Of a stretch of 40,230 nucleotides of DNA, positions 1-40,230 are shown in pieces. Source of the stretch: Prevotella sp. (GTDB lineage: Bacteria > Bacteroidota > Bacteroidia > Bacteroidales > Bacteroidaceae). The position numbers and the translations under genes are program-made. The stretch lies in the NCBI GenBank assembly GCA_017458125.1, contig JAFTGB010000060.1:1-40230 (forward strand). Direction: 5' to 3'. Below the pieces are notes generated by a model that worked only from the letters and a program-made list of their open reading frames with translations, was not told the DNA's origin and did not search any database. Each line of letters begins with the position of its first letter. Within the stretch, counting starts at the first letter, position 1.

Positions 1-125
1 ACAAGAACGTCACACTGGATGCCCGCTATTACTTCGGACTGACCAAGTTCGACAAGACCGACAATCCCGAAACGATTCGCAACCGCTATCTTGCCGTCAC
101 TTTAGGCTACCGGTTCCACCTGTAA
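1..125 (+). CDS. Outer-membrane beta-barrel protein, C-terminal end (partial)
   Basis: The gene enters from the left edge; only about 40 codons (from base 3) are visible, ending in TAA at 123-125. The peptide alternates polar and hydrophobic residues and ends in VTLGYRFHL, an amphipathic last strand with a near-terminal aromatic residue, as in PorT/OmpA-like beta-barrel proteins of Bacteroidetes. The BAM machinery recognises this kind of terminal strand. Substrate and full family cannot be judged from the fragment. A strong hairpin follows 44 nt downstream. Confidence 0.6.
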   Translation, partial: KNVTLDARYYFGLTKFDKTDNPETIRNRYLAVTLGYRFHL

Positions 126-168
126 GGGTTAGCGCAGCTGCCTTTTCAGCTGTTGCCAAAGAAGTAAA

Positions 169-195
169 AAGTGAAGAGTTTGGAACTCTTCACTT
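169..195. terminator. Perfect 12-bp hairpin, probable bidirectional terminator
   Basis: The arms AAGTGAAGAGTT (169-180) and AACTCTTCACTT (184-195) are exact reverse complements around a 3-nt loop. The hairpin lies between the end of the barrel gene on the plus strand and the end of the hicAB region on the minus strand, which suits a shared terminator of convergent genes. There is no long T tract, so it may act mainly as an RNA-stabilising stem. Confidence 0.6.
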
Positions 196-336
196 AAGGA
201 GTGTGACGACGGTGTTGATGACCGACTTCTGCCCCATGGCCTCGTTCTTGTTCTCGGCCTTGATGCTCTTGACCCATCCGCCGGTACTGCCCTGTAGGAT
301 TGCGCTCCACGTCTGGGATTTGGTAGACGTTTTCAT
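190..336 (-). CDS. Possible small ORF downstream of hicB (48 aa)
   Basis: An open frame starting ATG at 336, eight bases past the hicB stop, encodes a basic 48-residue peptide (MKTSTKSQTWSAILQG...VINTVVTLLK). It has no recognisable domain. Its third codon positions are GC-rich, unlike hicB, and it ends inside the terminator hairpin. It could be a genuine small gene co-transcribed with hicAB, a remnant of an older gene, or chance. I do not recognise a family. Confidence 0.25.
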   Translation of the reverse strand: MKTSTKSQTWSAILQGSTGGWVKSIKAENKNEAMGQKSVINTVVTLLK

Positions 337-343
337 AATAAAA

Positions 344-769
344 CTACTCAACAGCCAATAGTTCATGACCAATCTTATGTATGCCGTCGATGATACGCTG
401 CCGTTGCACCGGGCGTGGCTGCTTCAAACCATTGGCATAGTGAGATAGTTGGTGTTGGTTAATGCCGGTAGCCCGGCTGATAGCTGCCAATGATACGTAA
501 GGCTCGTATGCTCGCAGCACCGTAGTAGCATCGACGAGGTTATATTCAAATTCATAGTCACCATCAATCCACCACTGAGGAACATCGTCACCATCTTCCT
601 GCATACACCCAAGATGAGAGTCTAACGACTCCTTTGCTTCCTTCTGAATCTCGGCGAACGTTTTGGCAGTGAATACTACTGCACCAGGCACGTTATCACT
701 CAGCGATGCCCCAAAATTTTTGTCGCACCATTGTACGTTTACCACAATTTTTTCCATATCGCTAATCAT
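344..769 (-). CDS. hicB: HicB-type antitoxin with C-terminal helix-turn-helix
   Basis: Antitoxin partner of HicA; in this family it binds and blocks the toxin and represses the shared promoter. The N-terminal half carries the HicB core (IVVNVQWCDKNFGASL, a degenerate RNase H-like fold, then a helical TFAEIQKEAKESLDSHL). The C-terminal ~50 residues form an XRE-like helix-turn-helix (SLAAISRATGINQHQLSHY, then GLKQPRP). I chose ATG at 769 (MISDMEK), 38 nt after the hicA stop. ATG at 757 (MEKIVVNVQW) is equally possible and fits the usual HicB N-terminus better. The frame stays open upstream to 832 but would then overlap hicA. The gene order hicA then hicB, read on the minus strand, is standard. 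Confidence 0.85.
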   Translation of the reverse strand: MISDMEKIVVNVQWCDKNFGASLSDNVPGAVVFTAKTFAEIQKEAKESLDSHLGCMQEDGDDVPQWWIDGDYEFEYNLVDATTVLRAYEPYVSLAAISRATGINQHQLSHYANGLKQPRPVQRQRIIDGIHKIGHELLAVE

Positions 770-807
770 TTTTTTCGTTAATACTCTATCGATAAAGGCA
801 TGGATGG

Positions 808-1005
808 TCATTTCCACCCTGCCTGTTTCCAAATACTGTTTAGAAGGAACTGACTTAACACCTCATTGTCGTGCCCCCTTACAGTAACCTTCCCTGGTTT
901 CGTAGGATGTTTGAAGTGACGATGGTCTGTTGCTTTCGTCTTCAAAGGAAACCATCCGTCTTTTTCCAGCAGTTCGATGACCTCTCTTACTTTGTAGCGT
1001 TTCAA
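808..1005 (-). CDS. hicA: HicA-type mRNA interferase toxin (65 aa)
   Basis: HicA toxins are small double-stranded-RNA-binding-fold ribonucleases that cleave mRNA when free of HicB. The protein has the typical length and layout: VIELLEKDGW, then ATDHRHFKHP with the catalytic histidine region (family form G-S/T-H-R-x-F/Y-x-H-P), then GKVTVRGHDNEV. The frame opens with TTG at 1003-1005. The only nearby ATG is in another frame, so a rare start is required. It lies about 23 nt downstream of the expected start point of a clear promoter at 1034-1065. Weak initiation on the toxin would favour antitoxin excess. Confidence 0.85.
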   Translation of the reverse strand: MKRYKVREVIELLEKDGWFPLKTKATDHRHFKHPTKPGKVTVRGHDNEVLSQFLLNSIWKQAGWK

Positions 1006-1033
1006 CGTTGCATTGTTTTATTGTTTGACGAAG

Positions 1034-1065
1034 CAAAGGTAATAAAAGTAATACCATCTGCCAAA
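1034..1065 (-). promoter_or_regulatory. Primary-sigma (sigma-ABfr) promoter of hicAB
   Basis: Read on the minus strand, the site has TTTG (1062-1065), a 20-nt spacer, then TACCTTTG (1034-1041). This matches the Bacteroidetes -33/-7 consensus TTTG-N19-21-TAnnTTTG. The expected transcription start is near 1028, just ahead of the TTG codon of hicA. Confidence 0.75.
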
Positions 1066-1168
1066 CATTTTACCAATAAAGTATTATCATTAATATCATT
1101 TAACGCTGCTAAGAAGTGCCACAAGGTCCTGAACCCGCTTCTACGGATGTATATATTAAAATACCCTG

Positions 1169-1369
1169 TTAGCTGACTTTTCCTTCCTGGTGGAGCTGCT
1201 CGTAATACCTTTCGGTCTCTTCTTTCCTTTTCCTCTTTTCCTCTTCAAGAAGGTTTATAAATTCTTCTGTAGACATCTCTTTTTTTAAAATGCTGCCGAC
1301 TGCTGCACCTACACCATAGAGAATAAACCCGATTCCCATCAATGCCAGTATGAAAATTAAAATATCCAT
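1169..1369 (-). CDS. Small single-span membrane protein (66 aa)
   Basis: ATG at 1369 opens MDILIFILALMGIGFILYG, a single hydrophobic span of about 22 residues. A Lys/Glu-rich, probably helical cytoplasmic tail follows (EEFINLLEEEKRKRKEETERYY). The open frame extends 16 codons further upstream, but the -7 box at 1388-1395 overlaps that extension, so 1369 is the right start. No family is recognised. It is transcribed in the same direction as hicAB but from its own promoter. Confidence 0.55.
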   Translation of the reverse strand: MDILIFILALMGIGFILYGVGAAVGSILKKEMSTEEFINLLEEEKRKRKEETERYYEQLHQEGKVS

Positions 1370-1387
1370 AAATCTTCTTTGTTGGTG

Positions 1388-1417
1388 CAAATATACGAAA
1401 TTTATTCCATCCGCCAA
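1388..1417 (-). promoter_or_regulatory. sigma-ABfr promoter of the small membrane protein
   Basis: On the minus strand TTG (1415-1417) is followed by a 19-nt spacer and TATATTTG (1388-1395), a full match to TAnnTTTG. The predicted leader is about 12 nt. Confidence 0.65.
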
Positions 1418-1437
1418 GGGTTTTGAAGTAATAATAA

Positions 1438-1507
1438 TCGTTTTTTTACTATTTGACCATTTTACTATTGGACTATTGCTATTTACGATTTACGGATTTT
1501 CGATTTA
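1438..1507. repeat. Degenerate 7-nt tandem repeat (TTACTAT/TTACGAT type)
   Basis: An AT-rich stretch can be read as successive approximate heptamers: TTACTAT, TTGACCA, TTACTAT, TGGACTA, TTGCTAT, TTACGAT, TTACGGA and so on. It is non-coding and lies upstream of the small membrane gene. It has the same 7-nt periodicity as the arrays inside the glycosidase genes, with a different unit sequence. Confidence 0.5.
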
Positions 1508-1586
1508 ACAGAGAGTTTTCGTCTCCGTTACTCAATCAGGATATAAATCAGTCCGTCCGCCTTCTTCAGGTCAGTGAACACTAAGG

Positions 1587-1622
1587 TCAAATTTTCCGCA
1601 CCGTACAGTGCGGAAAATTTGA
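1587..1622. repeat. Perfect 15-bp inverted repeat
   Basis: Arms TCAAATTTTCCGCAC (1587-1601) and GTGCGGAAAATTTGA (1608-1622) flank the loop CGTACA. The repeat lies 60-100 nt past the stop of the GH137-GH2 gene, in a 313-base stretch (1370-1682) that otherwise holds only a promoter and a repeat tract. It could be the operon's 3' stem-loop, but no T tract follows on the minus strand. Confidence 0.6.
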
Positions 1623-1682
1623 TATCGTCACAAGCTCTATGTTGTCGTCGGCATACCTATTGCCAGTAATAGCGGCCACGGT

Positions 1683-4600
1683 CTACTGTACTTCCAGCTC
1701 TTTGAACTCCACGTCCTCCGTCTCGATGTGTAGGGTGTAGGTTCCGGCATTGATTTGTGTGCCCGTGGTGGTGCTGAGCATCTTGAACTTGTTGGGTGTC
1801 GGCGGGAACAACACGGCGCGGTCGACGAGGACAGCGCCCTTAGCGTCGGTGAGGGTCATGCGCGCCGTGACGGCCTGGCCTGTGGTGTTCTTGTAGCGGA
1901 AGCGCAGGGCGTACTCTTGTCCCAGTCCGGGGGTGATGATGAAGGAGGTGCCTTTTTGAACTGAGAGGTGAGAGGTGAGTGGTGAGAGGTGAGTGGGTTT
2001 ATAGACGGTGGCGGGACGGGCCTCAGCGTCCTTGGGCAAGGCCTCCTTGGGCAGTTTGGCGATAGTGTCTGTATCAAGGGCATGCCAATTGACGGACAGG
2101 GCGCTGAGGGCGGCTGGCGCGAGGGCGATGCCCTCGCTGAGGGCGGCCACGGCAATGCCGCAGATGACAGCCTGGCCCGCTTTCACCTCGGGGAATGAAA
2201 TACGTAAGCGGCCGTTCTTAGCCTTGGCATAGACGACGCGCTTCAGCGCTCCGCAGTAGCCTGCTTCGGCCCATGGGTCAAGGTCGTCGACGACGGTCTC
2301 GCCGTTGACGGCCACGTCGAAGATGCGCAGTCCTTCGTAGTCGGCAGTCTCGGAAGCATCGCGGCCGTGCCAAGGCTCGGTGAAGTAGATTTCTATGCGA
2401 TATTCCGACGGTGAAGCGCCGGAGGCAACAGAGGGAGCCGGCAGGTCATACCACAGGCGGTGACGGCCGTAGCGGAAGAACTGGAACAGCTCGTCGCTCT
2501 TGGTGCCACGGATGTCGGTGGTGATGTGTCGCTGGCTGGCTTGCAGGGCATTGATGCCCTCAAAATCCTGTCCCCACGAGTGGCTGTGCAGCGTGTCGTC
2601 GGCCAGCCACTGCTGGCCGTACTCGTCGGTGAAAGCATCACCTCCGCAGTTGATGCGGTAGAAGTAGTGGTAGCCTTCGGCCGCTTTCAGCAGGTCGCGA
2701 TTGCGGTCTGCCGCAGTGGGAAACTGAGAGGTGAGAGATGAGAGATGAGAAATATGATTACTCTTAACGTTCCCGTTTTCGTTCCCGTCTTCTTGCTTCT
2801 TGCTTCGTTGACGATACATGTAGTAGGCAGGGGTAGGCTCTTCCCACGTGGTGACGAGTCCTTTGTAGTTGACGGGGCCAATCTTGTCGATGCGACGCAA
2901 GGCTCCGTCAGGCTGAACGCGCCCGGGGTTGTCGTGCGTATTGAAAATCCACTGGAAGTGACCGCAGACTCCAAGGCTGTCACGGAACGCCTTTTCAGCT
3001 AAAAGCGCCTTCTTTTCTAACAGTGCGGTGAAGTTCTCTTCGCTGTATTTGGCGTCGCCATGCAGGTCGAGGGTGCGCCAGGCGCCATACTCGCCGTTCA
3101 GCAGCTGCGACGGCGATGAGAGTTCCTTGTCGTAGTTGTCGGCCGAGCCGCCATAGGTACCGCTCCAGTTCTGTATGACGTTCCAGTCGGTACCCTCGCC
3201 ACCGTTGCAGGTGGTGATGGCACGCTGGTCAAGACAGGTGGGGTCGAGGCGTCGGATGATGTCGCTACACTCCTCGGCAAACTGCTTGGGCAGCACACTC
3301 TCGTTCTGCAGTCCCCACAGGATGACGGAGGGACTGTTGCGCCGCTCCTTGACCCAGCGCTCCAAGAGTCGCTTGAAGTTACGGCGGAATTTGCCGGTGT
3401 CGTACCAGATGTGGGCCGAGAACTGACTCCAGAACAGGATGCCCTGCTCGTCGCACAGCTGCTGATATAGCAGGTTGTGGGGCTGGTGAGCCTCGCGCAG
3501 GGCGTTGAAGCCGGCGTTGCTTATCTGCTTGATGCGCGAGCGTATCTGTTCGGGTGTGAAGGCATGGCTCTGGCCGAGCAGGTGTTCGTATTCGCAGGTG
3601 CCGTTGATGAAGACGGGCTTGCCGTTGAGGTAAAAGCGGTTGTCGGAGAACTGAGAGGTGAGAGGTGAGAGATGAGAAATATGATTACTCTTGCTTCTTG
3701 CCTGGCGCAGGACGGGCCAGGAGATGCTACGTATGCCAAAGGGCGTGCGCACCTCGTCAGTGGTCTTACCGTCACGCTTGAGCATCGTGGCGAGCGTATA
3801 GAGGTAGGGGTCCTCTATGCTCCAGCGGTGAGCGTCGGCAATGGCCTCGGCATGCCGCAGAGTGACCGTCTCGCCGCCCTCGATGGTGACGCTGACGGCA
3901 TGGCGGAACACCTGCTTGCCACTGGCCAGCGTGAACTTGTTGACCAGTTCTACGGTCTGTGTCTCGCGCGTGTAGTTCTTCACCTCCGTCTCTATGAACA
4001 CGGAGTCGCAGGCGGCATTGTTCCAGATGTGTACGCCAAAAGGCTCCACACGTATGGCATCCGTCTCGACGAGCGTGACGGGACGGAAGATGCCAAAGGG
4101 CTGGCTGCCCTCGCTGAACCCCCACTCACTGCTGCAGCCGCCGCAGACCCATGGCGACGCCGTCTGCATGGCCGGGTGGTCGACGGCCACCTTTAGCTTG
4201 TTCTCCCCCTGTTTCAGCCGGTCGGTGACGTCCAGCGTCCACACGGTGCGCCCCACGAGCTCCTCGGGGTAGCGGTGGCCGTTAAGGGTGACGGTGGCGT
4301 ATGTTCCCACGCCCTCGAACTGCAGGAAGTAGCGTTTCCCCTCTACTTTCTCTGCGCTGAACGTCTTCTCGTATGTCGCTTCGCCGTGCAGATTGCCGTG
4401 CCGCAGCTGACGATAGCCGTAGTAGTCGTCGAAGTTGTGCGGCAGGTTGACGGTAGTGGCCACGGTGTCGCGGCCTACGTTGCAGCGGGCGGTCCAACCG
4501 TCATTGAGCGCGGTGAGCGTGCGGCGTCCCTTGCGCTCAGGAGCAGGGAAGCGGACGGCCGAACGTCCCATGGGCACGCTGGTAGCCACGGCGATGCCGC

Positions 4601-5741
4601 GCTGCTGGTCGTTGTTGACGGCGCAGTAGAAGTGGTAGACCACGCCGTCGTGCTTGACGACGTAGCTCTTGTGTGCAAACATCTCGTCGTAGGGCTTGGA
4701 GGGTATGATGAGGTCGGGGCCTGTCCAGTCCTGCCAGTGTACGAGGTCGCGGCTGACGGCGAAGGTGTTGTAGGCGTTGTACTTCCTGTCCGGATTGTAG
4801 GCCGAGAAGTAGAACATGACGTAGAGGGGGGAGAACTGAGAGGTGAGAGGTAAGAGGTGAGAGGTATGATTACTCTTGTCTCTTGCTTCTTGCTTCATGC
4901 AGACTATCTGCGCATCGCCCGTAATGATGCCTGCAGCCTCATGACTGTAAACGGGATTTTGGTCGTAGCGTTTCCACTCCTTGAGGTCGTTGCTGAGGGC
5001 AATGCCTATGCGTTCAGCCTTTAGGTTGTTCTCAGGATTGACGCCCCCGGCGTTATAGAACATGATGAAGCGGTACTTACGCAACTCCTTAGGCAGTGCG
5101 TTTTTCACCTTTCCCTTTACCTTTTTCATCTCATAGACGGTGCTCTTGTATTGCGTCAGCTGTTCCCACCACTGGGCATCCTTGTCGCTGATGCTGAGCA
5201 GGGGCTTGTCTGCCGACTGCCACTCATGAGGGCGACGGACGTCGCCACTGGTCCATGCCAGTCCGACGTTCAGGGGTTCGCGCACGGCTTCGTAGCCCGT
5301 CCCATGCCCGCCGATGTAGGTCATCCAGTAGTTGCCTTTGTACTGCGCTATGCCGTAGCTGCCGCCCCACATCCAGTCGACGAGTGCCGGGAAGCCGCCG
5401 CGCTGGTTCATGTCCCAGCCGTCGTCCTTGTAGGAGAGTAGGCGTCCTTCGGTCTGCCAGTGCAGCAGGTCGTCCGACGATGCTAGCCACGTCTCGTAGC
5501 CGCGGCCGTCCAGTCCCTCCTTGCCGTTATAGACCACATAGGTCATCAGCCACCTGTCGCCTACGCGGAACACCGTCGGGCAGTCTATCTTGTGGTAGTT
5601 GTCCTGCGGGGCAACCACCAAGCCGTACTTGTAAGGTGTGCGCACCTCCTGGTAGATACGCTGCATGACCTTGTCGGGAATAGGCTGCGCCGATGCCGTC
5701 AGGCCAACCAGCGCCCATAGCGTGATGAGTATCTGCTTCAT
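1683..5741 (-). CDS. Secreted GH137-like / GH2 two-domain glycosidase (BT0996-like)
   Basis: A 1,352-aa protein with a signal peptide (MKQILITLWALVGLTASAQ). Residues ~35-400 form a five-bladed propeller-type glycosidase (DCPTVFRVGDRWLMTY, AWTSGDVRRPHEW, IGIALSNDLKEW, FAVSRDLVHWQDW), with E155 and E243 as candidate catalytic acids. Residues ~410-1000 form a GH2 module with sugar-binding, Ig-like and TIM-barrel parts: acid/base E814 in WGLQNES and nucleophile E884 in NGEYGAW. A C-terminal beta-sandwich ends at LEVQ. The order propeller then GH2 matches BT0996 of the B. thetaiotaomicron RG-II system (GH137 beta-L-arabinofuranosidase plus GH2 beta-glucuronidase). That functional reading is inference from architecture and the GH138-like neighbour 9 bp upstream. 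Four 7-nt repeat arrays are translated inside it (residues ~281-304, 681-698, 979-1007 and 1248-1261). Confidence 0.75.
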   Translation of the reverse strand: MKQILITLWALVGLTASAQPIPDKVMQRIYQEVRTPYKYGLVVAPQDNYHKIDCPTVFRVGDRWLMTYVVYNGKEGLDGRGYETWLASSDDLLHWQTEGRLLSYKDDGWDMNQRGGFPALVDWMWGGSYGIAQYKGNYWMTYIGGHGTGYEAVREPLNVGLAWTSGDVRRPHEWQSADKPLLSISDKDAQWWEQLTQYKSTVYEMKKVKGKVKNALPKELRKYRFIMFYNAGGVNPENNLKAERIGIALSNDLKEWKRYDQNPVYSHEAAGIITGDAQIVCMKQEARDKSNHTSHLLPLTSQFSPLYVMFYFSAYNPDRKYNAYNTFAVSRDLVHWQDWTGPDLIIPSKPYDEMFAHKSYVVKHDGVVYHFYCAVNNDQQRGIAVATSVPMGRSAVRFPAPERKGRRTLTALNDGWTARCNVGRDTVATTVNLPHNFDDYYGYRQLRHGNLHGEATYEKTFSAEKVEGKRYFLQFEGVGTYATVTLNGHRYPEELVGRTVWTLDVTDRLKQGENKLKVAVDHPAMQTASPWVCGGCSSEWGFSEGSQPFGIFRPVTLVETDAIRVEPFGVHIWNNAACDSVFIETEVKNYTRETQTVELVNKFTLASGKQVFRHAVSVTIEGGETVTLRHAEAIADAHRWSIEDPYLYTLATMLKRDGKTTDEVRTPFGIRSISWPVLRQARSKSNHISHLSPLTSQFSDNRFYLNGKPVFINGTCEYEHLLGQSHAFTPEQIRSRIKQISNAGFNALREAHQPHNLLYQQLCDEQGILFWSQFSAHIWYDTGKFRRNFKRLLERWVKERRNSPSVILWGLQNESVLPKQFAEECSDIIRRLDPTCLDQRAITTCNGGEGTDWNVIQNWSGTYGGSADNYDKELSSPSQLLNGEYGAWRTLDLHGDAKYSEENFTALLEKKALLAEKAFRDSLGVCGHFQWIFNTHDNPGRVQPDGALRRIDKIGPVNYKGLVTTWEEPTPAYYMYRQRSKKQEDGNENGNVKSNHISHLSSLTSQFPTAADRNRDLLKAAEGYHYFYRINCGGDAFTDEYGQQWLADDTLHSHSWGQDFEGINALQASQRHITTDIRGTKSDELFQFFRYGRHRLWYDLPAPSVASGASPSEYRIEIYFTEPWHGRDASETADYEGLRIFDVAVNGETVVDDLDPWAEAGYCGALKRVVYAKAKNGRLRISFPEVKAGQAVICGIAVAALSEGIALAPAALSALSVNWHALDTDTIAKLPKEALPKDAEARPATVYKPTHLSPLTSHLSVQKGTSFIITPGLGQEYALRFRYKNTTGQAVTARMTLTDAKGAVLVDRAVLFPPTPNKFKMLSTTTGTQINAGTYTLHIETEDVEFKELEVQ
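1961..1998. repeat. In-gene 7-nt array A (TGAGAGG units)
   Basis: Five or so units of GTGAGAG/GTGAGTG in tandem. It is translated on the minus strand as PTHLSPLTSHLS near residue 1250 of the GH137-GH2 protein, between a Pro-rich linker and the last beta-sandwich. Confidence 0.85.
2724..2806. repeat. In-gene composite repeat array B
   Basis: TGAGAGG/TGAGAGA heptamers are followed by AATATGATTACTCTT, then CCGTTTTCGTT hexamer-like units and TTGCTTC heptamers. It is translated as KKQEDGNENGNVKSNHIS followed by HLSSLTSQF, next to the barrel end of the GH2 domain. Confidence 0.85.
3649..3701. repeat. In-gene composite repeat array C
   Basis: The order is as in array B but without the hexamers: TGAGAGG units, AATATGATTACTC, then TTGCTTC units. 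It is translated as ARSKSNHISHLSPLTSQF inside the GH2 part, just before the TIM-barrel entry (RFYLNGKPVFINGTCE). Confidence 0.85.
4834..4900. repeat. In-gene composite repeat array D
   Basis: TGAGAGG/TAAGAGG units, then TATGATTACTC, then TTGCTTC units ending TTCATGC. It is translated as CMKQEARDKSNHTSHLLP followed by LTSQF, in a loop of the N-terminal propeller. The TTCATGC variant is the same one that yields a stop codon in the GH78 gene, read here in a harmless frame. Confidence 0.85.
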
Positions 5742-5750
5742 AGTCGTTCC

Positions 5751-8555
5751 TTATTTCTGAAAGAGCCAGTCCACCTCGTTGCCTGCTCCGTTGAGTCCGC
5801 AGTCACGGGGCTTGATGTTGGTAGTGGTGAAGCCTGCCACCATGATGATGCCCTTGGGCAGGCGCAAGGTGTGACGGCCTGCCGGCAGTGCGTACTGGTG
5901 GATGTTCACCTTTGGCATCTGTACGATGCTGACGGCATTGGTCAGCACGGGCTCGGCCTGTCCGTACTCGTTGCCTGTGGCATCAGTCTCCAACTTAGGT
6001 GCTTTTGCCCACTTGGGGTCGTCGTCCTGGAAGAAGCCGACCAGCATCTTGACCGGCTCAGCACTCTCGAACGCTATGGTAGTACCCACGATGCGAGTGG
6101 TGTCGCGGTTCAGCACGAGGGCCTGCAGGTTACGCAGCTCCGGAGCCACGGAGTCGACGGGTGTGTCGGGGCGGTTCTCGAAGAGGACGGCGCCTTTTTT
6201 GAGTGTGGAGTGTTGAGTGTTGAGTGTTGAGTTTTGAGGGTTCTCGCCTTGCGAGCGACCAGAGGCCGATGAGAGGGTTGAGAGCAGGCGCACTTGTGCG
6301 GGCGTGGCGGCAACAATGTCGGTGGCCTTGGTGACGGCAGGATGCTTGAGCCGTTCTATGTTGGCCTTCAAGGCGTCCAGCTCCTCCTGGTACACGGTGG
6401 CCAGCTCGCTCCACGTCTTCATCTTGCCGCCGTCGCCACCGACGGGGATGCGGCGCTGGGCCGTCTGCATCGAGTTGGCATAGAGATACGTCTTGTCGGT
6501 AGTCTCCGCCAGCGTGAGCCATAGCCTCTGGCTTTCCTCAAGCAGCGGCACGGCATCATCTAACCATTTGATATCCTTTGTCCATTTGTAGTTCAGCACC
6601 TGCTGGGCAGCCAGCACCTTATAGCGGAAGGAACGGGCAAAGAGGTAGTAGCAGCAGATGTCGGCACACAGCCGTTCATACTCGTCGGCATGACGCGTGG
6701 GCCTGATGTCGGCCAGCGTGAGCGCATCGTAGGCTGTCTGCCCGTGCAGCACGCACTGGTCTACGATGTCTAAGGGCAGCTCGCCCTTGTGGGGCTGGTG
6801 CTTCCATTCTTTCTCCACATACTCTATGAGTTTCTCGCCCTCAGGGCCGCAGCTCTCGTAGAAGCCGGGATAGATGGTGTACTTATAGGGGTTCACCAGC
6901 TGGGCTATCTTCATGCCGAGGAGCAGCGTCTGGCGGTTACCTTCGGTGATGCCGAAGCGGCGCAGCAGCTTGGGTGCTATCTCGCCTGACTCATCGTAGG
7001 CGGTAAGTATCCGGGCGGCGGCCGTCGTGTCTATGCCGTAGTAGTCGGCTATCTGCCGCTTCCAGTAGCTGCGGTCGTCGCCGCGCTGGTCAGCCCATGC
7101 GTAGCGTCCCCACGCCCGATACCACATCCAGTCGCGGTCCAGCTGCTTCAGCCTGCTGCCGTCAGCCAGCTTGTCGGCCGTGTAAGGCCAGTCCCAGTAG
7201 GAGGCCTGCGGATAGAGGTGCAGACCCTTTGAGTGGTGCACGCGGTGCATGGCCTGCACGGTCTTCTGAACGAAGGCCGGACTCGACCACCGCCACGGCT
7301 CCAGGTTGGCCAGGATGTGCACGTTGTCTATGTGCACCGGTGCGGCCTCGGCCAGCTGGCGGTGCGTCTCGCCCCACGGTCCTCCGGGGGTATAGGTGGT
7401 CAGCGACTCCCCCGTATATTTCGACATGGTGTAGATGTTGGGGTAGAGGGGCAGCGACTCCTTCAGCACCAACGGCCCGTCGGTGTCGTGCGAGCGCAGC
7501 ACGAGAGGTGGGAAAGTTTTGAGGGTTGAGTGTTGAGTGTTGAATGTTGAGTGTTGAGTTTTGAAGTTTTCGTCTTCGTTTTCGTTTTCGTCTTCGTCTT
7601 CGTTTTCGTCTTCGTTTTCGTTTAAGCCGTCCAGGATGCCGGGAATGATGGTTTCTTTCATCCATTTCACGTCGTCGTCGATGGTCGCCATGGCCTCACC
7701 TAAGCATACCAAGAGTCCCACATTGGGGTAGTTCTTGATGAACGCGGCTATCGACTTGCGCGTATAATCGCTGATGAGCGGCGTGATGGGGCGGTGGCGA
7801 TCCTGCGTCTTCAGCCCGTAGTGGTCGGCAAAGGGCTTGCTCAGTATGATGTTGTAGAACATCTGGATGACCCAGATGCCGCGCTTGTCTGCCTCATGGG
7901 TCAGAAACGAGAACATGTCCACGTTCTTTTGGAACGTCGCCTCGTCTACCTCCAAGGCAAAGGGATAGTCCGCCAGCTTGACCAGCGAGGCAAAGGGATG
8001 GCCGTTCCACAGGTAGAGCGAGTTATACTTGTTCTCCACCATCATGTCTAAGTATTTCACCCACTCCGCCTTGTCATAGAACCAAGGGAAGTTCTCGGGC
8101 GTGTACGGGTACTCATAGACTCCGTGGCCGGGCAGGTAGACCGTCTTCTGCAGTCCTATGCATGTGCCGCGCATCACCATCTGCGGCTCATCCTTGATGG
8201 GTTGCTGCGCCGCCGCAACAAACGCCGTGAGGCCGCCCGCCGTCTTGACGCGCTCTGCCAACTCCACGCAACCGTAGATGACACCCGACGCGTCGTTGCC
8301 CGCCACCGTCAGGCCCCGCTTGCTCTTCGTGATGCTGTAGCCCTCGGCCGTCCCGCTGCCCGTGTTGACCAGCGTGATGGCCAGTCCCTTCCGGGCTGTC
8401 ACCTCGCAGCCTAAGGCCGTCAGTTTCCCTGCGAGGTACTCCTTGGCATACTGCTCGCGCTCCGATGCCTTCTTGCTTGTCACGATATACACTTGCTGGG
8501 CCACGGCAGTCATAGCCACGGCTACCAGCACCCCAAGGGCTAACAGTCTCTTCAT
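5751..8555 (-). CDS. Secreted GH138-like glycosidase (candidate alpha-galacturonidase, BT0997-like)
   Basis: A 934-aa protein with signal peptide MKRLLALGVLVAVAMTAVAQ. Residues ~20-110 form a small alpha/beta domain like domain 2 of GH20/GH67 enzymes (REQYAKEYLAGKLTALG). A (beta/alpha)8-type catalytic region follows (MMVENKYNSLYLWNGHPF, WVIQMFYNIILSKPF, LLVCLGEAM with E287, YPQASYWDWPY, CGPEGEKLIEYVEKEW), then C-terminal sandwich domains. The gene lies 9 bp upstream of the GH137-GH2 gene. In B. thetaiotaomicron the GH138 gene BT0997 is next to BT0996, and GH138 removes GalA from RG-II chain A. I assign it from this synteny and general layout, not from a motif I can prove. An acidic Asn/Glu/Asp insert (residues ~311-346) and a second insert (~772-785) come from repeat arrays. 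Confidence 0.6.
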   Translation of the reverse strand: MKRLLALGVLVAVAMTAVAQQVYIVTSKKASEREQYAKEYLAGKLTALGCEVTARKGLAITLVNTGSGTAEGYSITKSKRGLTVAGNDASGVIYGCVELAERVKTAGGLTAFVAAAQQPIKDEPQMVMRGTCIGLQKTVYLPGHGVYEYPYTPENFPWFYDKAEWVKYLDMMVENKYNSLYLWNGHPFASLVKLADYPFALEVDEATFQKNVDMFSFLTHEADKRGIWVIQMFYNIILSKPFADHYGLKTQDRHRPITPLISDYTRKSIAAFIKNYPNVGLLVCLGEAMATIDDDVKWMKETIIPGILDGLNENEDENEDEDENENEDENFKTQHSTFNTQHSTLKTFPPLVLRSHDTDGPLVLKESLPLYPNIYTMSKYTGESLTTYTPGGPWGETHRQLAEAAPVHIDNVHILANLEPWRWSSPAFVQKTVQAMHRVHHSKGLHLYPQASYWDWPYTADKLADGSRLKQLDRDWMWYRAWGRYAWADQRGDDRSYWKRQIADYYGIDTTAAARILTAYDESGEIAPKLLRRFGITEGNRQTLLLGMKIAQLVNPYKYTIYPGFYESCGPEGEKLIEYVEKEWKHQPHKGELPLDIVDQCVLHGQTAYDALTLADIRPTRHADEYERLCADICCYYLFARSFRYKVLAAQQVLNYKWTKDIKWLDDAVPLLEESQRLWLTLAETTDKTYLYANSMQTAQRRIPVGGDGGKMKTWSELATVYQEELDALKANIERLKHPAVTKATDIVAATPAQVRLLSTLSSASGRSQGENPQNSTLNTQHSTLKKGAVLFENRPDTPVDSVAPELRNLQALVLNRDTTRIVGTTIAFESAEPVKMLVGFFQDDDPKWAKAPKLETDATGNEYGQAEPVLTNAVSIVQMPKVNIHQYALPAGRHTLRLPKGIIMVAGFTTTNIKPRDCGLNGAGNEVDWLFQK
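6201..6241. repeat. In-gene 7-nt array E (TTGAGTG units)
   Basis: Five units of GTGTTGA/GTTTTGA in tandem. It is translated as NSTLNTQHSTLKK in a C-terminal linker of the GH138-like protein. Confidence 0.85.
7519..7623. repeat. In-gene composite repeat array F (7-mers plus 6-mers)
   Basis: Units of TTGAGTG/TTGAATG are followed without a break by about ten hexamers TCGTCT/TCGTTT. It is translated as an Asn/Glu/Asp run followed by NFKTQHSTFNTQHSTLK. The insert sits in the catalytic region of the GH138-like enzyme after KETIIPGILDGL. Confidence 0.9.
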
Positions 8556-8559
8556 GCTT

Positions 8560-8598
8560 CAACCTTTTAACATTTTAACCTTCTAACCTTTTAACATC
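8560..8598. repeat. 8-nt tandem repeat in front of the GH138-like start codon
   Basis: On the minus strand units close to AAGGTTAA run up to the ATG at 8555 (TTAAAAGG, TTAGAAGG, TTAAAATG, TTAAAAGG, TTGAAGC). It fills most of the 72-nt gap after the cytochrome synthase gene. Confidence 0.8.
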
Positions 8599-8627
8599 AA
8601 TAAGACGCTGAAGCCCAGGAATTGTCA

Positions 8628-10745
8628 TCATGCGTAGCTGTGCATGCCGCCCAGGAAGTAGTTCACTCCGAAGTAGGTCATCAGTATGGTCAGAAAGGCC
8701 AGCGTCATGTAGACGTGGTATCTTAGCGGGTTGCTGTTGGGGTTTAGTGGCGAGAACATACGGTGAGCCGGTGCGGCATAGACCATGAAGGTGATGAGCG
8801 CCCATGTCTCTTTCGGGTCCCACGACCAGTAGGTGCCCCACGACACATTGGCCCAGATGGCCCCGATGAATATGCCGAAGCCCAGACAGGTCAGCGCGGG
8901 GAAGAGCATCAGCTGTCCTAACAGGTGCAACTGCTGCCGCTGTCCTTTGAGGAAGAGTGCCGTCAGCGATGCGATGAAAGTGAGCGCCAGCAGGGCGAAG
9001 GCCATCATGATGATGCTCACGTGCAGCGTCAGCAGCGGCGAGTTGAGCACCGGCATGAGGTGCGTAATCTGCGGGTCCATCTGCGAAATGTGGCTCACCA
9101 GCAGGAAGAAGCCTGCCAGCAGGAAGCCGAAGGTCAGCATGACGGGGAAGCGTCGGCTGCCCGCCATGGCCAGCAGCATGACCGCCCAGGCCAGGAAGAG
9201 CATGGTCTCGTAGCCGTTAGCCATCGGTATGTGGCCTGTTATCGTCCAGCGCAAGGCCAGGCATACGGTCAGTGCCGCAAAGCACAACAGCAGCAGCACC
9301 AGCCCGTAGCGCCTGCCCTTCGTCTCGTACCATGTCCTTTTGAAGATGAGGACGAGGAAGCTGAGCATGCCTACCGTCAGGCAGACCATGAAAAGAATGG
9401 TGGCAAACGGAATCTTGTTGTATATGAGCTCTGCCTTCACCCGCGTGCCGTCAGGCAGAGACGCTGCGCCGAAGGTCTGCTGATACTCCAGCATTTTGTC
9501 CAAGTATTGGTTGGCGCGGTCAAAGCGCCCGGCCTGTATCTCCCCGTTGAGCAGCGTGAACACCTCCCGCATGTACTTCCGGTGCTCGCTGTCCATGTCG
9601 GCGGGAAGCGTGCTCGTAGGTGCATACCACGTGACGCGCCCTTTGTCGGTGTAGGGAAACAGCTTCAGCGGCCTTCCCTGGTGCAGCTCCATGATGAGTG
9701 CAATGCGGTCGTCTATCTTTGCCACATCCTTGTCCTGAAGGTACGGGCCCAGCCGGTAGCCCCCGGCACCGAAGAAGCTGTTGAAGCTGGCATAGTCGGG
9801 CAGCCGCAGGCGCTGCTTCATCTCGCTGCCCTTGATTTTGATGACGGCCTCGCGCGTCCAGTCGTCGTAGTAGAAGATGAAGCCCGTCAGCACCTGTGCC
9901 GCACTGTATCCGTCGTAGGAACGCTTGCCATAGAGCTTCTTGGTGAAGTCCAGGGCATAGGTCTCCACCGGGCAGACACGGTCGTTGTAGACCATATAGA
10001 GGTGGGCAAAGCGGTCGGCAGTCTGTGGCGGCAGCACGCGGGGAGCGGCGTTCGTGCCACCGCACACGGCGACAACGGCGCACACGGCTGCCGCCCGTCT
10101 CAGCAGGTAGCGGTAAGTTCCCTGCGGGTCGACGAGCATCCACACCAAGGCAACGAACAGCAGGGCGTAGCCGACGTAGGTGACGGGGATGCCCCACGGG
10201 TCGCTGTTCATGGCCAGCACACTGCCCTGCAGGTCTTCGTCATAGCTGCTCTGATAGAGGCGCACGCCATGATGGCTGACGATGTTGTTCATCGACACTA
10301 CCGCCTCTTCTGCTCCGTCTATGACGATGTGCGACACATAGTCGGCGGGAGCCTGTGTGCCTGCATGGTATTTCACTTCAAACGCCGTGAGCCTGACGGT
10401 GAAGGGCAGAGCGTGTTCCTCAAGGTCGGCAGTCTGGTAGCGGTCGGTTTGCTCCCCCGTCCGCAGGTGCACTATGCCCTGAGTAGCTGTCAGATGGGTG
10501 AGCAAAGCACCCGACAGGATGACGACAAACGACAGGTGCAGCAGCACTACCGACACCCGGCGCACCCTGCGCCTGAGGAAGCAGAGCACGGCGGCAGCGG
10601 TGAGCAAAGCCCACAGGGCCGAGAACCACCATGCACCGTAGATGTGTTCAGAGACGTACGTGGTACCCTGATATTTCTCAACAATCGTGGCAGCCGCCAT
10701 GACGGCGACTACCACGACATAAAGCGCTATGACTGTTTTCTTCAT
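8628..10745 (-). CDS. ResB-CcsA fusion cytochrome c biogenesis protein
   Basis: A 705-aa polytopic membrane protein that joins both System II subunits. The N-terminal ResB/CcsB part has several spans (MKKTVIALYVVVVAVMAA..., VVLLHLSFVVILSGALLTHL) and a large periplasmic region. The C-terminal CcsA part begins near residue 440 (FATILFMVCLTVGML). It holds the heme-presenting tryptophan-rich motif WGTYWSWDPKETW and conserved histidines in LLTLHVSIIMMAF and PAHRMF. System II exports heme and ligates it to CxxCH cysteines. The gene starts directly against the stop of the di-heme oxidoreductase gene (10745/10746), so its client is probably that protein. It most resembles the NrfI/CcsBA fusions of Bacteroidetes and epsilonproteobacteria. 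Confidence 0.9.
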   Translation of the reverse strand: MKKTVIALYVVVVAVMAAATIVEKYQGTTYVSEHIYGAWWFSALWALLTAAAVLCFLRRRVRRVSVVLLHLSFVVILSGALLTHLTATQGIVHLRTGEQTDRYQTADLEEHALPFTVRLTAFEVKYHAGTQAPADYVSHIVIDGAEEAVVSMNNIVSHHGVRLYQSSYDEDLQGSVLAMNSDPWGIPVTYVGYALLFVALVWMLVDPQGTYRYLLRRAAAVCAVVAVCGGTNAAPRVLPPQTADRFAHLYMVYNDRVCPVETYALDFTKKLYGKRSYDGYSAAQVLTGFIFYYDDWTREAVIKIKGSEMKQRLRLPDYASFNSFFGAGGYRLGPYLQDKDVAKIDDRIALIMELHQGRPLKLFPYTDKGRVTWYAPTSTLPADMDSEHRKYMREVFTLLNGEIQAGRFDRANQYLDKMLEYQQTFGAASLPDGTRVKAELIYNKIPFATILFMVCLTVGMLSFLVLIFKRTWYETKGRRYGLVLLLLCFAALTVCLALRWTITGHIPMANGYETMLFLAWAVMLLAMAGSRRFPVMLTFGFLLAGFFLLVSHISQMDPQITHLMPVLNSPLLTLHVSIIMMAFALLALTFIASLTALFLKGQRQQLHLLGQLMLFPALTCLGFGIFIGAIWANVSWGTYWSWDPKETWALITFMVYAAPAHRMFSPLNPNSNPLRYHVYMTLAFLTILMTYFGVNYFLGGMHSYA

Positions 10746-12500
10746 TTAAATGGACTCGATGAACTTAACCACGGCGTCACGGTCGGCCTTGGGCAGGTTG
10801 TAGAACTGCTCCGTAGCGCGGTAAGCATCCGACTCCTTGGAGTAGCCGTGCCACATAATGGCCTCGATGACCGTGCGTGCACGGCAGTCGTGCAGCCGGT
10901 CGTCGGCACCCGTCAGCTGGCGGCTCAGTCCGCGTCCCCACAGCGGTGTGGTGCGACACCAGCCCGTGCGGATGTCGTTCACCATGAACAGCCGGTGCTG
11001 CACCATGTCGGTGTAGGGCCAGATGGTCTGGTTGGCGTAGCGCGGCAGCATGGCCGAGGCGCTCTTGCCTATGCTGGCGGCGTAGGCCTTTATCGAGGCG
11101 TCCACCCACATATTGTCCTGACCGGTCTTCCACGACGGACGGTGGCACTGGGCACAGCCCATCTGGCTGAACAGCTCCTTGCCGCGCTGCACGTCGCTCT
11201 GGTCTAAGTTGCGGGCGGCAGGCACTGCCAAGCCACGGTGCCACACCATGAACTGGTAATACTGCTTGTCGCTCATCTCCTCCTTGCCGCCGTAGTATTC
11301 GTCGTTCAGCAGGTACTTCTCGAAGGTGCTCTTGTAGGCAATGCTGGGCGTGTTCAGCACCTCATAGACGCGCTGGCGTATGCCCTCGTCCGTGCCGTCG
11401 GCATAGTAGGGGTGCAGAATGCTAAGCGGCGACTGTCCGTTCTTCTTGATATAGTCGATGACTTCCGCGTCCTCGCTCTGTGCCTTGGCCCACGCCGTAG
11501 TGGTGTAGAGCCAGTGGCGGTCCGAGCGGGTTACGTTGGTAATGTTCCAAATCGCGTTGGCGCCGGCACCGTCCTGCAGCGAACCGCGCGTCATGGCATA
11601 GGTGAACTTCTTCAGCGGACCGTGCGAGCCCTTGTGGCTGCCCGTGTCGTTATAGGGTGCCGAGTAGTAGGCCGAGGCCTTGAAGGCTCCTGCCGCTTTG
11701 TCCCACATGGCCGGGTTCAGTTCCACATACTGCGACTCCTTGCGCCACTGCTCCTCGATGTCCTCGTCGTCGATGGCGTCCAACAGTCCTGTGCCATAGA
11801 TGCCGATGGTCGACTCCAGGCGCACCTCATAGTTCTCCGGTTTCGGATTGGTGTTGAAAGCCGACTGGGGAATGGTCACTTCGGGGTAGATGAGCGAGTA
11901 GGTCTCGCCGTCGGCGAACTTCATCGGCAGCCCGCTCTCCATGGCCGTCACGTTCTTCCACTCGATGCTGATCTGGTTTTCGTCGATGGGTGCCTTGAAG
12001 GGCGACATGGCCTGTGTCTGCGGCATGCCCGTCACCTCGCTGATGTAGGCGTTGTTGTCCGGGTGGTAGATGACCAGCAGATAGCCGTTGCCGATGGTGT
12101 TGGCACGGTATTCGGTCTGACGCTTGCCGTGGCCGTAGCTGGGGTGACAGGCTATGCAGCCGTTGCGCACCCACGCCGGTCCGAGCCCCTTGCGGGGTGC
12201 GACGTCGAAGGTGTAGAGATGCTCGAAGAAGTCCTCACCGGTGTTGAAGTCTTCTTCCATGCCGGCCTTCTCAGCCGCAGGCGTAATGGCCGAATAGGAG
12301 GCATTCTCCGTCGTGCCTAACTCGCCGCCGGGATACCACTCCTCGGCGGTGAAATTGCCGACAGCGGTGCCGAACTTGCTCTCCGTGGGGGTCAGCCCGC
12401 CCAGGTTTTGGGTGTCGTCACCATTGTCGGAACAGGCTGTCAGCATGCCCATGCATGCCAACAGCCCATAGAAAGTCTGCTTCTTGAATAGTCTGGTCAT
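10746..12500 (-). CDS. Di-heme oxidoreductase lipoprotein (DHOR / COG3488)
   Basis: A 584-aa protein with a lipoprotein signal (LLACMGMLTACSDN, lipobox LTAC|S at C23). There are two c-type heme sites, C115-I-A-C-H119 (NGCIACHPSYGHG) and C449-A-Q-C-H453 (GCAQCHRPSWKTG). Near the end is the family signature region HDCRARTVIEAIMWHG. It belongs to the 'putative thiol oxidoreductase' di-heme family, often found next to imelysin genes. The electron donor and acceptor are unknown; imelysin partners suggest a periplasmic iron redox role. It sits between the imelysin gene (48 bp upstream, filled by an 8-nt repeat) and the ResB-CcsA gene, which would mature its hemes. Confidence 0.88.
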   Translation of the reverse strand: MTRLFKKQTFYGLLACMGMLTACSDNGDDTQNLGGLTPTESKFGTAVGNFTAEEWYPGGELGTTENASYSAITPAAEKAGMEEDFNTGEDFFEHLYTFDVAPRKGLGPAWVRNGCIACHPSYGHGKRQTEYRANTIGNGYLLVIYHPDNNAYISEVTGMPQTQAMSPFKAPIDENQISIEWKNVTAMESGLPMKFADGETYSLIYPEVTIPQSAFNTNPKPENYEVRLESTIGIYGTGLLDAIDDEDIEEQWRKESQYVELNPAMWDKAAGAFKASAYYSAPYNDTGSHKGSHGPLKKFTYAMTRGSLQDGAGANAIWNITNVTRSDRHWLYTTTAWAKAQSEDAEVIDYIKKNGQSPLSILHPYYADGTDEGIRQRVYEVLNTPSIAYKSTFEKYLLNDEYYGGKEEMSDKQYYQFMVWHRGLAVPAARNLDQSDVQRGKELFSQMGCAQCHRPSWKTGQDNMWVDASIKAYAASIGKSASAMLPRYANQTIWPYTDMVQHRLFMVNDIRTGWCRTTPLWGRGLSRQLTGADDRLHDCRARTVIEAIMWHGYSKESDAYRATEQFYNLPKADRDAVVKFIESI

Positions 12501-12548
12501 AACCTTTAACCTTTTAACCTTTTAACTTTTCAACCTTTTAACCTTTCA
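12501..12548. repeat. 8-nt tandem repeat in front of the di-heme gene start codon
   Basis: On the minus strand about five units of AAGGTTAA/AAAGTTAA lead directly into the ATG at 12500. It occupies the whole gap to the imelysin stop. Confidence 0.85.
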
Positions 12549-13829
12549 TCACCAGTCCCAGTCGTCCTCGAACGCTATGTCCCAGATGGTCGAGCAATAC
12601 TTGACGAAAGGCGCAGGCATGTTGCCAATCTTGGTGATGGCAGTGCTGACGGCGTCCTCCACGCTGGTGTTGACCTCCGAGGCTGCGACGTTGGCAAAGA
12701 AACTGTGGAAGCTGACAGCGGCGGCGCTGCCGTTGGTGCTGCCCAACCACACGTTGCGGATGCTGCGGATGTTGTCCTGGAAGTCGGTGATGGAGTTGTA
12801 ACTGTAGGGCGACTCGACGTACGAGACGTCGCCGGCGCTGAACGGATTGGCTATCTTGGCCGTTCCTACCTCGTTGGCTATACCCACGCACGAGCCCTCG
12901 TCGTTGCTCAGCACCTGCGAGATGGCCAGCTTGATGTCGGAGAAGGTGCTCTTGCTGTTTTGTCCGGCAGTCCTCAGGTTCTCGCCGTAGTTCAGTCCGT
13001 TCTCCGTGGTATATTTCAGGCCGGCAGCCTTGACCACGCTCACACGGTTGGCGTTGGCCGTCGTCTCGCCCTCCCAGGCTACCTGCAGCTGGAAACAGCG
13101 CTGCTTGAGCAGCGTGCAGATGGTCTGCGCATACTTCAGCTCCTGTGCTCCGGTCACCTTCTCGAAGTTCTTGTAAGTGTCGTAGCCCTGGAACTCAGCC
13201 ACCGTGCGCGGCTGTCCGTTGCGGAAGAGAATGAACTCCAAAGCGTGGAAACCCAGAATGGTGGCGTCCTCCAGCATGGCGTCGCTCATGCCGCTCAGGA
13301 AATAGCTGATGAGCAGCGAGCGGTTCAGCGGCCATGAGTCGATGGTGGGGTCGATGTCGAAGTCGGAGGCGGCACCCATGAGGAATGCCTCCGAGCGCTC
13401 CCAGTTCTCGCGTGCTGCCTTGAAGTCGTCGCAGGCAGTGTTGATTTGCGCCTGCGTGATGCTGCTTGTCGTCAGACCGTTGAGTGTGCTCTCCAGGTGT
13501 TCCACGTCGTCGGCTAACTTCGTGTAGGTCGGTACGATGACGTTGCTCACCAGACCGGCCAGCACCTGGCGCAGGAAGGCCTCCTGTCCGGTGTTCAGTG
13601 CGGAGTTGGATATCACGGCATTGGCCGCCACGAAGTTGGTGACCACGTCATCGCAGGCATCAATGGCTGCGTTGCCGTAGCTGCGGTCCTTGTACTTGGC
13701 CTCGTCGACGGTGGCCGGGCTGTCGCCGCTGCCGCTGTTGCCGCTGTTGTTGTCGTCGTCACTGCCACAGGCAGTAAGCATCAGGCCTGCCATGAGCAGG
13801 CTCATCAGTGAGTAGGTAATTCTTTTCAT
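12549..13829 (-). CDS. Imelysin-family (M75) lipoprotein, iron-regulated type
   Basis: A 426-aa protein with a lipoprotein signal (LLMAGLMLTACGSDD, lipobox C21) and an acidic Asn/Gly/Ser tether. The imelysin core is all-helical and carries the GxHxxE motif as GFHALEFILF (H195, E198). Such proteins bind iron or heme at the surface or in the periplasm (IrpA, ICMP, EfeO M75 domain); peptidase activity is doubtful. Second gene of the porin-imelysin-DHOR-Ccs unit. An iron-uptake role is inferred from the family. The sequence does not identify the ligand. Confidence 0.88.
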   Translation of the reverse strand: MKRITYSLMSLLMAGLMLTACGSDDDNNSGNSGSGDSPATVDEAKYKDRSYGNAAIDACDDVVTNFVAANAVISNSALNTGQEAFLRQVLAGLVSNVIVPTYTKLADDVEHLESTLNGLTTSSITQAQINTACDDFKAARENWERSEAFLMGAASDFDIDPTIDSWPLNRSLLISYFLSGMSDAMLEDATILGFHALEFILFRNGQPRTVAEFQGYDTYKNFEKVTGAQELKYAQTICTLLKQRCFQLQVAWEGETTANANRVSVVKAAGLKYTTENGLNYGENLRTAGQNSKSTFSDIKLAISQVLSNDEGSCVGIANEVGTAKIANPFSAGDVSYVESPYSYNSITDFQDNIRSIRNVWLGSTNGSAAAVSFHSFFANVAASEVNTSVEDAVSTAITKIGNMPAPFVKYCSTIWDIAFEDDWDW

Positions 13830-13858
13830 CTTTCGTTTATTTATATGATTTATGTGGT

Positions 13859-15151
13859 TTACATGAAAAATCCCTCGTAGGCAATGCCGATGTTGACGGA
13901 AGGCTCGTCGTTGTAGAGCGACTTCAGGTAGCGCTTGGAGTATTCTCCTTTGACGACAATCTGCTTGATGGGGTAGTAGTTGATGCCGAAGGCCATGCGC
14001 TTGACGGCGGTATAGTCGTAGTGCGTGTCCTTGGTGGCACTGGCATACGGGTTGTAAGCCTCAAAGCGGCCGAAGAGGTAGAGCTTCTGCTGCTTCTCCC
14101 TCAGGCAGGCAATCTGCGAGAAAATGTCGTAACCGGCCTCTACGCCCACTGCGTAGGCGTTGCTGCTGACAAAGGCCGAGTGCTTGTAAGGCGACTTGGA
14201 GTTCAGGCGGTTGTAGACGTACTTCAACTGCTCCGCATCGCCAAGATACCCATAGTCGGCCTGTCCGCGCACTATCCAGTTGTAGCCCTTGTAGGTGAAG
14301 TCGACGCTGCCGATGACCACCTTGCCTTTGTAGGTGGCTCCGACGCCGTTGGCTTCGCTGGGGTAGCTGTTGCCGATGGAGTGCCCGTAGTAGCCGCTCA
14401 GTCCTATGCGCAGCCCCGGCACCGTGTAGTTGTCGATGCGCAGGGCGGCACCGTACTTGTTGGCCACGTCGAACTCCAAGGGCGACTTGTTGCCTTTCTT
14501 TATCCAGCCCACGTTGGTGAAATGGTCGGCATTCAGACCAGCCAGGAACTGCGCCTCATAGCGGAAGTCGCCGTAGCGGCCCCAGAAGGACACGCCCGTC
14601 TGGTGCCATGTGGAGGGCATGATGGTGTTTTCGCCCTCGGGACGATAGACGGTGAAGAAGTTCAGCGGCTCGTGATGGGCGTTGTTCAGGCCCACCGGCA
14701 CTACTATGTGACCGACACGCAGGTTGGCCCACCGTGCAAACGACTTCTGAAGCCAGAACTGCTCCAGCTCCACTTCGCCGCCCTTCTCGGTCTCCTGTTC
14801 CCACTCGCCGCCTTCCTCGTCTTCCTTCTCGTAGGCAATGCCGTTGCCGCCGTGCTCGAACTCTATCTCTGTGCCCATCGACCAGCCCTTGCCGAAGTCG
14901 TAACCTAAATAGACAACGGCATGGGGAATGTCGAAGCGACCGTGCGAGGGGTCGTTCTTATGGGCTTCGGGCTGACTGTAGCGGCTGACGTGGTCGCTGT
15001 AAAAGTTGCGCGAAAAGACGACCTCGCCATAGCCGCCCACCGTGAAGCGCGAACCGCCGGCATGATTGAATGTGCTGTCGCTGGCCTCAACCTGTGCCGA
15101 GGCCGTGGCCATAGTGGCCAGTGTGATTATTGCAAGTGCTGTACGTTTCAT
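13859..15151 (-). CDS. Outer-membrane porin (phosphate-selective O/P-like barrel)
   Basis: A 431-aa protein with signal peptide MKRTALAIITLATMATASAQ. Repeated amphipathic strands run to the C-terminal VNIGIAYEGFFM. Features typical of the porin O/P-like group are RFTVGGYGEVVFSRNF, the FDIPHAVVYLGYDF strand, LEQFWLQKSFARWANLRVGH and VPVGLNNAHHEPLNFFTV. A very acidic loop (EKEDEEGGEWEQETEKGGEVE region, residues ~115-135) could bind cations. I start at 15151, not at the upstream ATG at 15190, because the promoter -7 box (15176-15183) lies between them. First gene of the iron/redox unit and its likely outer-membrane entry pore. Confidence 0.82.
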   Translation of the reverse strand: MKRTALAIITLATMATASAQVEASDSTFNHAGGSRFTVGGYGEVVFSRNFYSDHVSRYSQPEAHKNDPSHGRFDIPHAVVYLGYDFGKGWSMGTEIEFEHGGNGIAYEKEDEEGGEWEQETEKGGEVELEQFWLQKSFARWANLRVGHIVVPVGLNNAHHEPLNFFTVYRPEGENTIMPSTWHQTGVSFWGRYGDFRYEAQFLAGLNADHFTNVGWIKKGNKSPLEFDVANKYGAALRIDNYTVPGLRIGLSGYYGHSIGNSYPSEANGVGATYKGKVVIGSVDFTYKGYNWIVRGQADYGYLGDAEQLKYVYNRLNSKSPYKHSAFVSSNAYAVGVEAGYDIFSQIACLREKQQKLYLFGRFEAYNPYASATKDTHYDYTAVKRMAFGINYYPIKQIVVKGEYSKRYLKSLYNDEPSVNIGIAYEGFFM

Positions 15152-15175
15152 CTCGATACTATTGTTTTCGGGACG

Positions 15176-15207
15176 CAAAGGTACGGCCATTCACTTTTTT
15201 TTGCAAT
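15176..15207 (-). promoter_or_regulatory. sigma-ABfr promoter of the porin-imelysin-DHOR-Ccs unit
   Basis: On the minus strand ATTG (-33), a 20-nt spacer and TACCTTTG (15176-15183) fit the Bacteroidetes consensus. The transcription start is expected near 15170, giving a leader of about 20 nt. The 22-bp-phased array ends about 80 bp upstream. Confidence 0.7.
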
Positions 15208-15285
15208 ACCTAAAACTGATGATTTGCCACCGCCGGCAACTACGCTGCCCGCTCAGGGAATGGGTCAGTAATCACGTTTAAACAT

Positions 15286-15502
15286 GACAAACAGGGCGAA
15301 GAACATTGCCAAACAGGCGCCGCAGTCTTGACATTTATCGCTGACGGTGATGCAATTTAATTTAAATTGCTCAGCAATCTAATTTAAATTGGTCAGCAAT
15401 TTAATTTAAATTGGTCGGCAATTTAATTTAAATTGCAAAAGCACCGGCGGCAAATGTCAAGGGCGGCAGCGCTTTTTGGCAAGGCTGCCGCCCCTGTTTG
15501 TC
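15286..15502. repeat. 22-bp-phased repeat array, symmetric as a whole
   Basis: Four central units (starting 15352, 15374, 15396 and 15418) are nearly identical 22-mers. Each holds a dyad GCAATTTAA-T-TTAAATTGC. The 22-bp phase continues outwards in diverged units (15286, 15308, 15330 on the left; about three more to 15502 on the right). The two 75-nt outer arms are imperfect inverted copies of equal length, with conserved blocks GACAAACAGG, TTGCCAAA, CTTGACATTT and TGCAATTTAA. It fills most of the 369 bases between the porin start and the GH78 stop. No target-site duplication is visible and no ORF lies inside. Confidence 0.85.
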
Positions 15503-15520
15503 GGGAGGAATGGGTGATGG

Positions 15521-17974
15521 TCAGAGACGGGCGGGGTCAATCATCTTGTAAGCCACGCGCAGGCGTCGCCAGGTGTAGACGGCATGCAGCATGCCGTCGC
15601 GGCCTTGGATGATGGAGGGATAAGAGTATTGGCTGATGGGCGAGTCCTCCAAGGTCAGGGCGTGACGCCAATGGACACCGTCGTCGCTGACGGCGATGCT
15701 CAGCGGCGTGCGCACACCCTTCTTGGTGCCGGGCAGCGAGGCGAAGTCGTTGTAGATGAGCACATGACGGCCGTCGCGCAGCGTCACGGCATCGGTGCCG
15801 CTCTGGTTGTTGGGCACGTCGAGCAGGGTGACGTCGGTCCAGGTGTCGCCGTTGTCGGAGGAGTACGACGTACCTATCTTACCGTTGCGCGTGCGCATGA
15901 GCACCTGCAGGCGCCCGTCGCTGAGCCTGAGGATGCTGGGCTGGATGCAGTCTATGGGGTGACGGCCGTCGGCAGCGGCCTGTCCGCCGGCGTCGGGGGC
16001 TTCCATGTCTTCCGTTTTGCCCGATGGAGACGCGACGGGCCGCTTAGCCATGTCTTCGGTGCGCATGGCGAGCTGGGCCTTGACGGGGCCTACGTAGCGC
16101 CACTGGCGGGTAGCGAGGTCGTAGATTTCCATGTGGAACTTCCACCCGCCCTCCTCGGTACTGGAGGGGCAGAGCAGACGGCCGTTGATGATTTCAGGCT
16201 TGTTCTTGACAGGGCCGAGGAAACCTTCGGGCAGGGCCTCGCGCTTAGACCACGTCTTGCCGCCGTCACGCGACTTCGTGAGCCAGCCCGTCCAGTCGGC
16301 CACCTTGGTACCTATCTTGAAGAAAAGCCACAGCTCACCGTCGGGCATCTCCGTGATGACGGGGTTCCAGCAGGCTTTGCGGCTGCCGTCGGCGAAGACG
16401 CCGTCGGCGGCCAGTATGGGCTTGCTCCATGCGTCTTGCCCTTTCTTCTTGATGCTCACCCAGATGCAGACGTCGGGGTTGCGCTCATGGGAACCGCCGA
16501 AATAGGTGGCCACGAGGTCGCCCTTCCGGGTCTCGACGATGGTGGCGGCATGGCACTGCGGGAAGCTGGCGCGCTCGTAGAGGAACTCGTCCTTGACAAT
16601 GGCGGGGTGAGCGGTGGGAATGTCGCATGAGAAGTGGTAAGTGCCTGAGCCCACGGTCTTGACCGTTCCGTCAGGCAGGCACACGTCGGCCGTCGTGTTG
16701 CAGGGAACGCGCACGTCCCAGTCGACATGCTGCAGCGTCTTGCGCCACTTGCTTTCGATGGTGCCGTAAGGCGAGTCGTAGCTGACGTTAGCCCACGAAC
16801 AGTCCTGAATGCTAAAGTCGGGCTGCAGGCGGAAGTGCTTGTAAGCCTCCCCGTCGGGGCGTATGCCCCCGAGATACTGGTAGCACCAGGTGACGAGGTC
16901 GCCAAGGAGCATGACGTGGTTGCCGCTGTTCATCTTCGGCGATGCCTTGTCGCCGTTCCACAGTTCCCAAATGGTGGTGGCCCCGTTCTCGGCCATGTAG
17001 CCCCATGAGGGATAGCTCTTCTGGGTGGCTATCATATAGGCGACGTCGCTGAAGCCGTTGTCTGAGAGGCCGCGCAGCAGCCACGATATGCCGATGACGC
17101 CGCAGGGCACGTGGGCGTTGTTCTTCAGGATGATGTTCTCCACCACGTTCTTGGCCACTTCTTCGCGGCAGTCGTCGGGCACGATGCCGAACGAGAGTGC
17201 CAGGAGGTTGGCAGTAGCCGTATTGTTGCCGTAGAACACGCTGTCAGGATAGAGCACATGACCCGGAGCCTGTGACGTGCCACGCCTGACGGTCAGGAAG
17301 TGGCGGTTGAAGTCGCTCGTCATCTGTTGGCGGAGGGGTCGCCAATGGTCGGCCTCGCAGCCCCACTGCTCCAAGAGCTGCATCACGCGGATGACGTAGG
17401 CCGTCGAGATAAGGCTGCCGTCGGTCTTGCGGGCAGGGTCCTGCGAGTGTATCAGCTCCAGACTCTCGGGCGGCACGCACCAGTCGCCGTAGGTGTCCTT
17501 GGTGATGATGCCGTCGTGCTGATACTCTTCCAACAGGTGGTTGAGCCACCGCCTGATGTAGGGGTACGACTTGTCGATGGCTTCGCGGTTGCCGAACTGC
17601 CGCCACAGCATGTCGCACGAGAAAGGCAGGGCTGCCGGCCACGTCACGTCGTCGTTATAGTAGTTCCAGAACGCCGGTGCGACGTCGCTGAAGACGCCAT
17701 CCTCGCGCTGCGACTCGCAGATGTCGCGCATCCACTTGGTGTAGAGTCGCTCGTTGTTGAAGAGGTAACTCTCGCCCAAGCTGCCCATGGTGCGGTCGCC
17801 GAGCCACGGCTGTCGCTCGTTGCGCTGCGGACAGTCCACGGGCATGCCCTTATAGTTGCCATAGATGCCCCACCAGGCATTGTGCATCACGCGGGTCAGG
17901 GTCTCGTCGGAGCACTCGAAGCGTCCTATGCTCTGCATGTCGTCGCTGACGGTGTAGGCGTGCACCTCTTTCAC
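15521..17974 (-). CDS. GH78 rhamnosidase catalytic part fused to BNR/sialidase-like domain (C-terminal piece of split gene)
   Basis: An 817-aa reading from GTG at 17974. The frame is open back to 18121, directly after the TGA that ends the upstream piece, and the two are in the same frame. Residues 1-~440 hold the GH78 (alpha/alpha)6 barrel: DCPQRNERQPWLGD with general acid E53, then GATTIWELWNGD with the second acidic residue. Residues ~465-817 form a six-bladed BNR_2/COG4692-like domain with Asp boxes SRDGGKTWSK, SSDNGDTWTD and SDDGVHWRHA. GH78 cleaves alpha-L-rhamnosides; RG-II chain C is Rha-Kdo and a GH33-type enzyme is thought to release Kdo, so the fusion could strip this disaccharide in order (inference). 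Alone, this piece lacks a signal peptide and the N-terminal sandwich domains. Confidence 0.75.
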   Translation of the reverse strand: MKEVHAYTVSDDMQSIGRFECSDETLTRVMHNAWWGIYGNYKGMPVDCPQRNERQPWLGDRTMGSLGESYLFNNERLYTKWMRDICESQREDGVFSDVAPAFWNYYNDDVTWPAALPFSCDMLWRQFGNREAIDKSYPYIRRWLNHLLEEYQHDGIITKDTYGDWCVPPESLELIHSQDPARKTDGSLISTAYVIRVMQLLEQWGCEADHWRPLRQQMTSDFNRHFLTVRRGTSQAPGHVLYPDSVFYGNNTATANLLALSFGIVPDDCREEVAKNVVENIILKNNAHVPCGVIGISWLLRGLSDNGFSDVAYMIATQKSYPSWGYMAENGATTIWELWNGDKASPKMNSGNHVMLLGDLVTWCYQYLGGIRPDGEAYKHFRLQPDFSIQDCSWANVSYDSPYGTIESKWRKTLQHVDWDVRVPCNTTADVCLPDGTVKTVGSGTYHFSCDIPTAHPAIVKDEFLYERASFPQCHAATIVETRKGDLVATYFGGSHERNPDVCIWVSIKKKGQDAWSKPILAADGVFADGSRKACWNPVITEMPDGELWLFFKIGTKVADWTGWLTKSRDGGKTWSKREALPEGFLGPVKNKPEIINGRLLCPSSTEEGGWKFHMEIYDLATRQWRYVGPVKAQLAMRTEDMAKRPVASPSGKTEDMEAPDAGGQAAADGRHPIDCIQPSILRLSDGRLQVLMRTRNGKIGTSYSSDNGDTWTDVTLLDVPNNQSGTDAVTLRDGRHVLIYNDFASLPGTKKGVRTPLSIAVSDDGVHWRHALTLEDSPISQYSYPSIIQGRDGMLHAVYTWRRLRVAYKMIDPARL

Positions 17975-18034
17975 CGGACCCGTAATCTGGGCATAGCGGA
18001 ACCCGTGATAGCTGAAGATGGGGTGCCACTCTTT

Positions 18035-18141
18035 TGAGTGTTGAGTGTTGAGTGTTGAATGTTGAGTGTTGAAGTTTTCGTCTTCGTCTTCGTTTTCGTC
18101 TTCGTTTTCTTGCTTCTTGCTTCATGCTTCTTGCTTCTTGC
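18035..18141. repeat. In-gene composite repeat array G, carrying the TGA stop
   Basis: On the plus strand TTGAGTG heptamers are followed by TCGTCT/TCGTTT hexamers and then TTGCTTC heptamers, one of which is TTCATGC. Read on the minus strand it encodes CKKQEA-stop-SKKQENEDENED and continues as NTQHSTLNTQHSKEWHP. It joins the N-terminal domains of GH78 to the catalytic domain. Confidence 0.9.
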
Positions 18142-19396
18142 AAATGTAGATATCCTCGGACTGGGCATCACGCAGGTTGTCGAGATAGAGTGTGCCGTCG
18201 GCATTCAGCTTCTCGGCATACTTCACACGAATGGTGTCGCCCGGGTTGCCCATGGGTACAAAGGCCACCCAGCCTGCTATGTTCTGGTGGAAGTCGTAGA
18301 TGGTTGAGGGTTGAGGGTGGAGGGTTGAGGGTTGAGTGGGTTCCGGCGTCAGCGGGGCCATAACCATACCGGGAGCCATCTGGGCGCGCAGGGTGCCAAG
18401 GGGTATCTCGGAACGTTCGGCAGCCAACCAGTCGCGGTCGTCGTAGCCTGCCGTGTCCCAGCCTGTCAGCTCCTTTCGGGCGTCGTACACCTCGCCGTCG
18501 TACTCGTTGTTGCCTCTGATGGGTCCGTCGGCTGTTATCTTCCACTTCTCATCGGTAGCGATGCGCTTCGTGGTGCCGTCAGTAAAGGTAATCAGGATGT
18601 TGACTCTGCACTTGGGATAGCCAAAGGTCACTGCCTTGTAGTGCTTGTTCTGGCGCATGGGGAACAAGCGACCGTTGCCTAAGACCAGACCTATGGCGTT
18701 CTGCTCCCTCAGGGCTTCGGTGATGTCGTAGGTGTTGTAGAGCACGGTGCGCCGATAGTCGGTAGGCATAGGCACCAACACCTCGCGGTTGTAGGTGACA
18801 CCATTGACGTGCAGCTCATGCAGTCCGATACCAGCCACGTAGGCCACGGCACGCCGCACGGGTTTCTCCAATGCGAACTCCTTGCGCACATAACGGGCAG
18901 CGAGCCGCGAGTGCAGGCCGCGCTGCTCGCCAGGCATCAGACGGTCCAGACCTATCCAGCGTCCTGTCCAGTGGCTTTCCTTCAGCAGTCCTATGCCGAA
19001 GCACTCCTCCTCGCTCCAGGCCGTCTCGCCGACGGTGGTCCACAGCTTGACCTTCCACGAGCACTGCATGGCACTCTTCAGGGGCTTACCCTGATAGCGC
19101 ACCCACAACTGCCGGTCGCTCTCGACACGGCCCGAGTTCCAGAGCTCGTCGCCCCGGTCGTCAGTCACCACTATCTGATAGGCGGTCTGGCGGACATCCT
19201 GCTTGTCGGAGAGGATGAGCCACGAGAAGCGTGGCTCGGCCGTGTCGATGCTCAAGGGCTTGTCTAAGTTCTCTACGCGCAGCCACGACACACTGACAGC
19301 AGCAGACCCTCCCCCCTGCCCCTTCCTGGCAGGGAGGGGAGTAGTTAGTAAAAGCATGAGGATTACCACTAAATATTTTATGCTTCTTTTTTCCAT
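18122..19396 (-). CDS. GH78 rhamnosidase N-terminal domains (N-terminal piece of split gene)
   Basis: A 424-aa piece with a signal peptide (MEKRSIKYLVVILMLLLTTPLPA). It then has the GH78 N-terminal Ig-like and rhamnosidase-N sandwich domains (WLRVENLDKPLSIDTAEPRFSW, RYVRKEFALEKPVRRAVAYV, LGNGRLFPM, EWKITADGPIRGNNEYDGE region). It ends at DIYICKKQEA with TGA (18122-18124) inside repeat array G. The same frame continues without another stop into the catalytic part. Without readthrough this piece has no catalytic residues and the gene is probably a pseudogene; a sequencing or assembly error in the repeat is the main alternative. A G/C-rich repeat supplies codons of the signal peptide C-region (TTPLPARKGQGGGS), and array H supplies PTQPSTLHPQPST. 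Confidence 0.75.
   Translation of the reverse strand: MEKRSIKYLVVILMLLLTTPLPARKGQGGGSAAVSVSWLRVENLDKPLSIDTAEPRFSWLILSDKQDVRQTAYQIVVTDDRGDELWNSGRVESDRQLWVRYQGKPLKSAMQCSWKVKLWTTVGETAWSEEECFGIGLLKESHWTGRWIGLDRLMPGEQRGLHSRLAARYVRKEFALEKPVRRAVAYVAGIGLHELHVNGVTYNREVLVPMPTDYRRTVLYNTYDITEALREQNAIGLVLGNGRLFPMRQNKHYKAVTFGYPKCRVNILITFTDGTTKRIATDEKWKITADGPIRGNNEYDGEVYDARKELTGWDTAGYDDRDWLAAERSEIPLGTLRAQMAPGMVMAPLTPEPTQPSTLHPQPSTIYDFHQNIAGWVAFVPMGNPGDTIRVKYAEKLNADGTLYLDNLRDAQSEDIYICKKQEA
18302..18340. repeat. In-gene 7-nt array H (GTTGAGG units)
   Basis: Five units of GGTTGAG/GGGTGGA in tandem. It is translated on the minus strand as PTQPSTLHPQPST, between the GH78 N-terminal domains. Confidence 0.85.
19301..19349. 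repeat. G/C-rich REP-like element, copy 1 (inside the GH78 signal-peptide region)
   Basis: Starts AGCAGACCCTCCCC and ends GGGGAGTAGTTAGT, with an internal hairpin around CCTGGCAGG. It is inverted relative to copy 2 (19438-19489) and matches it at all but two positions: one extra C and one T/C change. It is translated as part of the GH78 protein. Confidence 0.85.
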
Positions 19397-19437
19397 ATAC
19401 TGTTGTATTTATTACAATCTCATGTCTCAGTGTTCTT

Positions 19438-19489
19438 AACTAACTACTCCCCTCCCTGCCAGGGAGGGGCAGGGGGAGGGTCTGCTACT
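19438..19489. repeat. G/C-rich REP-like element, copy 2 (upstream of GH78)
   Basis: Starts AACTAACTACTCCCC and ends GGGTCTGCTACTG. It is the inverted partner of copy 1, with about 88 bp between them that hold the GH78 start codon. It ends 11 bp from the GH140-like stop codon. Its self-complementary core (CCCTCCCTG/CAGGGAGGG) could act as terminator of the GH140-like gene. Confidence 0.85.
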
Positions 19490-19499
19490 GGAGGGGCTT

Positions 19500-20969
19500 C
19501 TATTCATTTAAGTCTCTTTCCTTAGCTTTGTAGCCGTCGGGCGACAGCTCCGTCTGGTCTTTCTTCAGATAGTCTTTGGCCGTGTCGACGGCAATGAGCA
19601 CACCGTCCTCAATGCGCGCCGACTGGGGATGATAACGGAAGGTGAGCACCTTCGACTCGAACTCACCCAGGTATTTCAGCTTACCGGTGGCGGCGGTCAT
19701 CCACCACACGTTCTTCTTCGCGCCCGAAATCTTCGTCAGGTCCAGCCTCATCTGGTTGCCGTTGTAGTTGTAAACCAGCAGATAGTCCTGTCCACGGGTG
19801 GCGATGAGGCGGTTGTACTTCTCGCCATTGTCCTGAATGATGCTCTGGTCGGGCACGCGCTCGAAGTAGGGGAACGACAGGATGAGGCGCTTCAGGTACT
19901 GCATCTGCAAGAAACCGGGGTCGTGCAGGGCCTGGTACCACGTCTTTACGTCGCCAGCGTCGCCATAGCTCGTGGGGTAGCCGGGCTTCAGCATCTGCAT
20001 GATGGCATTATGGCCGTAGGTGTGGCCGCAGCTGCCTGCAAACACGCTCCAGTAGGCATAGCGGCGCACGTCGTAGTCCTGCCAGCGGGCTTCGTTAGGG
20101 TCGTGCAGACCGACGGGGATGTCCTCGTAGGAGGGTTCGGCGTCTAAGACGGGCTTGATGGGGTTGTACTTCCATGTGGAGTCGACGTACATCCAGTTGT
20201 CTTCCTCGGTATTGTCAGGGATGGGATAGTCAGCATTACCCATGCGCTGCCCGTAGCGGCGGTGACCGCTCTGGAAGGTGTGGAAATCCATCCACGGAGC
20301 CTTGCTCCACCACTTGGCCGAGGTGTAGCGGCCACGGGGGTGATAGGTCATGAGGTGGTTCTTGTCGATGCTCTTGATGGTGGTGGCTAAAGCCTCCCAC
20401 ACCTCGGGCTTGATGTCGCCCTGGATGTCGCCGCCCATAAACCAGATGATGTTGGGTTTCGACTTATAGCGGTGGGCCAGGAAGGTGCCGTAGCGCCTGG
20501 CGTCGGCCACGCTCAGCAGACCGGCCTTGACCAGTCCGCCCCAGATGCACACCATGCCGATGTAGATTCCCTTGTCGGCGGCTTGGTCGACGATGTAGTC
20601 CAGGTGGTCCCAGTAGGTGTAGTGGCCGGGTGTTTTGGACTTCTTAGTGAAGGGTTCCATGTTCCATCCGTCAACATTCGACATCTGACCGTAGATATTG
20701 TAGGCCGGCACGCCGTCAATAGTCTGCACCTGTACCACATTGTAGCCAGCCTTGGCACACGACTGGAGATACCACTCGGCCTCAGCACGGTCGAGGCGCT
20801 CGGGCAACAGCCAGCCCGTATCGCCCAACCAGAAGAAAGGCTGTCCGTTCTCAAACTGCAGATAACGCTGGTTATCCGAAACGCGCAACTTGCCGTTGTC
20901 CCACGGCTTCGCAGCCTGTACCGACAGCGTCAGCACGGTCAGGCACAACATCGTCAGAAAATTCTTCAT
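19500..20969 (-). CDS. Secreted GH140-like apiosidase (DUF4038 family, BT1012-like)
   Basis: A 489-aa protein with signal peptide MKNFLTMLCLTVLTLSVQA. It is a TIM-barrel of the DUF4038 type with a C-terminal DUF4038-associated sandwich: LRVSDNQRYLQFENGQPFFW, LGDTGWLL, GIYIGMVCIWG, NIIWFMGGDIQGD, LDAEPSYEDIP, SVFAGSCGHTYGHNAIMQM. D181 (WFMGGD) and E278 (DAEPS) fit the expected acid/base and nucleophile. GH140 members such as BT1012 cleave the apiose-GalA bond at the base of RG-II chains A and B. Length and motifs fit well; the exact substrate is inferred. It is first in the minus-strand glycosidase series and diverges from topA. Confidence 0.75.
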   Translation of the reverse strand: MKNFLTMLCLTVLTLSVQAAKPWDNGKLRVSDNQRYLQFENGQPFFWLGDTGWLLPERLDRAEAEWYLQSCAKAGYNVVQVQTIDGVPAYNIYGQMSNVDGWNMEPFTKKSKTPGHYTYWDHLDYIVDQAADKGIYIGMVCIWGGLVKAGLLSVADARRYGTFLAHRYKSKPNIIWFMGGDIQGDIKPEVWEALATTIKSIDKNHLMTYHPRGRYTSAKWWSKAPWMDFHTFQSGHRRYGQRMGNADYPIPDNTEEDNWMYVDSTWKYNPIKPVLDAEPSYEDIPVGLHDPNEARWQDYDVRRYAYWSVFAGSCGHTYGHNAIMQMLKPGYPTSYGDAGDVKTWYQALHDPGFLQMQYLKRLILSFPYFERVPDQSIIQDNGEKYNRLIATRGQDYLLVYNYNGNQMRLDLTKISGAKKNVWWMTAATGKLKYLGEFESKVLTFRYHPQSARIEDGVLIAVDTAKDYLKKDQTELSPDGYKAKERDLNE

Positions 20970-21072
20970 AACCGTCTTTTTTTAGTAAGACTGACAGCGT
21001 GGGGTTTTGTCGTCAAATGTTAAGAAAACAAAAATTCCAATATATATATAAGGTGTAACCAAAACTTTTCTC

Positions 21073-21080
21073 TACTTTTG
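21073..21080 (+). promoter_or_regulatory. sigma-ABfr -7 box of topA
   Basis: TACTTTTG matches TAnnTTTG, 36 bp upstream of the topA ATG. A clear TTTG -33 box is not seen. Confidence 0.5.
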
Positions 21081-21116
21081 CAGCCCGATAATCAAAAAAC
21101 GAACAATTAAACAGCT

Positions 21117-23426
21117 ATGCAAAAGAATCTGGTGATTGTCGAGTCACCCGCCAAGGCCAAAACCATCGAGAAGTTTCTGGGCCAGGACTTTAAGGTGATG
21201 TCGAGCTATGGTCACATCCGTGATTTGAAGAAAAAGGAAATGAGCATCAACACGACGACGCTCGAACCTGAATACGAAATTCCCGACGAGAAGCAGAAAC
21301 TCGTCAAGGAACTGCGCAGCAATGCCCAGAAAGCAGAAAAGGTGTGGTTGGCATCCGATGAAGACCGCGAGGGAGAAGCCATATCGTGGCATCTGTGTGA
21401 GGTGCTGGGACTGGACGAGGAGAAAACCAACCGAATCGTATTTCACGAGATAACAAAACCAGCCATTCTCAAAGCCATTGAGACACCGCGCCGACTGGAC
21501 ATGAACCTGGTGAACGCACAGCAGGCACGTCGCGTGCTGGACCGTCTGGTGGGTTTCAAGCTGTCGCCCGTGCTTTGGCGAAAGGTCAAGCCCGCACTGT
21601 CGGCCGGTCGTGTGCAGAGCGTTGCCGTACGACTCATCGTAGAGCGCGAACGCGAGATACAGGCTTTCAAGAGCGAACCCTACTACAGCGTGAGCGGCAC
21701 CTTCGCACTGACCAATGCCGACGGGTCACAGACTGAGGTCAAGGCGCTGCTCTCGCAGCGTCTGAAGACGCATGAGGAGGTAGAGCAGTTCTTAGAGAAG
21801 TGCAAGGAGGCCGCATTCACCGTTGAGTCGGTGACGAAGAAACCGATGAAGCGTGTCCCCGCTCCTCCTTTCACTACTTCCACACTGCAGCAGGAGGCCG
21901 CACGCAAGCTAGGCTTCACGGTGAGCCAGACCATGATGGTGGCTCAGCACCTGTACGAGCACGGACAGATTACCTATATGCGTACTGACTCCGTAAACCT
22001 CAGCAGTCTGTGCATAAACGCCAGCAAGGAGGAGATAACACGTCTCTATGGCGAACAGTACAGCAAGGTGCGCCAGTACCACACCAGCTCGAAGGGAGCA
22101 CAGGAGGCTCACGAGGCCATTCGTCCTACCTACATGGACCGTTCGGAGATAGAAGGCACCACACAGGAGAAGAAACTGTACGAACTGATATGGAAACGGA
22201 CCATAGCCAGCCAGATGGCTGACGCCGAAATGGAGAAGACGACAGTCAACATCAGCATCAGCGGTAGCGAGGAACAGTTTGTGGCCCAGGGTGAGATTGT
22301 CAAGTTCGACGGTTTCATCAAGGTCTACCGCGAGTCGGTGGACGACGAAGACGTGCAGGACGAGGAAGCTCGCCTGCTGCCCCCGATGAAGAAAGGCGAC
22401 GAACTGACACGTCGTGAGATACAGGCCACCGAGCGTTTCAGCCAAGGCCCGCTGCGCTACACCGAGGCTTCGCTGGTGCATAAGCTGGAGGAACTGGGCA
22501 TCGGACGTCCGTCAACCTACGCTCCCACCATCTCGACCATCCAACAGCGTGAGTACGTGCACAAAGGCGACCAGAAAGGCGAGGAGCGCAGCTATACCAT
22601 CGACACGCTGAAGGGCAAGGTGGTCTCGCAGAAGAAACGCAAGGAGATGGCGGGCTCCGACAAGGGCAAGCTGCTGCCTACCGACATCGGTATCGTGGTG
22701 AACGACTTCCTGATGAAGTATTTCCCCACCATCATGGACTACAACTTCACGGCCAAAGTGGAGCTGGACTTCGACAAAATAGCCGACGGCGAAGAGAAAT
22801 GGACGGACATGATGAAGGGGTTCTACAAGGAGTTTGAACCCGTCGTCGAAAAGACCATGAACGCCCGCCAAGAGCATAAGGCCGGCGAACGACTGCTGGG
22901 CAAAGACCCCCAGAGCGGCCGTCCGGTGTACGTCAAGATAGGACGCTTCGGCCCCGTGGTGCAGATAGGCACCGCCGAGGATGCCGAAAAGCCCCGCTTT
23001 GCCCAGCTGCCTGCCGACAAGAGCATGGAAGCCATGACGCTGGACGAAGCCCTGGAGCTGTTTAAACTGCCCCGAACGGTGGGCGAATACGAGGGTGCAC
23101 CCGTAGTCATCGGCGCCGGTCGCTTCGGTCCCTACGTGCTGCACGAGAAGAAGTACACGTCGCTGCCCAAGGGAGCCGACCCCATGGCCATCACACTGGA
23201 CGAGGCCATCGCGCTGATAGAGGAGAAGCGCAAGCAGGAGTCGCAGAAACACCTGAAGTCGTTTGACGCCGACGGACGGCTGCAAATCCTAAACGGACGC
23301 TACGGCCCCTACATCGTCTGCGACGGCCAGAACTACCGCATGCCCAAGGCTATGCATGCCCGTGCTGCCGAGCTGACGTACGACGAGTGCATGAAGATAG
23401 TGGAAAGTTCATCGAAGCGGAAATGA
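21117..23426 (+). CDS. topA: DNA topoisomerase I
   Basis: A 769-aa type IA topoisomerase that relaxes negative supercoils. The N-terminal Toprim domain has VIVESPAKAKTIEKFLG and the metal-binding SDEDREGEAISWHL. The active-site tyrosine is Y287 in GQITYMRTDS. LEELGIGRPSTYAPTISTI is the conserved domain-4 motif. After residue ~590 come Topo C-terminal repeats (GRFGPVVQIG, GRFGPYVLHEKKY, GRYGPYIVCDGQNY) in place of the zinc ribbons of E. coli TopA, as usual in Bacteroidetes. Its stop overlaps the aroK start (ATGA). Confidence 0.97.
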   Translation: MQKNLVIVESPAKAKTIEKFLGQDFKVMSSYGHIRDLKKKEMSINTTTLEPEYEIPDEKQKLVKELRSNAQKAEKVWLASDEDREGEAISWHLCEVLGLDEEKTNRIVFHEITKPAILKAIETPRRLDMNLVNAQQARRVLDRLVGFKLSPVLWRKVKPALSAGRVQSVAVRLIVEREREIQAFKSEPYYSVSGTFALTNADGSQTEVKALLSQRLKTHEEVEQFLEKCKEAAFTVESVTKKPMKRVPAPPFTTSTLQQEAARKLGFTVSQTMMVAQHLYEHGQITYMRTDSVNLSSLCINASKEEITRLYGEQYSKVRQYHTSSKGAQEAHEAIRPTYMDRSEIEGTTQEKKLYELIWKRTIASQMADAEMEKTTVNISISGSEEQFVAQGEIVKFDGFIKVYRESVDDEDVQDEEARLLPPMKKGDELTRREIQATERFSQGPLRYTEASLVHKLEELGIGRPSTYAPTISTIQQREYVHKGDQKGEERSYTIDTLKGKVVSQKKRKEMAGSDKGKLLPTDIGIVVNDFLMKYFPTIMDYNFTAKVELDFDKIADGEEKWTDMMKGFYKEFEPVVEKTMNARQEHKAGERLLGKDPQSGRPVYVKIGRFGPVVQIGTAEDAEKPRFAQLPADKSMEAMTLDEALELFKLPRTVGEYEGAPVVIGAGRFGPYVLHEKKYTSLPKGADPMAITLDEAIALIEEKRKQESQKHLKSFDADGRLQILNGRYGPYIVCDGQNYRMPKAMHARAAELTYDECMKIVESSSKRK

Positions 23427-23950
23427 AGCGCGTCATCCTCATAGGCTACATGGGGTCGGGAAAGACCACCGTAGGCAAAGCCCTGTCGAAGGAGACGGGC
23501 ATGATGTTCTACGACCTGGACTGGTACATAGAAAGCCGCATGCGCAAAAGCGTATCGGCTATCTTTGCAGAGAAAGGCGAGGAGGCCTTTCGCCAAATGG
23601 AATACAACATGCTGCACGAAGTGGCGGAGTTTGAAGACGTCATCATTAGCTGCGGAGGGGGCACGCCTTGCTTCTTCGACAACATAGACTATCTGAACCG
23701 ACAGGGCGAAGTGGTGTACCTGAAGGCGACACCCGAGGTGCTCTACCGCCACTTGCTGATGGCCAAGGTGGAGCGTCCGCTGCTCAAGGACAAGACGCCG
23801 GAGGAGCTGATAGCCTACATCACACAGCACCTGAAGGAGCGTGAACCCTACTACTGCAAAGCCCGCCACACGCTGGATGTAACCCTGTTAGACAACTACG
23901 ACAAAATAAAAGTCTCCGTGGACAAACTGCGGCGGATGCTTAACCTCTAA
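23423..23950 (+). CDS. aroK: Shikimate kinase
   Basis: A 175-aa ATP-dependent kinase that phosphorylates shikimate at O3 in the aromatic amino-acid pathway. The P-loop GYMGSGKTTVGK is at residues 8-19. DLDWYIE is the shikimate/Mg-binding DxD, FRQMEYNML carries a substrate-binding arginine, CGGGTP is the Walker B-like motif, and RPLLK is in the lid. The ATG at 23423 overlaps the topA stop by 4 nt; the frame opens 12 codons earlier but would run deeper into topA. Translational coupling with topA is likely. Confidence 0.95.
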   Translation: MKRVILIGYMGSGKTTVGKALSKETGMMFYDLDWYIESRMRKSVSAIFAEKGEEAFRQMEYNMLHEVAEFEDVIISCGGGTPCFFDNIDYLNRQGEVVYLKATPEVLYRHLLMAKVERPLLKDKTPEELIAYITQHLKEREPYYCKARHTLDVTLLDNYDKIKVSVDKLRRMLNL

Positions 23951-23967
23951 ACACTGAGACAATACTT

Positions 23968-24000
23968 CCATAAACACTCAACTCTAAACGCTCAACTATG
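23968..24000. repeat. 7-nt repeat ending in the speA start codon
   Basis: AACACTC, AACTCTA, AACGCTC and AACTATG follow one another, and the last unit contains the ATG of speA (23998). The unit is the reverse complement type of the TTGAGTG arrays in the glycosidase genes. Confidence 0.75.
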
Positions 24001-25890
24001 AAGAAATGGACGATTGAGGACTCCCGCGAGCTCTACAACATCAACGGCTGGGGAACCAGCTACTTCGGCATTAACGACAAAGGCAACGTCTACGTGACAC
24101 CCTGCAAGGACGGCACGCAGATAGACCTGCGTGAAGTGATGGACGAGCTGTCGCTGCGCGACGTACAGTCGCCTGTGCTGCTGCGTTTCCCCGACATTCT
24201 GGACAACCGCATCGAAAAGACATGGAGCTGTTTCAAGAAAGCAGCCAAAGAGTACGACTACAAAGGCGACAACTACGTGGTGTACCCCATCAAGGTAAAC
24301 CAGATGCAACCTGTGGTGGAGGAGATTATATCGCACGGCCGCAAGTTCAACCTGGGCGTAGAGGCAGGCTCGAAACCGGAACTGCATGCCGTCATTGCCG
24401 TGCAGTGCCAAAGCGACAGCATCATCATCTGCAATGGATACAAGGACCAGTCGTACATTGAACTGGCACTGCTGGCTCAGAAGATGGGCAAGAAGATATT
24501 CATCGTAGTCGAGAAACCCAACGAGCTGGAGCTGATAGCCCGCGAGGCCAAGAAGCTGGGCGTCAAGCCTAACATCGGCATCCGCATCAAACTGGCCAGC
24601 AGCGGAAGCGGCAAGTGGGAGGAGAGTGGCGGCGACGCATCGAAGTTCGGGCTGACCAGTGCTGAACTGTTAGAGGCACTGGAACTGCTGGACCGCAAGG
24701 ACATGCGCGACTGCCTGCGACTCATACACTTCCACATTGGAAGTCAGATAACCAAGATACGCCGCATACAGACCGCACTGCGCGAGGCTTCACAGTTCTA
24801 CATACAGTTGCATAAAATGGGCTACAACGTAGACTTCGTGGACTGCGGCGGCGGCTTGGGTGTGGACTACGACGGCACGCGTTCGCCCAGCTCGGAGAGC
24901 TCGGTGAACTACAGCATCCAGGAGTATGTCAACGACTGCATCTACACTTTCGTCGACGCTGCCAACAAGAACGGCATCCCCCACCCTAACATCATCACGG
25001 AGAGCGGACGCTCGCTGGCTGCCCACCACTCAGTGTTAGTCATCGACGTGCTGGAAACAGCCTCGCTGCCCGAGATGCCGGAGGAGTTCGAGCCGGACGA
25101 GAACTCGCACCAGCTGGTGAAAGACCTGTACGAGATATGGGATAACCTGTCGCCGCGTAACGTGCTGGAGGACTGGCACGACGCAGAACAAATCCGCGAG
25201 GAAGTGCTGGACCTCTTTACTCACGGCATCGTGGACCTCAAGACGCGCGCCGAAGTGGAGGCGATGTACTGGAGTGTCTGCCACGAGATTCACGCCCTGG
25301 CAAAAAACCTCAAGCACATCCCTGAGGAACTGATGAACATTGACAAGCTACTGGCCGACAAATACTTCTGCAACTTCTCGCTGTTCCAGTCGCTGCCTGA
25401 CTCATGGGCCATCGACCAGCTGTTCCCCATCATGCCTATCCAACGGCTCAGCGAACGACCCACACGCAACGCTACATTGCAGGACATCACGTGCGACTCA
25501 GACGGCAAGATAGCCTCGTTCGTCACCAACCGCAACAACTCGCACGCTCTGCCTGTGCACCCGCTGCGCAAGAACGAGTCATACTACTTGGGCGTGTTTC
25601 TGGTGGGAGCCTATCAGGAGATACTCGGCGACATGCACAACCTGTTTGGCGACACTACTGCCGTACACATCTCGGTGAAGGACAACCAGTACCATATTGA
25701 CCAGATCATTGACGGTGAAACGGTGGCCGAGGTGCTCGACTACGTGCAGTACGACCCCAAGAAACTGGTGCGCCAGCTGGAGGTTTGGGTCACCAAGAGC
25801 GTCAAGCAGGGTAAGATTACGCTGGACGAAGGCAAGGAGTTCCTTTCCAACTACCGCTCCGGACTCTATGGCTACACGTACTTAGAGTAG
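23998..25890 (+). CDS. speA: Biosynthetic arginine decarboxylase
   Basis: A 630-aa PLP enzyme of the alanine-racemase-fold group (fold III) that makes agmatine from arginine for polyamine synthesis. The PLP lysine is K99 in YPIKVNQMQPVVE. The phosphate-binding region is HFHIGSQ and VDCGGGLGVDYDGT, with ITESGRSLAAHHSVL after it. The length equals the usual 630-660 aa. It follows aroK by 47 bp and precedes argB by 23 bp, placing arginine use next to arginine synthesis. Confidence 0.96.
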   Translation: MKKWTIEDSRELYNINGWGTSYFGINDKGNVYVTPCKDGTQIDLREVMDELSLRDVQSPVLLRFPDILDNRIEKTWSCFKKAAKEYDYKGDNYVVYPIKVNQMQPVVEEIISHGRKFNLGVEAGSKPELHAVIAVQCQSDSIIICNGYKDQSYIELALLAQKMGKKIFIVVEKPNELELIAREAKKLGVKPNIGIRIKLASSGSGKWEESGGDASKFGLTSAELLEALELLDRKDMRDCLRLIHFHIGSQITKIRRIQTALREASQFYIQLHKMGYNVDFVDCGGGLGVDYDGTRSPSSESSVNYSIQEYVNDCIYTFVDAANKNGIPHPNIITESGRSLAAHHSVLVIDVLETASLPEMPEEFEPDENSHQLVKDLYEIWDNLSPRNVLEDWHDAEQIREEVLDLFTHGIVDLKTRAEVEAMYWSVCHEIHALAKNLKHIPEELMNIDKLLADKYFCNFSLFQSLPDSWAIDQLFPIMPIQRLSERPTRNATLQDITCDSDGKIASFVTNRNNSHALPVHPLRKNESYYLGVFLVGAYQEILGDMHNLFGDTTAVHISVKDNQYHIDQIIDGETVAEVLDYVQYDPKKLVRQLEVWVTKSVKQGKITLDEGKEFLSNYRSGLYGYTYLE

Positions 25891-25913
25891 GACGGCTGGA
25901 CATTACTGTACGT

Positions 25914-26687
25914 ATGAAAGAGAAAATAACGATAGTCAAAGTAGGAGGTGCTGTGGTTGAAGACGACATGCAGCTCGAACAGTTGTTGCGCGACTTCTCA
26001 GCCATTGAGGGGCGTAAGGTGCTGGTGCACGGCGGCGGCAGGAAAGCCACGAAAATGGCCGAGCGACTCGGCATCGAGACACAGATGGTGAACGGACGCC
26101 GCATCACGGACACGGCGATGCAGGAAGTGGTGACAATGGTGTATGGCGGACTCGTCAACAAAAACCTGGTGGCACGGCTGCAAGGGCACGGAGTGAACGC
26201 GCTGGGACTGACGGGAGCTGACGGAGACGTCATCAGGTCGCACAAGCGTCCGCTGAAAGACGGCGTAGACTACGGCTGGGTAGGCGACGTGGACCGTGCT
26301 GACGGAACGATGCTTAGCAGGCTGATAGAGTCGGGCATCACCCCCGTGATGGCTCCGCTGACACACGACGGAAAGGGGAACATACTGAATACCAATGCGG
26401 ACACCATAGCATCGGAGACTGCAAAGGCCTTGGCTGAGCTATACGACGTGACGCTCATCTTCTCGTTTGAGAAGAAAGGCGTGCTGAGCAATCCTGATGA
26501 CGAAGACTCGGTGATACCCGTCATTACGCGTACATTATATAATAAGTATAAGGCCGACGGCACCATCAGCGGCGGAATGTTGCCGAAGCTGGAGAATGCA
26601 TTGAATGCCGTAGAAGCTGGAGTCTCGCAGGTCATCATCACACTGGCCACAGCCATTGACGGCAAACACGGTACGGTAATCAAATAA
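25914..26687 (+). CDS. argB: Acetylglutamate kinase
   Basis: A 257-aa amino-acid kinase that phosphorylates N-acetylglutamate, the second step of arginine synthesis. KVGGAVVEDD is the ATP-binding start, VHGGGRKATKMAERLG the substrate loop, NGRRITD the acetylglutamate contact, and ILNTNADTIASETAKAL the C-terminal nucleotide region. The N-terminal helix of the arginine-inhibited form is absent, so feedback inhibition by arginine is less likely (inference). Confidence 0.95.
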   Translation: MKEKITIVKVGGAVVEDDMQLEQLLRDFSAIEGRKVLVHGGGRKATKMAERLGIETQMVNGRRITDTAMQEVVTMVYGGLVNKNLVARLQGHGVNALGLTGADGDVIRSHKRPLKDGVDYGWVGDVDRADGTMLSRLIESGITPVMAPLTHDGKGNILNTNADTIASETAKALAELYDVTLIFSFEKKGVLSNPDDEDSVIPVITRTLYNKYKADGTISGGMLPKLENALNAVEAGVSQVIITLATAIDGKHGTVIK

Positions 26688-26704
26688 AAAAATGAGACCG
26701 ATGC

Positions 26705-26732
26705 TGTAACTTTCCGCGTTCTGAATCGTCTT
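26705..26732 (+). promoter_or_regulatory. ECF-type promoter (TGTAAC-N16-CGTCTT)
   Basis: TGTAAC (26705-26710), 16 nt, then CGTCTT (26727-26732), 14 nt before the GTG of the sigma gene. The second ECF sigma gene of the window has the same layout (32678-32705). The GTAAC/CGTC type is typical of ECF autoregulation. Confidence 0.65.
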
Positions 26733-26746
26733 TAAAGTGTAGAGAG

Positions 26747-27262
26747 GTGAAAAAGACCAGTTTCCAAGCCGACGTGCTGCCGCTGAAGGATGAACTCTTT
26801 AGGCTGGCGATGCGTATCACCCTCAACCGAGCTGAGGCAGAGGATGTGGTGCAGGAAACAATGCTCAAGGTGTGGAGCAGGCGCGACCAGTGGGAGCGCA
26901 TAGACTCAATGGAAGCCTTCTGCCTCACCATCTGCCGAAATCTGGCCCTCGACAAGGTGAAACAGGCTGATAACCAGTCGGCAAGCTTAGAAGGAACGAC
27001 GGAAGCGACAGACAACAGTTACACGTCGAACCCAGAGGAACAGACAGTACAGAAAGACCGTGTAGAGCTGGTCAGACGACTCATAGACCGGTTGCCGGAA
27101 AAGCAGCGTAGCGTCATGCAACTGCGCGACATTGAAGGCAAGAGCTACCGCGACATAGCCACAGTGATGGGCATCAGCGAGGAGCAGGTCAAAGTAAACA
27201 TTTTCAGGGCCCGACAGGCCGTAAAAAAAGCATTCATTAAGAACGAACAATATGGACTATAG
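26747..27262 (+). CDS. ECF RNA polymerase sigma factor
   Basis: A 171-aa sigma-70-family factor. Region 2 is DELFRLAMRITLNRAEAEDV followed by VQETMLKVW. The linker ends near residue 100, and region 4 is LPEKQRSVMQLRDIEGKSYR with the helix-turn-helix IATVMGISEEQVKVNIFRAR. The start is GTG at 26747, placed by the ECF-type promoter just upstream. The last 11 nt overlap the anti-sigma gene, indicating coupled translation. The regulon is unknown; the nearest candidates are its own operon and genes with the same promoter pattern. Confidence 0.92.
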   Translation: MKKTSFQADVLPLKDELFRLAMRITLNRAEAEDVVQETMLKVWSRRDQWERIDSMEAFCLTICRNLALDKVKQADNQSASLEGTTEATDNSYTSNPEEQTVQKDRVELVRRLIDRLPEKQRSVMQLRDIEGKSYRDIATVMGISEEQVKVNIFRARQAVKKAFIKNEQYGL

Positions 27263-27743
27263 GTACATCGAGCAACTGCTGCAACGCTACTTCAATGCGG
27301 AAACCTCCTTAGAGGAGGAAAGCATTCTGCGCACCTTTTTCAGCCAGAAAGAAATTCCGGCTGAGATGCAGCAGTGGCGTGCGCTCTTCGTAGCCGAAGA
27401 GAAAGAGACGCTGGACGATGACTTCGATGCACGCATACTGGCTATGATAGAGGCTGAACAGCAGGAGAATGCTGAGAGACAGCCCGTCAAAGCACGCCGG
27501 GTGACGCTCACCCAGCAGCTGAAACCACTGTTCAAGGCCGCCGCCGTCGTGGCCATCATCCTGACGCTGGGCGGAGCATTACAGGCTCCGTGGGACAGCA
27601 CTTGGACTCAACCGAGCGACTACGCCCACAGCCAGCAGGTGGCAGACACCGTGGCTGCCGTACAGCCCATACAAGCTGAAAACATGGGTGACAGGACTAC
27701 AGACAGTACGCAGGTGCTGATGCAAAGTCTGCCGAAAGACTAA
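27252..27743 (+). CDS. Probable anti-sigma factor, single-span
   Basis: A 163-aa protein. A cytoplasmic N-terminal helical part (YIEQLLQRYFNAETSLEEES) resembles the sigma-binding portion of Bacteroidetes anti-sigma proteins. One membrane span follows (residues ~92-108, AAAVVAIILTLGGALQA) and a short periplasmic tail without a FecR-type domain. It overlaps the sigma gene. The role follows from position and topology; the signal it senses is not evident. Confidence 0.65.
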   Translation: MDYRYIEQLLQRYFNAETSLEEESILRTFFSQKEIPAEMQQWRALFVAEEKETLDDDFDARILAMIEAEQQENAERQPVKARRVTLTQQLKPLFKAAAVVAIILTLGGALQAPWDSTWTQPSDYAHSQQVADTVAAVQPIQAENMGDRTTDSTQVLMQSLPKD

Positions 27744-27857
27744 AAGAATGTTTATTTCTATGCTTTCTCTATAACATCATGTTTATTTAACACACAAGTA
27801 AATGAAACTGTGAAGTTTCAAGATTCTCTCAAATTTTTCATAACATACTAACGAAGA

Positions 27858-27892
27858 GCGAGCCACCGCCTGATGAGTCAGGGGTGGCTCGC
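27858..27892. terminator. Strong bidirectional terminator hairpin
   Basis: GCGAGCCACC (27858-27867) pairs exactly with GGTGGCTCGC (27883-27892). Inside it CCTGA pairs with TCAGG around TGAG, leaving one bulged G. It lies between the convergent anti-sigma and CPBP genes. Confidence 0.85.
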
Positions 27893-27913
27893 CACATAAT
27901 GACAGGCTCTTTG

Positions 27914-28687
27914 CTATGCTTCAGAAGCGGGACGCATTCGGAGATACAACTGGTAAAGGGCAGGCAGCAGAATGACCAGCGAGAAACCGACAGCTAACAG
28001 CACATGCTGCTGAGAACCGCCCAAAATGTCAGACAGCTTGATGTCGGAACCTGGGTACAGGTTGTATAGAACGTAGGCTATACTGTTGTTGGCCCAGTGG
28101 TAGGCCACACCAGGCAGGATGGACCCCGTGCGGCAGTACATCCAGCCTAAAAGCAGGCCGATGACGAAGGCATGCGGCATCTGGGCAGGGTTCATGTGGA
28201 TAAGGGCAAAGAAGAAAGCAGAGAAGGCTATGGCTCCCCACGATGACAGTTTGGAACTGCTGAGCAAACTGCGCAGGATGGCACCGCGGAAGACAATCTC
28301 CTCGCTAAACGGTGCAAGAAGACCAATGGCCAGATAGCCCCAGCGGTTGCGCAGAATGAAATCAAATTCGTTCTCCATCAGGTTGGGCAGTTCAGGCATC
28401 TGTTCCTGAAGCCACATGGAGGGAATGATGGCTCCCATGGCGGCTATGACACACCACGCAAGCACCGCCCAAGGACGTGTGCGCAGCCAGTTGGGGGAGA
28501 CCAGTGCCCAGCGCATGAGGATGAACAGGGCAATGACGACCACGCTAATGACTGAGGTGGCGACGATGAGTTGGGTTGCTGACATGTCTTGTGAACTGGT
28601 GAAAAGTTTCCATACCAAGTTCATGACTGCACCTCCGGCAAGTTGTATGCCGATAAAGATAAGGAGATAGCTGATGGATTTCTTCAT
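27914..28687 (-). CDS. CPBP-family intramembrane glutamic protease
   Basis: A 257-aa multi-span membrane protein. The CPBP (Rce1/Abi) motifs are present in order: EEIVFRGAILRSLL with E129, E130 and R134; FFFALIHMN with H164; and VAYHWANNS with H197. In bacteria these proteases act in peptide processing, immunity or signalling; the substrate is not predictable. Its ATG overlaps the ribF stop (28684-28687), so the two are co-translated. Confidence 0.9.
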   Translation of the reverse strand: MKKSISYLLIFIGIQLAGGAVMNLVWKLFTSSQDMSATQLIVATSVISVVVIALFILMRWALVSPNWLRTRPWAVLAWCVIAAMGAIIPSMWLQEQMPELPNLMENEFDFILRNRWGYLAIGLLAPFSEEIVFRGAILRSLLSSSKLSSWGAIAFSAFFFALIHMNPAQMPHAFVIGLLLGWMYCRTGSILPGVAYHWANNSIAYVLYNLYPGSDIKLSDILGGSQQHVLLAVGFSLVILLPALYQLYLRMRPASEA

Positions 28688-29577
28688 AGTTGTTGTTCTG
28701 CTTTGATAGCGTCATTCTTTAGTTGTGTGATTAATGCCTCGGGGGTGGCAAAGTGTTGTTCAGCGCGCAAACGCTGTTGGAAACTGACGGTGAGCACTTG
28801 GTCATAGAGGTCGGCATGGTAGTGTAGCAGGTGGACCTCAAGCGTACGGTCGTGCTGACCGAAGGTGGGACGGGTGCCAATGTTCATAATACCTTTCTGG
28901 ATGGATGAAAGGGCTCCTGTGGCAGGATGGGCTGACGACACCGTGACTGCATAGACACCATTGGCGGGAATAAGCTGAAGGGGGGCTTCAGGGGCAATAT
29001 TGGCCGTGGGGAAACCAAGGCGGGTGCCGATGTGCTCACCATGAACCACTCGACCGGTGATGGAATACGAACGGCCAAGGTTATTATTGGCTTCGGCAAT
29101 GCGGCCGTCTAACAGCTGCTGGCGAACCGCACTGGAACTGACGGTGCCCTCGGCGGGGAGAGGCAGCACGGCAATGCCCAACTGTCGGCCATAGCGCACG
29201 TAGTCGTCAAAGCCCTCTTCACGATTGTGACCGAATCGGTTGTCATAGCCAGTGAGCAGAACTTGGACACGAAGACGCTGTTGCAGCACCTGTTCCATGA
29301 ACTGGCGGGCACTGAGGGCCTTGAGATCAGGCGTAAAAGGCAGCACCTCTACATGCTGGACACCGCACTGACGGATGAGTCGCAACTTCTCGTCAAGCGG
29401 GGTGAGCACCGGCTCCTGGCGAGGCGAGTGGTCAAAGGTGATGCAGAGTGGCAGCAAACCACGCTGAAGGGCCTCACCGGTAAGTCGGCGCAGCACAAAC
29501 TGGTGTCCTAAATGCACACCGTCGAACATCCCTATTGTGGCTACATATCCTCGCATGTCAGCTACTTCATCTTTCAT
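28684..29577 (-). CDS. ribF: Bifunctional riboflavin kinase / FAD synthetase
   Basis: A 297-aa enzyme that makes FMN and then FAD. The N-terminal adenylyltransferase domain has TIGMFDGVHLGHQFVL, the nucleotidyl-transferase HxGH motif, and YDNRFGHNREEGFD. GTVSSSAVRQQLLDG precedes the kinase domain, which shows GEHIGTRLGFPTANI, NGVYAV and NIGTRPTFG. I use ATG at 29577, which overlaps the end of the ATPase gene by 11 nt; ATG at 29556 is the alternative. Confidence 0.95.
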   Translation of the reverse strand: MKDEVADMRGYVATIGMFDGVHLGHQFVLRRLTGEALQRGLLPLCITFDHSPRQEPVLTPLDEKLRLIRQCGVQHVEVLPFTPDLKALSARQFMEQVLQQRLRVQVLLTGYDNRFGHNREEGFDDYVRYGRQLGIAVLPLPAEGTVSSSAVRQQLLDGRIAEANNNLGRSYSITGRVVHGEHIGTRLGFPTANIAPEAPLQLIPANGVYAVTVSSAHPATGALSSIQKGIMNIGTRPTFGQHDRTLEVHLLHYHADLYDQVLTVSFQQRLRAEQHFATPEALITQLKNDAIKAEQQL

Positions 29578-32116
29578 GATTAACCAATCTTCTATATATT
29601 TCGCCTATCCATAGCACAGGAGACGTACCCACAAAGATGTAAAGCCATGTTTGCAACGAAAGGGGGACGGTGCGGAACATCCTGCCGCCGAAGGTGACAA
29701 TGAGCCACTGTCCCAAAAGTATCAGGACAAGAACAGTCAGGAAACCACGGCATGCCCAAAGTCTGCGGAAAGCGGAATGGTGAGAGCCCAAGGTACGGGC
29801 GTTGAAGAGGTTCCACCACTGGAGCATGACGAAAATGCAGAAAAAGATGGTGAGCTCAGTGGCATTGACACCTGCAATGCGCTCGAAGTACCAAAGCAAC
29901 GCAAAGGTGATAAGGAAAAACAGCCCTCCAATGCACATAATGCCTTGCATCATACCGCGTGTAATGATAAAGGCATCTTTGGAACGGGGACGCTCCTGCA
30001 TGACTTCACGACTGGGAGGCAGTGAAGCTAACGCCATAGCAGCAAAGGTATCCATGATAAGGTTTACCCAAAGTATCTGGGTGATGGTCAGGGGCAACTC
30101 CGTACCTACCAACGACCCGAAGAGCACCAGAAGCAAAGCGGTCACGTTGACCACCAGCTGGAAGAAAATGAAACGCTGAATGTTCTTGTAGAGTGAACGA
30201 CCCCACATGACGGCATGAACGATGCTGCCGAACGAATCGTCAATGAGTGTGATGTCGCTGGCCTGCTTGGCTACGCTGGTACCTGAGCCTAATGACAAAC
30301 CGACGTGGGCACGGTTCAAGGCGGGGGCGTCATTGGTACCATCGCCCGTCACAGCAACAACCTCACCACGCTGCTGTAACAAAGCCACTAAGCGCTGCTT
30401 GTCGGTAGGACGAGCTCTTGACATGACACGCAGGTCTTTGACAATCTTTAGGGCTTCTTCGTCACTCATTGCAGCAAACTCAGTACCAGTGATTGACAAA
30501 CCACTCCCCTCTCCTCTTGGAGAGGAGGCGGGAGTGAGGCTTATCTGCCGTGCTATCTCCAAGGCCGTCTCTCTGGTGTCACCAGTGACTATCTTCACGT
30601 CAATGCCTGCCTGCTCACACTGGCGGATAGCAGCAGGCACCTCAGAACGTAAGGGGTCGCTGATAGAAACAATGGCAAGCAGGGTCCTGTCTTGAGCAAT
30701 GGCCAATGTCCGCATGGCGTGCTGTTGCCACTCCTTCAGCTGGCGGTCAGCCTCTTTGCGCTCGTCGTCACTGAGGTCACACATGCTCATCACTACTTCT
30801 GGGGCGCCCTTTATATATAAGGTATTGCCTACCGTGGTAGCCATATATTTGCGCTCCGTCGAGAAAGGTTCACGACTGCCAACAGGGTGTGCCTCACGTA
30901 ACTGCTGATAGTCCACGCCCTGAGCAACAAGCCACCGTAGCAAGGCTTGCTCCGTCGGATTGCCTACCTCGTGCGTTGCTGTGGTGTTCAGCGCAATAGC
31001 ACTATAAAGCATTTCTTTTACTTCTTGCTGATTGCTGATAGTTTCTATTGCTACCACCGTCATGCGGTTTTCTGTCAACGTACCCGTCTTATCCGTGCAG
31101 ATAACCGTCACGGCACCCATCGTCTCTGAAGCCTGTAACTTACGCACCAGATTGTTCGACTTGAGCATGCGCCGCATGTTCAAGGCCAAAGCCAGCGTCA
31201 CTGCCATAGGCAACCCTTCGGGTACAGCCATCACAATAAGTGTAACGGCCATCATGAAGTATTTAAGCACAACCTCCATCATGCCTATATAGTCGTTGGT
31301 AGACCACAGGGCATTGGTCAACATGTCATGACCTAAGAAGAGAACGAACGAAGCAATGGCCATAACGCTGCCTACCATACTGATCTTTTTGGCTAAACGG
31401 TCCAGCTGCAGGTTCAAAGGCGTCTTAACACCGGTAAGCTCCGTAGCCTGTCGCGCTACATGACCTATTTCCGTCCTGTCACCAACAGCCGTCACCACAT
31501 AGCGTCCTGTACCGTTCATCACCATTGAACTACGGAGCAGCATGTCTTTCGGATAGGCCTCATCATTTGCCTTGTCAGCTTTGCACGCATTTACCCCCTC
31601 TTTTGAAGAAGAAATGGGTACAATACTTTTCGTCGTCAACGGTTCTCCTGTGAGACTTGACTCGTCAACCTGCAATTCTGTGCATTCAAACAGTTGCCCG
31701 TCAGCAGGCACTTCGTCACCTGTCTCAACAATGACAACATCACCTACTACAACCTCGCGGCGAGCAATCTCTACGACCTTGCCATCACGAAGCACCTTGA
31801 CAGCTTGTTCCTCGCCAATTTGCGTCAGCACGTCAAACTTGCGGGCAGCATCACGTTCAAAATAAAAACCTACCGTAGTGGCAAGGATGATGGCGGCAAT
31901 GATGCCTAACGTCTCTATAAAGTCCTGCTTCACAAAAGCAAGAACAAGTGATACCAAGGCAGCAACCAATAGGATGCGAACCATAGGGTCGGAATATTTC
32001 TCAAGATACAAGCGCCACATTGACTGACGCCGTGGCGGAGTCAGCACATTTTCACCATACGCAGCCCTACTCCGAGCGACCTCCTCAGCCGTTAATCCTT
32101 TATACTTTATGTCCAT
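29567..32116 (-). CDS. P-type Ca2+-translocating ATPase
   Basis: An 849-aa P2-type cation pump. The actuator motif is LTGEP, the phosphorylation site is D342 in CTDKTGTLTENR, and VTGDGTNDAPALNRAHVGL is the hinge. The M4 site PEGLPMAV and the cation-transporter C-terminal domain (VNLIMDTFAAMAL) point to Ca2+ export of the PMCA/SERCA type. I start at 32116 (MDIKYKGLTAEE); the open frame extends 17 codons further but that part is not family-like and covers the promoter. A 12-14-residue insert (SLTPASSPRGEGSGL) at residues ~526-539 comes from a REP-like element. First gene of a unit with ribF and the CPBP protease. Confidence 0.93.
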   Translation of the reverse strand: MDIKYKGLTAEEVARSRAAYGENVLTPPRRQSMWRLYLEKYSDPMVRILLVAALVSLVLAFVKQDFIETLGIIAAIILATTVGFYFERDAARKFDVLTQIGEEQAVKVLRDGKVVEIARREVVVGDVVIVETGDEVPADGQLFECTELQVDESSLTGEPLTTKSIVPISSSKEGVNACKADKANDEAYPKDMLLRSSMVMNGTGRYVVTAVGDRTEIGHVARQATELTGVKTPLNLQLDRLAKKISMVGSVMAIASFVLFLGHDMLTNALWSTNDYIGMMEVVLKYFMMAVTLIVMAVPEGLPMAVTLALALNMRRMLKSNNLVRKLQASETMGAVTVICTDKTGTLTENRMTVVAIETISNQQEVKEMLYSAIALNTTATHEVGNPTEQALLRWLVAQGVDYQQLREAHPVGSREPFSTERKYMATTVGNTLYIKGAPEVVMSMCDLSDDERKEADRQLKEWQQHAMRTLAIAQDRTLLAIVSISDPLRSEVPAAIRQCEQAGIDVKIVTGDTRETALEIARQISLTPASSPRGEGSGLSITGTEFAAMSDEEALKIVKDLRVMSRARPTDKQRLVALLQQRGEVVAVTGDGTNDAPALNRAHVGLSLGSGTSVAKQASDITLIDDSFGSIVHAVMWGRSLYKNIQRFIFFQLVVNVTALLLVLFGSLVGTELPLTITQILWVNLIMDTFAAMALASLPPSREVMQERPRSKDAFIITRGMMQGIMCIGGLFFLITFALLWYFERIAGVNATELTIFFCIFVMLQWWNLFNARTLGSHHSAFRRLWACRGFLTVLVLILLGQWLIVTFGGRMFRTVPLSLQTWLYIFVGTSPVLWIGEIYRRLVNHER
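30501..30540. repeat. REP-like palindrome inserted in the Ca2+-ATPase gene
   Basis: CTCCCCTCTCCTC and AGAGGAGGCGGGAG form an imperfect stem around TTGG. It is translated as SLTPASSPRGEGSG between GDTRETALEIARQI and the usual ITGTEFAAM. It is of the same G/C-rich hairpin type as the elements at 19301 and 19438. Confidence 0.7.
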
Positions 32117-32124
32117 AACGGCTA

Positions 32125-32132
32125 CAAAGTTA
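32125..32132 (-). promoter_or_regulatory. Possible -7 box of the Ca2+-ATPase gene
   Basis: TAACTTTG on the minus strand fits TAnnTTTG. The implied leader before ATG 32116 is only 3-5 nt, so the message would be nearly leaderless. No good -33 box is spaced correctly. Confidence 0.4.
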
Positions 32133-32205
32133 CTATATTTATTGAACACAATGTCACAAAACCGCAAAGATTTAACATGCTTTTGGGTCTCTAAATGTTA
32201 AAAAA

Positions 32206-32246
32206 CAATTAATTATGAACTTCACGCTATGAACTATGAACTATTT
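32206..32246. repeat. 7-nt repeat TATGAAC upstream of the tRNA
   Basis: TATGAACTTCACGC followed by TATGAACTATGAACTAT: three TATGAAC units, two adjacent, just before the tRNA promoter. It lies between the divergent ATPase and tRNA genes. Confidence 0.7.
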
Positions 32247-32250
32247 TTAT

Positions 32251-32258
32251 TACCTTTG
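32251..32258 (+). promoter_or_regulatory. sigma-ABfr -7 box of the tRNA gene
   Basis: TACCTTTG matches TAnnTTTG, 22 bp before the tRNA. Confidence 0.65.
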
Positions 32259-32280
32259 CACCGCTTTATCGAAAAGCATC

Positions 32281-32354
32281 GGACTTGTAGCTCAGTTGGT
32301 TAGAGCAACAGACTCATAATCTGGAGGTCGTAGGTTCAAGCCCTACCTGGTCCA
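32281..32354 (+). tRNA. tRNA-Met (anticodon CAT)
   Basis: A 74-nt cloverleaf: acceptor GGACTTG pairing with CTGGTCC (one T-T mismatch), D arm AGCTCAGTTGGTTAGAGC, anticodon loop CTCATAA with CAT, T arm GTAGG-TTCAAGC-CCTAC, discriminator A. CCA is not encoded. An elongator methionine tRNA is most likely; the lysidine-modified tRNA-Ile2 also has CAT and is not excluded. Start 32281 pairs G1-C72, so it is not the initiator form. Confidence 0.93.
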
Positions 32355-32360
32355 CACTGA

Positions 32361-32406
32361 AAATCAGCAACTTACGAGCAATCGAAGGTTGCTGATTTCT
32401 CTTTTT
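32361..32406 (+). terminator. Terminator of the tRNA gene
   Basis: AAATCAGCAAC (32361-32371) pairs with GTTGCTGATTT (32388-32398), followed by CTCTTTTT. Confidence 0.8.
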
Positions 32407-32502
32407 GCGAACAATTTGCGAACAAAACGATTTGTCATCGATGTTTTGATAAGCACTGAAATTCTATTCCGTGTTCGCAAAATGTCGTTTTGGTGTTCGC
32501 GA
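32405..32502. repeat. Four GCGAACA motifs in inverted pairs downstream of the tRNA
   Basis: TTGCGAACA occurs at 32405-32413 and 32416-32424. Its reverse complement type TGTTCGC(A/G)A occurs at 32472-32480 and 32494-32502. Adjacent bases (AAAACGA and TCGTTTT) extend the symmetry. The layout resembles recombinase arm sites or an operator, but no integrase gene is in the window. The 360 bases from the tRNA to the sigma gene hold only this, a -7-like TATCTTTG at 32628-32635 and an ECF promoter. Confidence 0.5.
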
Positions 32503-32677
32503 ATCTGTTCGACTACAAGTAACCTTCTATCTCAAATTGTGAATGTACAAGACACAAAACTTTAGCGAATAATCGGCTCTTTTGGTAGTTTTTCGACTGA
32601 AAGAGAGTTAGACGGCAGGAATTTCCGTATCTTTGTACCGATTTTTTGTAACGAAACAAAAAAAGATGGGTTGAAGC

Positions 32678-32705
32678 TGTCATATTTTTCAGATTGTTCC
32701 GTCTA
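32678..32705 (+). promoter_or_regulatory. ECF-type promoter (TGTCAT-N16-CGTCTA)
   Basis: TGTCAT (32678-32683), exactly 16 nt, then CGTCTA (32700-32705), 9 nt before the ATG. It repeats the layout at 26705-26732. The short distance implies a leaderless or near-leaderless message. Confidence 0.6.
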
Positions 32706-32714
32706 TAAAGTAGA

Positions 32715-33227
32715 ATGAGCTCAATAGCTAGTAAAGAAGACTTTGCCCAATTGGTACGGCAGCATGCCACAGCGGTGATAGACTTCACTGCCCGTCTGCT
32801 GCCAGACCGTAGGGAGGCTGAAGAGGTAGCGCAGGATGCCTTTGTAAAGGCATTCCAGCAGTTGTCTTCCTTTCGTGGCGAGTCCTCATTTCTGACTTGG
32901 GTGCAGCGCATCGCATACCATGAGGCAGTCGATCACCTACGACAACGACGGCCATACATGGTAGATATTGACGAGATGCCGACGATGATGGAGGATGAAG
33001 ATCTCCAAATGGAGCGGGAAGAGCGCATTCTGCTGATGGAAGAAGCCGTAGTCAGACTGTCACCTGACGACCAACTGCTGCTGCACCTCTTCTACTACGA
33101 AGACCGACCGCTGCGAGAAATCGCCTACATTATGGACGTGGAACCCAATACGCTGTCACAGCGACTCCGCCGAATACGAAAAAGACTGATGGTAATGATT
33201 AAACAGAAAGAAGATGGACAACAATAA
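32715..33227 (+). CDS. ECF RNA polymerase sigma factor, second copy type
   Basis: A 170-aa RpoE-like factor. Region 2 is VIDFTARLLPDRREAEEVAQ with DAFVKAFQQL and FLTWVQRIAYHEAVDHLRQ. Region 4 is LSPDDQLLLHLFYYEDRPLR with the helix-turn-helix IAYIMDVEPNTLSQRLRRIR. It has its own ECF-type promoter and overlaps the next gene by 14 nt. It probably controls the four-gene operon that it heads. Sequence identity to the factor at 26.7 kb is low by eye. Confidence 0.92.
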   Translation: MSSIASKEDFAQLVRQHATAVIDFTARLLPDRREAEEVAQDAFVKAFQQLSSFRGESSFLTWVQRIAYHEAVDHLRQRRPYMVDIDEMPTMMEDEDLQMEREERILLMEEAVVRLSPDDQLLLHLFYYEDRPLREIAYIMDVEPNTLSQRLRRIRKRLMVMIKQKEDGQQ

Positions 33228-33873
33228 GGATAAAGACTTTCAAGTCAAAAACGATGCTTTCAACGATGACCTGCGTGAAGCCCTGCGTCGAAGGGAAGCC
33301 AAACGGCCACAAGTGGAAGTGCCTGCGGACTTCCTCGATAGCGTCATGCAGCAAGTCGGGCCAGACAGAACTCATGCTAAAGCCAAGACATGGCGCATTG
33401 CTCTTGCCTCTCTCGCTATAGCCGCCTGTACACTTACTGCCGTGTTACTTGTTTGGCCAAGGGTAGATGAGAAACAGTCCGACGTAAGCGAACTTATAGT
33501 CCGTAAGGAACAAACTCAGAATCCGTCATATGCGAACTTGCAGTCCGTAACTACGGAGAAAACCAAAGCTACTAAACCTATTGCAAAGAAATATGCTGAA
33601 AAGAGACATGTTCCCCAGCAGACAGTTGTCAAAACCCAAAATATAGACAGTTTGGACTACTATATTGCAAAAATAGAAAGTGAATTGACGGAAGTGGATG
33701 AAAGTCTATATATTGAGAAAATGCAACGAGTGATACATGCTGACGAGCGACTGCAGCGTCTTGTCAACAACTATATCAAGCACGAATTCAAAAAAGATGT
33801 ACAGCCACATGAAGCAATCCTTATTTACAATGTTAAAACAGAAGAAGTGTATGAAGAATTACATGAACAATAG
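33214..33873 (+). CDS. Probable anti-sigma factor, single-span
   Basis: A 219-aa protein with a charged cytoplasmic N-terminus (DLREALRRREAKRPQVEVPADF, sigma-binding size) and one span (residues ~62-80, IALASLAIAACTLTAVLLVW). The periplasmic tail is Lys/Thr-rich and ends in predicted helices (DSLDYYIAKIESELTEVDES). It overlaps the sigma gene by 14 nt and the following gene by 23 nt. The role is inferred from position and topology; no named domain is recognised. Confidence 0.65.
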   Translation: MDNNKDKDFQVKNDAFNDDLREALRRREAKRPQVEVPADFLDSVMQQVGPDRTHAKAKTWRIALASLAIAACTLTAVLLVWPRVDEKQSDVSELIVRKEQTQNPSYANLQSVTTEKTKATKPIAKKYAEKRHVPQQTVVKTQNIDSLDYYIAKIESELTEVDESLYIEKMQRVIHADERLQRLVNNYIKHEFKKDVQPHEAILIYNVKTEEVYEELHEQ

Positions 33874-35842
33874 ATTTGTTGTCGCTGCTATTGCCTTGTT
33901 ACTGTCATTAGCGCTGTCAGCACAGAAAAAAGGTGATGCCTTGCTCCACCAACATCTCACAGAATTTGCTGAGTCGAGGGAGTACAACATCCATCGCATA
34001 GATTCCACAAATCCTTATGTGCGAGCCTATAGATTCAGCCAAGTATTTACTATGGAGGGCATTAGCGATCCAATGTTTCTCTTCGAGTCGCTCCGCAAAT
34101 TAGACCATGCTTTTTATTCTGAGGCAAATTTAGCACAGGAGATTTATTTGCACAATGCTAATGAAGGCGACTCTCCGCTGACGGGCATTCAGGTAAACAT
34201 CGGTGAAATGCCGATAATAGGACGAGCCTTGACTTTCCAGCCTGGCTCAAATGTGCGCCTGCTCTCCTTCAGCAAGCCAGAAGGGATGCGCCACTGTTTC
34301 CTGTTAGTTTGGAGCCAATATCTAAAGAAAGATGTTGATTTCGGCAGTTCAAAAGGGCAAGTTTGGTACATGAACGGTGAGGTCTATGAGTTTGAGGGTA
34401 AAAGACCCAAGAACAATGCATATCTGTCATCTTACCAACCTAAGACAAGACAGAATTCCACCTTTGAGGGAGGAGAGGCATCCCGTGCTGTTACTTATGA
34501 TGAACTACTGGCAAAAGTGGAAAGAATATGCCAAATATACAAGCGTGAGACAGAACAGGGACGTACATCTGCTGTAATCGTTTTAAATAAATTATGTAAC
34601 TCCTACGATGGCAAGTTGTCAAAGAAACAATATGATAAGTTGATACTATTGATTGAGCCTCTGATTGCCAACACTAAGAATGAAAGTCACGAACAAATGC
34701 TGGGATTGAGTTGTGCGACACTTTTCCAAAAAAGCGAAGGTTATAAGTACACCAAAGAAGAGCAGCAACTGAAAGAAAAGCAGATGACACCTCATTTCGG
34801 GCATTCACGTGTAACGATGGCTAACCTGTCAAAAATAGTCACCTTTAACTCTATGTTGCTCAGCGATGCAGAACAGGTAGAGTGCGTCATAACTGGGCAT
34901 GCTGACCCAGATGCGTCATCTGTCACTTTGAAAAGATGTCCACAAATGGAGAAAATGGGCGAGTACCCCGTTGATGCCGGGCAGTTTACTATTAAATGTA
35001 AGTTGCCAATGAATGAAATCATCGAGATTTTTTCAAAGGATGGCAATGTTCAATTCGTTGTTGACGGGAAGCCCATTGAGGTCGACTTGACAAAACGTAC
35101 CATTAAGAGTTCCACCATCAGCCAACAGACTAACGATTTCCTACAGAATATTCGAAGAATGGAATTACAGATGTGGAAGACAAAAGACACGACAAAGAAA
35201 GATAGCATATTATCAACCCTTAGGGGACTATATAAAGAAGGTGTCATCCAGCATCCTGATGACATTATCTCTGCCTTTTCTCTATTTAAGTCATATAGTG
35301 AAATGAATGCGATGCAACTAAAGCCCTATATGGACAATAGTTATGTTTTCACTAATCACCCATTGCTCGCCCCTGTACGTGAGTATTATGAAGGATTGAT
35401 GAAACGACAGCCAGGCACAGTTTTTCATGATATGGAACTGAAAGATCCGCTAAACATTATGCATCCTTTAGGCGAGTATCTTGGTAAAGGCTATGTGCTA
35501 TTACATTTTTGGAATAGCAGAGAAGCAGACAAAAGCGGCTTGCAGCAGATAAAATCAATCTACGAGACTTTCCATCCGAAGGGTCTTCATGTCATCAGCA
35601 TCGCCCTCAATAGCGACAATTACCCACCAGCATGGCGCGATGAGATAGAGAAGAGACAGTTGAAATGGACACAGCTTTGGGGTGGAGAGGGCCTTGACAC
35701 TCCGTCTATTGTAGCCCAAAACTTAGGTATCCATTCGTTGCCTGAAACAATTCTTCTAGGTCCAGACGGAAAGGTTGTTGCTTCGCCTACAACCATTGAT
35801 GAAATGACAAAGGTAGTGAATGAATTGTTTAATGTAAAGTAA
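33851..35842 (+). CDS. Exported thioredoxin-fold protein lacking the CxxC motif
   Basis: A 663-aa protein starting ATG 33851 (or 33863), with signal peptide NNRFVVAAIALLLSLALSAQ. A long N-terminal region of unknown fold is followed by a helical section and, after residue ~520, a TlpA/AhpC-type thioredoxin fold: YVLLHFWNSREADKSGLQQI, GLHVISIALNSD, WRDEIEKRQLKWTQLW, SLPETILLGPDGKVV. The strand-helix turn where TlpA has WCxxC reads NSREADKS, with no cysteine, so it cannot be a standard disulfide oxidoreductase. The cis-Pro turn (LPET) is kept. The stretch is AT-richer than the left part of the window. It is co-transcribed with the sigma/anti-sigma pair and the barrel gene 8 bp downstream. Confidence 0.7.
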   Translation: MKNYMNNRFVVAAIALLLSLALSAQKKGDALLHQHLTEFAESREYNIHRIDSTNPYVRAYRFSQVFTMEGISDPMFLFESLRKLDHAFYSEANLAQEIYLHNANEGDSPLTGIQVNIGEMPIIGRALTFQPGSNVRLLSFSKPEGMRHCFLLVWSQYLKKDVDFGSSKGQVWYMNGEVYEFEGKRPKNNAYLSSYQPKTRQNSTFEGGEASRAVTYDELLAKVERICQIYKRETEQGRTSAVIVLNKLCNSYDGKLSKKQYDKLILLIEPLIANTKNESHEQMLGLSCATLFQKSEGYKYTKEEQQLKEKQMTPHFGHSRVTMANLSKIVTFNSMLLSDAEQVECVITGHADPDASSVTLKRCPQMEKMGEYPVDAGQFTIKCKLPMNEIIEIFSKDGNVQFVVDGKPIEVDLTKRTIKSSTISQQTNDFLQNIRRMELQMWKTKDTTKKDSILSTLRGLYKEGVIQHPDDIISAFSLFKSYSEMNAMQLKPYMDNSYVFTNHPLLAPVREYYEGLMKRQPGTVFHDMELKDPLNIMHPLGEYLGKGYVLLHFWNSREADKSGLQQIKSIYETFHPKGLHVISIALNSDNYPPAWRDEIEKRQLKWTQLWGGEGLDTPSIVAQNLGIHSLPETILLGPDGKVVASPTTIDEMTKVVNELFNVK

Positions 35843-35849
35843 GTCAACG

Positions 35850-38579
35850 ATGAAAAAGCTGTTCTATTTTTACATTCTGATGCTCCTAGCATCTTTACCT
35901 GCGTACTCACAAGGCAATGCACCGCAACGTGTATTCGCCTTGGGAAAAGTTATGGACTCGTTCACGGCCAAAGCATTGGAAGCATCTATTACGCTGATGC
36001 GTGAAGATTCGACGGTAATAAGAGATAGTATTCGTAGCCAAATAAAAGGCACACGGCAGGAAAGTTCATTCGGCCTTGTGCTTCCTACCGGGGCAGCAAA
36101 GTACATTGTTCGAGCCAGACACAATGGCTATCAAGACTGTTATGTCAGTTTTGAGGTACTAGCCAATATGAAGAACGTCACTGTCAAGATACCCCCCTTG
36201 AAGATGGTGCTTGATAAGGACAATGACATCTATAAGAACGTTGATTTGGAAGGTGTGGTGGTGAAGGGCACCAAAGTACAGATGGTATGGCGTGGTGACA
36301 CCATAGTCTATGATGCGTCTGCTTTCAATGTTTCTGGTGGGTCTACGTTGAGTGCTTTAGTACGACAGATGCCTGGTGCCGAACTAAAGGATAATGGTGA
36401 CATCTATGTCAATGGCCAGTTAGTAGAACTACTGACGCTGAACGGTAAGGAACTTTTCAACCATAAGAATAAAATCATGCTAGACAATCTTCCCTACTTC
36501 ATGATTAAGGATGTGAAAGTTTTCTATAAGACGCCAGAAAATGACAAAGGTGAGGCTCTGAAGGAGAGCGGTATCAAACAATATGTGATGAACGTCAGTC
36601 TGAAGCGAGAATATAGTGAGGGCGGCATCGCCAATGCAGAAGTTGGCGTTGGTAGTCACGACAGATATATGGCAAGATTGTTCGGTCTCTACAATTGGGA
36701 ACAAAACAGTTTGGCCGTATTTGGCAACTTGAACAATGTCAATGAGAGTCGTGAACCTGGTAGCCAAGGCGAGTGGACACCTGACAAACAACAGAATGGG
36801 GTGACTGCCACCAAGATGGGAGGCATCTATCTGGACACAGCAGATAAGGAGAAGCAAGTGACCAACAAACTAGAGGCAACATTTACAGGCAGCGATACCG
36901 ACATCCAAAGGCAAACAGCCAAGGAACGCTTCTCTACATCGGGGAACATTTTTGGTGGAAGTGACTATTGGAGTAAAAACCAGCAGTTTAGCATTCATGC
37001 CAATGATCGTCTGTATTTCCGTCCGATAAATCTTTCATTAAGTTTTAACCTAAACTATAGCAACGACAATAGCGATATTCTGCGAAATGACTCTACCTAC
37101 CAACTGACACTGACCAATCGTGAGGAAGAGATGAAGCACAGTAAACACCGAAGATTGTATAGTTCACTGAATGCTTCATGGAGCAAAAGCCTGCCCTGGG
37201 GACATCGTTTCTCTTTACAGGCAAGTGGCAACTACCAGATTCGGAAACCTTACGAAGACTCAGGCACCTTAAGCACCTTTTACGCATTAGACCAGTCAAC
37301 AGAAAACCGTCAACAATTTGCTGACCTTCACTACTCATCATATACCTACCGATTTGGAAGCGGCTATAGCATTCCCTTACCCAAAAACTGGAATGTCACC
37401 ACCAACGTCTACTATAAACAACAGCAGACATCAGGAAACAGCGAATATCTCTTGCAAGGAATGACCGACACTGACAATAGTTATAATGACCATCACATGG
37501 AACGTGACTACGAGGCAGCAATACGCTTTGTTAAGAGCGGCTTGAACCAGAACTTCCACATCTCGTTTCCTGTCTCTGTCATGAGTGAACGTATGAGTTA
37601 TCACCATGCTTCACTTGACACAATGCCACATCGGACGGATATTGTTTTCCAACCATCCATCGGCTATCAGCGATATGGAAGTAACAAACGTGAGTTTCGT
37701 TACGATTTGCAGGTTACCCGACCACCGTATGAGAGTCTGATGCCATACACAAACACCCTTTATAGCACTTCTATTCGTGTTAACAACCCGGCCCTCAGCA
37801 ACCAGATAGCGCATAAGATGACAGCCTACGCATCATTTCACAAAGACTCAACCACACTAACATATTGGTTCGGAGCCGATGCTACTTATTACCAACGTAG
37901 TTGGGGAACGCGGACTCGCTACGACTCACAGACAGGTATCTCAACGTATATGCAAGATGACGTCCACGACAACTGGAGCAGTAATGTCAAGTTTGGTTTC
38001 AACACCGCATTGAATAAACGTCACCAATTGTATCTTAACATGGAGGCAAACGTCAGATATAATCACAGTGTAGATTTCGATATGGCTTACGACAACACTC
38101 TTGCTGGTTTAAGTCGTGTGAATACTGTCGGCCCTGGTGCAAGTGCCAAACTGAGTTACCGACTTGGACAACTCTCGTTGAGTAGCAATGTGCGTTTTAC
38201 GGGACGCTATAGTCGTGGGGACAGTCAGCGTTTTCAAGACATCAATGCCTGTGATTACCAATACGGATTGACGGCTCAATATACTATACCTCTCCTCCAG
38301 GTTAGCATGGGAACTGACATCACGATGTTTAGTCGCAAAGGCTACAATAGTAGCATGATGAACACCGATGACTTAATTTGGAATGCCATAATTTCGCGCA
38401 GTTTTATGAACGAAAAGCTGACACTTAAACTTCAGGCATTCGATATTCTCCATGAGTTGTCGAACAAACGCTATAGCGTGGATGCACAAGGGCGCACAGA
38501 AACATTATATAATTCTATCCCCAATTATGTTATGCTTTCTGCAAGCTACCGTTTCTCTCAAACCCCCAAAAGGGCATGA
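35850..38579 (+). CDS. Large outer-membrane beta-barrel protein with carboxypeptidase-like N-terminal domain
   Basis: A 909-aa protein with signal peptide MKKLFYFYILMLLASLPAYS. Residues ~28-125 form a CarboxypepD_reg-like Ig domain (FALGKVMDSFTAKALEASIT, GYQDCYVSFEV). A plug-like region follows (VVVKGTKVQMVWRGDTIVYD, LSALVRQMPGAELKDNGDIY), similar to TonB-dependent receptors, then a long beta-barrel ending YVMLSASYRFSQTPKRA. This is the OMP_b-brl_3 type, related to TonB-dependent receptors but without a clear TonB box. It is the last gene of the ECF operon and a likely target of the system. Substrate unknown. Confidence 0.8.
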   Translation: MKKLFYFYILMLLASLPAYSQGNAPQRVFALGKVMDSFTAKALEASITLMREDSTVIRDSIRSQIKGTRQESSFGLVLPTGAAKYIVRARHNGYQDCYVSFEVLANMKNVTVKIPPLKMVLDKDNDIYKNVDLEGVVVKGTKVQMVWRGDTIVYDASAFNVSGGSTLSALVRQMPGAELKDNGDIYVNGQLVELLTLNGKELFNHKNKIMLDNLPYFMIKDVKVFYKTPENDKGEALKESGIKQYVMNVSLKREYSEGGIANAEVGVGSHDRYMARLFGLYNWEQNSLAVFGNLNNVNESREPGSQGEWTPDKQQNGVTATKMGGIYLDTADKEKQVTNKLEATFTGSDTDIQRQTAKERFSTSGNIFGGSDYWSKNQQFSIHANDRLYFRPINLSLSFNLNYSNDNSDILRNDSTYQLTLTNREEEMKHSKHRRLYSSLNASWSKSLPWGHRFSLQASGNYQIRKPYEDSGTLSTFYALDQSTENRQQFADLHYSSYTYRFGSGYSIPLPKNWNVTTNVYYKQQQTSGNSEYLLQGMTDTDNSYNDHHMERDYEAAIRFVKSGLNQNFHISFPVSVMSERMSYHHASLDTMPHRTDIVFQPSIGYQRYGSNKREFRYDLQVTRPPYESLMPYTNTLYSTSIRVNNPALSNQIAHKMTAYASFHKDSTTLTYWFGADATYYQRSWGTRTRYDSQTGISTYMQDDVHDNWSSNVKFGFNTALNKRHQLYLNMEANVRYNHSVDFDMAYDNTLAGLSRVNTVGPGASAKLSYRLGQLSLSSNVRFTGRYSRGDSQRFQDINACDYQYGLTAQYTIPLLQVSMGTDITMFSRKGYNSSMMNTDDLIWNAIISRSFMNEKLTLKLQAFDILHELSNKRYSVDAQGRTETLYNSIPNYVMLSASYRFSQTPKRA

Positions 38580-38619
38580 CGTTTTACTCTCAATTTTAAT
38601 AGACATAGAATAAAGCAAT

Positions 38620-38652
38620 AAGCACGGTACATCGTGAGGATGTTCCGTGCTT
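38620..38652. terminator. Hairpin terminator between convergent genes
   Basis: AAGCACGG (38620-38627) pairs with CCGTGCTT (38645-38652); inside, CATC pairs with GATG. It is preceded by an A-rich and followed by a T-containing segment. It serves the barrel gene and the relaxase gene, which converge here. Confidence 0.7.
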
Positions 38653-38668
38653 CGATACTCCATAAAAA

Positions 38669-39991
38669 CTACAGGTGGAATCCCTGGCTCTGTCTATGCT
38701 GCCGTTCTTCCTTAATTTCCTGAACGATATAGGACAGTTGTCCCTTTACACGCTCGGACTCATCGGCTTTTAAGAAGGGACGTGAAGCATTGAACACTTC
38801 GTCTGCTGCCTTATCCTTGTCAGGCTGGCCATTCATATAGCGTCGAACATCGCCCTCTTGACGAGCACTGAAACTGCGATAGCCTGACTGAACATAATCG
38901 ATAACGGCCTTTACGGCACTTCGCAACAGTTCAGAGAGGGTTGATAGATAATGGCCAAGTCGTTCACGATAGTCATTGATGATGCTATCTTTTTGTCGGA
39001 TGATCCTGTCTTTCTCCTGATTGTCCTGCTGATGGCGGAACACCTCCCCCTTTAATTTGTTCTGAAGTTCTTCAATTTGTTTGTCTTTCGCTGCGAGTTG
39101 TTGGCTCTGTCGGTTCCGTTCAACATCAAGGACTTGCTGATATTTCTGCTGTAGAGTTGCCTTTTGCTTCGTTAATTCGTCTTTCAGTCGCTTATTCTCC
39201 TTCTCCATGTCAGCATACTTCCCCTTTCCAAAGAGGTTGGCCACACCAGACTTGATGGCATTGCCGTTTTCAGCGTCGAGTCTGTCTCGCTTCTCGGCAA
39301 TCTCGGCATCAAGTTGTGCACTTTTCTCCCTCTGCGTCTGCAAGATGAAATCATTACGCTCCAGATGCTCACGGTCAGTCTCGGACTTACGCCTGCCTCG
39401 CTCCATCTCTAATGTCTCAGCTACCATGTCCTGTAATTTCTCCATGTCCTTGTCATCGAGTTTGAAGGACTTACCAGTCGAGTGATCCATCCAGTCCCAG
39501 ATAATATGTGCATGAAGGTTGAATTTCCATGTTGTTGGGTCATCGGGATTATCATAATGCCCTTCATCTCTGTGAATGTGGATTTGGATTGCTCTTACTC
39601 CCCACTTCTCATGTACCCTGTTGGTATACTTCAAGAGGTCGTCCATCGTTGTGTCAGGTTTGATATTGACAACACTCTCACGGATGGGACTGCTTCCTCT
39701 ACGCACACGCTTTATACCCCTTTTGTCGGTATACTCCACTTCTTTCTCCTGCATGGCCCGTCCAGTCAGTTTCTTCACCATGACCTTGATATTATCATAG
39801 TGCTGCTGGAGAGTGACACCCTGCAAGTCTGGAACGACATATATCTCGTTATTATGAGTCAGTTCTAAACGCACATACACTTTACGCGGGTCGAGCGATG
39901 CGATGTAATCTGGGTCTCGTCTGTTGTGACGTTCACTCTGTTCGATGTTACACGGCTTTACGTGGTCTGATGCTTTTGCTATTGTTCCCAT
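38669..39991 (-). CDS. MobV-type relaxase (Mob/Pre family)
   Basis: A 440-aa mobilisation protein that would nick oriT and lead DNA transfer. The relaxase domain (residues ~1-190) has the N-terminal SERHNRRDPDYIASLDP and the metal-binding histidines in IQIHIHRDEGHYDNP and FNLHAHIIWDWMD, equivalent to the HxDE...HxH motif III. Residues ~195-360 form a long coiled coil (MEKENKRLKDELTKQKATLQ and neighbours). The length fits Bacteroides Mob proteins. No partner MobA/C, coupling protein, integrase or replication gene is inside the window, so the element continues beyond the right edge or is a remnant. Confidence 0.88.
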   Translation of the reverse strand: MGTIAKASDHVKPCNIEQSERHNRRDPDYIASLDPRKVYVRLELTHNNEIYVVPDLQGVTLQQHYDNIKVMVKKLTGRAMQEKEVEYTDKRGIKRVRRGSSPIRESVVNIKPDTTMDDLLKYTNRVHEKWGVRAIQIHIHRDEGHYDNPDDPTTWKFNLHAHIIWDWMDHSTGKSFKLDDKDMEKLQDMVAETLEMERGRRKSETDREHLERNDFILQTQREKSAQLDAEIAEKRDRLDAENGNAIKSGVANLFGKGKYADMEKENKRLKDELTKQKATLQQKYQQVLDVERNRQSQQLAAKDKQIEELQNKLKGEVFRHQQDNQEKDRIIRQKDSIINDYRERLGHYLSTLSELLRSAVKAVIDYVQSGYRSFSARQEGDVRRYMNGQPDKDKAADEVFNASRPFLKADESERVKGQLSYIVQEIKEERQHRQSQGFHL

Positions 39992-40060
39992 ATCAATTTA
40001 CAATTTTACAGTTTTACAATTTTATATCTTTATGATTTTATGAAATTATGAATTTCTATA
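39992..40060. repeat. 8-nt A/T-rich repeat in front of the relaxase start codon
   Basis: On the minus strand AAAATTGT, AAAACTGT, AAAATTGT and AAATTGAT run into the ATG at 39991. AT-rich ATTTCATAA/ATCATAA units come further upstream. Confidence 0.75.
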
Positions 40061-40230
40061 TTTCTCCCATTGTGGGGTATCGGGGCATAGCCCTGATTGG
40101 AGGGTGCAGGGAGAGAGTCACTTCCTGCTCAGGGTTCTTAGGGGCAGATGCCACTGAGCGGGGCGGTCAAGGGGGAGGGTCACCCCCTTGCGAGGTTCCA
40201 TAGGGCAAGCAGCCCTTGGTGGGTTCTTAG
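40061..40230. other. Hairpin-rich G-rich region upstream of the relaxase, candidate oriT
   Basis: Several stem-loops in series: GGG-CATAG-CCC (about 40083-40093), GCAGG.../...CCTGC (40106-40128), CAAGGGGG (40168-40175) with CCCCCTTG (40183-40190), and AGGGC (40202-40206) with GCCCT (40212-40216). GGGTTCTTAG occurs at 40132-40141 and 40221-40230, with the variant AGGTTCCATAG at 40193-40203. Position ahead of a relaxase suggests transfer-origin DNA; the nick site is not identifiable. The base composition differs sharply from the AT-rich segment next to it. Confidence 0.4.

Follow-up and report, generated by a model that had tools for sequence, protein, structure and literature searches.

In the 2007 survey by Mrazek, heptamers formed the largest class of long simple repeats in the majority of genomes, and a polymerase-contact explanation for this preference has been published (PMC4679880, PMC4692102). 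Imperfect heptamer patterns of the type GGGANTN, numbering 186 and 183 in two Xanthomonas genomes, are intergenic and in part form inverted pairs, and a heptamer repeat, GGGGAYT, is reported from Nostoc (PMC4692102). TAACTGA direct repeats are present in Beggiatoaceae, cyanobacteria and five Bacteroidetes (PMC4679880). Among small stem-loop repeats, the Rickettsia palindromic elements and Correia/NEMIS occur both between genes and as in-frame gene fusions, and nearly all copies of the Correia form that has stops in every frame are intergenic (PMC2229807); REP elements/RAYTs are intergenic hairpins with lineage-specific copy number (PMC3733652).

The arrays described here come from a 40,230-nt stretch of Prevotella sp. 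DNA (the window, in whose coordinates all array positions are given) and may best be likened to a combination of heptameric simple repeats and Rickettsia palindromic elements. As in the heptanucleotide LSSR, for which slippage has been put forward, 7-nt units are the most abundant class (PMC4679880, PMC4692102), and tandem 7-nt units exceed chance: 35 period-7 arrays (score of at least 36) were found in 549 kb, made up of the window and 40 contig-start stretches of the same genome, versus none in one third-order Markov shuffle. Unlike the LSSR as reported there, the arrays have dispersed linkers, hairpin arms, TGA-rich units and coding copies, even though a single 7-nt unit does not preserve the reading frame. 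The Xanthomonas and Nostoc repeats are described as one G-rich unit type (PMC4692102), whereas here there are many purine-rich TGA units, hairpins with recurrent loops and in-frame copies. The TAACTGA repeats share the phased TGA, with stops in all three frames one way, and the mostly intergenic position with some reverse copies in ORFs, but are a single fixed unit, which in the main genome of that account lies mostly just before start codons (PMC4679880). As with MITEs and Rickettsia palindromic elements, copies were found in frame in protein genes; the Rickettsia and Correia elements are given as about 105-155 bp long with a sequence of their own, whereas the arms here are built of short units repeated in tandem a varying number of times (PMC2229807). 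The bacterial heptamer excess is already published; the form seen here was not found in the literature searched, nor, within that literature, was any account of hairpins built of TGA heptamers in Bacteroidota.

Arrays and host genes in the window

The initial annotation had listed arrays at eight coordinates from 1961 to 18302. All eight were located in the sequence, and their extents were set by TRF. Together with three intergenic repeats and the host genes they are as follows, repeats being given without strand.

1444..1507: TTTTACTA-type octamers and ATTTACG heptamers, intergenic, downstream of the GH2-type gene (TRF 1481-1507)
1683..5741, minus strand: GH2-type glycosidase with a malectin domain, four arrays (Pfam GH2 domains and Malectin)
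1962..1996: TGAGAGG/TGAGTGG heptamers (TCA on the coding strand), peptide THLSPLTSHLS, without linker or second arm
2725..2806: compound cassette of TGAGAGR heptamers (TRF 2725-2750), linker at 2753-2764 (AGAGTAATCATA on the minus strand), hexamers and TTGCTTC heptamers
3652..3702: compound cassette of TGAGAGG heptamers (TRF 3652-3677), linker at 3680-3691 and TTGCTTC units
4837..4905: compound cassette of TGAGAGG heptamers (TRF 4837-4865), linker at 4865-4876 and TTGCTTC heptamers
5751..8555, minus strand: GH138-like protein, two arrays (Pfam, weak GH20b N-domain match only)
6199..6242: TTGAGTG heptamers in the GH138-like gene, without linker or second arm (TRF)
7515..7623: TTGAGTG heptamers (TRF 7515-7564), then TTCGTY hexamers (7566-7623), in the GH138-like gene
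15521..19396, minus strand: GH78 rhamnosidase and BNR_2 gene of 1292 codon slots, interrupted by TGA at 18122-18124 (Pfam, ORFs)
18034..18141: TTGAGTG heptamers, TTCGTY hexamers and TTGCTTC heptamers in GH78, with an in-frame stop (TRF, three rows)
18302..18336: TTGAGGG heptamers in GH78, without linker or second arm (TRF)
23971..23997: TCAACTC/TAAACAC repeat, intergenic, just upstream of the ORF at 23998, initially annotated as speA (TRF)
32227..32244: CTATGAA heptamers, intergenic, upstream of the ORF at 29567-32167, a putative P-type ATPase by eye (TRF)

Five of the eight arrays are compound. The linker AGAGTAATCATA is present in three (2724, 3649 and 4834) and a GAAGCAA arm in four (the same three and 18034), while in array 7515 the second arm consists of hexamers only. 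The arrays at 1961, 6199 and 18302 are single and could thus be products of local slippage alone. The label GH137 for the GH2-type gene was the initial annotation's and did not come from the Pfam search; the GH138 label has the same source. Units like those at 1444..1507 adjoin the dispersed AGAGTAATCATA cassette elsewhere in the genome.

The array lengths keep the reading frame, as had been claimed, but array 18034-18141 brings in a TGA at codon 425 of the 3876-nt GH78 frame, which splits the gene into ORFs of 424 and 817 aa. The two halves are continuous in 27 homologous ORFs.

Homologous loops

The arrays are insertions relative to homologues: at each site 74-80 homologues were compared, most with shorter loops or different inserts, and the window loops rank 2nd to 8th longest among 75-81 per site. 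The proposed location in loops holds by homologue alignment. In the GH138-like protein, both arrays overlap segments with pLDDT<50 (317-346 and 761-779) in a shallow structure model, in which 11 further segments are also below 50. Runs with 7-nt periodicity were present in 41 of 473 usable loops at six sites (six of the 41 from the window; 41 rather than 42, the N-masked loop L049 having been dropped), versus at most 2 loops at any other lag from 4 to 12. The same loop in other species carries different unit sequences, and some inserts are built of other heptamers.

Conservation of the peptides themselves was rejected as an explanation because the homologues lack the array residues; homologues with the same residues in non-repetitive codons were not seen at the six aligned sites. 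At these sites homologues miss the residues or hold other inserts. The suggestion of a DNA-level origin is supported.

Linker cassette and hairpin family

The linker AGAGTAATCATA is a non-repetitive 12-mer with 10 exact sites in the genome, three of them in the window; allowing one mismatch gave 29 sites, against 6 for the control. Outside the window, each of the seven exact sites continues into TCA heptamers, and in six of these at least one GAAGCAA/GAGGCAA unit precedes the linker, directly or via hexamers (by eye). The cassette lies in frame in a GH43 and in a GH2 beta-galactosidase, and, with one mismatch in AGAGTAATCATA, in an oxidoreductase.

The GAAGCAA arm of the four window arrays resembles a lineage-specific hairpin family. 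Its arm-loop junction, AAGCAAGAGAATAC, has 18 exact copies in this genome; it is present in 16 of 200 genomes of the genus, this one counted, and absent from 184, the next highest numbers being 7 and 3. Twenty-three copies were read (all 18 exact and 5 of the 11 with one mismatch), 18 of which have a cognate right arm (-46 to -74 kcal/mol) and five do not. Four chosen intergenic pairs, two of the GAAGCAA and two of the TGA type, gave z from -10.3 to -13.9 versus mononucleotide shuffles. The window arrays do not fold (z between -1.1 and +1.1 in seven of the eight; in the eighth neither the sequence nor its shuffles formed structure), and the stem-loop with terminal inverted repeats is a property of the intergenic family only.

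As seen by eye, copies start with TTTTAG, TTTTGAG and similar, and many finish with CTAAAA or CTCAAAA. By crude ORF calls, which left 5 of the 23 copies unassigned, 10 of the 18 assignable copies lie between co-directional, 7 between convergent and 1 between divergent genes; hairpin placement favours gene ends. A reading as transcription terminators was not adopted because the right flanks are often A-rich, not T-rich (by eye).

Distribution

In 1.82 Mb there were 122 arrays of period 7, compared with 15 of period 8 and one of period 6. In the stretches sampled from this genome, 7-nt arrays occur at a density of one per 13-16 kb, and roughly half of them (20/43) are intergenic. The 33 period-7 arrays outside the window comprise 17 in intergenic DNA, 8 inside ORFs and 8 at ORF edges, by home-made, greedy ORF calls; at least two of the ORFs behind the 8 are spurious. 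The 375-aa ORFs in L176 turned out to be spurious. To have so many arrays within three genes, as in the window, is unusual for this genome. Elsewhere, in-frame arrays were found in Mfd, a pyridine-nucleotide-disulphide oxidoreductase, a PLP decarboxylase, GH43 and GH2.

A confinement to secreted glycosidases, as proposed initially, is contradicted by the intergenic half of the sample and by Mfd and the oxidoreductase; the suggested count of coding versus non-coding positions, run on the 549-kb sample, showed that arrays are not confined to coding regions. The accompanying statement that housekeeping genes have none is right for the other long ORFs of the window (TRF) and wrong for Mfd, the oxidoreductase and the PLP decarboxylase.

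TGA-phased heptamers occur in 182 of 296 genomes of the phylum. Eighteen period-7 arrays were seen in other families (L179-L196), 13 with TGA/TCA, some of these stretches having been picked because TGA-heptamer matches were already listed there.

Unit composition and arm polarity

TGA or TCA is present in 91 of 122 units, versus 34.9 expected. In the 22 sense-strand TGA arrays, TGA fills none of the 31 slots that are in frame and 72 of the 83 that are not; the zero follows from the definition of an ORF, and the informative part is the retained out-of-frame TGA. Arrays in genes occur in both orientations. In noncoding arrays TGA is only modestly better conserved (60 mismatches over its three positions versus 127 over four), which weakens the case for TGA as an invariant anchor.

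TGA at a 7-nt step gave 936 matches in 56 of 99 genomes. In the same 99, an 8-nt step gave 147 in 21 and a 6-nt step 76 in 33, many of the latter resembling coding repeats; matches overlap, so that long perfect arrays weigh more. These spacing controls were used because a reversed-pattern control was unclean, many heptamers containing AGT (in this genome, 35 control matches versus 46).

At loci not chosen for arrays there were 54 neighbouring pairs, of which 28 without R/Y orientation were set aside; purine-then-pyrimidine order was found in 22 of the 26 oriented pairs and the reverse in 4. With targeted loci added, the order held in 31 of 38. No R/Y pairs were found among the L179-L196 arrays, so that this sample lends no support to arm polarity outside the genus.

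Gain and loss of units

Two clean single-unit differences of 7 nt were found between relatives (L035/L095 and L046/L084), and a 35-nt (5x7) array in L063 is absent from L051, with no clear duplication. Unit-number differences are between species, not conspecific strains. Indels between related loci showed no 7-nt peak (5 nt, 26; 6 nt, 13; 7 nt, 10; 8 nt, 11), and only one of 29 gaps of at least 10 nt with good flanks held a whole heptamer array. No filled/empty hairpin pair, and no empty site with a clear target duplication, was found among the relatives, which are distant.

Origin of the arrays

We consider it probable that the arrays are insertions, or remnants, of dispersed repeat elements with arms of 7-nt tandem units, with added local slippage; they look like a small, little-described element family rather than enzyme design. 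An intact intergenic element would consist of a purine-rich heptamer arm, a short loop and a complementary pyrimidine-rich arm, giving a long hairpin. Such families are lineage-specific, the one with GAAGCAA arms and the AAGCAAGAGAATAC junction being amplified in this genome; they would have moved as units from which the window arrays descend. Arms may recombine into mosaics, for example GAAGCAA heptamers, AGAGTAATCATA and TCA heptamers, and units would then be gained or lost in 7-nt steps, presumably through replication slippage. In genes, the survivors would be copies in tolerant, presumably neutral loops, with the frame kept and no in-frame TGA; coding arrays would consequently mostly read TCA in the sense direction, consist of GAAGCAA/GACGAA units, which lack TGA, or have a different triplet where TGA would be in frame.

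Pure local replication slippage, by which the polymerase slips most easily by 7 nt, chance seeds grow and loops tolerate the product, is a possible but rather doubtful explanation. The published heptamer abundance and polymerase-contact account (PMC4679880, PMC4692102), the two clean 7-nt differences, the species-specific units in the same loop and the three window arrays without linker or second arm are all consistent with it. It leaves unexplained why an exact 12-nt linker and one order of modules recur at many sites, as well as the high-copy hairpin family with its matching arms, and 7-nt indels are not in excess between related loci. Of the processes named in the initial annotation, slippage suits unit number but not the linker shared by 10 sites; for the AGAGTAATCATA-bearing arrays a dispersed element fits better.

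It is unlikely that the arrays represent an unnamed Bacteroidota element class, mobile or derived from end repair, that shares a grammar (7-nt step, TGA, purine-left/pyrimidine-right) rather than a sequence and is made by a dedicated template-driven or end-extending enzyme, continuously seeding in-frame peptide loops. Also quite unlikely is a reverse-transcriptase or telomerase-like polymerase adding TGA-phased heptamers from a template to 3' ends at breaks, with joining to yield purine-left, pyrimidine-right inverted arrays: the fixed length and variable sequence of the units, their TGA/TCA content (91/122) and the arm polarity, visible by eye in mosaics too, would agree with this, but slippage can also give 7-nt steps, and moving or copying a whole hairpin could give matching arms. 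That the peptides are adaptive extensions of glycosidase loops, with the DNA periodicity secondary, we regard as very unlikely; hypervariable loops and low-confidence model segments do contain arrays, but 20 of 43 are intergenic, others are in Mfd and the oxidoreductase and in both orientations, and one truncates GH78. The genome is a metagenome bin of 86 contigs and 88% complete, yet an assembly artefact is hardly credible, as Prevotella sp. tc2-28 (L037), tf2-5 (L087) and other records that carry no MAG label have arrays too, and TGA-phased heptamers are as widespread in the phylum as given above.

Should the arrays indeed derive from dispersed elements, a share of the loop variation seen among Prevotella carbohydrate enzymes, and some of that in housekeeping proteins, would trace back to a repeat element instead of selection at the protein level. 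Gene calling would be affected, as with the GH78 split and with peptides such as SNHISHLSPLTSQ, and so would homology searches, and the origin of Bacteroidota intergenic DNA would be touched upon. The 7-nt preference of bacterial microsatellites would become testable on many differing arrays with one step in one lineage.

Transposase genes

The hairpins differ from REP/RAYT systems as described (PMC3733652) in that no GTAG/CGTC end tag was seen in GAAGCAA copies (by eye) and no bordering tyrosine transposase was found. A PF01797 profile search of this genome returned two Y1_Tnp genes, neither of them bordered by GAAGCAA hairpins in the approximately 3.3 kb read around each, and the link was dropped. 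Downstream of one of the Y1 transposases (L218) there is an octamer hairpin at a distance of about 0.3 kb and, at about 0.6 kb, a short GAGGCAA run.

Heptamer arrays and their host genes

The eight 7-nt arrays of the initial annotation, named here by their start positions, are all present in the window. Five (2724, 3649, 4834, 7515 and 18034) are compound and three (1961, 6199 and 18302) are single. On the coding strand the compound arrays run from GAAGCAA heptamers through GACGAA-type hexamers, each where present, and a linker to TCA-containing heptamers.

Features of the window (domains from Pfam; array motifs on the coding strand)
1683..5741 (-), GH2-type gene, GH2 and malectin domains
5751..8555 (-), GH138-like gene, a weak GH20b match being the sole Pfam support
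15521..19396 (-), GH78 gene, rhamnosidase domains and a BNR_2 part
19500-20969, apiosidase-like gene
2724, 3649, 4834 and 18034, GAAGCAA heptamers
2724, 7515 and 18034, GACGAA-type hexamers
2724, 3649 and 4834, linker AGAGTAATCATA
7515 and 18034, AAAACTTC in the linker position
1481-1507, 23971-23997 and 32227-32244, intergenic repeats of the array kind

We infer that this is a pectin (RG-II) locus; the source genome is an 86-contig assembly, 88% complete. In six in-gene cassettes (2724, 3649 and 4834, two in L141 and one in L144; L-numbers denote the sequence stretches compared) the linker is translated as SNH or STH, a second open frame (RVII) also being available. Intergenic arrays of the octamer AACCTTTT (8561-8595 and 12500-12546) constitute a second short repeat type, and a 22-nt intergenic unit, GCAATTTAATTTAAATTGCTCA, is present in about four copies at 15352-15436.

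Distribution and unit structure

The initial annotation had restricted the arrays to glycosidases and found none in housekeeping genes. The former fails since arrays also lie between genes and in other protein genes, and the latter does not hold at genome scale: in-frame arrays occur in Mfd, a pyridine-nucleotide-disulphide oxidoreductase and a PLP decarboxylase, as well as in GH43, GH2 beta-galactosidase, AraC-type and histidine kinase genes. In a non-random 549-kb sample, made up of the window and 40 stretches at contig starts of the same genome, TRF revealed 35 arrays of period 7 (score at least 36); a single Markov-3 shuffle gave none. The second most frequent period was 12 (n=17). Slightly different settings gave 43 period-7 arrays, about half of them touching ORFs (20 intergenic, 14 inside ORFs and nine at ORF edges). 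Since ORFs cover 92% of this sample, the arrays are enriched between genes.

Among arrays scoring at least 45 in a 1.82-Mb sample (the window plus 80 loci), 122 have period 7, 15 period 8 and one period 6; periods 14, 21 and 22 account for 17, 23 and 34 arrays. TGA or TCA lies within the unit in 91 of the 122 (34.9 expected from shuffled units). Five TGAs at a 7-nt step were matched in 182 of 296 genomes of the phylum, a reversed-pattern control also matching often; in 99 of the 296, TGA-step matches numbered 936 at 7 nt, 147 at 8 nt and 76 at 6 nt. Inside the arrays TGA is conserved only modestly above the other four positions, and is therefore a preference rather than a demonstrated anchor. 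Loci not selected for arrays yielded 26 oriented pairs of neighbouring arms, and in 22 of these the purine-rich arm precedes its pyrimidine-rich partner (p 0.0005); with targeted loci added, this order holds for 31 of 38. Pairs with an unclassified or same-type arm were put aside (28 of 54 from the unselected loci, 10 of 22 from the targeted ones). A small sample of other families contained no oriented pair.

Comparison with homologues and relatives

The GH2-type and GH138-like proteins, which cover six array sites, were each aligned with as many as 80 homologues, whose records bear the titles Prevotella, Segatella, Prevotellaceae or Bacteroidales. At these sites the window loop ranks second to eighth in length among 75-81 sequences, the homologues possessing a short loop, a different insert or heptamers of other sequence. 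When the DNA of 474 loops was compared with itself at each lag from 4 to 12, 42 loops passed at lag 7 and three or fewer at any other lag; without one N-masked loop, which self-matches at all lags, the figures are 41 and at most two. Judged from these alignments, the arrays at the six sites are insertions. The proposal that a DNA-level process generates the repeats stands here, the same residues in non-repetitive codons not having been found at the six sites. In an AlphaFold model of the GH138-like protein (shallow, 18 sequences, mean pLDDT 71) both arrays overlap segments with pLDDT below 50, of which there are 13 in total.

Homologue loops at 2724, 4834 and 7515 (e.g. L036, L064, L090, L100 and L106) carry other recurrent inserts, encoding peptides such as PDGSPSGTL and SLGGGRGEAL, so inserts of several types are drawn to these sites. 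In L057 the end of the GH2-type gene carries an in-frame insert of yet another kind, 33 nt long with a palindromic core, which is missing from L045, the flanks being similar.

Two clean single-unit 7-nt differences were seen between related species, but their indels taken together show no peak at 7 nt (26, 13, 10 and 11 gaps of 5, 6, 7 and 8 nt). Of 29 larger gaps, one consists of a whole heptamer array, 35 nt long (five units), which L063 has and L051 lacks, the flanks being similar. In L074, L095 and L108 a tandem array with an 11-nt unit (ACAATCGGACA) differs in copy number between species.

Stop codons

TGA at a 7-nt step gives a stop in every frame, so TCA is expected on the coding strand inside genes. 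Among 90 arrays within loosely called ORFs, this strand carries TCA in 52, TGA in 16 and neither in 22. In a separate, wider set of 22 arrays with TGA on the sense strand, TGA occupies none of the 31 in-frame slots, which hold TTA, GGA, CAA, TCA and others, and 72 of the 83 out-of-frame slots. The zero follows from the frame being open; the retained out-of-frame TGA marks the arrays as belonging to the TGA type. The stop filter has failed in GH78: a GAAGCAA-type unit with an in-frame TGA splits the gene, the equivalent of which is continuous in 27 homologous ORFs. This TGA may be a genuine mutation or may stem from misassembly.

Dispersed copies and origin of the arrays

Exact copies of linker AGAGTAATCATA stand at 10 genomic sites, of which three lie within the window; with at most one mismatch there are 29 sites (control, 6). 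By eye, TCA heptamers directly follow all seven exact sites outside the window, and at least one GAAGCAA or GAGGCAA unit precedes six of them, with hexamers between in one. The GAAGCAA arm is also part of a high-copy hairpin with junction AAGCAAGAGAATAC (18 exact copies; 60 when as many as two mismatches are allowed, control 14). An exact junction occurs in 16 of 200 genus genomes, the source genome included, the next highest counts being 7 and 3. Twenty-three hairpin copies were inspected, namely all 18 exact ones and five of the 11 one-mismatch copies. The right arm matches in 18 of the 23, with folding energies of -46 to -74 kcal/mol; the other five are mosaics or half-elements. Two of the loop sequences occur repeatedly, and the loops of a few copies are unique to them. 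Against mononucleotide shuffles, the z for folding is -10.3 to -13.9 in four selected pairs lying between genes (L120 and L176 of the GAAGCAA family, L163 and L136 of the TGA type) and -5.8 in the array pair within Mfd; the window cassettes showed no folding by this comparison. In L176 a segment of about 1.1 kb (10262-11390 and 17189-18317) flanks a 1439-aa ORF as an inverted repeat, each copy terminating at a GAAGCAA hairpin; this is a possible inversion site.

Of the explanations considered, derivation from repeat elements is the best supported for the window arrays. Small elements with heptamer arms would form one family, spread through the genome; their arms would be shuffled into mosaics, the arrays lengthened by 7-nt slippage, and stop-free copies tolerated in protein loops. 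The case is strongest for the three linker arrays (2724, 3649 and 4834) and less so for 18034 and 7515. The main rival, pure slippage, may well account for the single arrays 1961, 6199 and 18302; that independent slippage made the same linker is unlikely. Manufacture by a template-driven enzyme is a bold, speculative possibility. No transposase bordering the repeat elements was found: neither of the two Y1 transposase genes of the genome has GAAGCAA hairpins at its borders.

PMC4679880 and PMC4692102 already describe an excess of heptamers, their occurrence as inverted pairs and a polymerase-step idea, the excess and the inverted pairs being common to those repeats and the Prevotella arrays. 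Passages of PMC2229807 describe palindromic elements of Rickettsia with in-frame copies and a stop-codon logic in Correia elements, each a likeness to the present arrays. The literature searched yielded no description of heptamer-armed, lineage-specific hairpins together with related stop-free arms lying in frame within several genes of one Prevotella genome.

By eye, a RAYT-like tyrosine transposase in L218 has an inverted GATCAGGGGACGGTTCTCTGAT-type palindrome at its flanks, and an IS200-like one in L217 adjoins a cluster of GACCCCTGCGGGGTC palindromes. Inverted octamer arrays (TGTAACAT or CGTCCCAT) surround an AT-rich core, starting with TAAGGA and ending with TGCTTA, in L119 (6767-6920), L169 (5943-6146) and L218 (from 2591); the whole appears to be a larger repeat element built like the heptamer elements.
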